This document shows positions 1 through 64,000 of a DNA stretch of 64,000 nucleotides, piece after piece (within the stretch, counting starts at the first letter, position 1; each line of letters opens with the position of its first letter). The position numbers and the translations under genes were made by a program. Source of the stretch: Aphanomyces cochlioides (taxonomy: Eukaryota > Oomycota > Saprolegniomycetes > Saprolegniales > Verrucalvaceae); assembly GCA_019828595.1 (NCBI GenBank), contig JAHQRK010000011.1, positions 1,550,001 to 1,614,000 of the forward strand. The letters are read 5' to 3'. The notes under the pieces are model-generated. The model saw nothing but the letters and a program-made list of their open reading frames with translations, had not been told where the DNA came from and made no database searches.

Positions 1-964
1 CCCATTCAACAGCCTCAGCGATTATTGCAAGAAGACCGTTCACCTCAGAGGAATCGTCGGTGTAATGTCGGGCAAATTGTGAAAGATGCATCAGATTGAA
101 TTCATCAGCCACGTCCGATGGGACACAATCATCGAGCCGATGAATTTGAGACTTGTAAATATCGACAAATGCCTTTGCGGCACTTTTGGCAACAAAACCT
201 TCACGACTGCCACACAAAGTGCAAAGGACAAAAACCATTGAGCTTGGTGTAAACTGTAAAACAGCATTGGTATACATGTGATGCAAAGTACGAGCAGCTA
301 CTTGACGAGCTTTTGGATATGGTGACTTCAGAACAGCCATCATGGACAAAATGGCTTGCTCACAAGCAAACTTTGCATCTGCTTCCAATACAGCATATGA
401 CTTGGTAAGGTGCGATTTGCATTCCATGGATATGTCAACGAGAGCTGACAGAGGCGGGCCATTTTTCCCTACCGCGAAGGATTGCAGAGTCTCTGCAATT
501 GTAGACGAAATAAAACTGTTGCGGTTGTGGCTCGTTGTTGCTTTAATCGACGATGTTGGAAAAAGCCCAAAGGGAAGGTAGTCTCCTTCAGTGGGTTCAG
601 TTGCTAAACCTTCCGTTTCGAAATTTTGTATCCACAGCATCCAGATACAGCGGGTGGTATATGCAGCAACCATTCCATCCTCCGCCTGAATAGAGCAGTT
701 TAAGTTTGATGCAAGCGTCTTGACGAGATCGAATTTGTACTCTTGGGTCCATTTGGACTGATCTTCAAGACAAAGTGCGGCAGCACTCACAGCACGCACT
801 CGGTCATTAGGATACTGCAACGACTCTTTAATTGGAAGGTTTGGAATTTCAAATTGACGGGCGCGACGCGCATTCAAACACCACACGCCTGCAGCGAAAA
901 TAGGGTAAATGCCCGCAAAAATGTAGTTGAGCATTGCTGTTAATTTGAATCCTTGTGGCGACAT
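1..964 (-). CDS. Truncated membrane protein of unknown function (3' part outside window)
   Basis: I do not recognise this protein. A minus-strand frame stays open from the chosen ATG at 964 to the left edge, about 321 codons, and its C-terminus lies outside the window. It starts MSPQGFKLTAMLNYIFAG, with a hydrophobic segment at about residues 11-27 followed by a basic turn (NARRARQF), so a membrane anchor with a cytosolic bulk is likely. The rest is soluble, helix-rich and Ala/Leu-rich, with stretches such as DDSSEVNGLLAIIAEAVEW that look ARM/HEAT-like, but I cannot place a domain. An in-frame ATG at 1051 and an open frame back to 1273 also exist. I rejected them because the upstream gene's last exon occupies that stretch in another frame. 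Same orientation as the next gene, about 110 bp downstream of its stop. Confidence 0.6.
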   Translation of the reverse strand, partial: MSPQGFKLTAMLNYIFAGIYPIFAAGVWCLNARRARQFEIPNLPIKESLQYPNDRVRAVSAAALCLEDQSKWTQEYKFDLVKTLASNLNCSIQAEDGMVAAYTTRCIWMLWIQNFETEGLATEPTEGDYLPFGLFPTSSIKATTSHNRNSFISSTIAETLQSFAVGKNGPPLSALVDISMECKSHLTKSYAVLEADAKFACEQAILSMMAVLKSPYPKARQVAARTLHHMYTNAVLQFTPSSMVFVLCTLCGSREGFVAKSAAKAFVDIYKSQIHRLDDCVPSDVADEFNLMHLSQFARHYTDDSSEVNGLLAIIAEAVEW

Positions 965-1077
965 GCATTGGATCAAGCACATAAGAAACAAATTAAACGA
1001 AAAATAGCACGCAGTTGCAAACGATAGACTTCGAAGGTTGTTTGGAAGCATGCCTACACCTAGACACTTTTCTCGTG

Positions 1078-2216
1078 TTAGTGAAAATGATGTTTGAATG
1101 GTACAGGTTGATGGGAGTAGTTGTACCAAAGCAGCGACGAGAAGGTGACCAGATTGACCACACTGAATATGAGCAAAACGTTCACGTCGTTGAACATGAG
1201 ATGGAGTCGCTGAACTGTAATAAACATGAGGCAGCAAGCTACGTATATTTTCGGTGTGAGACGATCTAAACATGAAAGACCTAACCTGTCCGACAAAATG
1301 TCATTATCGAGTAGTAGGAGGTTTGAAAGCGGAACTGCACAGTGTAAATCTGGTCGCGAGTGTGTTCCTTGTACAACAGTGTCCCTTTACATTACGTGCG
1401 GTCAGATATCAGGCAGGATACAACTTACGCCAAAAAATTGCAGTGAATACGATAGTTGCAAGACCAAAGACGGGCCAGTAGTTGGACTCGTTGGAGCAAT
1501 TTAGGAGCGCCACAGACTCCATTCCATTGGCACAGCCACCAATGTCCAATATAGCGTAGACATACGTCGTGAAGAATGTGTCGTAGAGCAGAGGTAGAAG
1601 GAGCTTTTTCATACAACTCTTAGCTCTCCCACAGAAAGTCAAGTCGGAGAGTAAAATCGCGGTGAAGAAAGTGAATTTGCACATTTGAATGATACCATAG
1701 TAACCAGACATCTGTGCGAATATAGTGGCATCTTTAAAAAAGATGAACTCAAGTGGGAGGTAGCTGAAGTTTCCCAGCTCAATCACCATGGACAGAAGGA
1801 TTAGGGTGCGTCTGGGATCACTTATCTGCCGTCCAAGCAATTGCTTCTTTTGTCTTGCAACAACAACTCCCAATGCTACAATTCTAGTTAAAAAAGTTGA
1901 ATAGATAAATGCGCATACCCTGAGTAGGAATATCGTGGAGATCATCAACACTTGTCCGGATCTCTCGCAAAACATTTGTGCGCCACGAGAACGCAAGTGC
2001 AAGTGCCAGGAAGATTGGCCAGAGAGTTAGAGGAAGGACAAATTCCATGTGTGCTTTGCCGCAACATCGCCATATTGTTGGCCTTTGAATCTTGCAGACG
2101 TGAATCCAATCCATGGACGTTGACACATTGACACCAGTTGCGTTGAATGCAATTGCATTACAAGAGGTTGAGCAATTCGTCTCCGGCTTCGAGCAATCCA
2201 AGTAGTCGACCACCAT
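1078..2216 (-). CDS. Multi-pass membrane protein, unknown function, four exons
   Basis: Proposed exons are 2216..1919, 1875..1429, 1384..1286 and 1238..1078, joined by GT-AG introns of 43, 44 and 47 nt that keep one frame for 334 residues. The N-terminal 70 residues are Cys-rich with several N-glycosylation sequons (NCS, NAT, NVS), as in an extracellular or lumenal domain. They are followed by a strong hydrophobic helix (LPLTLWPIFLALALAF) and further hydrophobic segments, including YVYAILDIGG, IVFTAIFW and a last one in exon 4 (NVLLIFSVVNLVTF). About five to six membrane segments are plausible. I do not recognise the family. The ATG at 2216 is preceded by an in-frame TAG and no signal peptide is visible, so a further 5' exon may be missing. 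It ends 114 bp before the ATG of the next minus-strand gene. Confidence 0.6.
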
Positions 2217-2446
2217 TGTACTGCCGGGGGGCTCAAAGCTCTAGTGAAGACACTACTCGAACTAAAAATACTAAATGTAACTGTTTGTGTCGAAGGGGTC
2301 ACTTGACAGAGTGAACGTTGTGGGAAAAGATAGATACACACATTTCAGACAATCAAAACACCCATATCGACTGAAATGATCTCGAAATAAAATCATTTTA
2401 TGAAGCAAAGTTATGCATATCTCCTGCTTCACAAATATCCAGGATC

Positions 2447-5024
2447 TCATGCATCATCGTCTATGTTCCCTTCGTCATCCTTTTTCTTCTTCATAAGTCT
2501 GATGAAAATTATAAACACCGTCTAAAATATCATGTACCTTCTTTTATTTGCCTTTTGCAAGTCGTAACCCGACACAGTCTCAATGTGACGACGCTGAGGT
2601 GGTGCCTTCAATAATTTCTTTCGCTGGCGAATGCTGAAAAGCAGTCATGTCAGAGTTCAATCCAATTGTCATTTCTCACCTGGCTTTCTTGAGATTGAGC
2701 ATCCACTCGGGCACTTCGCATCCTGATAGCTTCATCACATTGGCAATTGTACGAAGGTGAACCTGCATGTTGTGTTATATACACGAAACATGATGAGATA
2801 GACTACCATATCGTTTTCAGTGAAGAATGTGACTGCTTCGCCTTGTCGACCATTACGGCCGGTACGACCGATTCGATGAATATAGCTCACAGCACTCTAG
2901 AAAACATTTGAACAAAATAATTTATGATGTCCACACCTGAGGAAAATCGTAGTTGATAACCATGTTTACGCCTTTGAAATCAATACCACGACTCATCAAG
3001 TCTGTACAGATTAAGACCCACACTGAGCCTGTACGGAAGTCTTTGATCACTTTGTCTCGCTAACGGTAAGTTTCAGACGTTATTAGACTTTTGTAGAAAA
3101 CTTACTTGCTCCTTTGTTCTGTCCGCATGAATGACGCCAACATTAATCTCATCGTACACCAACTCATTGTATAGCTCTTTTGCACGGTCTTTATTTTGAA
3201 CAAACAAGAGAACTGGGAGTTTTAAACCCTGTAATGAAAGGCATGAAAATCTATCAATTTGCTCGTCATACCTCTTGAATTAATTGCTTCATGGCAACCA
3301 ATTTCCCTTCTTCCTTACCAACAAACATAAGTTTCTGATTAATGGTTGATGCACCTGCATTCAATTAATATAACTCATGCCAACCTCTACCAAATATTAC
3401 CAGCATTTTTAACTCCGATTGATACTTTAATAGGGTCCTTCAGCACAGATTGAGCCATTTCTTCAACGCCCTACAAGCGACGTCAGAAAATGTAGATATT
3501 GAAAACAGAAACCTGCAGCATGGTGGCGCTAAACATCATTCGTTGAAGAGATGGGTTTGAACAAGCAGCAAAGATGTCATCAACTTGTTCAACGAAACCC
3601 ATGTCAAATAGCCGATCAGCTTCATCCAAGCAAATCATCTCGACTCTATATCAAGAGTGAACGAAGCGAAGACTCACGGAAATCATACTTGTCCAGTTTC
3701 ACGTCATAATTGGTAATAAGGTGAACGAGACGCAAGGGAGTAGCGATCACAATGTCCAAATTCACAGTGCAAGTCCTATAGCGCAATACGAATATAACAT
3801 CGATCAAACTCATTCGACATTACTTGGCATGAGATGCGATTGTTGCAGCAGTTGCCTTGGACAAAAGAACAACATGAAATTTACGCCCCGAGGCTAGTCT
3901 TTGAAACTCAGCATTAGTCTGTACGGCCAATTCGCGAGTAGGTACGACGACAATCGAGCGAATCCCCTACATCGGCAAATTAAATTAAAACTAAAATTCA
4001 TCAAAACCTCTTGTTTAGGTGCTTCTAAATTCAACAGCATAGGAATAGCAAAAGCGGCAGTCTTTCCTGAGCCTGTAGAGGCAATCCCCAGAACATCTCG
4101 ACGCTTCAAGATAACAGGAATTGACTGCATTTGAATTGGGGTAGGATTTTTGTACTGAGACTCTTCAATATTTCTCAACATGACGGACTTGAGAGCAGTG
4201 GCTGATGTCTTCATGTCTGAAAATTCAAGGATTGGATCTGGTACAACAGTTCCTTGAACTGAAATCCTTAAGCGCCGTCGTAGTGCCTTCATATCGTCAC
4301 TAAAACGCAATGACTGGAATGCAATCATTATGTCTTACGAGTGCGATTGTTTAACCTCGGTGCTTTCAGCATTTGCAACATCTGAAGACGTTTTTCTGAA
4401 CAGTGTCATATCTTCTTCATATTCTTCCTCAGCATCGACAGCATTGTCCTCTTCAGGGGAATCTAAAGTTATCAGCGACATTCGTGCACCAAACACTTAC
4501 CAATTGAGTTTGTCTGAGCTTTCGACTTCTTTTTCTTCTTCTTTTCTTTCGCGAACGACTTCGACGGGACGAGAAGCTGCGAAGCAGCCATTCTATCTTC
4601 TTCAAACGTGGCAGCTTCGGCAATTGCATCTTCGCTCAATTTTCGCTTTCGTCTTTGCTTGCTGCCCTCCTTGTGGGTTCGTTTCTCATCACCAGCACCT
4701 GCCCAAGACGGCACATCAACACTGGCCGTCCGAGGACGTATTGGTGGAATTTTCTTCACTTCGCTGGCCTTTCTAGAACGCTGTTTGTGATTCAAGCTAG
4801 TAGCTGTGCTTTGGTTTACTTGTCAAACCCAAAGAAATCCACTTCACCGATGTTGTGGTTGACTAAACCTGTTCCAGACTTGTTATGTTTCCCTAATTAT
4901 TTGGTCGGTCACGCCCTTCGTGTTTCTGTGTACTGCACAACATACCTTTAAAGAGACTGATTTCCTTTTCGAATCTCTTCGTGTCGAAGGAAGCACCGCG
5001 TTGGAGACTCCGAAAGACATCCAT
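2447..5024 (-). CDS. DDX52: DEAD-box ATP-dependent RNA helicase, DDX52/Rok1 family, 16 exons
   Basis: This helicase family acts in the nucleolus on the early pre-40S particle. The proposed exons are 5024..4946, 4892..4820, 4772..4501, 4462..4356, 4313..4008, 3966..3824, 3775..3689, 3645..3513, 3470..3401, 3354..3272, 3228..3106, 3059..2937, 2896..2807, 2762..2680, 2633..2538 and 2498..2447. They give 639 residues in one frame. The 15 introns are 38-53 nt. The N-terminus [14 protein letters not shown] is characteristic of Rok1/DDX52. Motifs: ASTGSGKT (about 255-262), PTREL, ATPLR, DEAD (363-366), SAT (395-397), SRGIDF and HRIGRTGR (540-547). Between them the N-terminal region is Lys-rich, and the tail after [10 protein letters not shown] is basic, as in the family. 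All helicase motifs are intact. No frame break was seen. Splice sites are inferred from frame and homology only. Confidence 0.93.
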
Positions 5025-5644
5025 CTTGCTGCTGGTTGGGACAACACAACTTTGATTTGGTTGGCCCAAACCGTTATTGGTCAAGAATACCGTAGACAGA
5101 TTTCGCAAAGTCATTCCACGAATTATCCACAAAAATACTCTCATAAATTATACGATTTTGAAGAACCTCTGAAAAATCGTTGCAGGGTCCCTAAATTTCA
5201 GCAAGTTTGTGGATCTCTGAAGGGGGAATCAAATGTCCCTATATTTCTATCAGCAACCAGAATTGTTCATAAACTCTTTAGTACTGTACTGTATAACTCA
5301 ATTTTAATTAGATTAAAGTATTGTGCTTTTGATACAAAATTGTGAGGAACGGTTTGAATCGACCGAGGTTTCGAATCGATTCCAAATCGAACGGGCTTCT
5401 CTGATTGGCTAAAATCAAAATTTAAAATTAGTCAGCCAATCAGAATCGATCAGCCACCTAACTCACGCAAAACACACACTGACACACACCACTACAGTAT
5501 GATGAAATCGATTTGAAAATGAATTCGCTTTTTGGTCAAAACCACAAATTTGGTTGAAAATGACAATAAAAGATGCATTGTCATTTACTACTAGTATACA
5601 ATAATAATTTCGTGCGAAATAGCTCACTCAAATATTTGAACCAA
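5025..5644. other. Intergenic region upstream of DDX52, 620 bp
   Basis: No convincing gene. The stretch lies between the DDX52 ATG and the stop codon of the giant repeat gene and should hold the DDX52 promoter and the repeat gene's 3' untranslated region. It is A/T-rich. It contains five copies of the hexamer AATCGA or its near-palindromic extension AATCGAT (about 5350-5515) and a perfect 11-bp inverted repeat at 5400-5444, listed separately. Small open frames in it show no protein-like composition. Confidence 0.6.
5400..5444. promoter_or_regulatory. 11-bp inverted repeat containing CCAAT boxes
   Basis: Arms TCTGATTGGCT (5400-5410) and AGCCAATCAGA (5434-5444) are exact reverse complements separated by 23 A/T-rich bases. 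Each arm contains a CCAAT-type pentamer, one per strand. It sits about 375 bp upstream of the DDX52 ATG. A role as a paired NF-Y-like site or a hairpin is inference; the symmetry itself is directly visible. Confidence 0.35.
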
Positions 5645-8600
5645 TTAGATTGGAGTTTGACGACTTGGAGAAATACATCCCAAGCTGGGAAACACACATC
5701 CCCAAGTGTTCGCTTTCACTTGCTGACATCGACCATCTTCCGATGCCACACAATAAATTCCAGAGCAATTGCTTGCAGCTGAGTCACCTCGGCGAGGACA
5801 TTCCGTACCAAGTGGAAATAAACCAACACCAAAACATCCAAGACCACGCGAAATAGGAATGAAGTATGACGACTCCTTGCACACTTGAACCCATGTTCCA
5901 CTGATTCTTGATCCGCCATCTAAAGCCCATGCAGAAACATTGCATGGAGGTAATTCAGACTCATTTCGAAAAACAAATGTCGTGTCGAGTGGCATGGTGA
6001 TGGTGTTGTCGGTGGGAGATGGCGTTGTGGTGGACGGTGTGGTTTGGTTGTTGTCGGTGTAGTCGTCGACGGGGGATGGCGTGATGGAGACATTGGATGT
6101 GTTGGTCAATGGAGCGAGTGTGGTGACGTCTGGAGGTGTCGTGGTAGTGTGCGTCGTGGTAGTTGGTGTCGTGGTAGTTGGTGTCGTGGTGGTGTCAGCC
6201 GGAGACGACGTGGAGGGAGCTGTTGTGTCTGGTGGAGACGCCGTGGGTTTTGCTGTCGTGTCGAGTGGCATGGTGATGGTGTTGTCGGTGGGAGATGGCG
6301 TTGTGGTGGACGGTGTGGTTTGGTTGTTGTCGGTGTAGTCGTCGACGGGGGATGGCGTGATGGAGACATTGGATGTGTTGGTCAATGGAGCGAGTGTGGT
6401 GACGTCTGGAGGTGTCGTGGTAGTGTGCGTCGTGGTAGTTGGTGTCGTGGTAGTTGGTGTCGTGGTAGTTGGTGTCGTGGTAGTTGGCATCGTGGTGGTG
6501 TCAACCGGAGACGACGTGGAGGGAGCTGTTGTGTCTGGTGGAGACGCCGTGGGTGTTGCTGTCGTGTCGGGTGGCATGGTGATGGTGTTGTCGGTGGGAG
6601 ATGGCGTTGTGGTGGACGGTGTGGTTTGGTTGTTGTCGGTGTAGTCGTCGACGGGGGATGGCGTGATGGAGACATTGGATGTGTTGGTCAATGGAGCGAG
6701 TGGTGTGACGTCTGGAGGTGTCGTGGTAGTGTGCGTCGTAGTAGTTGGTGTGGTGGTAGTGTGCGTCGTGGTAGCTGGTGTCGTGGTAGTTGGCATCGTG
6801 GTGGTGTCAACCGGAGACGACGTGGAGGGAGCTGTTGTGTCTGGTGGAGACGCCGTGGGTGTTGCTGTCGTGTCGGGTGGCATGGTGATGGTGTTGTCGG
6901 TGGGAGATGGCGTTGTGGTGGACGGTGTGGTTTGGTTGTTGTCGGTGTAGTCGTCGACGGGGGATGGCGTGATGGAGACATTGGATGTGTTGGTCAATGG
7001 AGCGAGTGTGGTGACGTCTGGAGGTGTCGTGGTAGTGTGCGTCGTGGTAGTTGGTGTCGTGGTAGTTGGTGTCGTGGTAGTTGGTGTCGTGGTAGTTGGT
7101 GTCGTGGTAGTTGGTGTCGTGGTAGTTGGCATCGTGGTGGTGTCAACCGGAGACGACGTGGAGGGAGCTGTTGTGTCTGGTGGAGACGCCGTGGGTGTTG
7201 CTGTCGTGTCGGGTGGCATGGTGATGGTGTTGTCGGTGGGAGATGGCGTTGTGGTGGACGGTGTGGTTTGGTTGTTGTCGGTGTAGTCGTCGACGGGGGA
7301 TGGCGTGATGGAGACATTGGATGTGTTGGTCAATGGAGCGAGTGTGGTGACGTCTGGAGGTGTCGTGGTAGTGTGCGTCGTTGTAGTTGGTGTGGTGGTA
7401 GTGTGCGTCGTAGTAGCTGGTGTCGTGGTAGTTGGCATCGTGGTGGTGTCAACTGGAGACGACGTGGAGGGAGCTGTTGTGTCTGGTGGAGACGCCGTGG
7501 GTGTTGCTGTCGTGTCGGGTGGCATGGTGATGGTGTTGTCGGTGGGAGATGGCGTTGTGGTGGACGGTGTGGTTTGGTTGTTGTCGGTGTAGTCGTCGAC
7601 GGGGGATGGCGTGATGGAGACATTGGATGTGTTGGTCAATGGAGCGAGTGTGGTGACGTCTGGAGGTGTCGTGGTAGTGTGCGTCGTTGTAGTTGGTGTG
7701 GTGGTAGTGTGCGTCGTGGTAGCTGGTGTCGTGGTAGTTGGCATCGTGGTGGTGTCAACCGGAGACGACGTGGAGGGAGCTGTTGTGTCTGGTGGAGACG
7801 CCGTGGGTGTTGCTGTCGTGTCGGGTGGCATGGTGATGGTGTTGTCGGTGGGAGATGGCGTTGTGGTGGACGGTGTGGTTTGGTTGTTGTCGGTGTAGTC
7901 GTCGACGGGGGATGGCGTGATGGAGACATTGGATGTGTTGGTCAATGGAGCGAGTGTGGTGACGTCTGGAGGTGTCGTGGTAGTGTGCGTCGTGGTAGTT
8001 GGTGTCGTGGTAGTTGGTGTCGTGGTAGTTGGTGTCGTGGTAGTTGGTGTCGTGGTAGTTGGCATCGTGGTGGTGTCAACCGGAGACGACGTGGAGGGAG
8101 CTGTTGTGTCTGGTGGAGACGCCGTGGGTGTTGCTGTCGTGTCGGGTGGCATGGTGATGGTGTTGTCGGTGGGAGATGGCGTTGTGGTGGACGGTGTGGT
8201 TTGGTTGTTGTCGGTGTAGTCGTCGACGGGGGATGGCGTGATGGAGACATTGGATGTGTTGGTCAATGGAGCGAGTGTGGTGACGTCTGGAGGTGTCGTG
8301 GTAGTGTGCGTCGTGGTAGTTGGTGTGGTGGTAGTGTGCGTCGTAGTAGCTGGTGTCGTGGTAGTTGGCATCGTGGTGGTGTCAACTGGAGACGACGTGG
8401 AGGGAGCTGTTGTGTCTGGTGGAGACGCCGTGGGTGTTGCTGTCGTGTCGGGTGGCATGGTGATGGTGTTGTCGGTGGGAGATGGCGTTGTGGTGGACGG
8501 TGTGGTTTGGTTGTTGTCGGTGTAGTCGTCGACGGGGGATGGCGTGATGGAGACATTGGATGTGTTGGTCAATGGAGCGAGTGTGGTGACGTCTGGAGGT

Positions 8601-11600
8601 GTCGTGGTAGTGTGCGTCGTTGTAGTTGGTGTGGTGGTAGTGTGCGTCGTGGTAGCTGGTGTCGTGGTAGTTGGCATCGTGGTGGTGTCAACCGGAGACG
8701 ACGTGGAGGGAGCTGTTGTGTCTGGTGGAGACGCCGTGGGTGTTGCTGTCGTGTCGGGTGGCATGGTGATGGTGTTGTCGGTGGGAGATGGCGTTGTGGT
8801 GGACGGTGTGTTTTGGTTGTTGTCGGTGTAGTCGTCGACGGGGGATGGCGTGATGGAGACATTGGATGTGTTGGTCAATGGAGCGAGTGTGGTGACGTCT
8901 GGAGGTGTCGTGGTAGTGTGCGTCGTTGTAGTTGGTGTGGTGGTAGTGTGCGTCGTGGTAGCTGGTGTCGTGGTAGTTGGCATCGTGGTGGTGTCAACCG
9001 GAGACGACGTGGAGGGAGCTGTTGTGTCTGGTGGAGACGCCGTGGGTGTTGCTGTCGTGTCGGGTGGCATGGTGATGGTGTTGTCGGTGGGAGATGGCGT
9101 TGTGGTGGACGGTGTGGTTTGGTTGTTGTCGGTGTAGTCGTCGACGGGGGATGGCGTGATGGAGACATTGGATGTGTTGGTCAATGGAGCAAGTGTGGTG
9201 ACGTCTGGAGGTGTCGTGGTAGTGTGCGTCGTGGTAGTTGGTGTGGTGGTAGTTGGTGTCGTGGTAGTTGGTGTCGTGGTAGTTGGCATCGTGGTGGTGT
9301 CAACCGGAGACGACGTGGAGGGAGCTGTTGTGTCTGGTGGAGACGCCGTGGGTGTTGCTGTCGTGTCGGGTGGCATGGTGATGGTGTTGTCGGTGGGAGA
9401 TGGCGTTGTGGTGGACGGTGTGGTTTGGTTGTTGTCGGTGTAGTCGTCGACGGGGGATGGCGTGATGGAGACATTGGATGTGTTGGTCAATGGAGCGAGT
9501 GTGGTGACGTCTGGAGGTGTCGTGGTAGTGTGCGTCGTTGTAGTTGGTGTGGTGGTAGTTGGTGTCGTGGTAGTTGGTGTCGTGGTAGTTGGCATCGTGG
9601 TGGTGTCAACCGGAGACGACGTGGAGGGAGCTGTTGTGTCTGGTGGAGACGCCGTGGGTGTTGCTGTCGTGTCGGGTGGCATGGTGATGGTGTTGTCGGT
9701 GGGAGATGGCGTTGTGGTGGACGGTGTGGTTTGGTTGTTGTCGGTGTAGTCGTCGACGGGGGATGGCGTGATGGAGACATTGGATGTGTTGGTCAATGGA
9801 GCGAGTGTGGTGACGTCTGGAGGTGTCGTGGTAGTGTGCGTCGTGGCAGTTGGTGTCGTGGTAGTTGGCATCGTGGTGGTGTCAGCCGGAGACGACGTGG
9901 AGGGAGCTGTTGTGTCTGGTGGAGACGCCGTGGGTGTTGCTGTCGTGTCGGGTGGCATGGTGATGGTGTTGTCGGTGGGAGATGGCGTTGTGGTGGACGG
10001 TGTGGTTTGGTTGTTGTCGGTGTAGTCGTCGACGGGGGATGGCGTGATGGAGACATTGGATGTGTTGGTCAATGGAGCGAGTGTGGTGACGTCTGGAGGT
10101 GTCGTGGTAGTGTGCGTCGTTGTAGTTGGTGTGGTGGTAGTGTGCGTCGTGGTAGTTGGTGTCGTGGTAGTTGGCATCGTGGTGGTGTCAACCGGAGACG
10201 ACGTGGAGGGAGCTGTTGTGTCTGGTGGAGACGCCGTGGGTGTTGCTGTCGTGTCGGGTGGCATGGTGATGGTGTTGTCGGTGGGAGATGGCGTTGTGGT
10301 GGACGGTGTGGTTTGGTTGTTGTCGGTGTAGTCGTCGACGGGGGATGGCGTGATGGAGACATTGGATGTGTTGGTCAATGGAGCGAGTGTGGTGACGTCT
10401 GGAGGTGTCGTGGTAGTGTGCGTCGTGGTAGTTGGTGTGGTGGTAGTGTGCGTCGTGGTAGTTGGTGTCGTGGTAGTTGGCATCGTGGTGGTGTCAACCG
10501 GAGACGACGTGGAGGGAGCTGTTGTGTCTGGTGGAGACGCCGTGGGTGTTGCTGTCGTGTCGGGTGGCATGGTGATGGTGTTGTCGGTGGGAGATGGCGT
10601 TGTGGTGGACGGTGTGGTTTGGTTGTTGTCGGTGTAGTCGTCGACGGGGGATGGCGTGATGGAGACATTGGATGTGTTGGTCAATGGAGCGAGTGTGGTG
10701 ACGTCTGGAGGTGTCGTGGTAGTGTGCGTCGTGGTAGTTGGTGTCGTGGTAGTTGGCATCGTGGTGGTGTCAACCGGAGACGACGTGGAGGGAGCTGTTG
10801 TGTCTGGTGGAGACGCCGTGGGTGTTGCTGTCGTGTCGGGTGGCATGGTGATGGTGTTGTCGGTGGGAGATGGCGTTGTGGTGGACGGTGTGGTTTGGTT
10901 GTTGTCGGTGTAGTCGTCGACGGGGGATGGCGTGATGGAGACATTGGATGTGTTGGTCAATGGAGCGAGTGTGGTGACGTCTGGAGGTGTCGTGGTAGTG
11001 TGCGTCGTTGTAGTTGGTGTGGTGGTAGTGTGCGTCGTGGTAGTTGGTGTCGTGGTAGTTGGCATCGTGGTGGTGTCAACCGGAGACGACGTGGAGGGAG
11101 CTGTTGTGTCTGGTGGAGACGCCGTGGGTGTTGCTGTCGTGTCGGGTGGCATGGTGATGGTGTTGTCGGTGGGAGATGGCGTTGTGGTGGACGGTGTGGT
11201 TTGGTTGTTGTCGGTGTAGTCGTCGACGGGGGATGGCGTGATGGAGACATTGGATGTGTTGGTCAATGGAGCGAGTGTGGTGACGTCTGGAGGTGTCGTG
11301 GTAGTGTGCGTCGTTGTAGTTGGTGTGGTGGTAGTTGGTGTCGTGGTAGTTGGTGTCGTGGTAGTTGGCATCGTGGTGGTGTCAGCCGGAGACGACGTGG
11401 AGGGAGCTGTTGTGTCTGGTGGAGACGCCGTGGGTGTTGCTGTCGTGTCGGGTGGCATGGTGATGGTGTTGTCGGTGGGAGATGGCGTTGTGGTGGACGG
11501 TGTGGTTTGGTTGTTGTCGGTGTAGTCGTCGACGGGGGATGGCGTGATGGAGACATTGGATGTGTTGGTCAATGGAGCGAGTGTGGTGACGTCTGGAGGT

Positions 11601-14600
11601 GTCGTGGTAGTGTGCGTCGTGGCAGTTGGTGTCGTGGTAGTTGGCATCGTGGTGGTGTCAGCCGGAGACGACGTGGAGGGAGCTGTTGTGTCTGGTGGAG
11701 ACGCCGTGGGTGTTGCTGTCGTGTCGGGTGGCATGGTGATGGTGTTGTCGGTGGGAGATGGCGTTGTGGTGGACGGTGTGGTTTGGTTGTTGTCGGTGTA
11801 GTCGTCGACGGGGGATGGCGTGATGGAGACATTGGATGTGTTGGTCAATGGAGCGAGTGTGGTGACGTCTGGAGGTGTCGTGGTAGTGTGCGTCGTTGTA
11901 GTTGGTGTGGTGGTAGTGTGCGTCGTGGTAGCTGGTGTCGTGGTAGTTGGCATCGTGGTGGTGTCAACCGGAGACGACGTGGAGGGAGCTGTTGTGTCTG
12001 GTGGAGACGCCGTGGGTGTTGCTGTCGTGTCGGGTGGCATGGTGATGGTGTTGTCGGTGGGAGATGGCGTTGTGGTGGACGGTGTGGTTTGGTTGTTGTC
12101 GGTGTAGTCGTCGACGGGGGATGGCGTGATGGAGACATTGGATGTGTTGGTCAATGGAGCGAGTGTGGTGACGTCTGGAGGTGTCGTGGTAGTGTGCGTC
12201 GTGGCAGTTGGTGTCGTGGTAGTTGGCATCGTGGTGGTGTCAGCCGGAGACGACGTGGAGGGAGCTGTTGTGTCTGGTGGAGACGCCGTGGGTGTTGCTG
12301 TCGTGTCGGGTGGCATGGTGATGGTGTTGTCGGTGGGAGATGGCGTTGTGGTGGACGGTGTGGTTTGGTTGTTGTCGGTGTAGTCGTCGACGGGGGATGG
12401 CGTGATGGAGACATTGGATGTGTTGGTCAATGGAGCGAGTGTGGTGACGTCTGGAGGTGTCGTGGTAGTGTGCGTCGTTGTAGTTGGTGTGGTGGTAGTG
12501 TGCGTCGTGGTAGTTGGTGTCGTGGTAGTTGGCATCGTGGTGGTGTCAACCGGAGACGACGTGGAGGGAGCTGTTGTGTCTGGTGGAGACGCCGTGGGTG
12601 TTGCTGTCGTGTCGGGTGGCATGGTGATGGTGTTGTCGGTGGGAGATGGCGTTGTGGTGGACGGTGTGGTTTGGTTGTTGTCGGTGTAGTCGTCGACGGG
12701 GGATGGCGTGATGGAGACATTGGATGTGTTGGTCAATGGAGCGAGTGTGGTGACGTCTGGAGGTGTCGTGGTAGTGTGCGTCGTTGTAGTTGGTGTGGTG
12801 GTAGTTGGTGTCGTGGTAGTTGGTGTCGTGGTAGTTGGCATCGTGGTGGTGTCAGCCGGAGACGACGTGGAGGGAGCTGTTGTGTCTGGTGGAGACGCCG
12901 TGGGTGTTGCTGTCGTGTCGGGTGGCATGGTGATGGTGTTGTCGGTGGGAGATGGCGTTGTGGTGGACGGTGTGGTTTGGTTGTTGTCGGTGTAGTCGTC
13001 GACGGGGGATGGCGTGATGGAGACATTGGATGTGTTGGTCAATGGAGCGAGTGTGGTGACGTCTGGAGGTGTCGTGGTAGTGTGCGTCGTTGTAGTTGGT
13101 GTGGTGGTAGTTGGTGTCGTGGTAGTTGGTGTCGTGGTAGTTGGCATCGTGGTGGTGTCAGCCGGAGACGACGTGGAGGGAGCTGTTGTGTCTGGTGGAG
13201 ACGCCGTGGGTGTTGCTGTCGTGTCGGGTGGCATGGTGATGGTGTTGTCGGTGGGAGATGGCGTTGTGGTGGACGGTGTGGTTTGGTTGTTGTCGGTGTA
13301 GTCGTCGACGGGGGATGGCGTGATGGAGACATTGGATGTGTTGGTCAATGGAGCGAGTGTGGTGACGTCTGGAGGTGTCGTGGTAGTGTGCGTCGTTGTA
13401 GTTGGTGTGGTGGTAGTGTGCGTCGTGGTAGTTGGTGTCGTGGTAGTTGGCATCGTGGTGGTGTCAACCGGAGACGACGTGGAGGGAGCTGTTGTGTCTG
13501 GTGGAGACGCCGTGGGTGTTGCTGTCGTGTCGGGTGGCATGGTGATGGTGTTGTCGGTGGGAGATGGCGTTGTGGTGGACGGTGTGGTTTGGTTGTTGTC
13601 GGTGTAGTCGTCGACGGGGGATGGCGTGATGGAGACATTGGATGTGTTGGTCAATGGAGCGAGTGTGGTGACGTCTGGAGGTGTCGTGGTAGTGTGCGTC
13701 GTGGTAGTGTGCGTCGTGGTAGTGTGCGTCGTGGTAGTTGGTGTCGTGGTAGTTGGCATCGTGGTGGTGTCAACCGGAGACGACGTGGAGGGAGCTGTTG
13801 TGTCTGGTGGAGACGCCGTGGGTGTTGCTGTCGTGTCGGGTGGCATGGTGATGGTGTTGTCGGTGGGAGATGGCGTTGTGGTGGACGGTGTGGTTTGGTT
13901 GTTGTCGGTGTAGTCGTCGACGGGGGATGGCGTGATGGAGACATTGGATGTGTTGGTCAATGGAGCGAGTGTGGTGACGTCTGGAGGTGTCGTGGTAGTG
14001 TGCGTCGTTGTAGTTGGTGTGGTGGTAGTGTGCGTCGTGGTAGTTGGTGTCGTGGTAGTTGGCATCGTGGTGGTGTCAACCGGAGACGACGTGGAGGGAG
14101 CTGTTGTGTCTGGTGGAGACGCCGTGGGTGTTGCTGTCGTGTCGGGTGGCATGGTGATGGTGTTGTCGGTGGGAGATGGCGTTGTGGTGGACGGTGTGGT
14201 TTGGTTGTTGTCGGTGTAGTCGTCGACGGGGGATGGCGTGATGGAGACATTGGATGTGTTGGTCAATGGAGCGAGTGTGGTGACGTCTGGAGGTGTCGTG
14301 GTAGTGTGCGTCGTTGTAGTTGGTGTGGTGGTAGTGTGCGTCGTGGTAGCTGGTGTCGTGGTAGTTGGCATCGTGGTGGTGTCAACCGGAGACGACGTGG
14401 AGGGAGCTGTTGTGTCTGGTGGAGACGCCGTGGGTGTTGCTGTCGTGTCGGGTGGCATGGTGATGGTGTTGTCGGTGGGAGATGGCGTTGTGGTGGACGG
14501 TGTGGTTTGGTTGTTGTCGGTGTAGTCGTCGACGGGGGATGGCGTGATGGAGACATTGGATGTGTTGGTCAATGGAGCGAGTGTGGTGACGTCTGGAGGT

Positions 14601-17600
14601 GTCGTGGTAGTGTGCGTCGTTGTAGTTGGTGTGGTGGTAGTGTGCGTCGTGGTAGCTGGTGTCGTGGTAGTTGGCATCGTGGTGGTGTCAACCGGAGACG
14701 ACGTGGAGGGAGCTGTTGTGTCTGGTGGAGACGCCGTGGGTGTTGCTGTCGTGTCGGGTGGCATGGTGATGGTGTTGTCGGTGGGAGATGGCGTTGTGGT
14801 GGACGGTGTGGTTTGGTTGTTGTCGGTGTAGTCGTCGACGGGGGATGGCGTGATGGAGACATTGGATGTGTTGGTCAATGGAGCGAGTGTGGTGACGTCT
14901 GGAGGTGTCGTGGTAGTGTGCGTCGTTGTAGTTGGTGTGGTGGTAGTGTGCGTCGTGGTAGCTGGTGTCGTGGTAGTTGGCATCGTGGTGGTGTCAACCG
15001 GAGACGACGTGGAGGGAGCTGTTGTGTCTGGTGGAGACGCCGTGGGTGTTGCTGTCGTGTCGGGTGGCATGGTGATGGTGTTGTCGGTGGGAGATGGCGT
15101 TGTGGTGGACGGTGTGGTTTGGTTGTTGTCGGTGTAGTCGTCGACGGGGGATGGCGTGATGGAGACATTGGATGTGTTGGTCAATGGAGCGAGTGTGGTG
15201 ACGTCTGGAGGTGTCGTGGTAGTGTGCGTCGTTGTAGTTGGTGTGGTGGTAGTGTGCGTCGTGGTAGCTGGTGTCGTGGTAGTTGGCATCGTGGTGGTGT
15301 CAACCGGAGACGACGTGGAGGGAGCTGTTGTGTCTGGTGGAGACGCCGTGGGTGTTGCTGTCGTGTCGGGTGGCATGGTGATGGTGTTGTCGGTGGGAGA
15401 TGGCGTTGTGGTGGACGGTGTGGTTTGGTTGTTGTCGGTGTAGTCGTCGACGGGGGATGGCGTGATGGAGACATTGGATGTGTTGGTCAATGGAGCGAGT
15501 GTGGTGACGTCTGGAGGTGTCGTGGTAGTGTGCGTCGTTGTAGTTGGTGTGGTGGTAGTGTGCGTCGTGGTAGCTGGTGTCGTGGTAGTTGGCATCGTGG
15601 TGGTGTCAACCGGAGACGACGTGGAGGGAGCTGTTGTGTCTGGTGGAGACGCCGTGGGTGTTGCTGTCGTGTCGGGTGGCATGGTGATGGTGTTGTCGGT
15701 GGGAGATGGCGTTGTGGTGGACGGTGTGGTTTGGTTGTTGTCGGTGTAGTCGTCGACGGGGGATGGCGTGATGGAGACATTGGATGTGTTGGTCAATGGA
15801 GCGAGTGTGGTGACGTCTGGAGGTGTTGTGGTAGTGTGCGTCGTTGTAGTTGGTGTGGTGGTAGTGTGCGTCGTGGTAGCTGGTGTCGTGGTAGTTGGCA
15901 TCGTGGTGGTGTCAACCGGAGACGACGTGGAGGGAGCTGTTGTGTCTGGTGGAGACGCCGTGGGTGTTGCTGTCGTGTCGGGTGGCATGGTGATGGTGTT
16001 GTCGGTGGGAGATGGCGTTGTGGTGGACGGTGTGGTTTGGTTGTTGTCGGTGTAGTCGTCGACGGGGGATGGCGTGATGGAGACATTGGATGTGTTGGTC
16101 AATGGAGCGAGTGTGGTGACGTCTGGAGGTGTCGTGGTAGTGTGCGTCGTGGTAGTTGGTGTGGTGGTAGTGTGCGTCGTGGTAGTTGGTGTCGTGGTAG
16201 TTGGCATCGTGGTGGTGTCAACCGGAGACGACGTGGAGGGAGCTGTTGTGTCTGGTGGAGACGCCGTGGGTGTTGCTGTCGTGTCGGGTGGCATGGTGAT
16301 GGTGTTGTCGGTGGGAGATGGCGTTGTGGTGGACGGTGTGGTTTGGTTGTTGTCGGTGTAGTCGTCGACGGGGGATGGCGTGATGGAGACATTGGATGTG
16401 TTGGTCAATGGAGCGAGTGTGGTGACGTCTGGAGGTGTTGTGGTAGTGTGCGTCGTGGTAGTTGGTGTGGTGGTAGTTGGCATCGTGGTGGTGTCAACCG
16501 GAGACGACGTGGAGGGAGCTGTTGTGTCTGGTGGAGACGCCGTGGGTGTTGCTGTCGTGTCGGGTGGCATGGTGATGGTGTTGTCGGTGGGAGATGGCGT
16601 TGTGGTGGACGGTGTGGTTTGGTTGTTGTCGGTGTAGTCGTCGACGGGGGATGGCGTGATGGAGACATTGGATGTGTTGGTCAATGGAGCGAGTGTGGTG
16701 ACGTCTGGAGGTGTCGTGGTAGTGTGCGTCGTTGTAGTTGGTGTGGTGGTAGTGTGCGTCGTGGTAGTTGGTGTCGTGGTAGTTGGCATCGTGGTGGTGT
16801 CAACCGGAGACGACGTGGAGGGAGCTGTTGTGTCTGGTGGAGACGCCGTGGGTGTTGCTGTCGTGTCGGGTGGCATGGTGATGGTGTTGTCGGTGGGAGA
16901 TGGCGTTGTGGTGGACGGTGTGGTTTGGTTGTTGTCGGTGTAGTCGTCGACGGGGGATGGCGTGATGGAGACATTGGATGTGTTGGTCAATGGAGCAAGT
17001 GTGGTGACGTCTGGAGGTGTCGTGGTAGTGTGCGTCGTGGTAGTTGGTGTGGTGGTAGTTGGTGTCGTGGTAGTTGGTGTCGTGGTAGTTGGCATCGTGG
17101 TGGTGTCAACCGGAGACGACGTGGAGGGAGCTGTTGTGTCTGGTGGAGACGCCGTGGGTGTTGCTGTCGTGTCGGGTGGCATGGTGATGGTGTTGTCGGT
17201 GGGAGATGGCGTTGTGGTGGACGGTGTGGTTTGGTTGTTGTCGGTGTAGTCGTCGACGGGGGATGGCGTGATGGAGACATTGGATGTGTTGGTCAATGGA
17301 GCGAGTGTGGTGACGTCTGGAGGTGTCGTGGTAGTGTGCATCGTTGTAGTTGGTGTGGTGGTAGTTGGTGTCGTGGTAGCTGGTGTCGTGGTGGTGTCAA
17401 CCGGAGACGACGTGGAGGGAGCTGTTGTGTCTGGTGGAGACGCCGTGGGCGTGATGGAGACATTGGATGTGTTGGTCAATGGAGCGAGTGTGGTGACGTC
17501 TGGAGGTGTCGTGGTAGTGTGCGTCGTGGTAGTTGGTGTCGTGGTAGTTGGCATCGTGGTGGTGTCAACCGGAGACGACGTGGAGGGAGCTGTTGTGTCT

Positions 17601-20600
17601 GGTGGAGACGCCGTGGGTGTTTCTGTCGTGTCGGGTGGCATGGTGATGGTGTTGTCGGTGGGAGATGGCGTTGTGGTGGACGGTGTGGTTTGGTTGTTGT
17701 CGGTGTAGTCGTCGACGGGGGATGGCGTGATGGAGACATTGGATGTGTTGGTCAATGGAGCGAGTGTGGTGACGTCTGGAGGTGTCGTGGTAGTGTGCGT
17801 CGTGGTAGTTGGTGTGGTGGTAGTGTGCGTCGTGGTAGCTGGTGTCGTGGTAGTTGGCATCGTGGTGGTGTCAACCGGAGACGACGTGGAGGGAGCTGTT
17901 GTGTCTGGTGGAGACGCCGTGGGTGTTGCTGTCGTGTCGGGTGGCATGGTGATGGTGTTGTCGGTGGGAGATGGCGTTGTGGTGGACGGTGTGGTTTGGT
18001 TGTTGTCGGTGTAGTCGTCGACGGGGGATGGCGTGATGGAGACATTGGATGTGTTGGTCAATGGAGCGAGTGTGGTGACGTCTGGAGGTGTCGTGGTAGT
18101 GTGCGTCGTGGCAGTTGGTGTCGTGGTAGTTGGCATCGTGGTGGTGTCAGCCGGAGACGACGTGGAGGGAGCTGTTGTGTCTGGTGGAGACGCCGTGGGT
18201 GTTGCTGTCGTGTCGGGTGGCATGGTGATGGTGTTGTCGGTGGGAGATGGCGTTGTGGTGGACGGTGTGGTTTGGTTGTTGTCGGTGTAGTCGTCGACGG
18301 GGGATGGCGTGATGGAGACATTGGATGTGTTGGTCAATGGAGCGAGTGTGGTGACGTCTGGAGGTGTCGTGGTAGTGTGCGTCGTGGTAGTTGGTGTGGT
18401 GGTAGTGTGCGTCGTGGTAGCTGGTGTCGTGGTAGTTGGTGTCGTGGTGGTGTCAGCCGGAGACGACGTGGAGGGAGCTGTTGTGTCTGGTGGAGACGCT
18501 GTGGGTGTTGCTGTCGTGTCGGGTGGCATGGTGATGGTGTTGTCGGTGGGAGATGGCGTTGTGGTGGACGGTGTGGTTTGGTTGTTGTCGGTGTAGTCGT
18601 CGACGGGGGATGGCGTGATGGAGACATTGGATGTGTTGGTCAATGGAGCGAGTGTGGTGACGTCTGGAGGTGTCGTGGTAGTGTGCGTCGTGGTAGTTGG
18701 TGTCGTGGTAGTTGGCATCGTGGTGGTGTCAACCGGAGACGACGTGGAGGGAGCTGTTGTGTCTGGTGGAGACGCCGTGGGTGTTGCTGTCGTGTCGGGT
18801 GGCATGGTGATGGTGTTGTCGGTGGGAGATGGCGTTGTGGTGGACGGTGTGGTTTGGTTGTTGTCGGTGTAGTCGTCGACGGGGGATGGCGTGATGGAGA
18901 CATTGGATGTGTTGGTCAATGGAGCGAGTGTGGTGACGTCTGGAGGTGTCGTGGTAGTGTGCGTCGTGGTAGTTGGTGTGGTGGTAGTGTGCGTCGTGGT
19001 AGCTGGTGTCGTGGTAGTTGGTGTCGTGGTGGTGTCAGCCGGAGACGACGTGGAGGGAGCTGTTGTGTCTGGTGGAGACGCTGTGGGTGTTGCTGTCGTG
19101 TCGGGTGGCATGGTGATGGTGTTGTCGGTGGGAGATGGCGTTGTGGTGGACGGTGTGGTTTGGTTGTTGTCGGTGTAGTCGTCGACGGGGGATGGCGTGA
19201 TGGAGACATTGGATGTGTTGGTCAATGGAGCGAGTGTGGTGACGTCTGGAGGTGTCGTGGTAGTGTGCGTCGTGGTAGTTGGTGTCGTGGTAGTTGGCAT
19301 CGTGGTGGTGTCAACCGGAGACGACGTGGAGGGAGCTGTTGTGTCTGGTGGAGACGCCGTGGGTGTTGCTGTCGTGTCGGGTGGCATGGTGATGGTGTTG
19401 TCGGTGGGAGATGGCGTTGTGGTGGACGGTGTGGTTTGGTTGTTGTCGGTGTAGTCGTCGACGGGGGATGGCGTGATGGAGACATTGGATGTGTTGGTCA
19501 ATGGAGCGAGTGTGGTGACGTCTGGAGGTGTCGTGGTAGTGTGCGTCGTTGTAGTTGGTGTGGTGGTAGTTGGTGTCGTGGTAGCTGGTGTCGTGGTGGT
19601 GTCAACCGGAGACGACGTGGAGGGAGCTGTTGTGTCTGGTGGAGACGCCGTGGGCGTGATGGAGACATTGGATGTGTTGGTCAATGGAGCGAGTGTGGTG
19701 ACGTCTGGAGGTGTCGTGGTAGTGTGCGTCGTTGTAGTTGGTGTCGTGGTAGTTGGCATCGTGGTGGTGTCAGCCGGAGACGACGTGGAGGGAGCTGTTG
19801 TGTCTGGTGGAGACGCCGTGGGTGTTTCTGTCGTGTCGGGTGGCATGGTGATGGTGTTGTCGGTGGGAGATGGCGTTGTGGTGGACGGTGTGGTTTGGTT
19901 GTTGTCGGTGTAGTCGTCGACGGGGGATGGCGTGATGGAGACATTGGATGTGTTGGTCAATGGAGCGAGTGGTGTGACGTCTGGAGGTGTCGTGGTAGTG
20001 TGCGTCGTGGTAGTGTGCGTCGTGGTAGTGTGCGTCGTGGTAGTTGGTGTCGTGGTAGTTGGCATCGTGGTGGTGTCAACCGGAGACGACGTGGAGGGAG
20101 CTGTTGTGTCTGGTGGAGACGCCGTGGGTGTTGCTGTCGTGTCGGGTGGCATGGTGATGGTGTTGTCGGTGGGAGATGGCGTTGTGGTGGACGGTGTGGT
20201 TTGGTTGTTGTCGGTGTAGTCGTCGACGGGGGATGGCGTGATGGAGACATTGGATGTGTTGGTCAATGGAGCGAGTGTGGTGACGTCTGGAGGTGTGGTG
20301 GTAGTGTGCGTCGTGGTAGTTGGTGTCGTGGTAGTTGGCATCGTGGTGGTGTCAGCCGGAGACGACGTGGAGGGAGCTGTTGTGTCTGGTGGAGACGCCG
20401 TGGGTGTTGCTGTCGTGTCGGGTGGCATGGTGATGGTGTTGTCGGTGGGAGATGGCGTTGTGGTGGACGGTGTGGTTTGGTTGTTGTCGGTGTAGTCGTC
20501 GACGGGGGATGGCGTGATGGAGACATTGGATGTGTTGGTCAATGGAGCGAGTGTGGTGACGTCTGGAGGTGTCGTGGTAGTGTGCGTCGTGGTTGTTGGT

Positions 20601-23600
20601 GTGGTGGTAGTGTGCGTCGTGGTAGTTGGTGTCGTGGTAGTTGGCATCGTGGTGGTGTCAGCCGGAGACGACGTGGAGGGAGCTGTTGTGTCTGGTGGAG
20701 ACGCCGTGGGTGTTGCTGTCGTGTCGGGTGGCATGGTGATGGTGTTGTCGGTGGGAGATGGCGTTGTGGTGGACGGTGTGGTTTGGTTGTTGTCGGTGTA
20801 GTCGTCGACGGGGGATGGCGTGATGGAGACATTGGATGTGTTGGTCAATGGAGCGAGTGTGGTGACGTCTGGAGGTGTCGTGGTAGTGTGCGTCGTTGTA
20901 GTTGGTGTGGTGGTAGTGTGCGTCGTGGTAGCTGGTGTCGTGGTAGTTGGCATCGTGGTGGTGTCAACCGGAGACGACGTGGAGGGAGCTGTTGTGTCTG
21001 GTGGAGACGCCGTGGGTGTTGCTGTCGTGTCGGGTGGCATGGTGATGGTGTTGTCGGTGGGAGATGGCGTTGTGGTGGACGGTGTGGTTTGGTTGTTGTC
21101 GGTGTAGTCGTCGACGGGGGATGGCGTGATGGAGACATTGGATGTGTTGGTCAATGGAGCGAGTGTGGTGACGTCTGGAGGTGTCGTGGTAGTGTGCGTC
21201 GTTGTAGTTGGTGTGGTGGTAGTGTGCGTCGTGGTAGTTGGTGTCGTGGTAGTTGGCATCGTGGTGGTGTCAACCGGAGACGACGTGGAGGGAGCTGTTG
21301 TGTCTGGTGGAGACGCCGTGGGTGTTGCTGTCGTGTCGGGTGGCATGGTGATGGTGTTGTCGGTGGGAGATGGCGTTGTGGTGGACGGTGTGGTTTGGTT
21401 GTTGTCGGTGTAGTCGTCGACGGGGGATGGCGTGATGGAGACATTGGATGTGTTGGTCAATGGAGCGAGTGTGGTGACGTCTGGAGGTGTCGTGGTAGTG
21501 TGCGTCGTGGTAGTGTGCGTCGTGGTAGTGTGCGTCGTGGTAGTTGGTGTCGTGGTAGTTGGCATCGTGGTGGTGTCAACCGGAGACGACGTGGAGGGAG
21601 CTGTTGTGTCTGGTGGAGACGCCGTGGGTGTTGCTGTCGTGTCGGGTGGCATGGTGATGGTGTTGTCGGTGGGAGATGGCGTTGTGGTGGACGGTGTGGT
21701 TTGGTTGTTGTCGGTGTAGTCGTCGACGGGGGATGGCGTGATGGAGACATTGGATGTGTTGGTCAATGGAGCGAGTGTGGTGACGTCTGGAGGTGTCGTG
21801 GTAGTGTGCGTCGTTCTAGTGTGCGTCGTGGTAGTTGGCATCGTGGTGGTGTCAGCCGGAGACGACGTGGAGGGAGCTGTTGTGTCTGGTGGAGACGCCG
21901 TGGGTGTTGCTGTCGTGTCGGGTGGCATGGTGATGGTGTTGTCGGTGGGAGATGGCGTTGTGGTGGACGGTGTGGTTTGGTTGTTGTCGGTGTAGTCGTC
22001 GACGGGGGATGGCGTGATGGAGACATTGGATGTGTTGGTCAATGGAGCGAGTGTGGTGACGTCTGGAGGTGTCGTGGTAGTGTGCGTCGTTGTAGTTGGT
22101 GTGGTGGTAGTTGGTGTCGTGGTAGTTGGTGTCGTGGTAGTTGGCATCGTGGTGGTGTCAACCGGAGACGACGTGGAGGGAGCTGTTGTGTCTGGTGGAG
22201 ACGCCGTGGGTGTTGCTGTCGTGTCGGGTGGCATGGTGATGGTGTTGTCGGTGGGAGATGGCGTTGTGGTGGACGGTGTGGTTTGGTTGTTGTCGGTGTA
22301 GTCGTCGACGGGGGATGGCGTGATGGAGACATTGGATGTGTTGGTCAATGGAGCGAGTGTGGTGACGTCTGGAGGTGTCGTGGTAGTGTGCGTCGTGGTA
22401 GTGTGCGTCGTGGTAGTGTGCGTCGTGGTAGTTGGTGTCGTGGTAGTTGGCATCGTGGTGGTGTCAACCGGAGACGACGTGGAGGGAGCTGTTGTGTCTG
22501 GTGGAGACGCCGTGGGTGTTGCTGTCGTGTCGGGTGGCATGGTGATGGTGTTGTCGGTGGGAGATGGCGTTGTGGTGGACGGTGTGGTTTGGTTGTTGTC
22601 GGTGTAGTCGTCGACGGGGGATGGCGTGATGGAGACATTGGATGTGTTGGTCAATGGAGCGAGTGTGGTGACGTCTGGAGGTGTCGTGGTAGTGTGCGTC
22701 GTGGTAGTGTGCGTCGTGGTAGTTGGCATCGTGGTGGTGTCAGCCGGAGACGACGTGGAGGGAGCTGTTGTGTCTGGTGGAGACGCCGTGGGTGTTGCTG
22801 TCGTGTCGGGTGGCATGGTGATGGTGTTGTCGGTGGGAGATGGCGTTGTGGTGGACGGTGTGGTTTGGTTGTTGTCGGTGTAGTCGTCGACGGGGGATGG
22901 CGTGATGGAGACATTGGATGTGTTGGTCAATGGAGCGAGTGTGGTGACGTCTGGAGGTGTCGTGGTAGTGTGCGTCGTTGTAGTTGGTGTGGTGGTAGTG
23001 TGCGTCGTTGTAGTTGGTGTGGTGGTAGTTGGCATCGTGGTGGTGTCAACCGGAGACGACGTGGAGGGAGCTGTTGTGTCTGGTGGAGACGCCGTGGGTG
23101 TTGCTGTCGTGTCGGGTGGCATGGTGATGGTGTTGTCGGTGGGAGATGGCGTTGTGGTGGACGGTGTGGTTTGGTTGTTGTCGGTGTAGTCGTCGACGGG
23201 GGATGGCGTGATGGAGACATTGGATGTGTTGGTCAATGGAGCGAGTGTGGTGACGTCTGGAGGTGTCGTGGTAGTGTGCGTCGTTGTAGTTGGTGTGGTG
23301 GTAGTGTGCGTCGTGGTAGTTGGTGTCGTGGTAGTTGGCATCGTGGTGGTGTCAACCGGAGACGACGTGGAGGGAGCTGTTGTGTCTGGTGGAGACGCCG
23401 TGGGTGTTGCTGTCGTGTCGGGTGGCATGGTGATGGTGTTGTCGGTGGGAGATGGCGTTGTGGTGGACGGTGTGGTTTGGTTGTTGTCGGTGTAGTCGTC
23501 GACGGGGGATGGCGTGATGGAGACATTGGATGTGTTGGTCAATGGAGCGAGTGTGGTGACGTCTGGAGGTGTCGTGGTAGTGTGCGTCGTTGTAGTTGGT

Positions 23601-26600
23601 GTGGTGGTAGTGTGCGTCGTGGTAGTTGGTGTCGTGGTAGTTGGCATCGTGGTGGTGTCAACCGGAGACGACGTGGAGGGAGCTGTTGTGTCTGGTGGAG
23701 ACGCCGTGGGTGTTGCTGTCGTGTCGGGTGGCATGGTGATGGTGTTGTCGGTGGGAGATGGCGTTGTGGTGGACGGTGTGGTTTGGTTGTTGTCGGTGTA
23801 GTCGTCGACGGGGGATGGCGTGATGGAGACATTGGATGTGTTGGTCAATGGAGCGAGTGTGGTGACGTCTGGAGGTGTCGTGGTAGTGTGCGTCGTGGTA
23901 GTTGGTGTCGTGGTAGTGTGCGTCGTAGTAGCTGGTGTCGTGGTAGTTGGCATCGTGGTGGTGTCAACCGGAGACGACGTGGAGGGAGCTGTTGTGTCTG
24001 GTGGAGACGCCGTGGGTGTTGCTGTCGTGTCGGGTGGCATGGTGATGGTGTTGTCGGTGGGAGATGGCGTTGTGGTGGACGGTGTGGTTTGGTTGTTGTC
24101 GGTGTAGTCGTCGACGGGGGATGGCGTGATGGAGACATTGGATGTGTTGGTCAATGGAGCGAGTGTGGTGACGTCTGGAGGTGTCGTGGTAGTGTGCGTC
24201 GTTGTAGTTGGTGTGGTGGTAGTGTGCGTCGTTGTAGTTGGTGTGGTGGTAGTTGGCATCGTGGTGGTGTCAACCGGAGACGACGTGGAGGGAGCTGTTG
24301 TGTCTGGTGGAGACGCCGTGGGTGTTGCTGTCGTGTCGGGTGGCATGGTGATGGTGTTGTCGGTGGGAGATGGCGTTGTGGTGGACGGTGTGGTTTGGTT
24401 GTTGTCGGTGTAGTCGTCGACGGGGGATGGCGTGATGGAGACATTGGATGTGTTGGTCAATGGAGCGAGTGTGGTGACGTCTGGAGGTGTCGTGGTAGTG
24501 TGCGTCGTGGTAGTTGGTGTCGTGGTAGTGTGCGTCGTAGTAGCTGGTGTCGTGGTAGTTGGCATCGTGGTGGTGTCAACCGGAGACGACGTGGAGGGAG
24601 CTGTTGTGTCTGGTGGAGACGCCGTGGGTGTTGCTGTCGTGTCGGGTGGCATGGTGATGGTGTTGTCGGTGGGAGATGGCGTTGTGGTGGACGGTGTGGT
24701 TTGGTTGTTGTCGGTGTAGTCGTCGACGGGGGATGGCGTGATGGAGACATTGGATGTGTTGGTCAATGGAGCGAGTGTGGTGACGTCTGGAGGTGTCGTG
24801 GTAGTGTGCGTCGTGGTAGTTGGTGTCGTGGTAGTGTGCGTCGTAGTAGCTGGTGTCGTGGTAGTTGGCATCGTGGTGGTGTCAACCGGAGACGACGTGG
24901 AGGGAGCTGTTGTGTCTGGTGGAGACGCCGTGGGTGTTGCTGTCGTGTCGGGTGGCATGGTGATGGTGTTGTCGGTGGGAGATGGCGTTGTGGTGGACGG
25001 TGTGGTTTGGTTGTTGTCGGTGTAGTCGTCGACGGGGGATGGCGTGATGGAGACATTGGATGTGTTGGTCAATGGAGCGAGTGTGGTGACGTCTGGAGGT
25101 GTCGTGGTAGTGTGCGTCGTGGTAGTGTGCGTCGTGGTAGTTGGTGTCGTGGTAGTTGGCATCGTGGTGGTGTCAACCGGAGACGACGTGGAGGGAGCTG
25201 TTGTGTCTGGTGGAGACGCCGTGGGTGTTGCTGTCGTGTCGGGTGGCATGGTGATGGTGTTGTCGGTGGGAGATGGCGTTGTGGTGGACGGTGTGGTTTG
25301 GTTGTTGTCGGTGTAGTCGTCGACGGGGGATGGCGTGATGGAGACATTGGATGTGTTGGTCAATGGAGCGAGTGTGGTGACGTCTGGAGGTGTCGTGGTA
25401 GTGTGCGTCGTGGTAGTTGGTGTCGTGGTAGTGTGCGTCGTAGTAGCTGGTGTCGTGGTAGTTGGCATCGTGGTGGTGTCAACCGGAGACGACGTGGAGG
25501 GAGCTGTTGTGTCTGGTGGAGACGCCGTGGGTGTTGCTGTCGTGTCGGGTGGCATGGTGATGGTGTTGTCGGTGGGAGATGGCGTTGTGGTGGACGGTGT
25601 GGTTTGGTTGTTGTCGGTGTAGTCGTCGACGGGGGATGGCGTGATGGAGACATTGGATGTGTTGGTCAATGGAGCGAGTGTGGTGACGTCTGGAGGTGTC
25701 GTGGTAGTGTGCGTCGTGGTAGTTGGTGTGGTGGTAGTGTGCGTCGTGGTAGCTGGTGTCGTGGTAGTTGGCATCGTGGTGGTGTCAGCCGGAGACGACG
25801 TGGAGGGAGCTGTTGTGTCTGGTGGAGACGCCGTGGGTGTTGCTGTCGTGTCGGGTGGCATGGTGATGGTGTTGTCGGTGGGAGATGGCGTTGTGGTGGA
25901 CGGTGTGGTTTGGTTGTTGTCGGTGTAGTCGTCGACGGGGGATGGCGTGATGGAGACATTGGATGTGTTGGTCAATGGAGCGAGTGTGGTGACGTCTGGA
26001 GGTGTCGTGGTAGTGTGCGTCGTGGTAGTGTGCGTCGTGGTAGTGTGCGTCGTGGTAGTTGGTGTCGTGGTAGTTGGCATCGTGGTGGTGTCAACCGGAG
26101 ACGACGTGGAGGGAGCTGTTGTGTCTGGTGGAGACGCCGTGGGTGTTGCTGTCGTGTCGGGTGGCATGGTGATGGTGTTGTCGGTGGGAGATGGCGTTGT
26201 GGTGGACGGTGTGGTTTGGTTGTTGTCGGTGTAGTCGTCGACGGGGGATGGCGTGATGGAGACATTGGATGTGTTGGTCAATGGAGCGAGTGTGGTGACG
26301 TCTGGAGGTGTCGTGGTAGTGTGCGTCGTGGTAGTGTGCGTCGTGGTAGTGTGCGTCGTGGTAGTTGGTGTCGTGGTGGTGTCAGCCGGAGACGACGTGG
26401 AGGGAGCTGTTGTGTCTGGTGGAGACGCCGTGGGTGTTTCTGTCGTGTCGGGTGGCATGGTGATGGTGTTGTCGGTGGGAGATGGCGTTGTGGTGGACGG
26501 TGTGGTTTGGTTGTTGTCGGTGTAGTCGTCGACGGGGGATGGCGTGATGGAGACATTGGATGTGTTGGTCAATGGAGCGAGTGTGGTGACGTCTGGAGGT

Positions 26601-29600
26601 GTCGTGGTAGTGTGCGTCGTGGTAGTGTGCGTCGTGGTAGTGTGCGTCGTGGTAGTTGGTGTCGTGGTAGTTGGCATCGTGGTGGTGTCAACCGGAGACG
26701 ACGTGGAGGGAGCTGTTGTGTCTGGTGGAGACGCCGTGGGTGTTGCTGTCGTGTCGGGTGGCATGGTGATGGTGTTGTCGGTGGGAGATGGCGTTGTGGT
26801 GGACGGTGTGGTTTGGTTGTTGTCGGTGTAGTCGTCGACGGGGGATGGCGTGATGGAGACATTGGATGTGTTGGTCAATGGAGCGAGTGTGGTGACGTCT
26901 GGAGGTGTCGTGGTAGTGTGCGTCGTGGTAGTTGGTGTCGTGGTAGTGTGCGTCGTGGTAGCTGGTGTCGTGGTAGTTGGCATCGTGGTGGTGTCAACCG
27001 GAGACGACGTGGAGGGAGCTGTTGTGTCTGGTGGAGACGCCGTGGGTGTTGCTGTCGTGTCGGGTGGCATGGTGATGGTGTTGTCGGTGGGAGATGGCGT
27101 TGTGGTGGACGGTGTGGTTTGGTTGTTGTCGGTGTAGTCGTCGACGGGGGATGGCGTGATGGAGACATTGGATGTGTTGGTCAATGGAGCGAGTGTGGTG
27201 ACGTCTGGAGGTGTCGTGGTAGTGTGCGTCGTGGTAGTTGGTGTGGTGGTAGTGTGCGTCGTGGTAGTTGGTGTCGTGGTAGTTGGCATCGTGGTGGTGT
27301 CAACCGGAGACGACGTGGAGGGAGCTGTTGTGTCTGGTGGAGACGCCGTGGGTGTTGCTGTCGTGTCGGGTGGCATGGTGATGGTGTTGTCGGTGGGAGA
27401 TGGCGTTGTGGTGGACGGTGTGGTTTGGTTGTTGTCGGTGTAGTCGTCGACGGGGGATGGCGTGATGGAGACATTGGATGTGTTGGTCAATGGAGCGAGT
27501 GTGGTGACGTCTGGAGGTGTCGTGGTAGTGTGCGTCGTGGTAGTGTGCGTCGTGGTAGTGTGCGTCGTGGTAGTTGGTGTCGTGGTAGTTGGCATCGTGG
27601 TGGTGTCAACCGGAGACGACGTGGAGGGAGCTGTTGTGTCTGGTGGAGACGCCGTGGGTGTTGCTGTCGTGTCGGGTGGCATGGTGATGGTGTTGTCGGT
27701 GGGAGATGGCGTTGTGGTGGACGGTGTGGTTTGGTTGTTGTCGGTGTAGTCGTCGACGGGGGATGGCGTGATGGAGACATTGGATGTGTTGGTCAATGGA
27801 GCGAGTGTGGTGACGTCTGGAGGTGTCGTGGTAGTGTGCGTCGTGGTAGTGTGCGTCGTGGTAGTGTGCGTCGTGGTAGTTGGTGTCGTGGTAGTTGGCA
27901 TCGTGGTGGTGTCAGCCGGAGACGACGTGGAGGGAGCTGTTGTGTCTGGTGGAGACGCCGTGGGTGTTGCTGTCGTGTCGGGTGGCATGGTGATGGTGTT
28001 GTCGGTGGGAGATGGCGTTGTGGTGGACGGTGTGGTTTGGTTGTTGTCGGTGTAGTCGTCGACGGGGGATGGCGTGATGGAGACATTGGATGTGTTGGTC
28101 AATGGAGCGAGTGTGGTGACGTCTGGAGGTGTCGTGGTAGTGTGCGTCGTGGTAGTGTGCGTCGTGGTAGTGTGCGTCGTGGTAGTTGGTGTCGTGGTAG
28201 TTGGCATCGTGGTGGTGTCAACCGGAGACGACGTGGAGGGAGCTGTTGTGTCTGGTGGAGACGCCGTGGGTGTTGCTGTCGTGTCGGGTGGCATGGTGAT
28301 GGTGTTGTCGGTGGGAGATGGCGTTGTGGTGGACGGTGTGGTTTGGTTGTTGTCGGTGTAGTCGTCGACGGGGGATGGCGTGATGGAGACATTGGATGTG
28401 TTGGTCAATGGAGCGAGTGTGGTGACGTCTGGAGGTGTCGTGGTAGTGTGCGTCGTGGTAGTGTGCGTCGTGGTAGTGTGCGTCGTGGTAGTTGGTGTCG
28501 TGGTGGTGTCAGCCGGAGACGACGTGGAGGGAGCTGTTGTGTCTGGTGGAGACGCCGTGGGTGTTTCTGTCGTGTCGGGTGGCATGGTGATGGTGTTGTC
28601 GGTGGGAGATGGCGTTGTGGTGGACGGTGTGGTTTGGTTGTTGTCGGTGTAGTCGTCGACGGGGGATGGCGTGATGGAGACATTGGATGTGTTGGTCAAT
28701 GGAGCGAGTGTGGTGACGTCTGGAGGTGTCGTGGTAGTGTGCGTCGTTGTAGTTGGTGTGGTGGTAGTGTGCGTCGTGGTAGTTGGTGTCGTGGTAGTTG
28801 GCATCGTGGTGGTGTCAACCGGAGACGACGTGGAGGGAGCTGTTGTGTCTGGTGGAGACGCCGTGGGTGTTGCTGTCGTGTCGGGTGGCATGGTGATGGT
28901 GTTGTCGGTGGGAGATGGCGTTGTGGTGGACGGTGTGGTTTGGTTGTTGTCGGTGTAGTCGTCGACGGGGGATGGCGTGATGGAGACATTGGATGTGTTG
29001 GTCAATGGAGCGAGTGTGGTGACGTCTGGAGGTGTCGTGGTAGTGTGCGTCGTTGTAGTTGGTGTGGTGGTAGTGTGCGTCGTGGTAGTTGGTGTCGTGG
29101 TAGTTGGCATCGTGGTGGTGTCAACCGGAGACGACGTGGAGGGAGCTGTTGTGTCTGGTGGAGACGCCGTGGGTGTTGCTGTCGTGTCGGGTGGCATGGT
29201 GATGGTGTTGTCGGTGGGAGATGGCGTTGTGGTGGACGGTGTGGTTTGGTTGTTGTCGGTGTAGTCGTCGACGGGGGATGGCGTGATGGAGACATTGGAT
29301 GTGTTGGTCAATGGAGCGAGTGTGGTGACGTCTGGAGGTGTCGTGGTAGTGTGCGTCGTTGTAGTTGGTGTGGTGGTAGTGTGCGTCGTTGTAGTTGGTG
29401 TGGTGGTAGTTGGCATCGTGGTGGTGTCAACCGGAGACGACGTGGAGGGAGCTGTTGTGTCTGGTGGAGACGCCGTGGGTGTTGCTGTCGTGTCGGGTGG
29501 CATGGTGATGGTGTTGTCGGTGGGAGATGGCGTTGTGGTGGACGGTGTGGTTTGGTTGTTGTCGGTGTAGTCGTCGACGGGGGATGGCGTGATGGAGACA

Positions 29601-32600
29601 TTGGATGTGTTGGTCAATGGAGCGAGTGTGGTGACGTCTGGAGGTGTCGTGGTAGTGTGCGTCGTTGTAGTTGGTGTGGTGGTAGTGTGCGTCGTGGTAG
29701 TTGGTGTCGTGGTAGTTGGCATCGTGGTGGTGTCAACCGGAGACGACGTGGAGGGAGCTGTTGTGTCTGGTGGAGACGCCGTGGGTGTTGCTGTCGTGTC
29801 GGGTGGCATGGTGATGGTGTTGTCGGTGGGAGATGGCGTTGTGGTGGACGGTGTGGTTTGGTTGTTGTCGGTGTAGTCGTCGACGGGGGATGGCGTGATG
29901 GAGACATTGGATGTGTTGGTCAATGGAGCGAGTGTGGTGACGTCTGGAGGTGTCGTGGTAGTGTGCGTCGTTGTAGTTGGTGTGGTGGTAGTTGGTGTCG
30001 TGGTAGTTGGCATCGTGGTGGTGTCAACCGGAGACGACGTGGAGGGAGCTGTTGTGTCTGGTGGAGACGCCGTGGGTGTTGCTGTCGTGTCGGGTGCCAT
30101 GGTGATGGTGTTGTCGGTGGGAGATGGCGTTGTGGTGGACGGTGTGGTTTGGTTGTTGTCGGTGTAGTCGTCGACGGGGGATGGCGTGATGGAGACATTG
30201 GATGTGTTGGTCAATGGAGCGAGTGTGGTGACGTCTGGAGGTGTCGTGGTAGTGTGCGTCGTGGTAGTGTGCGTCGTGGTAGTGTGCGTCGTGGTAGTTG
30301 GTGTCGTGGTAGTTGGCATCGTGGTGGTGTCAACCGGAGACGACGTGGAGGGAGCTGTTGTGTCTGGTGGAGACGCCGTGGGTGTTGCTGTCGTGTCGGG
30401 TGGCATGGTGATGGTGTTGTCGGTGGGAGATGGCGTTGTGGTGGACGGTGTGGTTTGGTTGTTGTCGGTGTAGTCGTCGACGGGGGATGGCGTGATGGAG
30501 ACATTGGATGTGTTGGTCAATGGAGCGAGTGTGGTGACGTCTGGAGGTGTCGTGGTAGTGTGCGTCGTAGTAGTTGGTGTGGTGGTAGTGTGCGTCGTGG
30601 TAGCTGGTGTCGTGGTAGTTGGCATCGTGGTGGTGTCAACCGGAGACGACGTGGAGGGAGCTGTTGTGTCTGGTGGAGACGCCGTGGGTGTTGCTGTCGT
30701 GTCGGGTGGCATGGTGATGGTGTTGTCGGTGGGAGATGGCGTTGTGGTGGACGGTGTGGTTTGGTTGTTGTCGGTGTAGTCGTCGACGGGGGATGGCGTG
30801 ATGGAGACATTGGATGTGTTGGTCAATGGAGCGAGTGTGGTGACGTCTGGAGGTGTCGTGGTAGTGTGCGTCGTAGTAGTTGGTGTGGTGGTAGTGTGCG
30901 TCGTGGTAGCTGGTGTCGTGGTAGTTGGCATCGTGGTGGTGTCAACCGGAGACGACGTGGAGGGAGCTGTTGTGTCTGGTGGAGACGCCGTGGGTGTTGC
31001 TGTCGTGTCGGGTGGCATGGTGATGGTGTTGTCGGTGGGAGATGGCGTTGTGGTGGACGGTGTGGTTTGGTTGTTGTCGGTGTAGTCGTCGACGGGGGAT
31101 GGCGTGATGGAGACATTGGATGTGTTGGTCAATGGAGCGAGTGTGGTGACGTCTGGAGGTGTCGTGGTAGTGTGCGTCGTAGTAGTTGGTGTGGTGGTAG
31201 TGTGCGTCGTGGTAGCTGGTGTCGTGGTAGTTGGCATCGTGGTGGTGTCAACCGGAGACGACGTGGAGGGAGCTGTTGTGTCTGGTGGAGACGCCGTGGG
31301 TGTTGCTGTCGTGTCGGGTGGCATGGTGATGGTGTTGTCGGTGGGAGATGGCGTTGTGGTGGACGGTGTGGTTTGGTTGTTGTCGGTGTAGTCGTCGACG
31401 GGGGATGGCGTGATGGAGACATTGGATGTGTTGGTCAATGGAGCGAGTGTGGTGACGTCTGGAGGTGTCGTGGTAGTGTGCGTCGTTGTAGTTGGTGTGG
31501 TGGTAGTGTGCGTCGTGGTAGTTGGTGTCGTGGTAGTTGGCATCGTGGTGGTGTCAACCGGAGACGACGTGGAGGGAGCTGTTGTGTCTGGTGGAGACGC
31601 CGTGGGTGTTGCTGTCGTGTCGGGTGGCATGGTGATGGTGTTGTCGGTGGGAGATGGCGTTGTGGTGGACGGTGTGGTTTGGTTGTTGTCGGTGTAGTCG
31701 TCGACGGGGGATGGCGTGATGGAGACATTGGATGTGTTGGTCAATGGAGCGAGTGTGGTGACGTCTGGAGGTGTCGTGGTAGTGTGCGTCGTAGTAGTTG
31801 GTGTGGTGGTAGTGTGCGTCGTGGTAGCTGGTGTCGTGGTAGTTGGCATCGTGGTGGTGTCAACCGGAGACGACGTGGAGGGAGCTGTTGTGTCTGGTGG
31901 AGACGCCGTGGGTGTTGCTGTCGTGTCGGGTGGCATGGTGATGGTGTTGTCGGTGGGAGATGGCGTTGTGGTGGACGGTGTGGTTTGGTTGTTGTCGGTG
32001 TAGTCGTCGACGGGGGATGGCGTGATGGAGACATTGGATGTGTTGGTCAATGGAGCGAGTGTGGTGACGTCTGGAGGTGTCGTGGTAGTGTGCGTCGTAG
32101 TAGTTGGTGTGGTGGTAGTGTGCGTCGTGGTAGCTGGTGTCGTGGTAGTTGGCATCGTGGTGGTGTCAACCGGAGACGACGTGGAGGGAGCTGTTGTGTC
32201 TGGTGGAGACGCCGTGGGTGTTGCTGTCGTGTCGGGTGGCATGGTGATGGTGTTGTCGGTGGGAGATGGCGTTGTGGTGGACGGTGTGGTTTGGTTGTTG
32301 TCGGTGTAGTCGTCGACGGGGGATGGCGTGATGGAGACATTGGATGTGTTGGTCAATGGAGCGAGTGTGGTGACGTCTGGAGGTGTCGTGGTAGTGTGCG
32401 TCGTTGTAGTTGGTGTGGTGGTAGTGTGCGTCGTGGTAGTTGGTGTCGTGGTAGTTGGCATCGTGGTGGTGTCAACCGGAGACGACGTGGAGGGAGCTGT
32501 TGTGTCTGGTGGAGACGCCGTGGGTGTTGCTGTCGTGTCGGGTGGCATGGTGATGGTGTTGTCGGTGGGAGATGGCGTTGTGGTGGACGGTGTGGTTTGG

Positions 32601-35600
32601 TTGTTGTCGGTGTAGTCGTCGACGGGGGATGGCGTGATGGAGACATTGGATGTGTTGGTCAATGGAGCGAGTGTGGTGACGTCTGGAGGTGTCGTGGTAG
32701 TGTGCGTCGTAATAGTTGGTGTGGTGGTAGTGTGCGTCGTGGTAGCTGGTGTCGTGGTAGTTGGCATCGTGGTGGTGTCAACCGGAGACGACGTGGAGGG
32801 AGCTGTTGTGTCTGGTGGAGACGCCGTGGGTGTTGCTGTCGTGTCGGGTGGCATGGTGATGGTGTTGTCGGTGGGAGATGGCGTTGTGGTGGACGGTGTG
32901 GTTTGGTTGTTGTCGGTGTAGTCGTCGACGGGGGATGGCGTGATGGAGACATTGGATGTGTTGGTCAATGGAGCGAGTGTGGTGACGTCTGGAGGTGTCG
33001 TGGTAGTGTGCGTCGTAGTAGTTGGTGTGGTGGTAGTGTGCGTCGTGGTAGCTGGTGTCGTGGTAGTTGGCATCGTGGTGGTGTCAACCGGAGACGACGT
33101 GGAGGGAGCTGTTGTGTCTGGTGGAGACGCCGTGGGTGTTGCTGTCGTGTCGGGTGGCATGGTGATGGTGTTGTCGGTGGGAGATGGCGTTGTGGTGGAC
33201 GGTGTGGTTTGGTTGTTGTCGGTGTAGTCGTCGACGGGGGATGGCGTGATGGAGACATTGGATGTGTTGGTCAATGGAGCGAGTGTGGTGACGTCTGGAG
33301 GTGTCGTGGTAGTGTGCGTCGTGGTAGTGTGCGTCGTGGTAGTGTGCGTCGTGGTAGTTGGTGTCGTGGTAGTTGGCATCGTGGTGGTGTCAACCGGAGA
33401 CGACGTGGAGGGAGCTGTTGTGTCTGGTGGAGACGCCGTGGGTGTTGCTGTCGTGTCGGGTGGCATGGTGATGGTGTTGTCGGTGGGAGATGGCGTTGTG
33501 GTGGACGGTGTGGTTTGGTTGTTGTCGGTGTAGTCGTCGACGGGGGATGGCGTGATGGAGACATTGGATGTGTTGGTCAATGGAGCGAGTGTGGTGACGT
33601 CTGGAGGTGTCGTGGTAGTGTGCGTCGTTGTAGTTGGTGTGGTGGTAGTGTGCGTCGTGGTAGTTGGTGTCGTGGTAGTTGGCATCGTGGTGGTGTCAAC
33701 CGGAGACGACGTGGAGGGAGCTGTTGTGTCTGGTGGAGACGCCGTGGGTGTTGCTGTCGTGTCGGGTGGCATGGTGATGGTGTTGTCGGTGGGAGATGGC
33801 GTTGTGGTGGACGGTGTGGTTTGGTTGTTGTCGGTGTAGTCGTCGACGGGGGATGGCGTGATGGAGACATTGGATGTGTTGGTCAATGGAGCGAGTGTGG
33901 TGACGTCTGGAGGTGTCGTGGTAGTGTGCGTCGTGGTAGTGTGCGTCGTGGTAGTTGGTGTCGTGGTGGTGTCAGCCGGAGACGACGTGGAGGGAGCTGT
34001 TGTGTCTGGTGGAGACGCCGTGGGTGTTGCTGTCGTGTCGGGTGGCATGGTGATGGTGTTGTCGGTGGGAGATGGCGTTGTGGTGGACGGTGTGGTTTGG
34101 TTGTTGTCGGTGTAGTCGTCGACGGGGGATGGCGTGATGGAGACATTGGATGTGTTGGTCAATGGAGCGAGTGTGGTGACGTCTGGAGGTGTCGTGGTAG
34201 TGTGCGTCGTGGTAGTTGGTGTCGTGGTGGTGTCAGCCGGAGACGACGTGGAGGGAGCTGTTGTGTCTGGTGGAGACGCCGTGGGTGTTGCTGTCGTGTC
34301 GGGTGGCATGGTGATGGTGTTGTCGGTGGGAGATGGCGTTGTGGTGGACGGTGTGGTTTGGTTGTTGTCGGTGTAGTCGTCGACGGGGGATGGCGTGATG
34401 GAGACATTGGATGTGTTGGTCAATGGAGCGAGTGTGGTGACGTCTGGAGGTGTCGTGGTAGTGTGCGTCGTTGTAGTTGGTGTGGTGGTAGTGTGCGTCG
34501 TGGTAGCTGGTGTCGTGGTAGCTGGTGTCGTGGTAGTTGGCATCGTGGTGGTGTCAACCGGAGACGACGTGGAGGGAGCTGTTGTGTCTGGTGGAGACGC
34601 CGTGGGTGTTGCTGTCGTGTCGGGTGGCATGGTGATGGTGTTGTCGGTGGGAGATGGCGTTGTGGTGGACGGTGTGGTTTGGTTGTTGTCGGTGTAGTCG
34701 TCGACGGGGGATGGCGTGATGGAGACATTGGATGTGTTGGTCAATGGAGCGAGTGTGGTGACGTCTGGAGGTGTCGTGGTAGTGTGCGTCGTTGTAGTTG
34801 GTGTGGTGGTAGTGTGCGTCGTGGTAGTTGGTGTCGTGGTAGTTGGCATCGTGGTGGTGTCAACCGGAGACGACGTGGAGGGAGCTGTTGTGTCTGGTGG
34901 AGACGCCGTGGGTGTTGCTGTCGTGTCGGGTGGCATGGTGATGGTGTTGTCGGTGGGAGATGGCGTTGTGGTGGACGGTGTGGTTTGGTTGTTGTCGGTG
35001 TAGTCGTCGACGGGGGATGGCGTGATGGAGACATTGGATGTGTTGGTCAATGGAGTGAGTGTGGTGACGTCTGGAGGTGTCGTGGTAGTGTGCGTCGTGG
35101 TAGTTGGTGTCGTGGTAGTTGGTGTCGTGGTAGTTGGCATCGTGGTGGTGTCAGCCGGAGACGACGTGGAGGGAGCTGTTGTGTCTGGTGGAGACGCCGT
35201 GGGTGTTGCTGTCGTGTCGGGTGGCATGGTGATGGTGTTGTCGGTGGGAGATGGCGTTGTGGTGGACGGTGTGGTTTGGTTTGTGATCCATGTTATAGTC
35301 GAATTACTTGCTGCTGTTGCTGTTGTTTTTGGCACTGATATTGTGCTGGGTAGTGGGGCCCATGTAGGAAGTTTTGTTTCGTTGGTATAATTTGTGTACT
35401 GGGGTTCCATGGTTGTATCATGTGGGAGGAGGGGTCCAAACGTAGGTGCTTGGCTTGAAGTCACTGTTGTATTTATCGCTATGGCTCCAAATGGATCTGG
35501 AGAATCATTCGTTGAGTTAAATTCAATCGTAGGTGGAGATGAACGCGAGGGATTTGAAGAACTTTGTGGTTGTTGAAGAGTTGATACAACGACTGTTGTT

Positions 35601-35677
35601 ACCACCGCTACGAACGCTCCTGCTCCTGCTTTTTGCTTGTTGGAGCCTAGCAGGTCGAGGTTTGAGAAGAAGCTCAT
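5645..35677 (-). CDS. Giant Thr/Pro-rich mucin-like type II membrane protein, about 10,010 residues
   Basis: One uninterrupted minus-strand frame of 10,011 codons. The start is the first in-frame ATG (35677, MSFFSNLDLLGSNKQK); the frame is open further upstream but without an ATG. Residues 17-34 (AGAGAFVAVVTTVVVSTL) form the only hydrophobic segment. With Lys before it and no clear cleavage site, a type II signal anchor is likely, placing the rest outside the cell or in the lumen. About 100 unique Ser/Thr/Asn-rich residues follow. The frame then runs through about 98 copies of a unit of roughly 102 residues, built from TPSTTTPSPTDN, DTTATPTASPPDTT and five-residue PTTTT/HTTTT blocks, with NTSNVS sequons. 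Such composition is typical of heavily O-glycosylated mucin stalks. The last about 110 residues form a separate domain with nine Cys. A surface coat or adhesin role is inference. No family was recognised for the Cys domain. Copy number depends on assembly accuracy. Confidence 0.85.
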   Translation of the reverse strand: MSFFSNLDLLGSNKQKAGAGAFVAVVTTVVVSTLQQPQSSSNPSRSSPPTIEFNSTNDSPDPFGAIAINTTVTSSQAPTFGPLLPHDTTMEPQYTNYTNETKLPTWAPLPSTISVPKTTATAASNSTITWITNQTTPSTTTPSPTDNTITMPPDTTATPTASPPDTTAPSTSSPADTTTMPTTTTPTTTTPTTTTHTTTTPPDVTTLTPLTNTSNVSITPSPVDDYTDNNQTTPSTTTPSPTDNTITMPPDTTATPTASPPDTTAPSTSSPVDTTTMPTTTTPTTTTHTTTTPTTTTHTTTTPPDVTTLAPLTNTSNVSITPSPVDDYTDNNQTTPSTTTPSPTDNTITMPPDTTATPTASPPDTTAPSTSSPVDTTTMPTTTTPATTTPATTTHTTTTPTTTTHTTTTPPDVTTLAPLTNTSNVSITPSPVDDYTDNNQTTPSTTTPSPTDNTITMPPDTTATPTASPPDTTAPSTSSPADTTTTPTTTTHTTTTPPDVTTLAPLTNTSNVSITPSPVDDYTDNNQTTPSTTTPSPTDNTITMPPDTTATPTASPPDTTAPSTSSPADTTTTPTTTTHTTTTHTTTTPPDVTTLAPLTNTSNVSITPSPVDDYTDNNQTTPSTTTPSPTDNTITMPPDTTATPTASPPDTTAPSTSSPVDTTTMPTTTTPTTTTHTTTTPTTTTHTTTTPPDVTTLAPLTNTSNVSITPSPVDDYTDNNQTTPSTTTPSPTDNTITMPPDTTATPTASPPDTTAPSTSSPVDTTTMPTTTTPTTTTHTTTTHTTTTHTTTTPPDVTTLAPLTNTSNVSITPSPVDDYTDNNQTTPSTTTPSPTDNTITMPPDTTATPTASPPDTTAPSTSSPVDTTTMPTTTTPATTTHTTTTPTTTTHTTTTPPDVTTLAPLTNTSNVSITPSPVDDYTDNNQTTPSTTTPSPTDNTITMPPDTTATPTASPPDTTAPSTSSPVDTTTMPTTTTPATTTHTTTTPTITTHTTTTPPDVTTLAPLTNTSNVSITPSPVDDYTDNNQTTPSTTTPSPTDNTITMPPDTTATPTASPPDTTAPSTSSPVDTTTMPTTTTPTTTTHTTTTPTTTTHTTTTPPDVTTLAPLTNTSNVSITPSPVDDYTDNNQTTPSTTTPSPTDNTITMPPDTTATPTASPPDTTAPSTSSPVDTTTMPTTTTPATTTHTTTTPTTTTHTTTTPPDVTTLAPLTNTSNVSITPSPVDDYTDNNQTTPSTTTPSPTDNTITMPPDTTATPTASPPDTTAPSTSSPVDTTTMPTTTTPATTTHTTTTPTTTTHTTTTPPDVTTLAPLTNTSNVSITPSPVDDYTDNNQTTPSTTTPSPTDNTITMPPDTTATPTASPPDTTAPSTSSPVDTTTMPTTTTPTTTTHTTTTPTTTTHTTTTPPDVTTLAPLTNTSNVSITPSPVDDYTDNNQTTPSTTTPSPTDNTITMPPDTTATPTASPPDTTAPSTSSPVDTTTMPTTTTPATTTHTTTTPTTTTHTTTTPPDVTTLAPLTNTSNVSITPSPVDDYTDNNQTTPSTTTPSPTDNTITMPPDTTATPTASPPDTTAPSTSSPVDTTTMPTTTTPATTTHTTTTPTTTTHTTTTPPDVTTLAPLTNTSNVSITPSPVDDYTDNNQTTPSTTTPSPTDNTITMPPDTTATPTASPPDTTAPSTSSPVDTTTMPTTTTPATTTHTTTTPTTTTHTTTTPPDVTTLAPLTNTSNVSITPSPVDDYTDNNQTTPSTTTPSPTDNTITMPPDTTATPTASPPDTTAPSTSSPVDTTTMPTTTTPTTTTHTTTTHTTTTHTTTTPPDVTTLAPLTNTSNVSITPSPVDDYTDNNQTTPSTTTPSPTDNTITMAPDTTATPTASPPDTTAPSTSSPVDTTTMPTTTTPTTTTPTTTTHTTTTPPDVTTLAPLTNTSNVSITPSPVDDYTDNNQTTPSTTTPSPTDNTITMPPDTTATPTASPPDTTAPSTSSPVDTTTMPTTTTPTTTTHTTTTPTTTTHTTTTPPDVTTLAPLTNTSNVSITPSPVDDYTDNNQTTPSTTTPSPTDNTITMPPDTTATPTASPPDTTAPSTSSPVDTTTMPTTTTPTTTTHTTTTPTTTTHTTTTPPDVTTLAPLTNTSNVSITPSPVDDYTDNNQTTPSTTTPSPTDNTITMPPDTTATPTASPPDTTAPSTSSPVDTTTMPTTTTPTTTTHTTTTPTTTTHTTTTPPDVTTLAPLTNTSNVSITPSPVDDYTDNNQTTPSTTTPSPTDNTITMPPDTTATPTASPPDTTAPSTSSPVDTTTMPTTTTPTTTTHTTTTPTTTTHTTTTPPDVTTLAPLTNTSNVSITPSPVDDYTDNNQTTPSTTTPSPTDNTITMPPDTTETPTASPPDTTAPSTSSPADTTTTPTTTTHTTTTHTTTTHTTTTPPDVTTLAPLTNTSNVSITPSPVDDYTDNNQTTPSTTTPSPTDNTITMPPDTTATPTASPPDTTAPSTSSPVDTTTMPTTTTPTTTTHTTTTHTTTTHTTTTPPDVTTLAPLTNTSNVSITPSPVDDYTDNNQTTPSTTTPSPTDNTITMPPDTTATPTASPPDTTAPSTSSPADTTTMPTTTTPTTTTHTTTTHTTTTHTTTTPPDVTTLAPLTNTSNVSITPSPVDDYTDNNQTTPSTTTPSPTDNTITMPPDTTATPTASPPDTTAPSTSSPVDTTTMPTTTTPTTTTHTTTTHTTTTHTTTTPPDVTTLAPLTNTSNVSITPSPVDDYTDNNQTTPSTTTPSPTDNTITMPPDTTATPTASPPDTTAPSTSSPVDTTTMPTTTTPTTTTHTTTTPTTTTHTTTTPPDVTTLAPLTNTSNVSITPSPVDDYTDNNQTTPSTTTPSPTDNTITMPPDTTATPTASPPDTTAPSTSSPVDTTTMPTTTTPATTTHTTTTPTTTTHTTTTPPDVTTLAPLTNTSNVSITPSPVDDYTDNNQTTPSTTTPSPTDNTITMPPDTTATPTASPPDTTAPSTSSPVDTTTMPTTTTPTTTTHTTTTHTTTTHTTTTPPDVTTLAPLTNTSNVSITPSPVDDYTDNNQTTPSTTTPSPTDNTITMPPDTTETPTASPPDTTAPSTSSPADTTTTPTTTTHTTTTHTTTTHTTTTPPDVTTLAPLTNTSNVSITPSPVDDYTDNNQTTPSTTTPSPTDNTITMPPDTTATPTASPPDTTAPSTSSPVDTTTMPTTTTPTTTTHTTTTHTTTTHTTTTPPDVTTLAPLTNTSNVSITPSPVDDYTDNNQTTPSTTTPSPTDNTITMPPDTTATPTASPPDTTAPSTSSPADTTTMPTTTTPATTTHTTTTPTTTTHTTTTPPDVTTLAPLTNTSNVSITPSPVDDYTDNNQTTPSTTTPSPTDNTITMPPDTTATPTASPPDTTAPSTSSPVDTTTMPTTTTPATTTHTTTTPTTTTHTTTTPPDVTTLAPLTNTSNVSITPSPVDDYTDNNQTTPSTTTPSPTDNTITMPPDTTATPTASPPDTTAPSTSSPVDTTTMPTTTTPTTTTHTTTTHTTTTPPDVTTLAPLTNTSNVSITPSPVDDYTDNNQTTPSTTTPSPTDNTITMPPDTTATPTASPPDTTAPSTSSPVDTTTMPTTTTPATTTHTTTTPTTTTHTTTTPPDVTTLAPLTNTSNVSITPSPVDDYTDNNQTTPSTTTPSPTDNTITMPPDTTATPTASPPDTTAPSTSSPVDTTTMPTTTTPATTTHTTTTPTTTTHTTTTPPDVTTLAPLTNTSNVSITPSPVDDYTDNNQTTPSTTTPSPTDNTITMPPDTTATPTASPPDTTAPSTSSPVDTTTMPTTTTPTTTTHTTTTPTTTTHTTTTPPDVTTLAPLTNTSNVSITPSPVDDYTDNNQTTPSTTTPSPTDNTITMPPDTTATPTASPPDTTAPSTSSPVDTTTMPTTTTPATTTHTTTTPTTTTHTTTTPPDVTTLAPLTNTSNVSITPSPVDDYTDNNQTTPSTTTPSPTDNTITMPPDTTATPTASPPDTTAPSTSSPVDTTTMPTTTTPTTTTHTTTTPTTTTHTTTTPPDVTTLAPLTNTSNVSITPSPVDDYTDNNQTTPSTTTPSPTDNTITMPPDTTATPTASPPDTTAPSTSSPVDTTTMPTTTTPTTTTHTTTTPTTTTHTTTTPPDVTTLAPLTNTSNVSITPSPVDDYTDNNQTTPSTTTPSPTDNTITMPPDTTATPTASPPDTTAPSTSSPVDTTTMPTTTTPTTTTHTTTTPTTTTHTTTTPPDVTTLAPLTNTSNVSITPSPVDDYTDNNQTTPSTTTPSPTDNTITMPPDTTATPTASPPDTTAPSTSSPADTTTMPTTTTHTTTTHTTTTPPDVTTLAPLTNTSNVSITPSPVDDYTDNNQTTPSTTTPSPTDNTITMPPDTTATPTASPPDTTAPSTSSPVDTTTMPTTTTPTTTTHTTTTHTTTTHTTTTPPDVTTLAPLTNTSNVSITPSPVDDYTDNNQTTPSTTTPSPTDNTITMPPDTTATPTASPPDTTAPSTSSPVDTTTMPTTTTPTTTTPTTTTPTTTTHTTTTPPDVTTLAPLTNTSNVSITPSPVDDYTDNNQTTPSTTTPSPTDNTITMPPDTTATPTASPPDTTAPSTSSPADTTTMPTTTTHTRTTHTTTTPPDVTTLAPLTNTSNVSITPSPVDDYTDNNQTTPSTTTPSPTDNTITMPPDTTATPTASPPDTTAPSTSSPVDTTTMPTTTTPTTTTHTTTTHTTTTHTTTTPPDVTTLAPLTNTSNVSITPSPVDDYTDNNQTTPSTTTPSPTDNTITMPPDTTATPTASPPDTTAPSTSSPVDTTTMPTTTTPTTTTHTTTTPTTTTHTTTTPPDVTTLAPLTNTSNVSITPSPVDDYTDNNQTTPSTTTPSPTDNTITMPPDTTATPTASPPDTTAPSTSSPVDTTTMPTTTTPATTTHTTTTPTTTTHTTTTPPDVTTLAPLTNTSNVSITPSPVDDYTDNNQTTPSTTTPSPTDNTITMPPDTTATPTASPPDTTAPSTSSPADTTTMPTTTTPTTTTHTTTTPTTTTHTTTTPPDVTTLAPLTNTSNVSITPSPVDDYTDNNQTTPSTTTPSPTDNTITMPPDTTATPTASPPDTTAPSTSSPADTTTMPTTTTPTTTTHTTTTPPDVTTLAPLTNTSNVSITPSPVDDYTDNNQTTPSTTTPSPTDNTITMPPDTTATPTASPPDTTAPSTSSPVDTTTMPTTTTPTTTTHTTTTHTTTTHTTTTPPDVTPLAPLTNTSNVSITPSPVDDYTDNNQTTPSTTTPSPTDNTITMPPDTTETPTASPPDTTAPSTSSPADTTTMPTTTTPTTTTHTTTTPPDVTTLAPLTNTSNVSITPTASPPDTTAPSTSSPVDTTTTPATTTPTTTTPTTTTHTTTTPPDVTTLAPLTNTSNVSITPSPVDDYTDNNQTTPSTTTPSPTDNTITMPPDTTATPTASPPDTTAPSTSSPVDTTTMPTTTTPTTTTHTTTTPPDVTTLAPLTNTSNVSITPSPVDDYTDNNQTTPSTTTPSPTDNTITMPPDTTATPTASPPDTTAPSTSSPADTTTTPTTTTPATTTHTTTTPTTTTHTTTTPPDVTTLAPLTNTSNVSITPSPVDDYTDNNQTTPSTTTPSPTDNTITMPPDTTATPTASPPDTTAPSTSSPVDTTTMPTTTTPTTTTHTTTTPPDVTTLAPLTNTSNVSITPSPVDDYTDNNQTTPSTTTPSPTDNTITMPPDTTATPTASPPDTTAPSTSSPADTTTTPTTTTPATTTHTTTTPTTTTHTTTTPPDVTTLAPLTNTSNVSITPSPVDDYTDNNQTTPSTTTPSPTDNTITMPPDTTATPTASPPDTTAPSTSSPADTTTMPTTTTPTATTHTTTTPPDVTTLAPLTNTSNVSITPSPVDDYTDNNQTTPSTTTPSPTDNTITMPPDTTATPTASPPDTTAPSTSSPVDTTTMPTTTTPATTTHTTTTPTTTTHTTTTPPDVTTLAPLTNTSNVSITPSPVDDYTDNNQTTPSTTTPSPTDNTITMPPDTTETPTASPPDTTAPSTSSPVDTTTMPTTTTPTTTTHTTTTPPDVTTLAPLTNTSNVSITPTASPPDTTAPSTSSPVDTTTTPATTTPTTTTPTTTMHTTTTPPDVTTLAPLTNTSNVSITPSPVDDYTDNNQTTPSTTTPSPTDNTITMPPDTTATPTASPPDTTAPSTSSPVDTTTMPTTTTPTTTTPTTTTPTTTTHTTTTPPDVTTLAPLTNTSNVSITPSPVDDYTDNNQTTPSTTTPSPTDNTITMPPDTTATPTASPPDTTAPSTSSPVDTTTMPTTTTPTTTTHTTTTPTTTTHTTTTPPDVTTLAPLTNTSNVSITPSPVDDYTDNNQTTPSTTTPSPTDNTITMPPDTTATPTASPPDTTAPSTSSPVDTTTMPTTTTPTTTTHTTTTPPDVTTLAPLTNTSNVSITPSPVDDYTDNNQTTPSTTTPSPTDNTITMPPDTTATPTASPPDTTAPSTSSPVDTTTMPTTTTPTTTTHTTTTPTTTTHTTTTPPDVTTLAPLTNTSNVSITPSPVDDYTDNNQTTPSTTTPSPTDNTITMPPDTTATPTASPPDTTAPSTSSPVDTTTMPTTTTPATTTHTTTTPTTTTHTTTTPPDVTTLAPLTNTSNVSITPSPVDDYTDNNQTTPSTTTPSPTDNTITMPPDTTATPTASPPDTTAPSTSSPVDTTTMPTTTTPATTTHTTTTPTTTTHTTTTPPDVTTLAPLTNTSNVSITPSPVDDYTDNNQTTPSTTTPSPTDNTITMPPDTTATPTASPPDTTAPSTSSPVDTTTMPTTTTPATTTHTTTTPTTTTHTTTTPPDVTTLAPLTNTSNVSITPSPVDDYTDNNQTTPSTTTPSPTDNTITMPPDTTATPTASPPDTTAPSTSSPVDTTTMPTTTTPATTTHTTTTPTTTTHTTTTPPDVTTLAPLTNTSNVSITPSPVDDYTDNNQTTPSTTTPSPTDNTITMPPDTTATPTASPPDTTAPSTSSPVDTTTMPTTTTPATTTHTTTTPTTTTHTTTTPPDVTTLAPLTNTSNVSITPSPVDDYTDNNQTTPSTTTPSPTDNTITMPPDTTATPTASPPDTTAPSTSSPVDTTTMPTTTTPATTTHTTTTPTTTTHTTTTPPDVTTLAPLTNTSNVSITPSPVDDYTDNNQTTPSTTTPSPTDNTITMPPDTTATPTASPPDTTAPSTSSPVDTTTMPTTTTPTTTTHTTTTPTTTTHTTTTPPDVTTLAPLTNTSNVSITPSPVDDYTDNNQTTPSTTTPSPTDNTITMPPDTTATPTASPPDTTAPSTSSPVDTTTMPTTTTPTTTTHTTTTHTTTTHTTTTPPDVTTLAPLTNTSNVSITPSPVDDYTDNNQTTPSTTTPSPTDNTITMPPDTTATPTASPPDTTAPSTSSPVDTTTMPTTTTPTTTTHTTTTPTTTTHTTTTPPDVTTLAPLTNTSNVSITPSPVDDYTDNNQTTPSTTTPSPTDNTITMPPDTTATPTASPPDTTAPSTSSPADTTTMPTTTTPTTTTPTTTTPTTTTHTTTTPPDVTTLAPLTNTSNVSITPSPVDDYTDNNQTTPSTTTPSPTDNTITMPPDTTATPTASPPDTTAPSTSSPADTTTMPTTTTPTTTTPTTTTPTTTTHTTTTPPDVTTLAPLTNTSNVSITPSPVDDYTDNNQTTPSTTTPSPTDNTITMPPDTTATPTASPPDTTAPSTSSPVDTTTMPTTTTPTTTTHTTTTPTTTTHTTTTPPDVTTLAPLTNTSNVSITPSPVDDYTDNNQTTPSTTTPSPTDNTITMPPDTTATPTASPPDTTAPSTSSPADTTTMPTTTTPTATTHTTTTPPDVTTLAPLTNTSNVSITPSPVDDYTDNNQTTPSTTTPSPTDNTITMPPDTTATPTASPPDTTAPSTSSPVDTTTMPTTTTPATTTHTTTTPTTTTHTTTTPPDVTTLAPLTNTSNVSITPSPVDDYTDNNQTTPSTTTPSPTDNTITMPPDTTATPTASPPDTTAPSTSSPADTTTMPTTTTPTATTHTTTTPPDVTTLAPLTNTSNVSITPSPVDDYTDNNQTTPSTTTPSPTDNTITMPPDTTATPTASPPDTTAPSTSSPADTTTMPTTTTPTTTTPTTTTPTTTTHTTTTPPDVTTLAPLTNTSNVSITPSPVDDYTDNNQTTPSTTTPSPTDNTITMPPDTTATPTASPPDTTAPSTSSPVDTTTMPTTTTPTTTTHTTTTPTTTTHTTTTPPDVTTLAPLTNTSNVSITPSPVDDYTDNNQTTPSTTTPSPTDNTITMPPDTTATPTASPPDTTAPSTSSPVDTTTMPTTTTPTTTTHTTTTPPDVTTLAPLTNTSNVSITPSPVDDYTDNNQTTPSTTTPSPTDNTITMPPDTTATPTASPPDTTAPSTSSPVDTTTMPTTTTPTTTTHTTTTPTTTTHTTTTPPDVTTLAPLTNTSNVSITPSPVDDYTDNNQTTPSTTTPSPTDNTITMPPDTTATPTASPPDTTAPSTSSPVDTTTMPTTTTPTTTTHTTTTPTTTTHTTTTPPDVTTLAPLTNTSNVSITPSPVDDYTDNNQTTPSTTTPSPTDNTITMPPDTTATPTASPPDTTAPSTSSPADTTTMPTTTTPTATTHTTTTPPDVTTLAPLTNTSNVSITPSPVDDYTDNNQTTPSTTTPSPTDNTITMPPDTTATPTASPPDTTAPSTSSPVDTTTMPTTTTPTTTTPTTTTPTTTTHTTTTPPDVTTLAPLTNTSNVSITPSPVDDYTDNNQTTPSTTTPSPTDNTITMPPDTTATPTASPPDTTAPSTSSPVDTTTMPTTTTPTTTTPTTTTPTTTTHTTTTPPDVTTLAPLTNTSNVSITPSPVDDYTDNNQTTPSTTTPSPTDNTITMPPDTTATPTASPPDTTAPSTSSPVDTTTMPTTTTPATTTHTTTTPTTTTHTTTTPPDVTTLAPLTNTSNVSITPSPVDDYTDNNQNTPSTTTPSPTDNTITMPPDTTATPTASPPDTTAPSTSSPVDTTTMPTTTTPATTTHTTTTPTTTTHTTTTPPDVTTLAPLTNTSNVSITPSPVDDYTDNNQTTPSTTTPSPTDNTITMPPDTTATPTASPPDTTAPSTSSPVDTTTMPTTTTPATTTHTTTTPTTTTHTTTTPPDVTTLAPLTNTSNVSITPSPVDDYTDNNQTTPSTTTPSPTDNTITMPPDTTATPTASPPDTTAPSTSSPVDTTTMPTTTTPTTTTPTTTTPTTTTPTTTTHTTTTPPDVTTLAPLTNTSNVSITPSPVDDYTDNNQTTPSTTTPSPTDNTITMPPDTTATPTASPPDTTAPSTSSPVDTTTMPTTTTPATTTHTTTTPTTTTHTTTTPPDVTTLAPLTNTSNVSITPSPVDDYTDNNQTTPSTTTPSPTDNTITMPPDTTATPTASPPDTTAPSTSSPVDTTTMPTTTTPATTTHTTTTPTTTTHTTTTPPDVTTLAPLTNTSNVSITPSPVDDYTDNNQTTPSTTTPSPTDNTITMPPDTTATPTASPPDTTAPSTSSPVDTTTMPTTTTPTTTTPTTTTPTTTTPTTTTPTTTTHTTTTPPDVTTLAPLTNTSNVSITPSPVDDYTDNNQTTPSTTTPSPTDNTITMPPDTTATPTASPPDTTAPSTSSPVDTTTMPTTTTPATTTHTTTTPTTTTHTTTTPPDVTPLAPLTNTSNVSITPSPVDDYTDNNQTTPSTTTPSPTDNTITMPPDTTATPTASPPDTTAPSTSSPVDTTTMPTTTTPTTTTPTTTTPTTTTHTTTTPPDVTTLAPLTNTSNVSITPSPVDDYTDNNQTTPSTTTPSPTDNTITMPLDTTAKPTASPPDTTAPSTSSPADTTTTPTTTTPTTTTHTTTTPPDVTTLAPLTNTSNVSITPSPVDDYTDNNQTTPSTTTPSPTDNTITMPLDTTFVFRNESELPPCNVSAWALDGGSRISGTWVQVCKESSYFIPISRGLGCFGVGLFPLGTECPRRGDSAASNCSGIYCVASEDGRCQQVKANTWGCVFPSLGCISPSRQTPI
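17268..17726 (-). repeat. Composite 459-bp repeat unit, copy 1
   Basis: This unit is 459 bp instead of about 306 bp and contains two copies of the GATGGAGACATTGG landmark. In the protein the segment from SPVDDYTDNN to PDTTAT is missing at the internal joint, giving NVSITPTASPPDTT. This is what an unequal crossover between two out-of-register units would leave. The same joint occurs again at 19473-19931. Confidence 0.85.
18309..19472 (-). repeat. Exact-looking tandem duplication of a 582-bp two-unit block
   Basis: Units of 306 + 276 bp at 18309-18890 are repeated at 18891-19472. Both copies carry the rare variant GACGCTGTGGG, where every other unit I read has GACGCCGTGGG. The shared rare base marks the pair as a recent block duplication rather than independent units. 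A similar but distinct 306 + 276 block precedes them at 17727-18308. Confidence 0.75.
19473..19931 (-). repeat. Composite 459-bp repeat unit, copy 2
   Basis: Second 459-bp unit with the same internal joint (NVSITPTASPPDTT) as the one at 17268-17726, 2205 bp away. Sharing one aberrant junction implies that a block including it was copied after the junction formed. Both copies are followed on the sense strand by units of the same class. A few bases differ between them, for example GTGCATCG in the first against GTGCGTCG in the second. Confidence 0.85.
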
Positions 35678-36204
35678 GTTTCGCGACAATGGTGTGCTAG
35701 AAAAAATGGAAGGCAGAACAAGTAACGCCGAATGCCCTTTCAAGTTGGACGGAGAATCTTCACCAACTGCACGCTTGGTTATTCTTCTTTCGGTCTTATG
35801 ACGTAGTGATGAAGCTGTCGATTGATTCGGTGTTGCATAGCAAGATAAGACAGCACTCCATTTCGTTTCGCTGTGGAGAAAGAAGACGTGAACTTATCGG
35901 ATGCTCAATAAATTTTGTTAAAATACTACGAAGTAAATCTACTGATGAATAACATTGTGACAGTCCGCATTGATCAATGTTGCAAGGGGAAATCTCAAAC
36001 GCACTTCGAAATCGTCCCAGTATTTAACAGCAGATTATTAGAGAACTGCCTTACAAGGGTTAACGAGTATTCTCGGTTAACAATTATATCAGGCGTTGGA
36101 ACGATACTTCCCGAACGTGAAATGGAGTGCACGTTTCTTTGACATCGCATAACCCTGATTTACTAAACAATCGTTATGACACCTTCACGGGAGAGCCAAA
36201 AACC
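35678..36204. other. Intergenic region upstream of the giant mucin gene
   Basis: About 530 bp between the mucin ATG and the stop of the EF-hand/nephrocystin-like gene, both on the minus strand. It should contain the mucin promoter and 5' leader. The minus-strand frame of the mucin is open for a further short distance upstream of 35677 without an ATG. I see no repeat units, no other gene and no clear core promoter motif. Confidence 0.5.
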
Positions 36205-39200
36205 TTACCCCTTTGCCATAGTGTATAACACCTTCATTCGTTCCTCTTTCGTTTCACTATGTTTTGTCTCTTCATCAAAGCGATGTTTAGGCATAATGAA
36301 TGCTGGCCACATGCGCAACACCAACTCACTGAATCGCCGACCTCGATCCGAATACGTCTACAAAGAATGAGTGACAAATATTATTCTGCTTCACCTTGAA
36401 TGGACCTTTCATTTCTTCATTAAACACACTGCGGAATATGTCGTAGGTTTCTGGGTCGTCCAAAATTTTTGGAAATAGCCTAAGCGTGGGCTCGCATGTA
36501 TGGACTATACCCATGTTAGATTGAGATAGTCACGCCACACCAACTAGACGAGGGCGTCGCCAAGGTTGACAAAACTGACATCATAATCAGCATATACTCT
36601 TGTAACATGGGTAGTGCTCCAAACGGAACAATAATTGTTGGTGGTAGCTGAGAAATCTGGAGTCTTTCCTAAGAAAACAAACTTTCAATCTGGTCTTGAT
36701 GGGATAGTTTACCTGAACTCCTAATTTAAAAATTTGCAAACTCTTAATTGACAACTTGGGGGGAGAATAGGGTTTTAACGCTTTGGCAATCGCACGCCAA
36801 CCATAACGCCGACGAGATATTTCATCCTATGATAATTCAACAAGTCGATGAGTGCATCTGTTACTTCATCGAGCTCCACAGGATTAAGAATTGTTCCACC
36901 AAGTAGCATTTCATCGAAACGGATCACTTCAGTAGTTTGTGAAAGTAGTTTTTCCAAGGGAACTTTCGCCCAACAGCAGGTCATTTCGACAGTTTCAGAT
37001 GAATCGGATATTTTTTCCTGGTGGGTATGTGACGATGTTTTTTAGAGATCTACAAATGGCTTTACCTTCATGAAATGTTTTCGTTCTTTTTGCTTCATTT
37101 CGCAGGCAGAGGTACTCGTCAAGTCAACAATAAATTCTATGAAGAGGCAGACATCGTCTTTTGGAGAGTTTGTGCGAATCTAAAGCAAAAGTTTAGACTC
37201 CACGACGAGCAAATGCTGCAGACAATGAATTTATAATCGTCCGTACTCGTTGACGCTTTGGAGAAATTCCAGATATCCTCTTCAGATTTAGTCCATGCAA
37301 CCGGGATTTCGTGGATGTTCCCGATGATTTTACCATTGAGTGGGCGAATACCAGAAGTGCCAACAACGTTGGCTAAGTCACTCATGTCAAAAAAGCAAAC
37401 ACGGACTTTTCGCCCGACAACATCTCGAAGGCGCTTGTCATATGGTGTTGGAACCCCCTTCGCTTGCTTCAAGGAAATGACCGCCTGGTACTCCAAGGCT
37501 TCAGATTGCTCTATCACTGACAAAGCTTCCTAAATATGTATTATTCAATGCAGGGTGCATTTTGTTTACTTGATTTGTTAGACTTTCAAGTGTGGATATA
37601 TTTCCAGATTGAGCCATACTGTAGATTACCTACATTCAATTTGTCTATTCATGAATCATCCCAAAGATCTCACTTGAGGTGGTGGAAAAGAGAGTACGTA
37701 TTCCATTTTGTGTTTTTTCATTTGGATTGCTTTCGAGGTTAATGACGGACGGAAATTTGATGGCACGCCCATTAGCATTAAGAGTGACGCCTCAGGGTTA
37801 ATCGGAGCCCGCCGAACAATTTTCTTCATTGCAGAAAGTGCATTTCTGGGCAAGTCAAAATTGAATTTGGACGAAGACATCTGACTGTCATGAGAAATCG
37901 CCTACTTTGTTGTTACCTCTTCGATAAGGTTCATGAAGGCTGTGAATTCCTTTAAATCAATTGTTCCGTCATTGTTTGTATCGACTTCGTCCAAAAGTGC
38001 GTAAAACTCGTCCTGTGACAGGGGTATTTTCATTTGTTCGAGAAGAGCATGCTGAAATTCGGCAATATCTAAAGCTCCATTGTGATCTGTGTCCATTTGG
38101 TCAAAAATTGCATGAATGTCCATTTCCATCTGAGTATCAAATTTCCATTGCTTCGAACGCAGTCGCTTTTTCATCATGATATAAAATTCATCAAAATCGA
38201 TCTGACCACTAGAATCAGTGTCGACTAGTTGCATTATTTCATTCAGTTCGTCTTCTGTCACGTCATCCCCAACTGCACGAAGGATGTGACCCAATTCGTA
38301 TTTGTCTAATCAATCCAGTAAGAAAGTCAACGAAATATTCTTCAAACCAATTGAATTGCTGAAGTCAGTGTCGAAAAAGTCAAATGCAACTCGCATAGCT
38401 GCTTTCATCTGTTGTAAATACTCTGCGTCAGAGTCATTTGATTCAGTACTTGAATCATAGCGACGTCTATGACGATATTTTTGAGACTTTGTCTTCGCTC
38501 GTTCTTTGAATTTCCTCATGTTTGTCACACAAATTCCCGAAGAAGATCCATCTGAATCGTCTGTTGTTTCATATCGCAGACATTTTTCTTTCTTCCGTCT
38601 TACACCCTTTTGGAAAGGCTTACGAGGTGGCGATGGCAAAGTCTCGTCAGCACCACTCGTTGTTTCCTGATCATAACTTGACTGTCTACATGTCCTGCTT
38701 AAAGTGATGACGATGGGTATGTTGATCGAGAGAACCGTTGTTTTTTCTTTGGTTTTCTTTTTACAGGACTTGAGTCTCCAGAAGCTTCTTTTGATTGATA
38801 TTTCTTCTTTTGTGTCCTATGATAGCCTATTAGTCTCTTATTGCTTCGGTGACTTTAGCCCACACGTCAGAAGCCGTTTCCGAGCATGAGTTCGTTCGCC
38901 CCTCTGACTTCTTACTAACTCTAAATCAAAGTCAAGCGAGATCAAGGCATTGGATTACTTTTTCTTGGCTTTTGGTCGATCGTTATCACTTGATTCATGT
39001 TGTTTATTTTTGGAACTACGTGTATAATGGCTTCAGATTAATTTCACATGTGAATACATCGTACGGTTTACGTCGTCCAGATTTTCCCGTGTTCCGTTTT
39101 GAGCTCCTAGTCGTGGCTTCAGTTATTAAGGATAAGCAATGAACATACGGTGCCCTTAGCAGCTCAGAATCGCTTGAATCAATTTGCTTTCTTTGGGTTT

Positions 39201-42200
39201 TTGAGCTACGACATTATATCAAGCAAGTAAAATCTGAACTACATTACGATGATTTCTTCTCTGTAGATATTTCTTTCTCACTCTCATCATTCTCCTCTGT
39301 ATTTTTTCTCCTGTTCAGATTAGAATACAGTGCTCCAGAAGATGTAACGTACTTCTTTCTTGGTGATATTTCAGAGACGCTGGAATCACTGTTTTCTTCT
39401 CCCTTCTTCTTAGCTCTGCGTGATTTTGGACTGAAAAACCTAAGAACAATGGTTGCTAGTTTGGTGGATAGAAAATTACTTTTTAATCGCAGCCAAAGTT
39501 TTCTTCTCTTTGTCGGATTGTGATTTGTCCTCCTCTGCGTCGTCTAGGCGCTTTTTCACTTTTCTTTTTAAATTACTCCATCGGTTAGCCAATTTCTTGC
39601 GAAATGAACGAGCCTCTGCTCCACTCGACCTAAATCCTGTCAAAAATACAAGTCTCGATTGATTACCCGGACGAATTCGTATCGGTGTCTTCTTCTGCGC
39701 GATATGTTCCAAAGACACTAATAAACTCTTTATAATCAATTTTTCCGTCCCCATTGGAATCGTAACTGTCCATCAAACACGTCATTTGCATTTCTGAAAG
39801 AGGGAGTCTCATATTTTGAAGGGCATTTTGAAATTCCTTGCGAGTCAGAAATCCATTGTTGTCCTCGTCGACTTCATTAAAGATTTCCTTCAGGCCCATT
39901 TTGCAATGTTTTGCAGTTAGGTTGAATAAAGCCTTGACATGAGCTTGAAGCTCGTCCATGTCCATGTGCAACTTCGGTTGAAGCCACTTTGAAAAGAGTT
40001 CATAATCCACTCCAATAGATTTGTCACTATATTCAAAGAGAAACCGTTCCTCTAGTAAATCGATTTCTTTTTCACTCAGATCAAAGTTAATGGGTTTGCT
40101 GCTGCTCAAGTAATCTCGGAAAACATTAGGTTTCAATCGCAACTTGTCCTTGCGGTCGAGTCTCCGAAAGTCATTCATAATATTAAATGGCAGGTCTGCG
40201 TTTTTCTTGTCGAAATTCTCGATAACATTTCGCATTTTCTCGACTAGTACAACGAGCTTTGACGATTTTCGGATGTTTGCAGCAAAATCCACAAATCCGT
40301 AATAGTCTACTTCCCCTTTTCCTTTCCGAAAGCATTCAGTAACCCTTTTCAATTGATCTTTTTTCAAATGCACCCCCAGCTTGGTCAGACATTTGCTAAA
40401 TGTAGCTTCATCCACATATCCAGAATCGTCTTTGTCAAATTGTTCAAACACTGTATATTGCTCGATTGGGCTCCGTCTTCGCTTTCCAGTGAAAGCTATT
40501 TCGATTGCTTTTTCTGTTTCTTCAGTCAATAGCTCTTTCTTCTTTTTTGAATTTTGTCCATTCTTCGAGGATTTCCCTTCGTTATTATCATCGCTGCTAT
40601 TAACTTCATCATCATTTTGCGAGCAAAAAGCTTTGAGAAATTCAGAATACTGAATTTTGCCATCGCCATCCAAATCGTAATCATCAACTAAGCATTTCAT
40701 CTGGGCTTCAGATATCGGGATTCCCAAATCACGTAAGGTTTTACGTAGTTCCATGAATGATACATGTCCATTTCCATCATCGTCAATATCTTCAAATATT
40801 TGTTTCATGCTTAACTTGCACTCTTTACTGGCTTTCATGAAGAGTTTCTTTACATGTTTGTGCAGATCCTTCATATCCGTGTGTAATTTCGGCTGCAGCC
40901 ACATTGCCATTTGTTCATAGTCCACTCCTTGTGAACTGTCGTAATAATCAAATGTAAACCGCTCGATAACCTTCGTCGTTTCTTTTTGGCTGAGTGCAAA
41001 CTCTATGTCCGTATTTCTTTCTAGAAACTCACGAACTACTTGTGGCTTCAATTTGTGCTGCTTTCTTTTGTCCAGCTTAATCATTTCATGTAGTATGTTG
41101 TACGGTTCGTCTTTTGACTTCGAGTTGAATTTATTCATTGCTTGACGCATTTTGTCTCCAATAGCAGATATTGTGTCATTGTCTAGAACGTCAAAGGCAA
41201 AATCCACGAATTTATAGTAATCGATATCTGAATGAGATTTTTTCTTGAACTTGCCCGTTCGGAAACATTCCACAATTGTTTTCGTGTGATGGGATTTAAG
41301 CTTAATGCCAAGTTTAGTTAATGCCTTAACAAAGGACACTTCGTCTAAAAGGCCAGTCTCGTCACGATCAAGCTTCTCGAATGTAGAGCAAAATTCAGAT
41401 GGACTCAACTTTCGATTTCCTTTAATGATTTTTTCAATTGTCTCCAGTACACTGAGCGGTACCAACGCTTGACCTTTCAAGGATGAGTTCCTTGTTTTTT
41501 TTACTACTTGGGCTTCATCTTCTGTGCCACTGCCATTGTCATTTTTGTCTTTACCTGCAAACGCTAATGCAAATTCTTTGTATTCGATCTTTCCATCGCC
41601 ATTTGAATCGTATTCATCAACAAGGAACTTAATTTGCGCTTGTGTAACTGGAATTCCCATGCTCTGCAGGGCGTCTTGAAGTTCATGACGAGAAATGACA
41701 CCGTTGCCATCTTCGTCAATCTCTTCAAAAACGCCTTTCAGACTCAAATTGTACTCGCCTTTGGCTTTTTCGATGAGACGCAAAACGTGTTTATGAAGTT
41801 CTTTTATGTCAAGGTGCAATGAGGGTTGAAGCCAAGTTGCCAGTTGTATGTAATCAATTCCTTTAACGTCTTCGTCGAAATCAAACTCAAATCGTTCAAT
41901 GAGAATGCCCAATTCTTTAGTGGTGAGACCAAATTTTATCAAGCTGCCAGACTCGAAGTATTTCTTGGCAATATCTGTTCTCAACCAGTTTCGACCACGT
42001 CCATCCTTGGCTTTCATTTCTTCCAATAAATTGAACGGCTCGGAATGCTCCTTGTCATACTTCGCAATGGCTTCATTTAATTTATTCCCAATAGCAGTGA
42101 GCTTGGTTGAGTCAGGAATGTCGATGGCATAGTCAATAAAGCTATAATAATCGATATTTCCCTGGGATTTCTTCTTTTGACGAAAGCAATCAGCAAGAAT

Positions 42201-43445
42201 CTTGACCTGGCTGCTTTTTAGCTTGATTCCCAGTTTGCCAATGCATTTAGCAAATGTTGCGTCGTCAACTAGTCCTCTCTCTTTCTTGTCGTACTTTTCA
42301 AAAACTGCGCACAACTCTTTAGAACTACGTTTGCGTTTGTCATTTCGCACGCTTTGCTGTATCGCATTTTGTGTTGCAATTGGAATGAGGCAGGAGGTGG
42401 TCTTGGATTTGCTTCGGGATATTTTCTTGTCATCGTCACTTTCATCCATTGTTTCAGCATGATTTCTACCTTCCTTCGGAGCAAACGCCATCATAAATTC
42501 TCGGTACTCAATATTCCCGTCACCATCTACGTCATATTCGTCCATTAGAAGATGCATTTGTGTATCAGTAAGGGGTAATCCCATATCTAGCAGCGCATTT
42601 CTGAGCTCCATTCGAGTGATACGACCATTTTCATCGTCATCGACCTCTTCGAAAATAGTCTCAAGGCTTATGCCATGGTTATCTTGTGCATTCTGGATAA
42701 GTCGCTTCACTTGAGTATGAAGTTGCTCGATATCCAAATGAAGCTTTGGTTGTAGCCATTGTGCGAAATGTGTGTAGTCAATTCCAGTTGAGCCATCTTC
42801 ATATTCGAATTCAAATCGTGTCAAAATAACTGACACCTCTTTCGTCGTCAAGTCAAACTCGATAGACCGATTAGATTCTAGAAAGTCCTGGAATGTGTCA
42901 GCTGATATACGTTGGCGACTTTTTTTGTCCAGTCTTTGGAGATCCTCCATGGCGTTCCAAGGACGGTCATTCTTTTCATGGGAAGCAATAGCACGACGCA
43001 TTTTATCGCCAATTTCCGAAAGTTGCTCGTTGTCTCGCCCATGGATTGCGAAGTCGACGAAGCCGTAATAATCAATGTTTGGGGTATTTTTCTTCGTCGA
43101 ACGGATCTCTTGTTGAAAGCATTTCACCAAGGATTCTATCATGTCAGGTTTGAGTTTCATCCCGAGCTTCGTGAGGCACTTCACAAAAGCTGCTTCATCA
43201 ACAAGTCCAAGTTCACCTTCATCAAGTTTCTCAAACACCTGACACATTTCTGTGCTGCTCATCTTTCTTTTCTCCACGACAGCCTTAGTAATCGCTCGAA
43301 CTGTGGTGCTGTCGAGCAACTTGGAGCCTTTCATATCTTTGCGTCTTGCCTTCCCTCTTTTTTTCACTGCTATCGACTTTCTCAGAGTGTCGTCATCGTC
43401 GCTCCAGTCTTTGCGCAGCGCGCGCTTCACCAAGTTTTTCAGCAT
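36205..43445 (-). CDS. EF-hand array fused to a nephrocystin-1-like C-terminus, multi-exon
   Basis: Exon 1 (43445..39667) encodes 1,259 residues with four blocks of about 300. Each block ends in a canonical EF-hand pair, for example DDDENGRITRME (269-280) and DVDGDGNIEYRE (305-316), and holds degenerate EF-like segments before it. Frame-consistent introns of 36-50 nt lead through a charged Ser/Lys linker (39629..39480, 39439..39248, 39205..39149, 39106..39072, an unresolved stretch to 38817, 38816..38736, 38685..38348). Four more EF hands follow (DTDFSNSIDKYE, DTDSSGQIDFDE, DTDHNGALDIAE, DTNNDGTIDLKE; 38305..37917). Exons 37880..37674, 37629..37570, 37529..37224, 37179..37066, 37017..36865, 36826..36713, 36668..36545, 36504..36395 and 36357..36205 give a C-terminus whose order of segments (CCWAKVPL, LLGGT, LPPTIIVPFGALPML, PTLRLFPKILDDPETYDIF, MWPAFIMPKHRFDEET) resembles nephrocystin-1, a ciliary transition-zone protein. 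About 2,150 residues. The ATG lies 81 bp after the CHID1 stop. Exons at 38.82-39.07 kb are uncertain, and the single-gene model could be two genes. Confidence 0.7.
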
Positions 43446-43526
43446 GGCGTCACAAGATCTTGAAGAGTCACAAATTCAGGGTATTCCATGCATTATCCGG
43501 ATATCCGTACAATCCAACGACAGTGG

Positions 43527-44993
43527 CTACAGAAGATCGAAGAAGTAGTCGAGACCTGATACAGATCACACAATTACGTCGAAACAGCACAAAGTACCTT
43601 GTCCAATATCCCAAATAGCAGCACCAGTCTGAGCAGATGCATACAACTGAAGACGATCCTGGATGGACTGAAGGCATGGATAGTAGACAGTACGATGGTC
43701 GCCGTATTGGAAATAGCATTCCTATTGAGGTGTGAAAACCTTGCTTGGATCCATAGCAAACATGCGCCGATGTATCCCATTTGATGCTAGGCTTGTGTGT
43801 CTTCAACAGTTCTCGGTACTGATGGGCAACCACAGCCTCTAATCACACAAATTACAACTTTCAAAGCTTGAGCTGCGTACGATTTGTATCATAACCGTAA
43901 AATGCTAGACCCATAAGAAACTTTTGGTTGCTTTGGAGTGAGGCCAAGGCATCAATGGTGGTTTCTAACCAAGGAAGTGGCGCATTTGGGCCACTTGACG
44001 AGTAGTCGTATGCATTGACAGAGAAACGATGTACAAATGGAAGCATCCTACGAATGATTAGCGAGGCACACCATCAGCCAAGACGACTTCTTAATCAGAT
44101 CGATTGGTGTCGACAATCGCCCCTAAGACAAATGAGAATTCAAATTTGTGAGTAACATACGTCTCTTTGGCTGGTGGGAAGCACAGCAATCAAAATCTTG
44201 TCATCCTCTTGAAGCCCCTTCCCAAGTGCTTGGATAAAATTGATAGTGATTTCAAGAACTGGGATCTGTGCCTTGATGACAAATGCATGTTCAGATGATA
44301 AACTCACTTCGAGAGTCACTCCGTCGAAACCATGATCTTCTACTTCCTTTCGCACGAGACGAACTATAGTTCTAGCTTCTTGATGACTGAGAGAATTCAT
44401 TTCAAACATTAATCGCGGGACGATACGAGGCCCATTGGATTCCCCACGCACATCATCGATCCATTTGGCATCGACGTCATGACGACCCGTCAATGTTGGT
44501 TGCCGCTTATCGTCGTGTCGAATCTAGGGATTGTCACAATGCACATTGAGGAATGTAGTGACATACTTGATACCACACGGGTGAGATGTAGGTGAACTTA
44601 CGTCGAAATATTTTGGTAGTGTTGTATCCATGGTTGTTCCAAGGAGTGACATATCCAAGAGTTTCTCCTAGGAAGCGCTTCACATGAACATTCGACGCAT
44701 ACTGCCCTTCTTCCTAGAATAAAATGAAGCTTAGCCTAGTTTAAACATGTTACTTTAAGGATCGATGCATAGGATGGACGATGCTCGAGCAATCCTCTGA
44801 CAATGACAGACTTGACTTGGCAAGCTCCTTCGTCCTCAACTGAGCACGTTTCGCTAGCCTACATCAACATGAACAGGCTCCAAGAGTACGCAGTTCTTAC
44901 CCAAGATGAGTCTTCGGATGCCACGCTAGCGTTAATCTGGAGAGCGAGTGCTATTCCGACAGCCAAACACCGAGATGTCCATCGCACAGACAT
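43527..44993 (-). CDS. CHID1: CHID1-like GH18 family secreted protein, ten exons
   Basis: Exons 44993..44901, 44858..44754, 44713..44567, 44523..44308, 44265..44161, 44122..44088, 44047..43881, 43838..43762, 43721..43598 and 43555..43527 join through 38-43-nt introns into 365 residues. An N-terminal signal peptide (about 1-24, CLAVGIALALQINASVAS) indicates secretion or a lysosomal route. Family signatures include LGYVTPWNNHGYNTTKIF, KFTYISPVWYQ, GRHDVDAKWIDDVR, FDGVTLE, YDYSSSGPNAPLPW, GLAFYGYD, KWDTSAHE and the C-terminal AAIWDIGQGLDYFFDLL. The GH18 catalytic DxxDxDxE is not present in full; the corresponding segment is FDGVTLE. As known for CHID1/SI-CLP proteins, carbohydrate binding rather than chitin hydrolysis is therefore more likely. 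One donor (AA|GTCGTC) is atypical. Only 81 bp separate its stop from the next minus-strand ATG. Confidence 0.9.
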
Positions 44994-45647
44994 TTTGATT
45001 TTGTTCGAATTCACTCTGGGAGTTATTCATACCTGTAAAATTTTATAGCCCCAGACCTTTCACATCCAAGTTGCAACTGTTCAATTCCTCAGTGTCGACG
45101 CAGTTCGATTTCATGATAATCCTTCAGAGTGCAAGGATATAATGACTTCTCCTTGGTGATACTGTTCATATCGTTGAAGGCGACTCTTGAGGCTTCCCCC
45201 TGAAGCAAATTGAGTACCCCCAGGTTTAAATTTCAGCAATCTATCTCACAGGTTAGTCCGTGATTCGTCTTTAATACACATTGCAATCCTCTGACAATTC
45301 CCTGCAACACAGAACCGAATCTGACATGAGTTTGCCCGTTTGGCTTGAGAGCTTTCGAGTTATGAAATTTACTACATAGTTTCAGTCAGATTTACGTTTG
45401 ATAGTTGGGAGACTTCGGTTTATATGTTGTGCTGATTAAACACCGATGACAGCGTGGAGAGCTTTTCAGTCGGGTTGATGACGAGCACTTTGCAACACCA
45501 GTTTCATTCTTTGAAACCTTTGCCAATTTAATGCCATTTCGGCGCAAACACTATTTCAGTTTTTGTATTTGATAGTTTGACATTATTATTAATAAATAGT
45601 GTTCTAAAACTGAAACGAATGTGATTGTTGAAATGATCCCATCCACG
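44994..45647. other. Divergent intergenic region between CHID1-like gene and unknown plus-strand gene
   Basis: About 650 bp between two divergent ATGs. A/T-rich, without repeats or a protein-like frame. It presumably holds both promoters. I found no clear TATA or initiator element that I would defend. Confidence 0.5.
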
Positions 45648-47024
45648 ATGGCCGAAACGGTAGACAACTTGACCTTGGAGGACACAAACAATGAGGTAAG
45701 AGGGGAGCGCAAGTGAGAAATATGCTCACCTAGATGACTTGTAGCAGGATATTGAGTCTGAAGCTGAAATGTAAGCGTCATTACGTAGCTGCCATGTCAT
45801 TTAATGTTGTAGTAAATCACCTCGTTCAAGCCAACGACAAGTATACTTTTCAGCGGATCTCCTCGAACGGCGACAACATATACATGATGTATGAAGCGTC
45901 TAGCGCTTCTTGTCCGCTGAAACTAGAGTTTAGGTGCCATATAGCCCTCCACAAGCCGGGGACCTTCATGTCTTTGGTGTCATGCATTTAATTCAAACGA
46001 CAATCATGACGGGAGGCCGACTCACTCCCAAGCTATATGCTCCACGGGATATATGGTGCAATTATATTTTTCAGGTGAATGGATCTCACTTCGGGTATAG
46101 GTATATGGATCGCGTGCGCCTTGTTGGGGTGGACCATAAACTGCGATTGTTGGATGCATGTGCAAGTCATTTTACTCTTCTCCAGGTATGAGCAAGAATT
46201 TTCATCACGCCCAAATGAAATTAGTCGCTTCCTATACCTGATACATCCGAAAATAAAGCAATATTTGACAGTGCTTTGCTCAGTCTTTCGAGCGCTTTCA
46301 CTGAACTAAAAGCTGAGTTAATCCGTCCGTTCCCACAACTTGTGCCAGAATCGCAAGCCACTGTGCACGAACCAACAAAGGTTCAGATGAAAAATACCAA
46401 TTCATTTTTCACGCTTCTGTTAGATTGAACGAGATATCGTCAATGCTGTTGGAAGTAACAATACTGTGGGAAAGCTCACAAGCTTGGCTTTTGGTTTCGG
46501 TCGAATGGTGCGCAAGCAGGCAGTTGCAGTTGTCGAACGAGCCAACTCGGCTCAAGTCGAGACCATGTATGGACTGGACTCATTCATCCATGACTGACAT
46601 AGTTCCTCAGTTCAAAAGACGCTTTGGGTCGGTATGCCGAACTCATAATGTCGTTTTTTGCCCAAGCTCAGTTCCTGGGTATGGGCGTCAATGAAGAAAT
46701 GAGCAAGCGTCTACGTTAGGTGTATGGCTTGATTCATCGTATTCACCACCCTCGAATGCACTGGAACTTCAAAGACATCAAGCTATTGGCAATTCAATCA
46801 AGGACACACCGCGCCACAAGGCGGTTAGCTCTATTGGTAAATCACTGTTGGAAACCAACTTACACACAAACTTTTACTTAGCTACCTTCTTGGAAGAAAT
46901 ATTATGCGAGCTTGTCCTTAGGGATGTCCAAAGCCTGCTTTTAAACTACTTGCAGCGATTGTCGCATGCGTATGGGGCGTTCACGATCGACTCTGGTTCA
47001 CTTGTACGCTCAGCTTCAGCATAA
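45648..47024 (+). CDS. Unrecognised conserved-looking protein, eight exons, 357 residues
   Basis: Exons 45648..45695, 45745..45770, 45813..45888, 45934..46185, 46225..46380, 46424..46566, 46611..46678 and 46720..47024 join in one frame through GT-AG introns of 39-49 nt. An alternative in-frame ATG lies at 45633; I prefer 45648 for its context (CACGATGG). The protein begins MAETVDNLTLEDTNNE and is acidic at the start. It has a middle segment (KLYAPRDIWCNYIFQVNGSHFGYRYMD read in pieces), a helix-rich half (SALLSLSSAFTELKAEL, GRMVRKQAVAVVERAN, LGRYAELIMSFFAQAQF) and a C-terminus EILCELVLRDVQSLLLNYLQRLSHAYGAF. No signal peptide or membrane segment is evident, so a cytosolic helical protein, perhaps trafficking-related, is possible. 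I do not recognise the family. Exon 4 might hide another small intron. Confidence 0.65.
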
Positions 47025-47246
47025 TTTGAAGAATTTAGCTCATCTTTGACTTTGCACTGGTAAATTATTCCTACCAAGACGTCGTCTATCACAACCACAT
47101 AAGTGGTGTTCCATAACTCATTTCACTGGTGTAGAAAAAATAGAACCCTGAAAGTTCGAATAACAGGAGATGCTAGGCCAGAAAGTATTCTAGTGTGACC
47201 CTTGAAAGGGCGCAAACAATGAGCATTTTGTTTTTTTACTGTGGAC

Positions 47247-48793
47247 ATGACTGAATACACGGACATTCCGCTCGAGTCAACACCACTCACTCCCCGTGGT
47301 CGCAATGAAGAAGCAGCGGCATCTTTTCATCATAAGCTCCTGCTTGGATTGATTGGAAGTTTTTGCTTCATCTTTGCTGGCATACAGTGTGTACCTTTGA
47401 TTCCATCGATTGAGAAGACTGCGATTTCACTTGATGTCGAGGAGCGTGTCGAACCAGTTAAGAAGTTCATCGAAAGAGCAGAAATCGACGAAGATGAGCC
47501 CTTCTGTGGCATTGCTGGCCAAAAATCTGGATACATCAAGCTTCCACACAAGGAGGATGATCATTACTTTTACTGGTTCTTTGAGTCCCGCCGTAGCCCT
47601 ACAAAGGATCCACTAGTACTTTGGCTCACAGGTGGCCCTGGATGCTCGAGCATGATGGCACTTCTCTCCGAGAATGGACCTTGTATCGTTGACAAAGACC
47701 TTAACACTGAGTTGAATCCACTGTCGTGGAACAATATTGCCAACATGATATGGCTTGACCAACCATCAGGCGTTGGTTTTTCCTACGGGAGCCCCAACGA
47801 TTTCGACGAGAACGAAGACCAAGTGGGTGAAAACATTTGGAACTTTCTACAAGGATGGCTTGAACAAAATCCTGCGTTTCAAGGACGAGAATTCTTCATC
47901 TTTGGTGAGTCCTATGCAGGTCACTATGTCCCTGCGGCCGCACACTTCATTTTCACGCAAAACAAATATGTGGACTCCAAGAAATTTTATATTCCACTCC
48001 AAGGGATCGCGATTGGAAATGGCCTCACCGATCCACTAGTACAAGTAAGTCTGCCATCTCTTCAACATTGGTATTCACCTTTGCACAGTATGCACATGCC
48101 GTCGATATGGCTGATAACGCATACAACTTGACTCTTGTGTCGCCAGAGCAGAAGAAGGTTATGGATGCTATGGTGCCCAAGTGTCTAAAGCTCATTGAAA
48201 TTTGCCAAAGTAATTCTAGTGTTTGTGAAGAAGCGCTGGAGTTTTGTCAAGGCAATTTGGTCGCGCCTCTGATTTCGACAACTGCACGCAATCCGTACGA
48301 TATTCGCCGCGATTGTCCAGGCCAACTTGGAGTTGCATGTTACGATTTTAGTCATATCCAGGCATTCCTAAACTCTCCAGGAGTAATGGAGAAACTTGGT
48401 GTGAATACGCAACGCGTGTCGTCATGGCAAGAGTGCAATTTTGATATCAATCACCAATTTTCTCACGACTGGATGAAGATTTACTCACAACTCGTCACAC
48501 CGCTACTTGAAGGTGGCATTCGCGTTTTAATCTACGCTGGTGATGCTGACTTGATGGTCAACTGGCAAGGCAACGAGGCTTGGACAAAGCAACTAAAATG
48601 GAGTGGTCACGAAGTTTATGCCCAGGCAGCTCTCAAACCAACGCTTTTTCAAGGCAAAACAGTCGGCTATTCGCATTCGTATAAGAATTTGGCCTTCCTT
48701 CGTGTCTTGAATGCAGGCCACATGGTGCCGATGGATCAACCCGAAGTTGCTTTAGCTGTCGTGGATAGCTTCTTGCGTAATGAGCAATTATAA
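47247..48793 (+). CDS. Membrane-anchored serine carboxypeptidase, peptidase family S10
   Basis: Two exons (47247..48044 and 48089..48793, intron 44 nt) encode 500 residues. The S10 fold removes C-terminal amino acids from peptides at acid pH in vacuoles, lysosomes or outside the cell. Visible motifs: WLTGGPGCSS oxyanion region, LDQPSGVGFSY, catalytic Ser222 in GESYAGH, catalytic Asp418 in YAGDADLMVNW and catalytic His477 in NAGHMVPMDQP. Several Cys pairs and an N-glycosylation site are present. Instead of a plain signal peptide it has a 30-residue cytosolic head (MTEYTDIPLESTPLTPRGR) and a hydrophobic stretch at about 31-53. This suggests a type II anchor, possibly cleaved later. The start at 47247 is the first ATG in frame. 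Confidence 0.94.
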
Positions 48794-49077
48794 ATGGCGA
48801 GATATTTGTTTGGCTCACACATCTTGCGTTCCTCGATTTCGCATGTCTAATCTGCTCATAAAATAGGCCTGGAATGAGGTAAGAGATTATGAAAATCAGA
48901 TAATTTATTGATTTAGCCACTTCACCCTTTGTCGATGAAGCCTTTCGGTCCAAATGAAATTACAAGCTCACGAAATATGGCTATACGAGTGCTCCATGTA
49001 GCTTATTGTGCAAAATTCGCTCGAAATGGTAGTTGACAGGCCATAGAACCGTGTTAAAGCAATAGATATCACATGTT

Positions 49078-50739
49078 CTACGTGAAACAAGGTGTAGGCT
49101 TCAAATCCGGGAGTGAATCCATTGGTTTCAGGGCATTCAAGAATACGGTGTTGGCCGTGCGCCAGTCATCCATGAGAAGACCCTCAGTAAAGACACGCTT
49201 TGTGTCCGCTGGGTTGTACAAATAGGCACTCTCTGGGTTGAGAGACCACATATATCCACCCGCATACTCGTTCTTAATCATGGTCTTGATCGTCATGTCA
49301 ATGCATCGTTGGTTTGTTAGTTTTTTATGAGCGTCTTTTGCATACAAGCCACCAAATTCGCCAAAGAGGACAGCTGGCCCTTTGTCTTCCACGATGTATC
49401 CGAACATGTCGTACATGGACGCATCGACTCGGACTTGCAATTTTTCGTCACTTAATTCTGTGTAGCTCGCAAAGACAGCGCTGGGGCCAGGAACGACGTC
49501 GTCATAAAAATACGTCGCGGGGTACACGGCTGAAGTGTAATAGTGAGGAGCGTAGACAAGTTTACCTTCAACTGGCAGCTTCACTGGGTATTGCTTGACA
49601 CGTTGAAGACCACTTCCGTACCAATCGTTGTACTTCATAGGTTTGCCATCGACGATCATTGAATTTTTCTCACCGTTAATGCCTTCGACGAATGCCATCC
49701 ACTTGGGGCATCCAGTCAACATTCGTCCGCCCAGCAGTTCTGCACCAGCTTTAAAGTCATTCTTATCACCGGTTCCCCATGACCCATCAAATGGCTCGTT
49801 CTTTAGGTCTATTCCAAGGACATTCCAGTAGGTATCGCTGCACAAACTCGAAGTGATAATATCCATGGCCTTCAAGTACATATCTTCAGTGATGCCAGCA
49901 CCATACCATAAACCACCAACTTCTTTCGGTGTCAAAGTGTGAAAAGAAATGAGGACTGAAATTTGTCGATACGCCAGTGCTTTCACAATGGTCTGAAGCA
50001 GGGTGATGTAGTTTGTCAAGTCGAGAGCACGGTTGGAGTTCCGGTTGACAAGACCAATTCTCGTGAGCGAGTTGTTATCCAGGATATGCTGGATGCACAG
50101 AGGCAGCCGCACAGAGTTGAACTTGTTGCGAGACAAAAAGTCAGCGATAGCATAGACTGAGGTACCATTCTGTTCATTGTCCCAAAGACCAAATGGAGCT
50201 TGCTCGCCGGTTTCCATCCCAAACCAGTTAATGCCTTTGATCTGGAACGGAACACGGGTGCCGTTTGTCGACACGGCAACGAGCTTGCCGTTCTCACTCA
50301 AGTAGTTGGGTTGTGTGCATTTCTGTTGTGGATAGGTCTTTGGGTTGTTGACAACAAGGTCTTCGTCAACTATAGAAGAATTCTCACCAGGGTCTTCGAG
50401 TCCATCTTTAATGCGGCGCTGTTCTGCTTCTCGTTTCATGGCTTGGATGATGCGCTGTCTAGATTGGACATTTGCTCTGTTTGCATAGTATGCCATCGAA
50501 ATAGAGGCAATTGCAACAATTGTAAGGATGCAAAGGATAGCTGGCCAGCGCTACGAAGACATCAGTGGTGGTTCTCTCGCCTTGATTACCTTGATTCGCC
50601 CATTGTACTTTTGAGGAGTTGATATGTGCAGCTCTGGTGTGGCTAGAATCTCGCGTTTAGATGTCGAGACGTTGTGTATGATCGAAAATTCGGTCGGAAG
50701 CAATGGCGCAGACAAGTTTCTCGGTGTCATCGAAGCCAT
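49078..50739 (-). CDS. Type II membrane glycoside hydrolase family 5 (exo-1,3-beta-glucanase/cellulase type)
   Basis: Exons 50739..50590 and 50550..49078 with a 39-nt intron give 540 residues. A 50-residue N-terminal tail (MASMTPRNLSAPLL) precedes a membrane segment at about 51-72 (RWPAILCILTIVAIASIS). A basic coiled stretch and the catalytic domain follow. GH5 features: IKGINWFGMET start, FNSVRLPLCIQ, the acid/base Glu in DLKNEP (about residue 302), APHYYTSAVY with the active-site His-Tyr, and the nucleophile Glu in LFGEFGG (about residue 448). Both catalytic residues are present, so activity is expected, probably on beta-glucans of the cell wall. The catalytic domain would face outward. A divergent paralogue lies at 52459-54203. 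Confidence 0.92.
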
Positions 50740-52458
50740 GACAATCGTCAGTGAAGCGAGGCAAGAGCCAAAATGACACAACGAGGCGGCTGCATGACAA
50801 TCCACGAACACCAGACCCAATCACCCTGAGATTACTGTGTTGGCAAATTTGGAACAAGGTCGTAGGACGGAGGACATGACCGCTGAGGTAAGCTCGGACG
50901 CTGAACGAGCAGGCTGTCAATTCCATCTTTTTTTAGTCTTTTCATGTACGATGGGTCAAAACAAAAAGAATTTCAAGAATTTAGGTCTTGTAGTCTCAAT
51001 GCGATGTCTTTGGCGTGTCGTGGTAGTGATCTATGTTGACAAAAGGCTCGAGACAATTGAGAAATGTGAAGTTTGGAGTCATTGTTGGGCTTTATCTTGA
51101 TTTTTGTAGAATACAGCGTCATAAGCCATGATATGATGCATACTCTTAGCGCTCATACCAACAGCATTTTTGACACGCGCGAAATTTCACCCTGATGGAT
51201 GGCTGCCGTGGGGACGAAGACTAGAGATTGTAAGATCCCAGAGGGAATGAGCCGACCTTGGATAGAGAAAATCACAAATAGGATTCGTCATTCTTTGCAT
51301 GCTAGTTGTAGCATCATTGGCATTGAAGTTCGTTGAAAGACTGAAGTGCGTCAAAATTGACAGTCCGAGTACCTTGAAATGACGAGACAAACGACCAATG
51401 AATTCGAAATATGTTCTGGTTCGACTTTGTATTCAATGATTGCGAGGTCGCTCCTTCGCTCCGTCCTGCCTTTGTACCACGCAAGCTACTTGCCCGAGTC
51501 TACAGTATTTGTTTCGTGTAAATACGGTAGTATTCTCATCGAAATTGAAGGTGTCAATGAAAGCTTGACATTTGCATGGCTAATTCAACGACACTCCATG
51601 AAGCTCATCTTGTGAGCAGGAAAGGAACGCTCAATCCATGGCCAAGGACTCTCATCAGCTGAAAGTCGACTTGCGTGTCACATGAGGATTTCTTGAATCA
51701 AGCAAAAAATCCGCCATGTTCGAATTCTTCTCACTGGAACAAGCTGTTCTCAAGATTCATGATTTCTTTCGATTCGAATTGATGTTCTTAGCAGCATCCG
51801 TGACCTTGGCTTCAGTCAGCACTGCCAAGTTATACCTACACCAAGCCCCTTGTTAACAATTATAAATCACCCAAACTATTAGTTGCATGTCTTGCTGTCC
51901 TCATGTCCTCAATGTCGATAACAACTTTTCGAACATTCATTTAGAAACGTCAGCTGGGTTCTCATTTTCACTCATGGCTTTTTCCAACAACGATTGGATT
52001 TCGATCTGATGGAGAACATGGCCAGTCGCAATGTTCGTTCAAATATGCAAATACACATGCATGGAAAGTGCTTGAGTGTCACCACTGACATATATTCAAG
52101 CCTTCCTTGCTCTGGATTTCGTCTACATCTTGCACGGAGATGCATTACGACGTCGCTTCGGATCTCGTCCGCTCGTCCACTTGACCCACATCCATCCAAT
52201 TGTCCAATCAAAATTTAGCCGTTTCAGAAATGGACCAATCCGAAATTAGCAGGTCAAATTTTGACACAAGATCGCCATTTCGATGGTCACGAATTTAATA
52301 AAGTCATCATGGTAATACATGACTTTTTGAATCGAGGAGGTTGAAATGAAATAGAAATGACCGAACAGTCAACTGCGAAGATCCGCAGCGCAGATGCCGA
52401 AAATTTGCTCCAGGAATGACATGCGTTTCTGCGGAATGCAACCAACACATCAAGGTTC
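50740..52458. other. 1.7-kb region between the divergent GH5 pair
   Basis: No gene I can defend. It should contain the promoters of both GH5 genes. On the plus strand an ATG at 50837 opens a short exon with a good GTAAGC donor at 50887. Joining it to the next acceptor gives a stop after about 33 codons, so I do not call it. The rest is A/T-rich with short random frames. Confidence 0.5.
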
Positions 52459-54203
52459 ATGTGCCATTGTTCAATTAGTAGCTCCGCCGACATGTCGAGC
52501 TCATCAAGCGCCGAGTGGTTCGACAGGTTCAATGATCGTCATGCCACTAGCCACAGCAGCAGCTTTGCGTACAGCCAACTACCAAGGGAAACATCGATTG
52601 GAAGTTTCTGCGTGAGAGAATCTAGCGTCGTGCGAGGTATCCCCGTGACGCTAGAAGCAGATGAAGAAGCGGCCCCGGTGAAACAAATTACCTACAGGGG
52701 GCGCATTCGAACATGGCCAGGTATTATATTGCTCTTCCTGTTCCTTGGAGGGGCAGCGTATTGCACAGCCCACTTTGCATATCAAGCACGCAGCGAGAGT
52801 CGAGCACGTGTAATGGATGTCCTGCGAAGAAAATCTGCCAATGAAAGTATCCAGAGTTGAATTGAAGCAAACAAGTGGACTCAAACTCCGATACCCTATG
52901 TAGACGACGACCTCGTTGTGAATAACCCCAAAGCCTATCCTAAACAAGGATGTCAACCACCAGACTACCAATGCAAGAAAGGGAGACTAATTGCCGTGGC
53001 CAAAATGGAACCGAAGTGCCCTTTCAAATTAAAGGCGTGAACTGGTTTGGAATGGAGACAGGTATTCAAGCCCCCTTCGGCCTGTGGGACAACACAAACT
53101 GCAGGGACGACAATCTACACCATCGCTGAGTTTCTTAACACAAACAAATTCAACTCCATCCGATTGCCACTCTGCGTGCAGAATATCCTGAACAACGATC
53201 CACTCAAAGCCTCCGTGATCAATAAAGCGTCCAACCGCGCATTGGATTTATCCAGTTATATCTCGCTGATTCAAAGTCTCACGAAAGCTCTCGGCTACCG
53301 TCCAATATCTGTCATGTTTTCCATGCACACCCTCAATACTGCTAACGATGATGCTCCACTTTGGTACGGCAAAACCATTTCGCAAGGCCAATTTCTTGAT
53401 GCGATTGACATGCTTACCAAGAACCTCTGCTCTGACGACTGCTGGAACATCTTGGGTATCGACCTAAAAAATGAGCCCTATCTAGCAACATGGGGTACTG
53501 GCGATGCAACAGACTTCAAATTGGCTGCGGAAACAATTGGACCCCGAATGCTCAAAGGGTGTCCAAAATGGATGGCATTCGTTGAAGGTGTAAATGCCCA
53601 GCATACAACGGTTATCGATGGGGAAGAGTTCAACTACTATGATTGGTATGGTGGAGGGCTCCAGAAAGTGAAGCGTTTCCAGTCAAGCTGGGCTCACCCA
53701 ACAAACTCGTGTATGCACCGCATTATTACACGCCTGCAGTGTTCACAGAGTATTACTTTTTCGGCGGTGGTACTGTCACTTCTCAAAGCACAATTACAGA
53801 CTACGTCGAGCTGAGCAATTCTGCTTTGCTTTCACGAGTCGAAAAAACAATGTACGAAATGTTTGGCTATATCATTGATGACAAGGGCCCGGCTGTATTA
53901 TTGGGTGAATTTGCCGGTCTGTACGCACTCGATCAGCATCCCAAGAAGACAACACGACGCTGCACGGACTACACGATCCAGACGATTGTATCCAAACGAT
54001 ACGCTGGTGGCTACATGTGGTCGCTCAATCCTGAAAGTGCGTATGGCTACAACCCAGCAGATACTCAGGACTATTTTACTGAGGGTCTCATGGAGCTGAA
54101 CTGGAGGGAAGCAAACAGCGTCTTCTTGAAGGCGATGACACCTCTGGACAAGCTCCCCGATCTCAAACCCATGCCATGCTTTCCACTCGAGACAGACACA
54201 TAG
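52459..54203 (+). pseudogene. GH5 glucanase paralogue with three frame breaks
   Basis: The N-terminus (MCHCSISSS, or the internal ATG at 52492) has a long Ser-rich tail and a membrane segment (WPGIILLFLFLGGAAYCTAHF), like the divergent paralogue. A putative 57-nt intron bridges the stop near 52858 (donor GTATCC, acceptor TATGTAG). From there homology to the intact paralogue continues without gaps but changes frame three times. The first break is at the run AAAA near 53002-53005 (VAVA.NGTEVPFQIKG), the second near 53083-53093 (FGLWDN / TAGTTIY), and the third at the run TTT near 53675-53680 (LQKVKR / PVKLGSP). The acid/base Glu (DLKNEP) and nucleophile Glu (LLGEFAG) are both still encoded. Two breaks fall in homopolymers and one in an AC-rich run, so sequencing indels are as likely as true decay. 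Confidence 0.75.
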
Positions 54204-54380
54204 ATCATCTTGTTTCAGTTTTCAATAGCATTTAAGCAAAGGCTCGGACTTTTCTCCGTTGTTGTTTCTTGTGTACAGTGCATACTCCACGGCAACGAGT
54301 TCACAAATAGGAAAGATTTTGCAGCCACAGGTATAACATTTATCCTTCGAAAACGAGATCTTCGCCATAAAAAATAATAT

Positions 54381-56351
54381 CTATATTAAAAATAATGGCG
54401 TCATTGGTGCCATTTGAACGTTGTGTTTACGCAAATAATCGACAACATGCGTAAAACCATTTGTAGTGGCCGCTTGCAATGCGGCAACCGTGCAGCCTTC
54501 GGGGCGATTTCGATGTAAATATTCGACAATATGTAAATGGCCACAAGCAGCAGCAAGGTCCATTGCGTCAGTTGTACATCCTTCTTGCCGGTTCTCATGG
54601 AGATAGCGAACCATGGTCAAGTCACCCATGTTAGCGGCCATGTCCATTGCTTGCATAGTGCATCCTTCTCTACGATTTTCATGGAGGAACGCAATAACAC
54701 GTAAATGTCCGTGTCGTGCGGCTAGGTCCATTGCATCCGTCGTACAGCCCTCTTGACGATATTGATGGAGAAACTGGATAACGTCCAAGTGGCCACGACT
54801 TGCAGCATTGTCCATGGCTTGGGTTGTACAGCCTTCAGATCGATTGTAATGGAGAAATTTCACAATATTCAAGTGTCCATAAGCAGCAGCTTGGTCCATA
54901 GCTGAGGGCGTGCACCCTTCGCTTCGATAGTCATGAAGGAACTGGACAATATCTAAATGACCGTATCGTGCTGCTTCGTCCATGGCCCGTTTGGTACATC
55001 CTTCATGGCGACTCGTATGGAGAAATCGGATCACATCCAAATGTCCCTCACGAGCCGCCAAGTCGATCGCTGCTGCGGTACATCCCTCCGTTCGATGGTT
55101 GTGTAAGAACTCGACAACACTCAGATGACCGTGGCAAGCTGCTTCGTCCATTGCTCTTTTTGTGCATCCTTCAGGTCGATTTCGATGCAAAAACTGAACA
55201 ATTTCGATCTGGCCGTACCGGGCAGCTTCATCCATCGCGGTTGTTGTACATCCTTCGGAGCGGTTTTCATGCAAAAATTGAACAATATCGAGATATCCTT
55301 CCCGCGCTGCGCTGTCCATGGCATCTGTGGAACAACCTTCAAAGCGATTTTCGTGCAGAAACTTGAGCATGTCCAGGTTCCCCTCTTGAGCCACTTGGTC
55401 CATCGTGTCTGGAAGGCATCCTTCCGTGCGGTTTTCATGCAAAAACCGAACTACATCGATGAAATTGTCGCGTGCAGCTCCGTCCATAGCCATGAGAGTA
55501 CATCCTTCAGTGCGATTTTCGTGGAGGAAACGAACGACTGCCAAATGACCATGCATCGCAGCTCTGTCCATTGCATATGTTGTGCATCCTTCACTTCGGT
55601 GCTTATGGAGAAACGACACAATGTCCAAACGACCCTTGGCTGCTGCTCTGTTCATTGCGTTTACTGTACATCCTTCCGATCGGTTATCGTGGAGGAATCG
55701 TAGAATATTCATGTGACCACGACTTGCCGCATCATCCATTGCACGAGACGTACATCCTTCATGTCGGTGATGATGTAAGAACTCAACGACATCAAGATGT
55801 CCCCACTTTGCTGCTGCATTCATCGCGTCAGTCGTGCATCCTTCACTTCGGTGGCAGTGCAGAAATTCAATCACGTCCAAATGTCCGCGTCTTGCAGCTA
55901 GATTCATTGTCGCCTTCGTGAATCCATCACACCCAATGCCATGGAGAAACGCAATCACATTCAAATGGCCTTGCTCAGCAGCGGCACTGACAATTTGGTC
56001 GGACACTGCAATTGCGTGGCCTGCTGATTTCAATGCATGTAGTATGTTAACTTCGCCAAAGTAAGCAGCGTGGGCAATGACGATCGGGAGGAGTTGAGGC
56101 ATACACGCAACCAAGCGGCAATAGCTTTGGCTTATGCTTGGAGGATGCCAGGTTTCAATTGTTTCATGGAAGTGATCAAGTAATCCAAATGCGAAAGGCT
56201 GCTGCCATTCAAAGCGCTCGAACGAATTCTTACGGATTCGTCCAGCCACAGGAGCAAGGTCTTCATACACTCCTTGCTGGAACTCTGATATGCGAAGGAA
56301 GAGCGCTTGGTTCAGCAGCACGGAGGTTGCCGACCATGATGCATTTGACAT
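54381..56351 (-). CDS. Ankyrin-like repeat protein with about 19 repeats of 28 residues
   Basis: A single-exon frame of 656 residues. I chose ATG 56351 (MSNASWSATSVLLNQALF). The frame opens further upstream but has no ATG, and the N-terminus LRISEFQQGVYEDLAPV follows directly. After about 115 unique residues the protein consists of about 19 tandem repeats of the form D.AAR.GHLDVV.FLH..R.EGCT..AM, almost all exactly 28 residues long. That is shorter than the usual 33-residue ankyrin repeat. GHLDVV.FLH matches the ankyrin helix core. The EGC turn with a nearly invariant Cys is specific to this type of oomycete family. A protein-binding scaffold is the likely role. No signal peptide or membrane segment. 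It is divergent from, and 58 bp away from, the LYRM7-like gene. Confidence 0.88.
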   Translation of the reverse strand: MSNASWSATSVLLNQALFLRISEFQQGVYEDLAPVAGRIRKNSFERFEWQQPFAFGLLDHFHETIETWHPPSISQSYCRLVACMPQLLPIVIAHAAYFGEVNILHALKSAGHAIAVSDQIVSAAAEQGHLNVIAFLHGIGCDGFTKATMNLAARRGHLDVIEFLHCHRSEGCTTDAMNAAAKWGHLDVVEFLHHHRHEGCTSRAMDDAASRGHMNILRFLHDNRSEGCTVNAMNRAAAKGRLDIVSFLHKHRSEGCTTYAMDRAAMHGHLAVVRFLHENRTEGCTLMAMDGAARDNFIDVVRFLHENRTEGCLPDTMDQVAQEGNLDMLKFLHENRFEGCSTDAMDSAAREGYLDIVQFLHENRSEGCTTTAMDEAARYGQIEIVQFLHRNRPEGCTKRAMDEAACHGHLSVVEFLHNHRTEGCTAAAIDLAAREGHLDVIRFLHTSRHEGCTKRAMDEAARYGHLDIVQFLHDYRSEGCTPSAMDQAAAYGHLNIVKFLHYNRSEGCTTQAMDNAASRGHLDVIQFLHQYRQEGCTTDAMDLAARHGHLRVIAFLHENRREGCTMQAMDMAANMGDLTMVRYLHENRQEGCTTDAMDLAAACGHLHIVEYLHRNRPEGCTVAALQAATTNGFTHVVDYLRKHNVQMAPMTPLFLI

Positions 56352-56409
56352 GTCACGATTCCGAATATAAATTTTCAGAGAAGCCTCAGTTTTTAGCCAG
56401 TGGACGACG
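56352..56409. promoter_or_regulatory. 58-bp bidirectional intergenic spacer
   Basis: Only 58 bp separate the minus-strand ATG of the ankyrin gene (56351) from the plus-strand ATG of the LYRM7-like gene (56410). Both 5' leaders and core promoters must lie here or inside the neighbouring coding sequence. I see no TATA box. The exact ATG choice for the ankyrin gene supports the spacing but has not been confirmed by transcripts. Confidence 0.45.
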
Positions 56410-56790
56410 ATGGCTTCAAACAATGTCCGCACGCAAGTCCTTGGAGGCTACCGCCGCCTGATTCGTGCAAGTCGCCAAACTTTTGGAGCTGACAAACGCG
56501 CAGTCGTGGAAGCCCACAAGGCTGTGCGTGCTGCTTTTTTGGAAAACCGTGATGTGAAGGACGTGTCGGCTTTGCAAGGTTTGATCAAAGGCATCGACGA
56601 AGCCGAATCGATGCTTTTGTACAACATTGTCCAAGGCCAAGCGAACGAACAGGGCACGTATCAAGTGAAGCTGACAGATCCACAAAAGAGTCACATGCGC
56701 AAAGACGAAGAGCTGACTGAAATTACGCCTGATACCGGCAAAACGCCCGTTGTGACCAAATCTTGTCCCGACGGCGGATGCCCGTCGTAA
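56410..56790 (+). CDS. LYRM7: LYR-motif protein, LYRM7/MZM1-like complex III assembly factor
   Basis: A complete 126-residue single-exon frame. The LYR family helix appears as VLGGYRRLIRASRQTFGAD near the start, with GYR in place of the usual LYR tripeptide. The middle (VVEAHKAVRAAFLENRDV) and the segment LLYNIVQGQANEQGTYQVKL match the LYRM7/MZM1 pattern. In that family the protein binds and stabilises the Rieske Fe-S protein in the mitochondrial matrix before its insertion into complex III. The C-terminal 40 residues are unlike the core and end in SCPDGGCPS, with two Cys. The start context (GACGATGG) is good. It is divergent from the ankyrin gene. Confidence 0.8.
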   Translation: MASNNVRTQVLGGYRRLIRASRQTFGADKRAVVEAHKAVRAAFLENRDVKDVSALQGLIKGIDEAESMLLYNIVQGQANEQGTYQVKLTDPQKSHMRKDEELTEITPDTGKTPVVTKSCPDGGCPS

Positions 56791-56940
56791 TCCTATCACT
56801 AATAAAATGGCATGACTCCTTGGGTAATGTGAGGCGCTCTAATGTATAGCGCGCATGAATGCCCTCGCGAATTCTGAGCGAAAACTTTTTCATACATACT
56901 TCAGGCTCCTTATAAGTTAAGATTTTCATTCGCATCCAGG

Positions 56941-57165
56941 CTAATCGGCTTTCAGTGCGGGGACTCCATAATACGCGTTCATGAGGTATCGTCCCGTGAG
57001 CATGTCTATCAGCGTTTGGAACCTCGTTTTCTTGTTCTTCTCGGCATCTTTCTCAGGATCGGTAGAAGAGCTAGCTTCGTCGGCTTCAATAGCAGCTTGA
57101 GACAACCCAATCAGGGCAACAATGAGCGAGAGGGCCAAGAGAACGTAGCGGAGCGGACAAACCAT
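56941..57165 (-). CDS. Small secreted protein, 74 residues
   Basis: A complete minus-strand frame from ATG 57165. Residues 1 to about 22 (MVCPLRYVLLALSLIVAL then GLSQA) form a textbook signal peptide with an SQA cleavage site. The mature chain of about 52 residues is charged (EADEASSSTDPEKDAEKNKK) and ends in the more conserved-looking RFQTLIDMLTGRYLMNAYYGVP. There is no Cys in the mature part and no RxLR or LxLFLAK motif. The frame is open further upstream but lacks the signal-peptide logic. Function unknown; a secreted or endomembrane small protein. Confidence 0.55.
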   Translation of the reverse strand: MVCPLRYVLLALSLIVALIGLSQAAIEADEASSSTDPEKDAEKNKKTRFQTLIDMLTGRYLMNAYYGVPALKAD

Positions 57166-57936
57166 AGCTCGAGTTCGTGAAGGTGAATGACGAAATGAAT
57201 GCAACGGACGTTCGACTTCAACGGCCTTCCAAGAGTTGGCCGTGATGGAGAGTATAAACTTTGATCGCGAACCCACCACATACGAATTAAAAATTCATCA
57301 TAAAGCATATTTTATTCAAGATATAATTAAATTTCATCAAATAAATATCTCGTCCATATATATTGTGATCAAGAGTTTACAAATTTCGATACAATTTTAT
57401 AAAATTGGAGTGAAAAATGTCAAAAAAAAGCAAATAAATTGCGCCGTGATTACTACAACTCGACATCCCAGACTTCATTGGACCATTCTGACCAATGGCC
57501 TTTCGATGTCCAGCCGTGAAACCACGCTGACTACAGGCACACACCCAATCATGGAGCATGGCTCCTGAGTTGGAAGCTCCATGAAAAGCCAGGCGTTCTG
57601 AAACTCCGTGGAGAATGTGTTGCGCACTTCGCGTGGTCAAATGTGTTGCACACTCGGCGGAACTTTCTCTGTCGGCCACGCTCACAAATCAGTCGAGCGA
57701 GACCCATTTTAAGCAACGTGGTCACTGCTTTGTTGACAGTCAGATTGGCATTGGCTCACCAAACCCAAGCAGCTTGGTTCCAACCCAAGGCTACGCATAC
57801 CCTCTGAATATGGCGAATTCGCCCTTGTCTCTATCAGTTGGCCAAGTAGTAAGTGCAACAGACAGCTGCAAGTTGGTCTAGCTCAAGGTAGCTTGCTGCA
57901 AGGTTGTAGGAGTTTCCATTTGAAAGTATACAAGCT
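57166..57936. other. Intergenic region, about 770 bp
   Basis: The part at about 57290-57430 is very A/T-rich. A plus-strand frame at 57615-57881 is open but has no protein-like or family features. I see no gene here. Confidence 0.5.
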
Positions 57937-59108
57937 CTATTTTGAGTTTAGAAGAGGTAAACGTGTAGGGTCTTCGAGAATACTGGACAACAAGTCCAAG
58001 TCGACTTTGCTAGAATTGAACTGATCCATGGCTGTTGGCAGGGGATCTATTGCGTCATCTAATTTGGACGCACGATACGACACCATGAGCATCTCGGTTG
58101 ATCCGGCAAGTCGAGTACGTAGAGCTGCATTGTCCACCTAATACATTCGTGTGAAATTTGGCCACCAATGGTTAGCTCGAAACCTTGTCCAAACGATCCA
58201 GCAGGGAGACTAGACCGCCAGCCTTTTCGAGTACAGACACTGCTTGAGACTGTTCGATACCACCAGGTAAACCAGGCGACTTGCCGGATCGGTCGCCTTG
58301 CAATGCACGCATATCCGGTTGCATCTTTGGACTGGATCCACCAAGGACGCGTCGGACATCTACTTCGTTTAGATGCCATTTTCGCTGCGGCTTGTAGACA
58401 GACACTCGTGGCGGACCTTCGCGAACAAGTTGGAGAAAGTCATTGTCCTCGGACACGACGACAACATCGTAACCAACGAGAACGCTGGCTGTTGTGTAGG
58501 ATGCAATCAAGTCGTCGGCTTCAAAACCTGGTAATCTGACTTGAGGCACTCGCAAGATGTCCAACACGAATTGCTACAAGGTTGTCATGAATAATCAATG
58601 GAAAGGATTGTACCGTGAGAGGGAACTGGCTTCGTAATGTCATGTCCATACGCTCTCGATTGGCTTTATAAGTCGGGTCTTCTTTCTTCCGATGGGTCTG
58701 CGTCGGTGTGTCAAAGACGACACAGAGTCGTTGCGGTTTAAACTTTTCCACTACTTTATGCAAGACGTTGAGGAAACCAATCGTTGCACCTATCGGTGTG
58801 CCATTCCTAAATGTGAAGCATGTCAGTACGATATACACGGAGAATGATGCATACGGAGCTAGTAGCTGCGATTGCTCAAGCAAAGAAGGCTTCAGTGGTC
58901 GGTGCATGCCATAGAGAAGGTTGTTGCCATCAATGAACACACATCTTTTTGGCAGTCCATCGTCAGATTCAGGCTCAGCCGGCGCGGATCCGAAGAGAGA
59001 CGTAATAGAAGACCACCAAGCGCTGAGTGTTGACGCAGAGCGGCATTGATGGGCCGCAAGTATGGCATGAAGCCGAGGACGACACCGCGAAGCCAGCCGA
59101 TGTGTCAT
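57937..59108 (-). CDS. Stand-alone Pol I-type 5'-3' exonuclease, probably mitochondrial
   Basis: Exons 59108..58855, 58806..58614, 58573..58184 and 58137..57937, with introns of 48, 40 and 46 nt, encode 345 residues. The fold is the bacterial DNA polymerase I/T5-type 5' nuclease that removes flaps and RNA primers. Signatures: CVFIDGNNLLYGMHR, CVVFDTPTQTHRKKEDPTYKANRERM (metal-site and helical-arch segment), LPGFEADDLIASY, SEDNDFLQLV and ALQGDRSGKSPGLPG, the helix-hairpin-helix DNA-binding turn. The N-terminus (MTHRLASRCRPRLHAIL, then AAHQCRSAST) is Arg-rich without acids, as in a mitochondrial presequence. A role in organellar DNA replication is inference. The frame opens upstream of 59108 only without an ATG. 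Confidence 0.87.
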
Positions 59109-59318
59109 CGTGATTGCCCAGATGACCAATTATATGATTAGACCTCATGTTCATATATAGTGTTACTGTTTTGTTTCGTTTTACAATGTATCTCTGTATA
59201 TATACTAATTGACGAACTGAGAGATCATAAACACACTAAATAGTAATTTATCATGCATATGACGAAGAGTCTGGGGCCTGGGGGAAATAACGATTTCAAA
59301 GAAATTCATATTAAAATG

Positions 59319-60213
59319 TTAAGTTTCAAACACTGAATACAATGGCTCGCCATTTTCAATCATGATTTGGGTCAAGTTCACGACGGCGTGGAAGCAAGTA
59401 GGATGTAACGTCAGTCTATGACGAAAAATGCCACCGAGAATTCGAAATTGCTTCAATCTTCTGTTGCAAGTTTCATGACGAGCCATGATTTGTTTTTGAC
59501 GAGCATTGTCTCGCCTTTCATCAGAAGGGTAAACAAAATATGAAGGATCTGCATAACCTCTGTCGGCTAAGGTCTTTTCACCACGGTTGACAGCGTAGAT
59601 ATAGGCACCACGAGCAAGTCTCAGGTCTGGCCATTCACCACATGCCAGGCCTCCGTGAGCCCAAACAATATGACCTGTATGAATACACAGACCTATCTCG
59701 TAGCGCAATCCAGCTCCTTTGAACTTGTGACTAAACCATTTTGCATCGAAGGGAGTGGGCTCCAAAATTCTGAAGTCCGTCCCGTCAAGCGAAACGAACA
59801 TCGTTGCTCCAGGAGATGCGTTCACAAAACGATTGCCCCAATGAATCTGTATTATAGTTAGTTAAGAAATAATAAACTATACTCACAACATCCAAAGCGG
59901 CAATGGCGCGGATCCATTACCACACCAACTTGCGAAACGTCTTTTCATCGGCACCAGTTATGGCATGCAGTTGGGCCTCGGTGGCATACGTCTTGAGAAA
60001 GAGAAGTGCCTAGAGCAGGTGAATTGGAAGAGAACCCAGTGGTCGATTCTCTCCAACGAGACGCCAGGCAAGACTGCAGCATCTAGGAGATGTACCAAAC
60101 ATCTCTCTAAACCGACGAATGCCAACTGCTGCGCTTCCGTTGGGCGTATGCTGGGCAAGCATCATGCCATCAAGGTAAAATGCGTCAGACGACATGTTTG
60201 AAAGTGATAGCAT
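59319..60213 (-). pseudogene. Harbinger-type (DDE_Tnp_4) transposase with two in-frame stops
   Basis: Reading from ATG 60213, the frame gives MLSLSNMSSDAFYLDGMM and then the helix region LPIHLL*ALLFLKTYATEAQLHAI and TFRKLVW*WIRAIAALDV. The stops are TAG at 60012-60010 and TAA at 59919-59917. A clean 40-nt intron (59886..59847) leads into the DDE domain: MFVSLDGTDFRILEPTPFDAKW read in parts, HKFKGAGLRYEIGL, TLADRGYADPSYF and RHETCNRRLKQF. SVDGTDFRI-type and RHE motifs are those of PIF/Harbinger and ISL2EU-like transposases. The catalytic Asp at SLDGTD, the Asp in ADRGY and the Glu in ARHE are retained. I found no clear terminal inverted repeats. Confidence 0.8.
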
Positions 60214-60868
60214 CCAGGCTCATAACGACGGATTTTTAAATATTTTTCATAATTAATTTTTTTAAGTTTCATTTGATTAATGTATGCATTTTATAATATT
60301 ATATTCCATATTTATTAAAAATATATGGTGGAAGATTGTGGTTTTGTTAAACAAAAAGATTCAAAACTTGCGTCTTTTGGACGGCAATGCTGTCGTCAAA
60401 GCATCATTTCGAGCCAACGACGAAGCATAACTTGATAATTGGACCAAACGTGCCCAATGATATGCTGCAAGATGCAGACGCAAGGTCTTCGTCAGTGAGA
60501 AAGCCCCTTTCAAAACTCCTGAAAATATTATATTTTGTGAAATATATTGATTTTCATTGGCCGAAACTTTTTTCAATTCTTGGAATTGACAAACTTCAAA
60601 CACGTCATTGTGTTGCTCACATCATGGCGAACAAAGATATGCTTGAAATTTAAAGTTTAGCCCAATCAGAGAAGCTAAAATCACCTCTGAAAAACGTTAT
60701 CATAAATGTGGTCAAAATGGCGTTTCACAACTTCAAAATACCAACTTGAAGATGTGTAGTAGCTGTACGGAAAATGTATCCTATATCCGTAATTGTGTGT
60801 TTGAGCGCGAAAAAGCTGGAGGGAAACAAGAATAGAGCAAAGATATATGTTTTCACTTCTCATTTCGA
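60214..60868. other. A/T-rich flank of the transposase remnant
   Basis: Strongly A/T-rich up to about 60350. A minus-strand frame at 60361-60603 encodes about 80 residues ending in ALPSKRRKF, a basic tail. It might be a fragment of a second transposon protein, but I cannot assign it. No terminal repeats found. Confidence 0.4.
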
Positions 60869-61311
60869 ATGGTTGAGTACAGATGGGCCAGCAATGGCCC
60901 AGAGCAAAAACTCTTGGAGAAGCTAATTCGCGATGGTTCAATTGAACCAAAGGACAAGCCCAAGACAATCTACGCCGCACACGTTCCCTTTCGACGTGTG
61001 TCTCAACTGTTTTCGCATGCATCTCAGCAAAACACGAGCCCGACTAGGCACAGAGTGTACGAATGAAATGAATCGCGGCTTAATTGTATGTAGTAGGTCG
61101 CGATGCATGTGCTGATGAGTCGACTATGGATGAAATCGACGAGCTACGCCCACTTAAAAGACACAAAGCGGAAGAGCACGAGGAGGAGTACTCTGATGAT
61201 GAAGAGAGTGATTCTTGTGTCTTTTCTAACCCTCCATGCAATCTAGCAGTTTACAATGATCCCGAAACAATGCATGAGATGCTTGTTTTGACGCTCTCAA
61301 TTGGGGTCTAA
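60869..61311 (+). pseudogene. Degenerate ORF, transposon-associated type
   Basis: The plus strand begins EYRWASNGPEQKLLEKLIRDG then SIEPKDKPKTIYAAH. This pattern (short charged helix, LL..L..DGSI, KPK.IY) resembles small proteins often found with DNA transposons in eukaryotes. The continuation that fits (VCLNCFRMHLSKTRARLG) is in another frame, and the acidic end (TMDEIDELRPLKRHKAEE, YSDDEESD) is in a third. At least two frame changes are therefore needed and no good introns account for them. Function unknown; family assignment is by recalled pattern only. Confidence 0.35.
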
Positions 61312-62690
61312 AAGTAGATATTTATATCCTGCAAAAATGTATATTTGTTCTTACCCATGATAAACTATATTTTGTTTCCACAATTGAACTGTTAAAATTT
61401 ATATTTTCAAGGATCGGCGATGATGGCTCGACAGAGATCACAGTCGCTGGTAGAATCGACACCAAAGAGATCCACAGGCGCAGGCACACAAAAAACCAAA
61501 GGGCACAAAAACCAAAGGGCACAAGTAGCAAAGCAGCACAGAGTAGAGCAGAATAAACCTCACAAACTCGACTTCTGTACGACAGCTCTGTAAGCTCGAT
61601 TATCGTAAAGATACTGGTGTTAGATTATTGCTTTAAGCAACCTATCACAACCTCCAGTGCAATCACAAACAGTGATTCAACAAGAACAGCTCTACTCAGC
61701 AGCTTACGGGTGCACCAAAAACCAAATGAGATCAGATGGCTGTGCTGACTCCTGCTAAAAAAACATAGCTATTTTAAAAATTAGTTCAATAGTTATTTAG
61801 TCCGACTATTACTTCGATAAAGTAAATTACATAGGATAGTAAACTTATTTCGATTAAGTTAACTATTTAATCTTGACAACACTTGATAAAGTAAATTTTG
61901 AATTTAATTAAGCGAGTGGGACAGACAAGATGACAACAGGACAACTTCCCGACAAGCACCACCCAAATCTTCACCCTGACGCAGTCATGAGACTGCGAAT
62001 TAGAAAAATTGATTTTTGCAGGAAATGCTTGTTTGACCAAACAGTGAAAAATCCATTTGCCGATCACAAGACCCAGACGAGACACCAAGCAAGACCAACA
62101 TCTCCCGCATCCTCTGGACAAGTGAAGACCAGCTACCAAGCCAGCAATGCAGTGTATGTGTGCGGCATCGTCATATCAATAGTCGTTTACTCTACAATAT
62201 GATGGATTGTAGCTCCTTCACGATCGAGTCGGTCTACAAGTTGTCTGCGCGCTCTGTTGCTGTGGGCGACAAGCTTGTGACCTATTAAGTATTATACGTT
62301 ATTTAGGTCTCAAGTGGTTAAACTCACCAATATGTCCGGATAAAATGTCCGGATAGAATAAGTATACAAACATCAAGATAGACCGAACGGCCAATTTATG
62401 CCAGACTCCATACAACTTCACAGTTCAAAGCACTGACGTTAAATATCTATAACTTTTTTAGTTTTCATCGGATTTAAAACCAAGCGATACCTTCTCTTCG
62501 TCTTGTCCAGCGCTAACGATTTTGTGGTCTTATATACCTAAATATGCACTTTCAAAGGACTTATAGCGATAGGCGGTACTACAGTCTGTTCTCGAATTAA
62601 GAACATCTAGTCAAAACTAATATACTTCATAAAATTATACTTATTAATTTTATCAGGTTCTTTTCGTGAAAGACTTGAAGTCAGTCAGTA
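61312..62690. other. A/T-rich gene-poor stretch, 1.4 kb
   Basis: No gene I can support. The part at 61760-61920 is rich in TAGTT/AACTA-type words with several short imperfect inverted matches (for example TCGATAAAGTAAATT and TTCGATTAAGTTAA). An open plus frame at 61930-62202 has no protein-like features. Probably transposon-derived or simple intergenic DNA. Confidence 0.45.
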
Positions 62691-62699
62691 TCCTTGTTT

Positions 62700-63922
62700 C
62701 ATGGGACCACAAACACAGAGATTGCGCTGAACCAACACGCACAGGTCTGCGTTGATCAAACTCCATGGCGAAAACCCTCAATTGTCACACGACGAGCTAG
62801 CTCTGTGGCTCAACATGCGTTTAAGCTGTCTTGCAAGCTTGGTAGGAGTACAATCACCAAGATTTTATGCACACCGAGGCCTTAGTGGAATGGAAAAAAA
62901 TCTAATGTCAAACCCCATGCATCTGAATTGGAAAGCGCCTTATGGAATGGATAAGTGTTTGTGAGAAGTGGAGCGTCCCTATTGTCTCATTTACTACTAT
63001 ACGAGTGAAGTGCAATCAAATTCGACAACAAATGAAAGAGAATGGTTGTGATATGAATCCCAAGATCGATGCTCTCACATTCTCCAACGGGTGGATCTCA
63101 AACTTTAAAGCTCGACATGGCTTAAAGTCAAGACGGACGTTTGGTGAGGCTGCTTCAACCTTCAGTGAACGTGTCGAGGAAGGTAGAAAACAACTCCGTG
63201 ACATCACGAAAGGATTTTCAAGGAGCAATACATTTAACATGGATGAAACAGCCTATATTTACTGCGCGGCCCCAACAAAAACAATCTCAAAAGCAGGAAT
63301 ATCTGGCCGGAAAAGTCCAAAAAGAGGCCTTGATGAGCAACGCGGATGGGTCGTACATGCCACCGCTGCTCTTCATTGGGTTTGCAGAACGTCCAAGGTG
63401 CTTCAATGGCCAGAATCTTGAAGCAATGGGCTGTGAATACACAAGTGCGCCAAAAGGCTGGATGACACGAGGTATCTTTGGTCAATGGGTCAATGAATTC
63501 AACGAGAAGATGAGACTGAATGGACGTTATGTTGTTTTGCTTCTAGACAAGGCGTCCTCACACAATTATGATGGTATCTTATCAAATGTCACCATCAAGA
63601 AATTACCATCAAACACTACCTACAGCCACAAGACGCGGGGATAATTCGAAAGTTTAAAGCCAAGATTGAGGAGCTAAAGGCTCTCGAAATGTTGAAGAAG
63701 TTTGACGATTTGCTGGCAAATTCCGATGAAAACGACAAGGAAAACTTTCATGCCCATATCAACAAGCTTCACGAAGTCACTCTCATCGAACCTATGCAAT
63801 GGGCTGTGATTGCTTGGAATCAGTTTGATGCGAGGTCAATTGCAAACTGTTGGCGTCATGTGAATATTTTAGATGAGGATATGTACGAACTGGATGATGA
63901 AGTTCGCGAAATATGTTTGTAA
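62700..63922 (+). pseudogene. pogo/Tigger-type (CENP-B-like) DDE transposase with frame breaks
   Basis: An N-terminal helix-turn-helix part reads ALIKLHGENPQLSHDELALWL and continues in another frame as FKLSCKLGRSTITKIL (break near 62812). A CENP-B-type region follows (KIDALTFSNGWISNFKARHGL). The DDE catalytic domain starts at FNMDETAYIYCAAP, shifts frame at the A-run near 63319-63326, and continues SNADGSYMPPLLFIGFAERPRC and VVLLLDKASSHNYDG. It shifts again near 63611-63622 before LQPQDAGIIRKFKAKI. The last frame ends at 63922. The first Asp (MDET) and second Asp (LLDKASSH) are kept. A TGA also interrupts the N-terminal part. This is a decayed element, or two of the breaks are sequencing indels in homopolymers. 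Confidence 0.8.
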
Positions 63923-64000
63923 ATCAAATGTTTGTGTTTCTTCATGACAGTCATCTTCGAGCAAATGTAAGCTATGCCATCGAGCACAACATTGATGCCT

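Follow-up and report, generated by a model that had tools for sequence, protein, structure and literature searches.

A 30-kb stop-free frame in Aphanomyces cochlioides is probably a gene for a giant CAR-type mucin

The minus strand of a 64,000-nucleotide stretch of the Aphanomyces cochlioides genome (GCA_019828595.1, contig JAHQRK010000011.1, positions 1,550,001 to 1,614,000; hereafter the window) carries one uninterrupted frame of about 30 kb. We read this locus, with a probability of roughly 0.6, as a coding gene for a giant CAR-type mucin that would join a polyanionic, presumably glycosylated stalk to a putative attachment domain. Coding is the best reading because both unique ends of the frame share the frame of the repeat array between them, and because the C-terminal head is a conserved domain.

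Results

Anatomy of the open frame

Analysis of the open reading frames in the window placed a single stop-free frame of 10,010 codons at minus-strand positions 5645-35677, with its first ATG at 35677. An earlier sequence-only reading, which had described an unbroken sense frame of 30 kb and about 10,000 residues, was correct on this point, as no internal stop was found. The features, in window positions, are listed below.

5645..35677, minus strand: predicted coding sequence, a candidate single exon; first ATG at 35677, stop at 5645-5647; 10,010 aa, about 1,023 kDa before glycosylation
35282..35677, minus strand: N-terminal unique part, residues 1-132 (own-genome search)
35573..35629, minus strand: hydrophobic segment, residues 17-35, by Kyte-Doolittle only; signal peptide or type II signal anchor
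5978..35281, minus strand: repeat array (stalk), rich in Thr, Pro, Ser and Asp; about 97 units, mostly of 102 codons
5648..5977, minus strand: C-terminal head, residues 9901-10010, with all 9 cysteines (own-genome matches, composition)
5681..5899, minus strand: conserved domain within the head, residues 9927-9999 (match to profile A1, 69.5 bits)
6044..35338, plus strand: antisense frame, stop-free over 9764 aa, in which Gly, Arg, Val, Cys and Trp abound; regarded as a mechanical result of the repeat and not as a gene

In a search of the own genome, the N-terminal part (residues 1-132) matched nothing except itself. Within it, residues 17-35 are preceded by two lysines and reach a borderline hydrophobicity of 1.67 (Kyte-Doolittle, 19 residues), and no cleavage site after them is obvious by eye. 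The proposed N-terminal hydrophobic anchor is present as a segment, and Kyte-Doolittle values fit an anchor and a signal peptide alike. The best 12-residue hydrophobic score is 2.5, against 1.8-2.7 in three members of the head-domain family, whose N-terminal stretches read by eye as probable ordinary signal peptides. A splicing script that considered introns between about 45 and 700 bases, a permissive donor pattern and a pyrimidine-rich acceptor left 17 upstream start/donor/acceptor combinations in frame, none of which yields a clearly better N-terminus by eye. When the head and the first 130 residues were scanned with Pfam, no family was found at E<=1 in either part.

Several other genes are recognizable in the window. 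Two divergent GH5 cellulase-like genes lie at 49078-50496 (minus) and 53047-54203 (plus), the second of which continues in another frame and so contains an intron or a frame break. By eye from the translation, 47223-48793 (plus) encodes a serine-carboxypeptidase-like protein in two overlapping frames, and 62927-63922 (plus) holds transposase-like frames of DDE/pogo-like type. A protein of 1,260 aa, in which eight or more EF-hand stretches are present, is encoded at 39663-43445 (minus), and an ankyrin-repeat protein of 683 aa at 54381-56432 (minus).

A regular array encodes a polyanionic stalk

The array contains 97 unit starts, that is, 96 start-to-start stretches and a last partial one. Querying the own genome with one unit returned 100 matches, whole and partial, every one of them inside the giant frame, in agreement with the 98 or so repeats counted before. 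Most stretches are 306 bases long (72 of 96); the others measure 276 (13), 291 (five), 321 (two), 459 (two), 261 (one) and 336 bases (one). All 96 lengths are divisible by three, and the stretches comprise 42 distinct DNA sequences, with units differing in their number of TTTTP/TTTTH pentads. This regularity is not due to chance. Mean differences between the 72 units that measure 306 bases are 3.4-4.3 at any distance, and the longest recurring run of mixed unit types is three units. Since unit similarity is about equal at all distances, the array is either young or homogenised.

The encoded stalk of 9,768 residues is mucin-like, as had been claimed, with 42.2% Thr, 17.7% Pro and 9.0% Ser (69% together) and a further 7.9% Asp. 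It holds 780 acidic (D+E) and only 2 basic (K+R) residues along with 292 N-glycosylation sequons; each unit thus carries about three sequons, eight acidic residues and almost no basic ones. Three long stalks encoded on contig C12 have 0-2 acidic residues each, unlike the very acidic stalk of the giant. From its composition, the stalk would suit calcium-dependent packing and swelling. Extended mucins measure 0.20-0.25 nm per residue, and these general values give the stalk an estimated length of 2.0-2.4 micrometres.

Openness of the array is a weak sign of selection

It had been argued that a frame kept open despite so many repeats must be under selection, and this argument fails. Over the constant 228 bases of the 96 units we counted 12 types of point variant. 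Eight alter an amino acid (8.4 expected in the absence of selection) and four are silent (3.5 expected); all five singleton variants change the protein. Inter-repeat variation shows no visible purifying selection. Only 0.1 stops would be expected among the observed variant types without selection; across the array, 0.56% of single-base changes create a stop in the sense frame, and the figure for the antisense frame, likewise stop-free, is 4.9%. When the unit was subjected to dinucleotide shuffling 4,000 times, 72% of the shuffled versions left one or more of the sense strand's three frames free of stops. The array owes its openness to a single unit of 102 codons, present about 97 times over. 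Given near-identical units, an expectation of 0.1 stops and an antisense frame that is open as well, this openness is a weak sign of selection, and the variant counts, the shuffles and the open antisense rule out the unbroken frame as proof. The antisense frame was itself rejected as a gene on composition, since its 955 Trp and 1,198 Cys are not protein-like.

A second very large mucin-like locus of about 15 kb was observed at G000:C12:3125500-3140727. It has two heads near each array end, and its array of about 13.3 kb shows repeat spacings of 135 and then 387-453 bases, two of them out of frame.

In this sister array, 52 spacings were measured and two of them, of 137 and 449 bases, are not divisible by three, whereas the giant has zero frame-changing spacings in about 29.2 kb. 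At the sister rate, the probability of zero in the giant is about 0.013, or 0.07 when two intact C12 stalks (1,678 and 1,292 residues) are pooled; these values take input lengths of 13.4 and 22.4 kb and concern a sister locus that was noticed, not blindly chosen. The lower rate of frame breaks in the giant is suggestive only. The two breaks in the sister array may be either real or assembly errors; as the array stands out of frame in the assembly, genes of the giant's kind can be broken.

The head belongs to a large domain family

All nine cysteines of the giant are confined to residues 9912-10001, in agreement with the Cys-rich domain proposed at the far C-terminus. At E<=1e-3 the own genome holds 12 further places that match the head (best 5.2e-10, 47% identity), which rules out an orphan domain. 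With the domain of one paralogue as the query 78 places were found, and 45 with that of another; the union of the three genome searches is 81 domain places, the giant included, of which 78 lie within the window or the retrieved stretches; the other three, two of them on C2 and the third on C23, lie outside. Running profile A1 over the open reading frames of the retrieved stretches and the giant gave 58 ORF rows and 81 domain rows, both slightly high because one ORF is split at a stretch border and one is listed twice. The giant's head scores 69.5 bits against this profile, of whose 14 rows it is itself one, and eight positions are invariant across those rows (C23, G27, C35, P36, C46, C51, C59 and C69). 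In the tree of the 49 distinct domains, it belongs to a clade of eight with support of 0.97 (0.44 for the closest inner grouping), together with domains from genes on C12, C4 and C13. An extra cysteine pair occurs in six of the 49 domains, all within this clade: the giant's and five of the other seven. No CBM1 motif was seen in the retrieved parts of the clade-mates' genes.

Elsewhere in the family, the domain keeps varied company. It co-occurs with the cellulose-binding module CBM1 in some proteins; at C1:3729-3773 kb, a tandem cluster of 19 gene positions spaced 2.1-2.8 kb apart combines one to three head domains with CBM1, Pfam having been run on one gene of the cluster. In the genes scanned, Pfam marked two to three CBM1 stretches, and the N-terminal CBM1 of the C1 gene was recognised by eye. 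At G000:C1:1276653-1278875, an alkaline phosphatase (PF00245, 3.6e-68) is followed by a T/P-rich linker and a C-terminal head domain. The domain follows PT-type repeats at C20:572910 and also at C14:1376397-1378952, where a hydrophobic segment and a charged tail come after it; read by eye, the C14 protein is a putative membrane-anchored form. At C12:520726 and C12:528343 the domain adjoins long stalks of 1,292-1,678 residues, which the giant's repeat unit does not match and which are T/P-rich too. Across the relatives P/T/S-rich runs span 97-1,678 residues, and the domain is not always terminal. In one paralogue, a weak AtDEF-like Pfam match (14.6 bits, cut-off 25) overlaps the domain.

Protein-database searches, in which only proteins similar in length to the query were candidates, gave nothing at E<=0.01 for the head alone (1 candidate) or for a 1,000-residue C-terminal piece (14 candidates). 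The C-terminal 110 residues thus have relatives at 12 other places in the own genome and none at this threshold among those database candidates. With the domain of a paralogue, 3 of 19 candidates were related at 63-65% identity, one from Achlya and two from Saprolegnia, two of the three being named 'secreted protein'; these relatives point to an oomycete source, within the Saprolegniales. The Achlya protein (P0001) and one of the two Saprolegnia proteins (P0003) consist of an elicitin-like region, a linker and the head domain, their elicitin-like regions scoring 17.8 and 18.5 bits in Pfam, under the cut-off of 25. The family profile had zero matches to PDB sequences up to E 10. Predicted models of the giant's head (mean pLDDT 39.5) and of P0003 (50.3 overall, about 30-56 per ten-residue block over the head domain) are unreliable for the domain and too poor for fold searching.

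Comparison with known surface proteins

PMC2248709 describes more than 150 ESTs of A. euteiches, in 32 unigenes, as one family with CBM1 and a central cyst-germination-like domain. One fully sequenced member has CBM1 at both ends, and its centre resembles a mucin-like protein of a nematode as well as the cyst-germination (CAR) proteins of P. infestans (PMC2248709). In that paper, the family of Ae_10AL7886 and Ae_39AL5321 combines a signal peptide with a CBM1-flanked central domain, an arrangement alike in the C1/C21 genes here. Unlike this family, the giant is without CBM1 in its head and N-terminal part and has one domain, which ends a stalk of 9,768 residues. Because the C1/C21 genes share the CBM1 layout of A. 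euteiches, we take the giant's head as a putative CAR-type domain, an assignment that goes by layout and by the statement in PMC2248709. The former view of a head outside any described family is not supported: no Pfam model covers it, but it has 81 genome places, and a CBM1-bearing family of like layout is reported from A. euteiches in that same paper.

According to PMC3091767 and PMC2248709, P. infestans Car/CAR90 has a mucin-like region and a conserved Cys region, as the giant does, and is reported at the cell surface. The Cys region is N-terminal in CAR, by the text of PMC2248709, and C-terminal in the giant. Of the CAR-type features, the giant thus has the mucin-like Thr/Ser/Pro tandem-repeat region, while a CAR domain N-terminal to the repeats is absent; with its domain C-terminal to them, we call it 'CAR-type' and not 'a Car protein'. 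PPMUCL1/2/3 of the P. parasitica biofilm are likewise described as oomycete mucin-like surface proteins.

PMC3532174 presents CBEL of P. parasitica (CBM1 plus PAN/Apple) as a non-catalytic wall protein made of attachment modules. Neither CBEL-type CBM1 nor PAN/Apple was found by Pfam in the giant's head or first 130 residues. S. parasitica and A. euteiches reportedly have no CBEL (PMC3681718 and PMC2248709), and by analogy the head family may fill its role there. It is further reported that P. cinnamomi cysts are coated with glycoproteins larger than 330 kDa (PMC7355776), and that groups of non-catalytic CBM-bearing proteins in A. euteiches are zoospore-regulated or infection-induced (PMC5907361), the latter comparison concerning CBM1 proteins, not the giant. 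Among the literature matches listed, none has a title that refers to a giant mucin from the Saprolegniales.

Animal mucins such as MUC5B and MUC16 also have very long T/S/P repeats, encoded in large exons with variable copy number; the likeness to the giant lies in the long T/S/P repeats, and no homology is claimed. Animal gel-forming mucins end in domains such as VWD and CTCK, and Pfam gave no match to such terminal domains in the giant's head or N-terminus.

Discussion

Four other explanations were weighed against a coding CAR-type mucin. The foremost, which we consider rather unlikely, is a runaway minisatellite: a shorter CAR-type mucin would have gained repeats by unequal recombination, its extreme length being functionless and strain-variable. 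Such a history agrees with the 72 units of 306 bases that are near-identical at any distance (3.4-4.3 differences), with the purifying selection that is not visible among repeats, and with relatives whose P/T/S-rich runs stop at 97-1,678 residues. Yet family stalks unmatched by the giant's unit are still T/P-rich, so that stalk chemistry at least seems selected, and the giant has no frame-changing spacings against two in the sister array, a difference that is suggestive only.

It is improbable that the protein is a type II membrane tether, the model of the earlier reading, with its hydrophobic segment lodged permanently in the plasma membrane and its head an adhesin tip micrometres away. The two lysines before residues 17-35, the lack of an obvious cleavage site by eye, and a head at the end opposite to the hydrophobic segment would all fit. 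Against this, the N-terminal stretches of three family members score 1.8-2.7, so the giant's segment (2.5) is not special, and the domain is sometimes non-terminal in the family.

A non-coding satellite or dead gene, open by chance as its unit length is a multiple of three, is very improbable. The conserved domain encoded by the 3' flank, and the fact that both unique flanks stand in the same frame, argue against it, as do a unit found nowhere else in the genome and an antisense composition (955 Trp, 1,198 Cys) that is not protein-like; in its favour are the 72% of shuffled units with one or more open frames out of three, the open antisense, the near lack of observed mutations capable of creating a stop, and the out-of-frame sister array. 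Although near-identical repeats over 29 kb are difficult to assemble and another array in the assembly has frame breaks that are possibly errors, an array length expanded or collapsed by assembly is hardly credible, with 42 distinct unit sequences and a longest recurring mixed-type run of three units where artificial duplication would leave longer ones.

As a coding CAR-type mucin, the giant would be routed into the secretory pathway by its N-terminal hydrophobic segment. O- and N-glycosylation would turn the stalk into a stiff, hydrated and negatively charged rod of about 2 micrometres, and the head would be an attachment module that holds on to wall or glycan and has no catalytic role. The protein would then belong to the adhesive coat or mucilage that surrounds cysts, hyphae or germ tubes. 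Unequal recombination would expand and contract the array, so stalk length is likely polymorphic.

The frame is very large for an oomycete, and short-read assemblies are expected to collapse such arrays. Its head occurs at 81 places in one genome and is without a Pfam model at the curated cut-off in the scanned proteins; its partners (CBM1, alkaline phosphatase, an elicitin-like region and mucin stalks) point to an attachment module. More tentatively, and as a doubtful extension of the main reading, the head could be an unmodelled wall- or glycan-binding module of Saprolegniales that replaces the PAN/Apple of Phytophthora CBEL, with the giant as a single-molecule, micrometre-long, polyanionic tether from wall to host or mucilage whose reach is set by repeat number. 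A binding assay of the head would be inexpensive to run in this group, which reportedly has no CBEL. The giant itself looks like an extreme member of an already known kind of oomycete surface protein, not a new kind.
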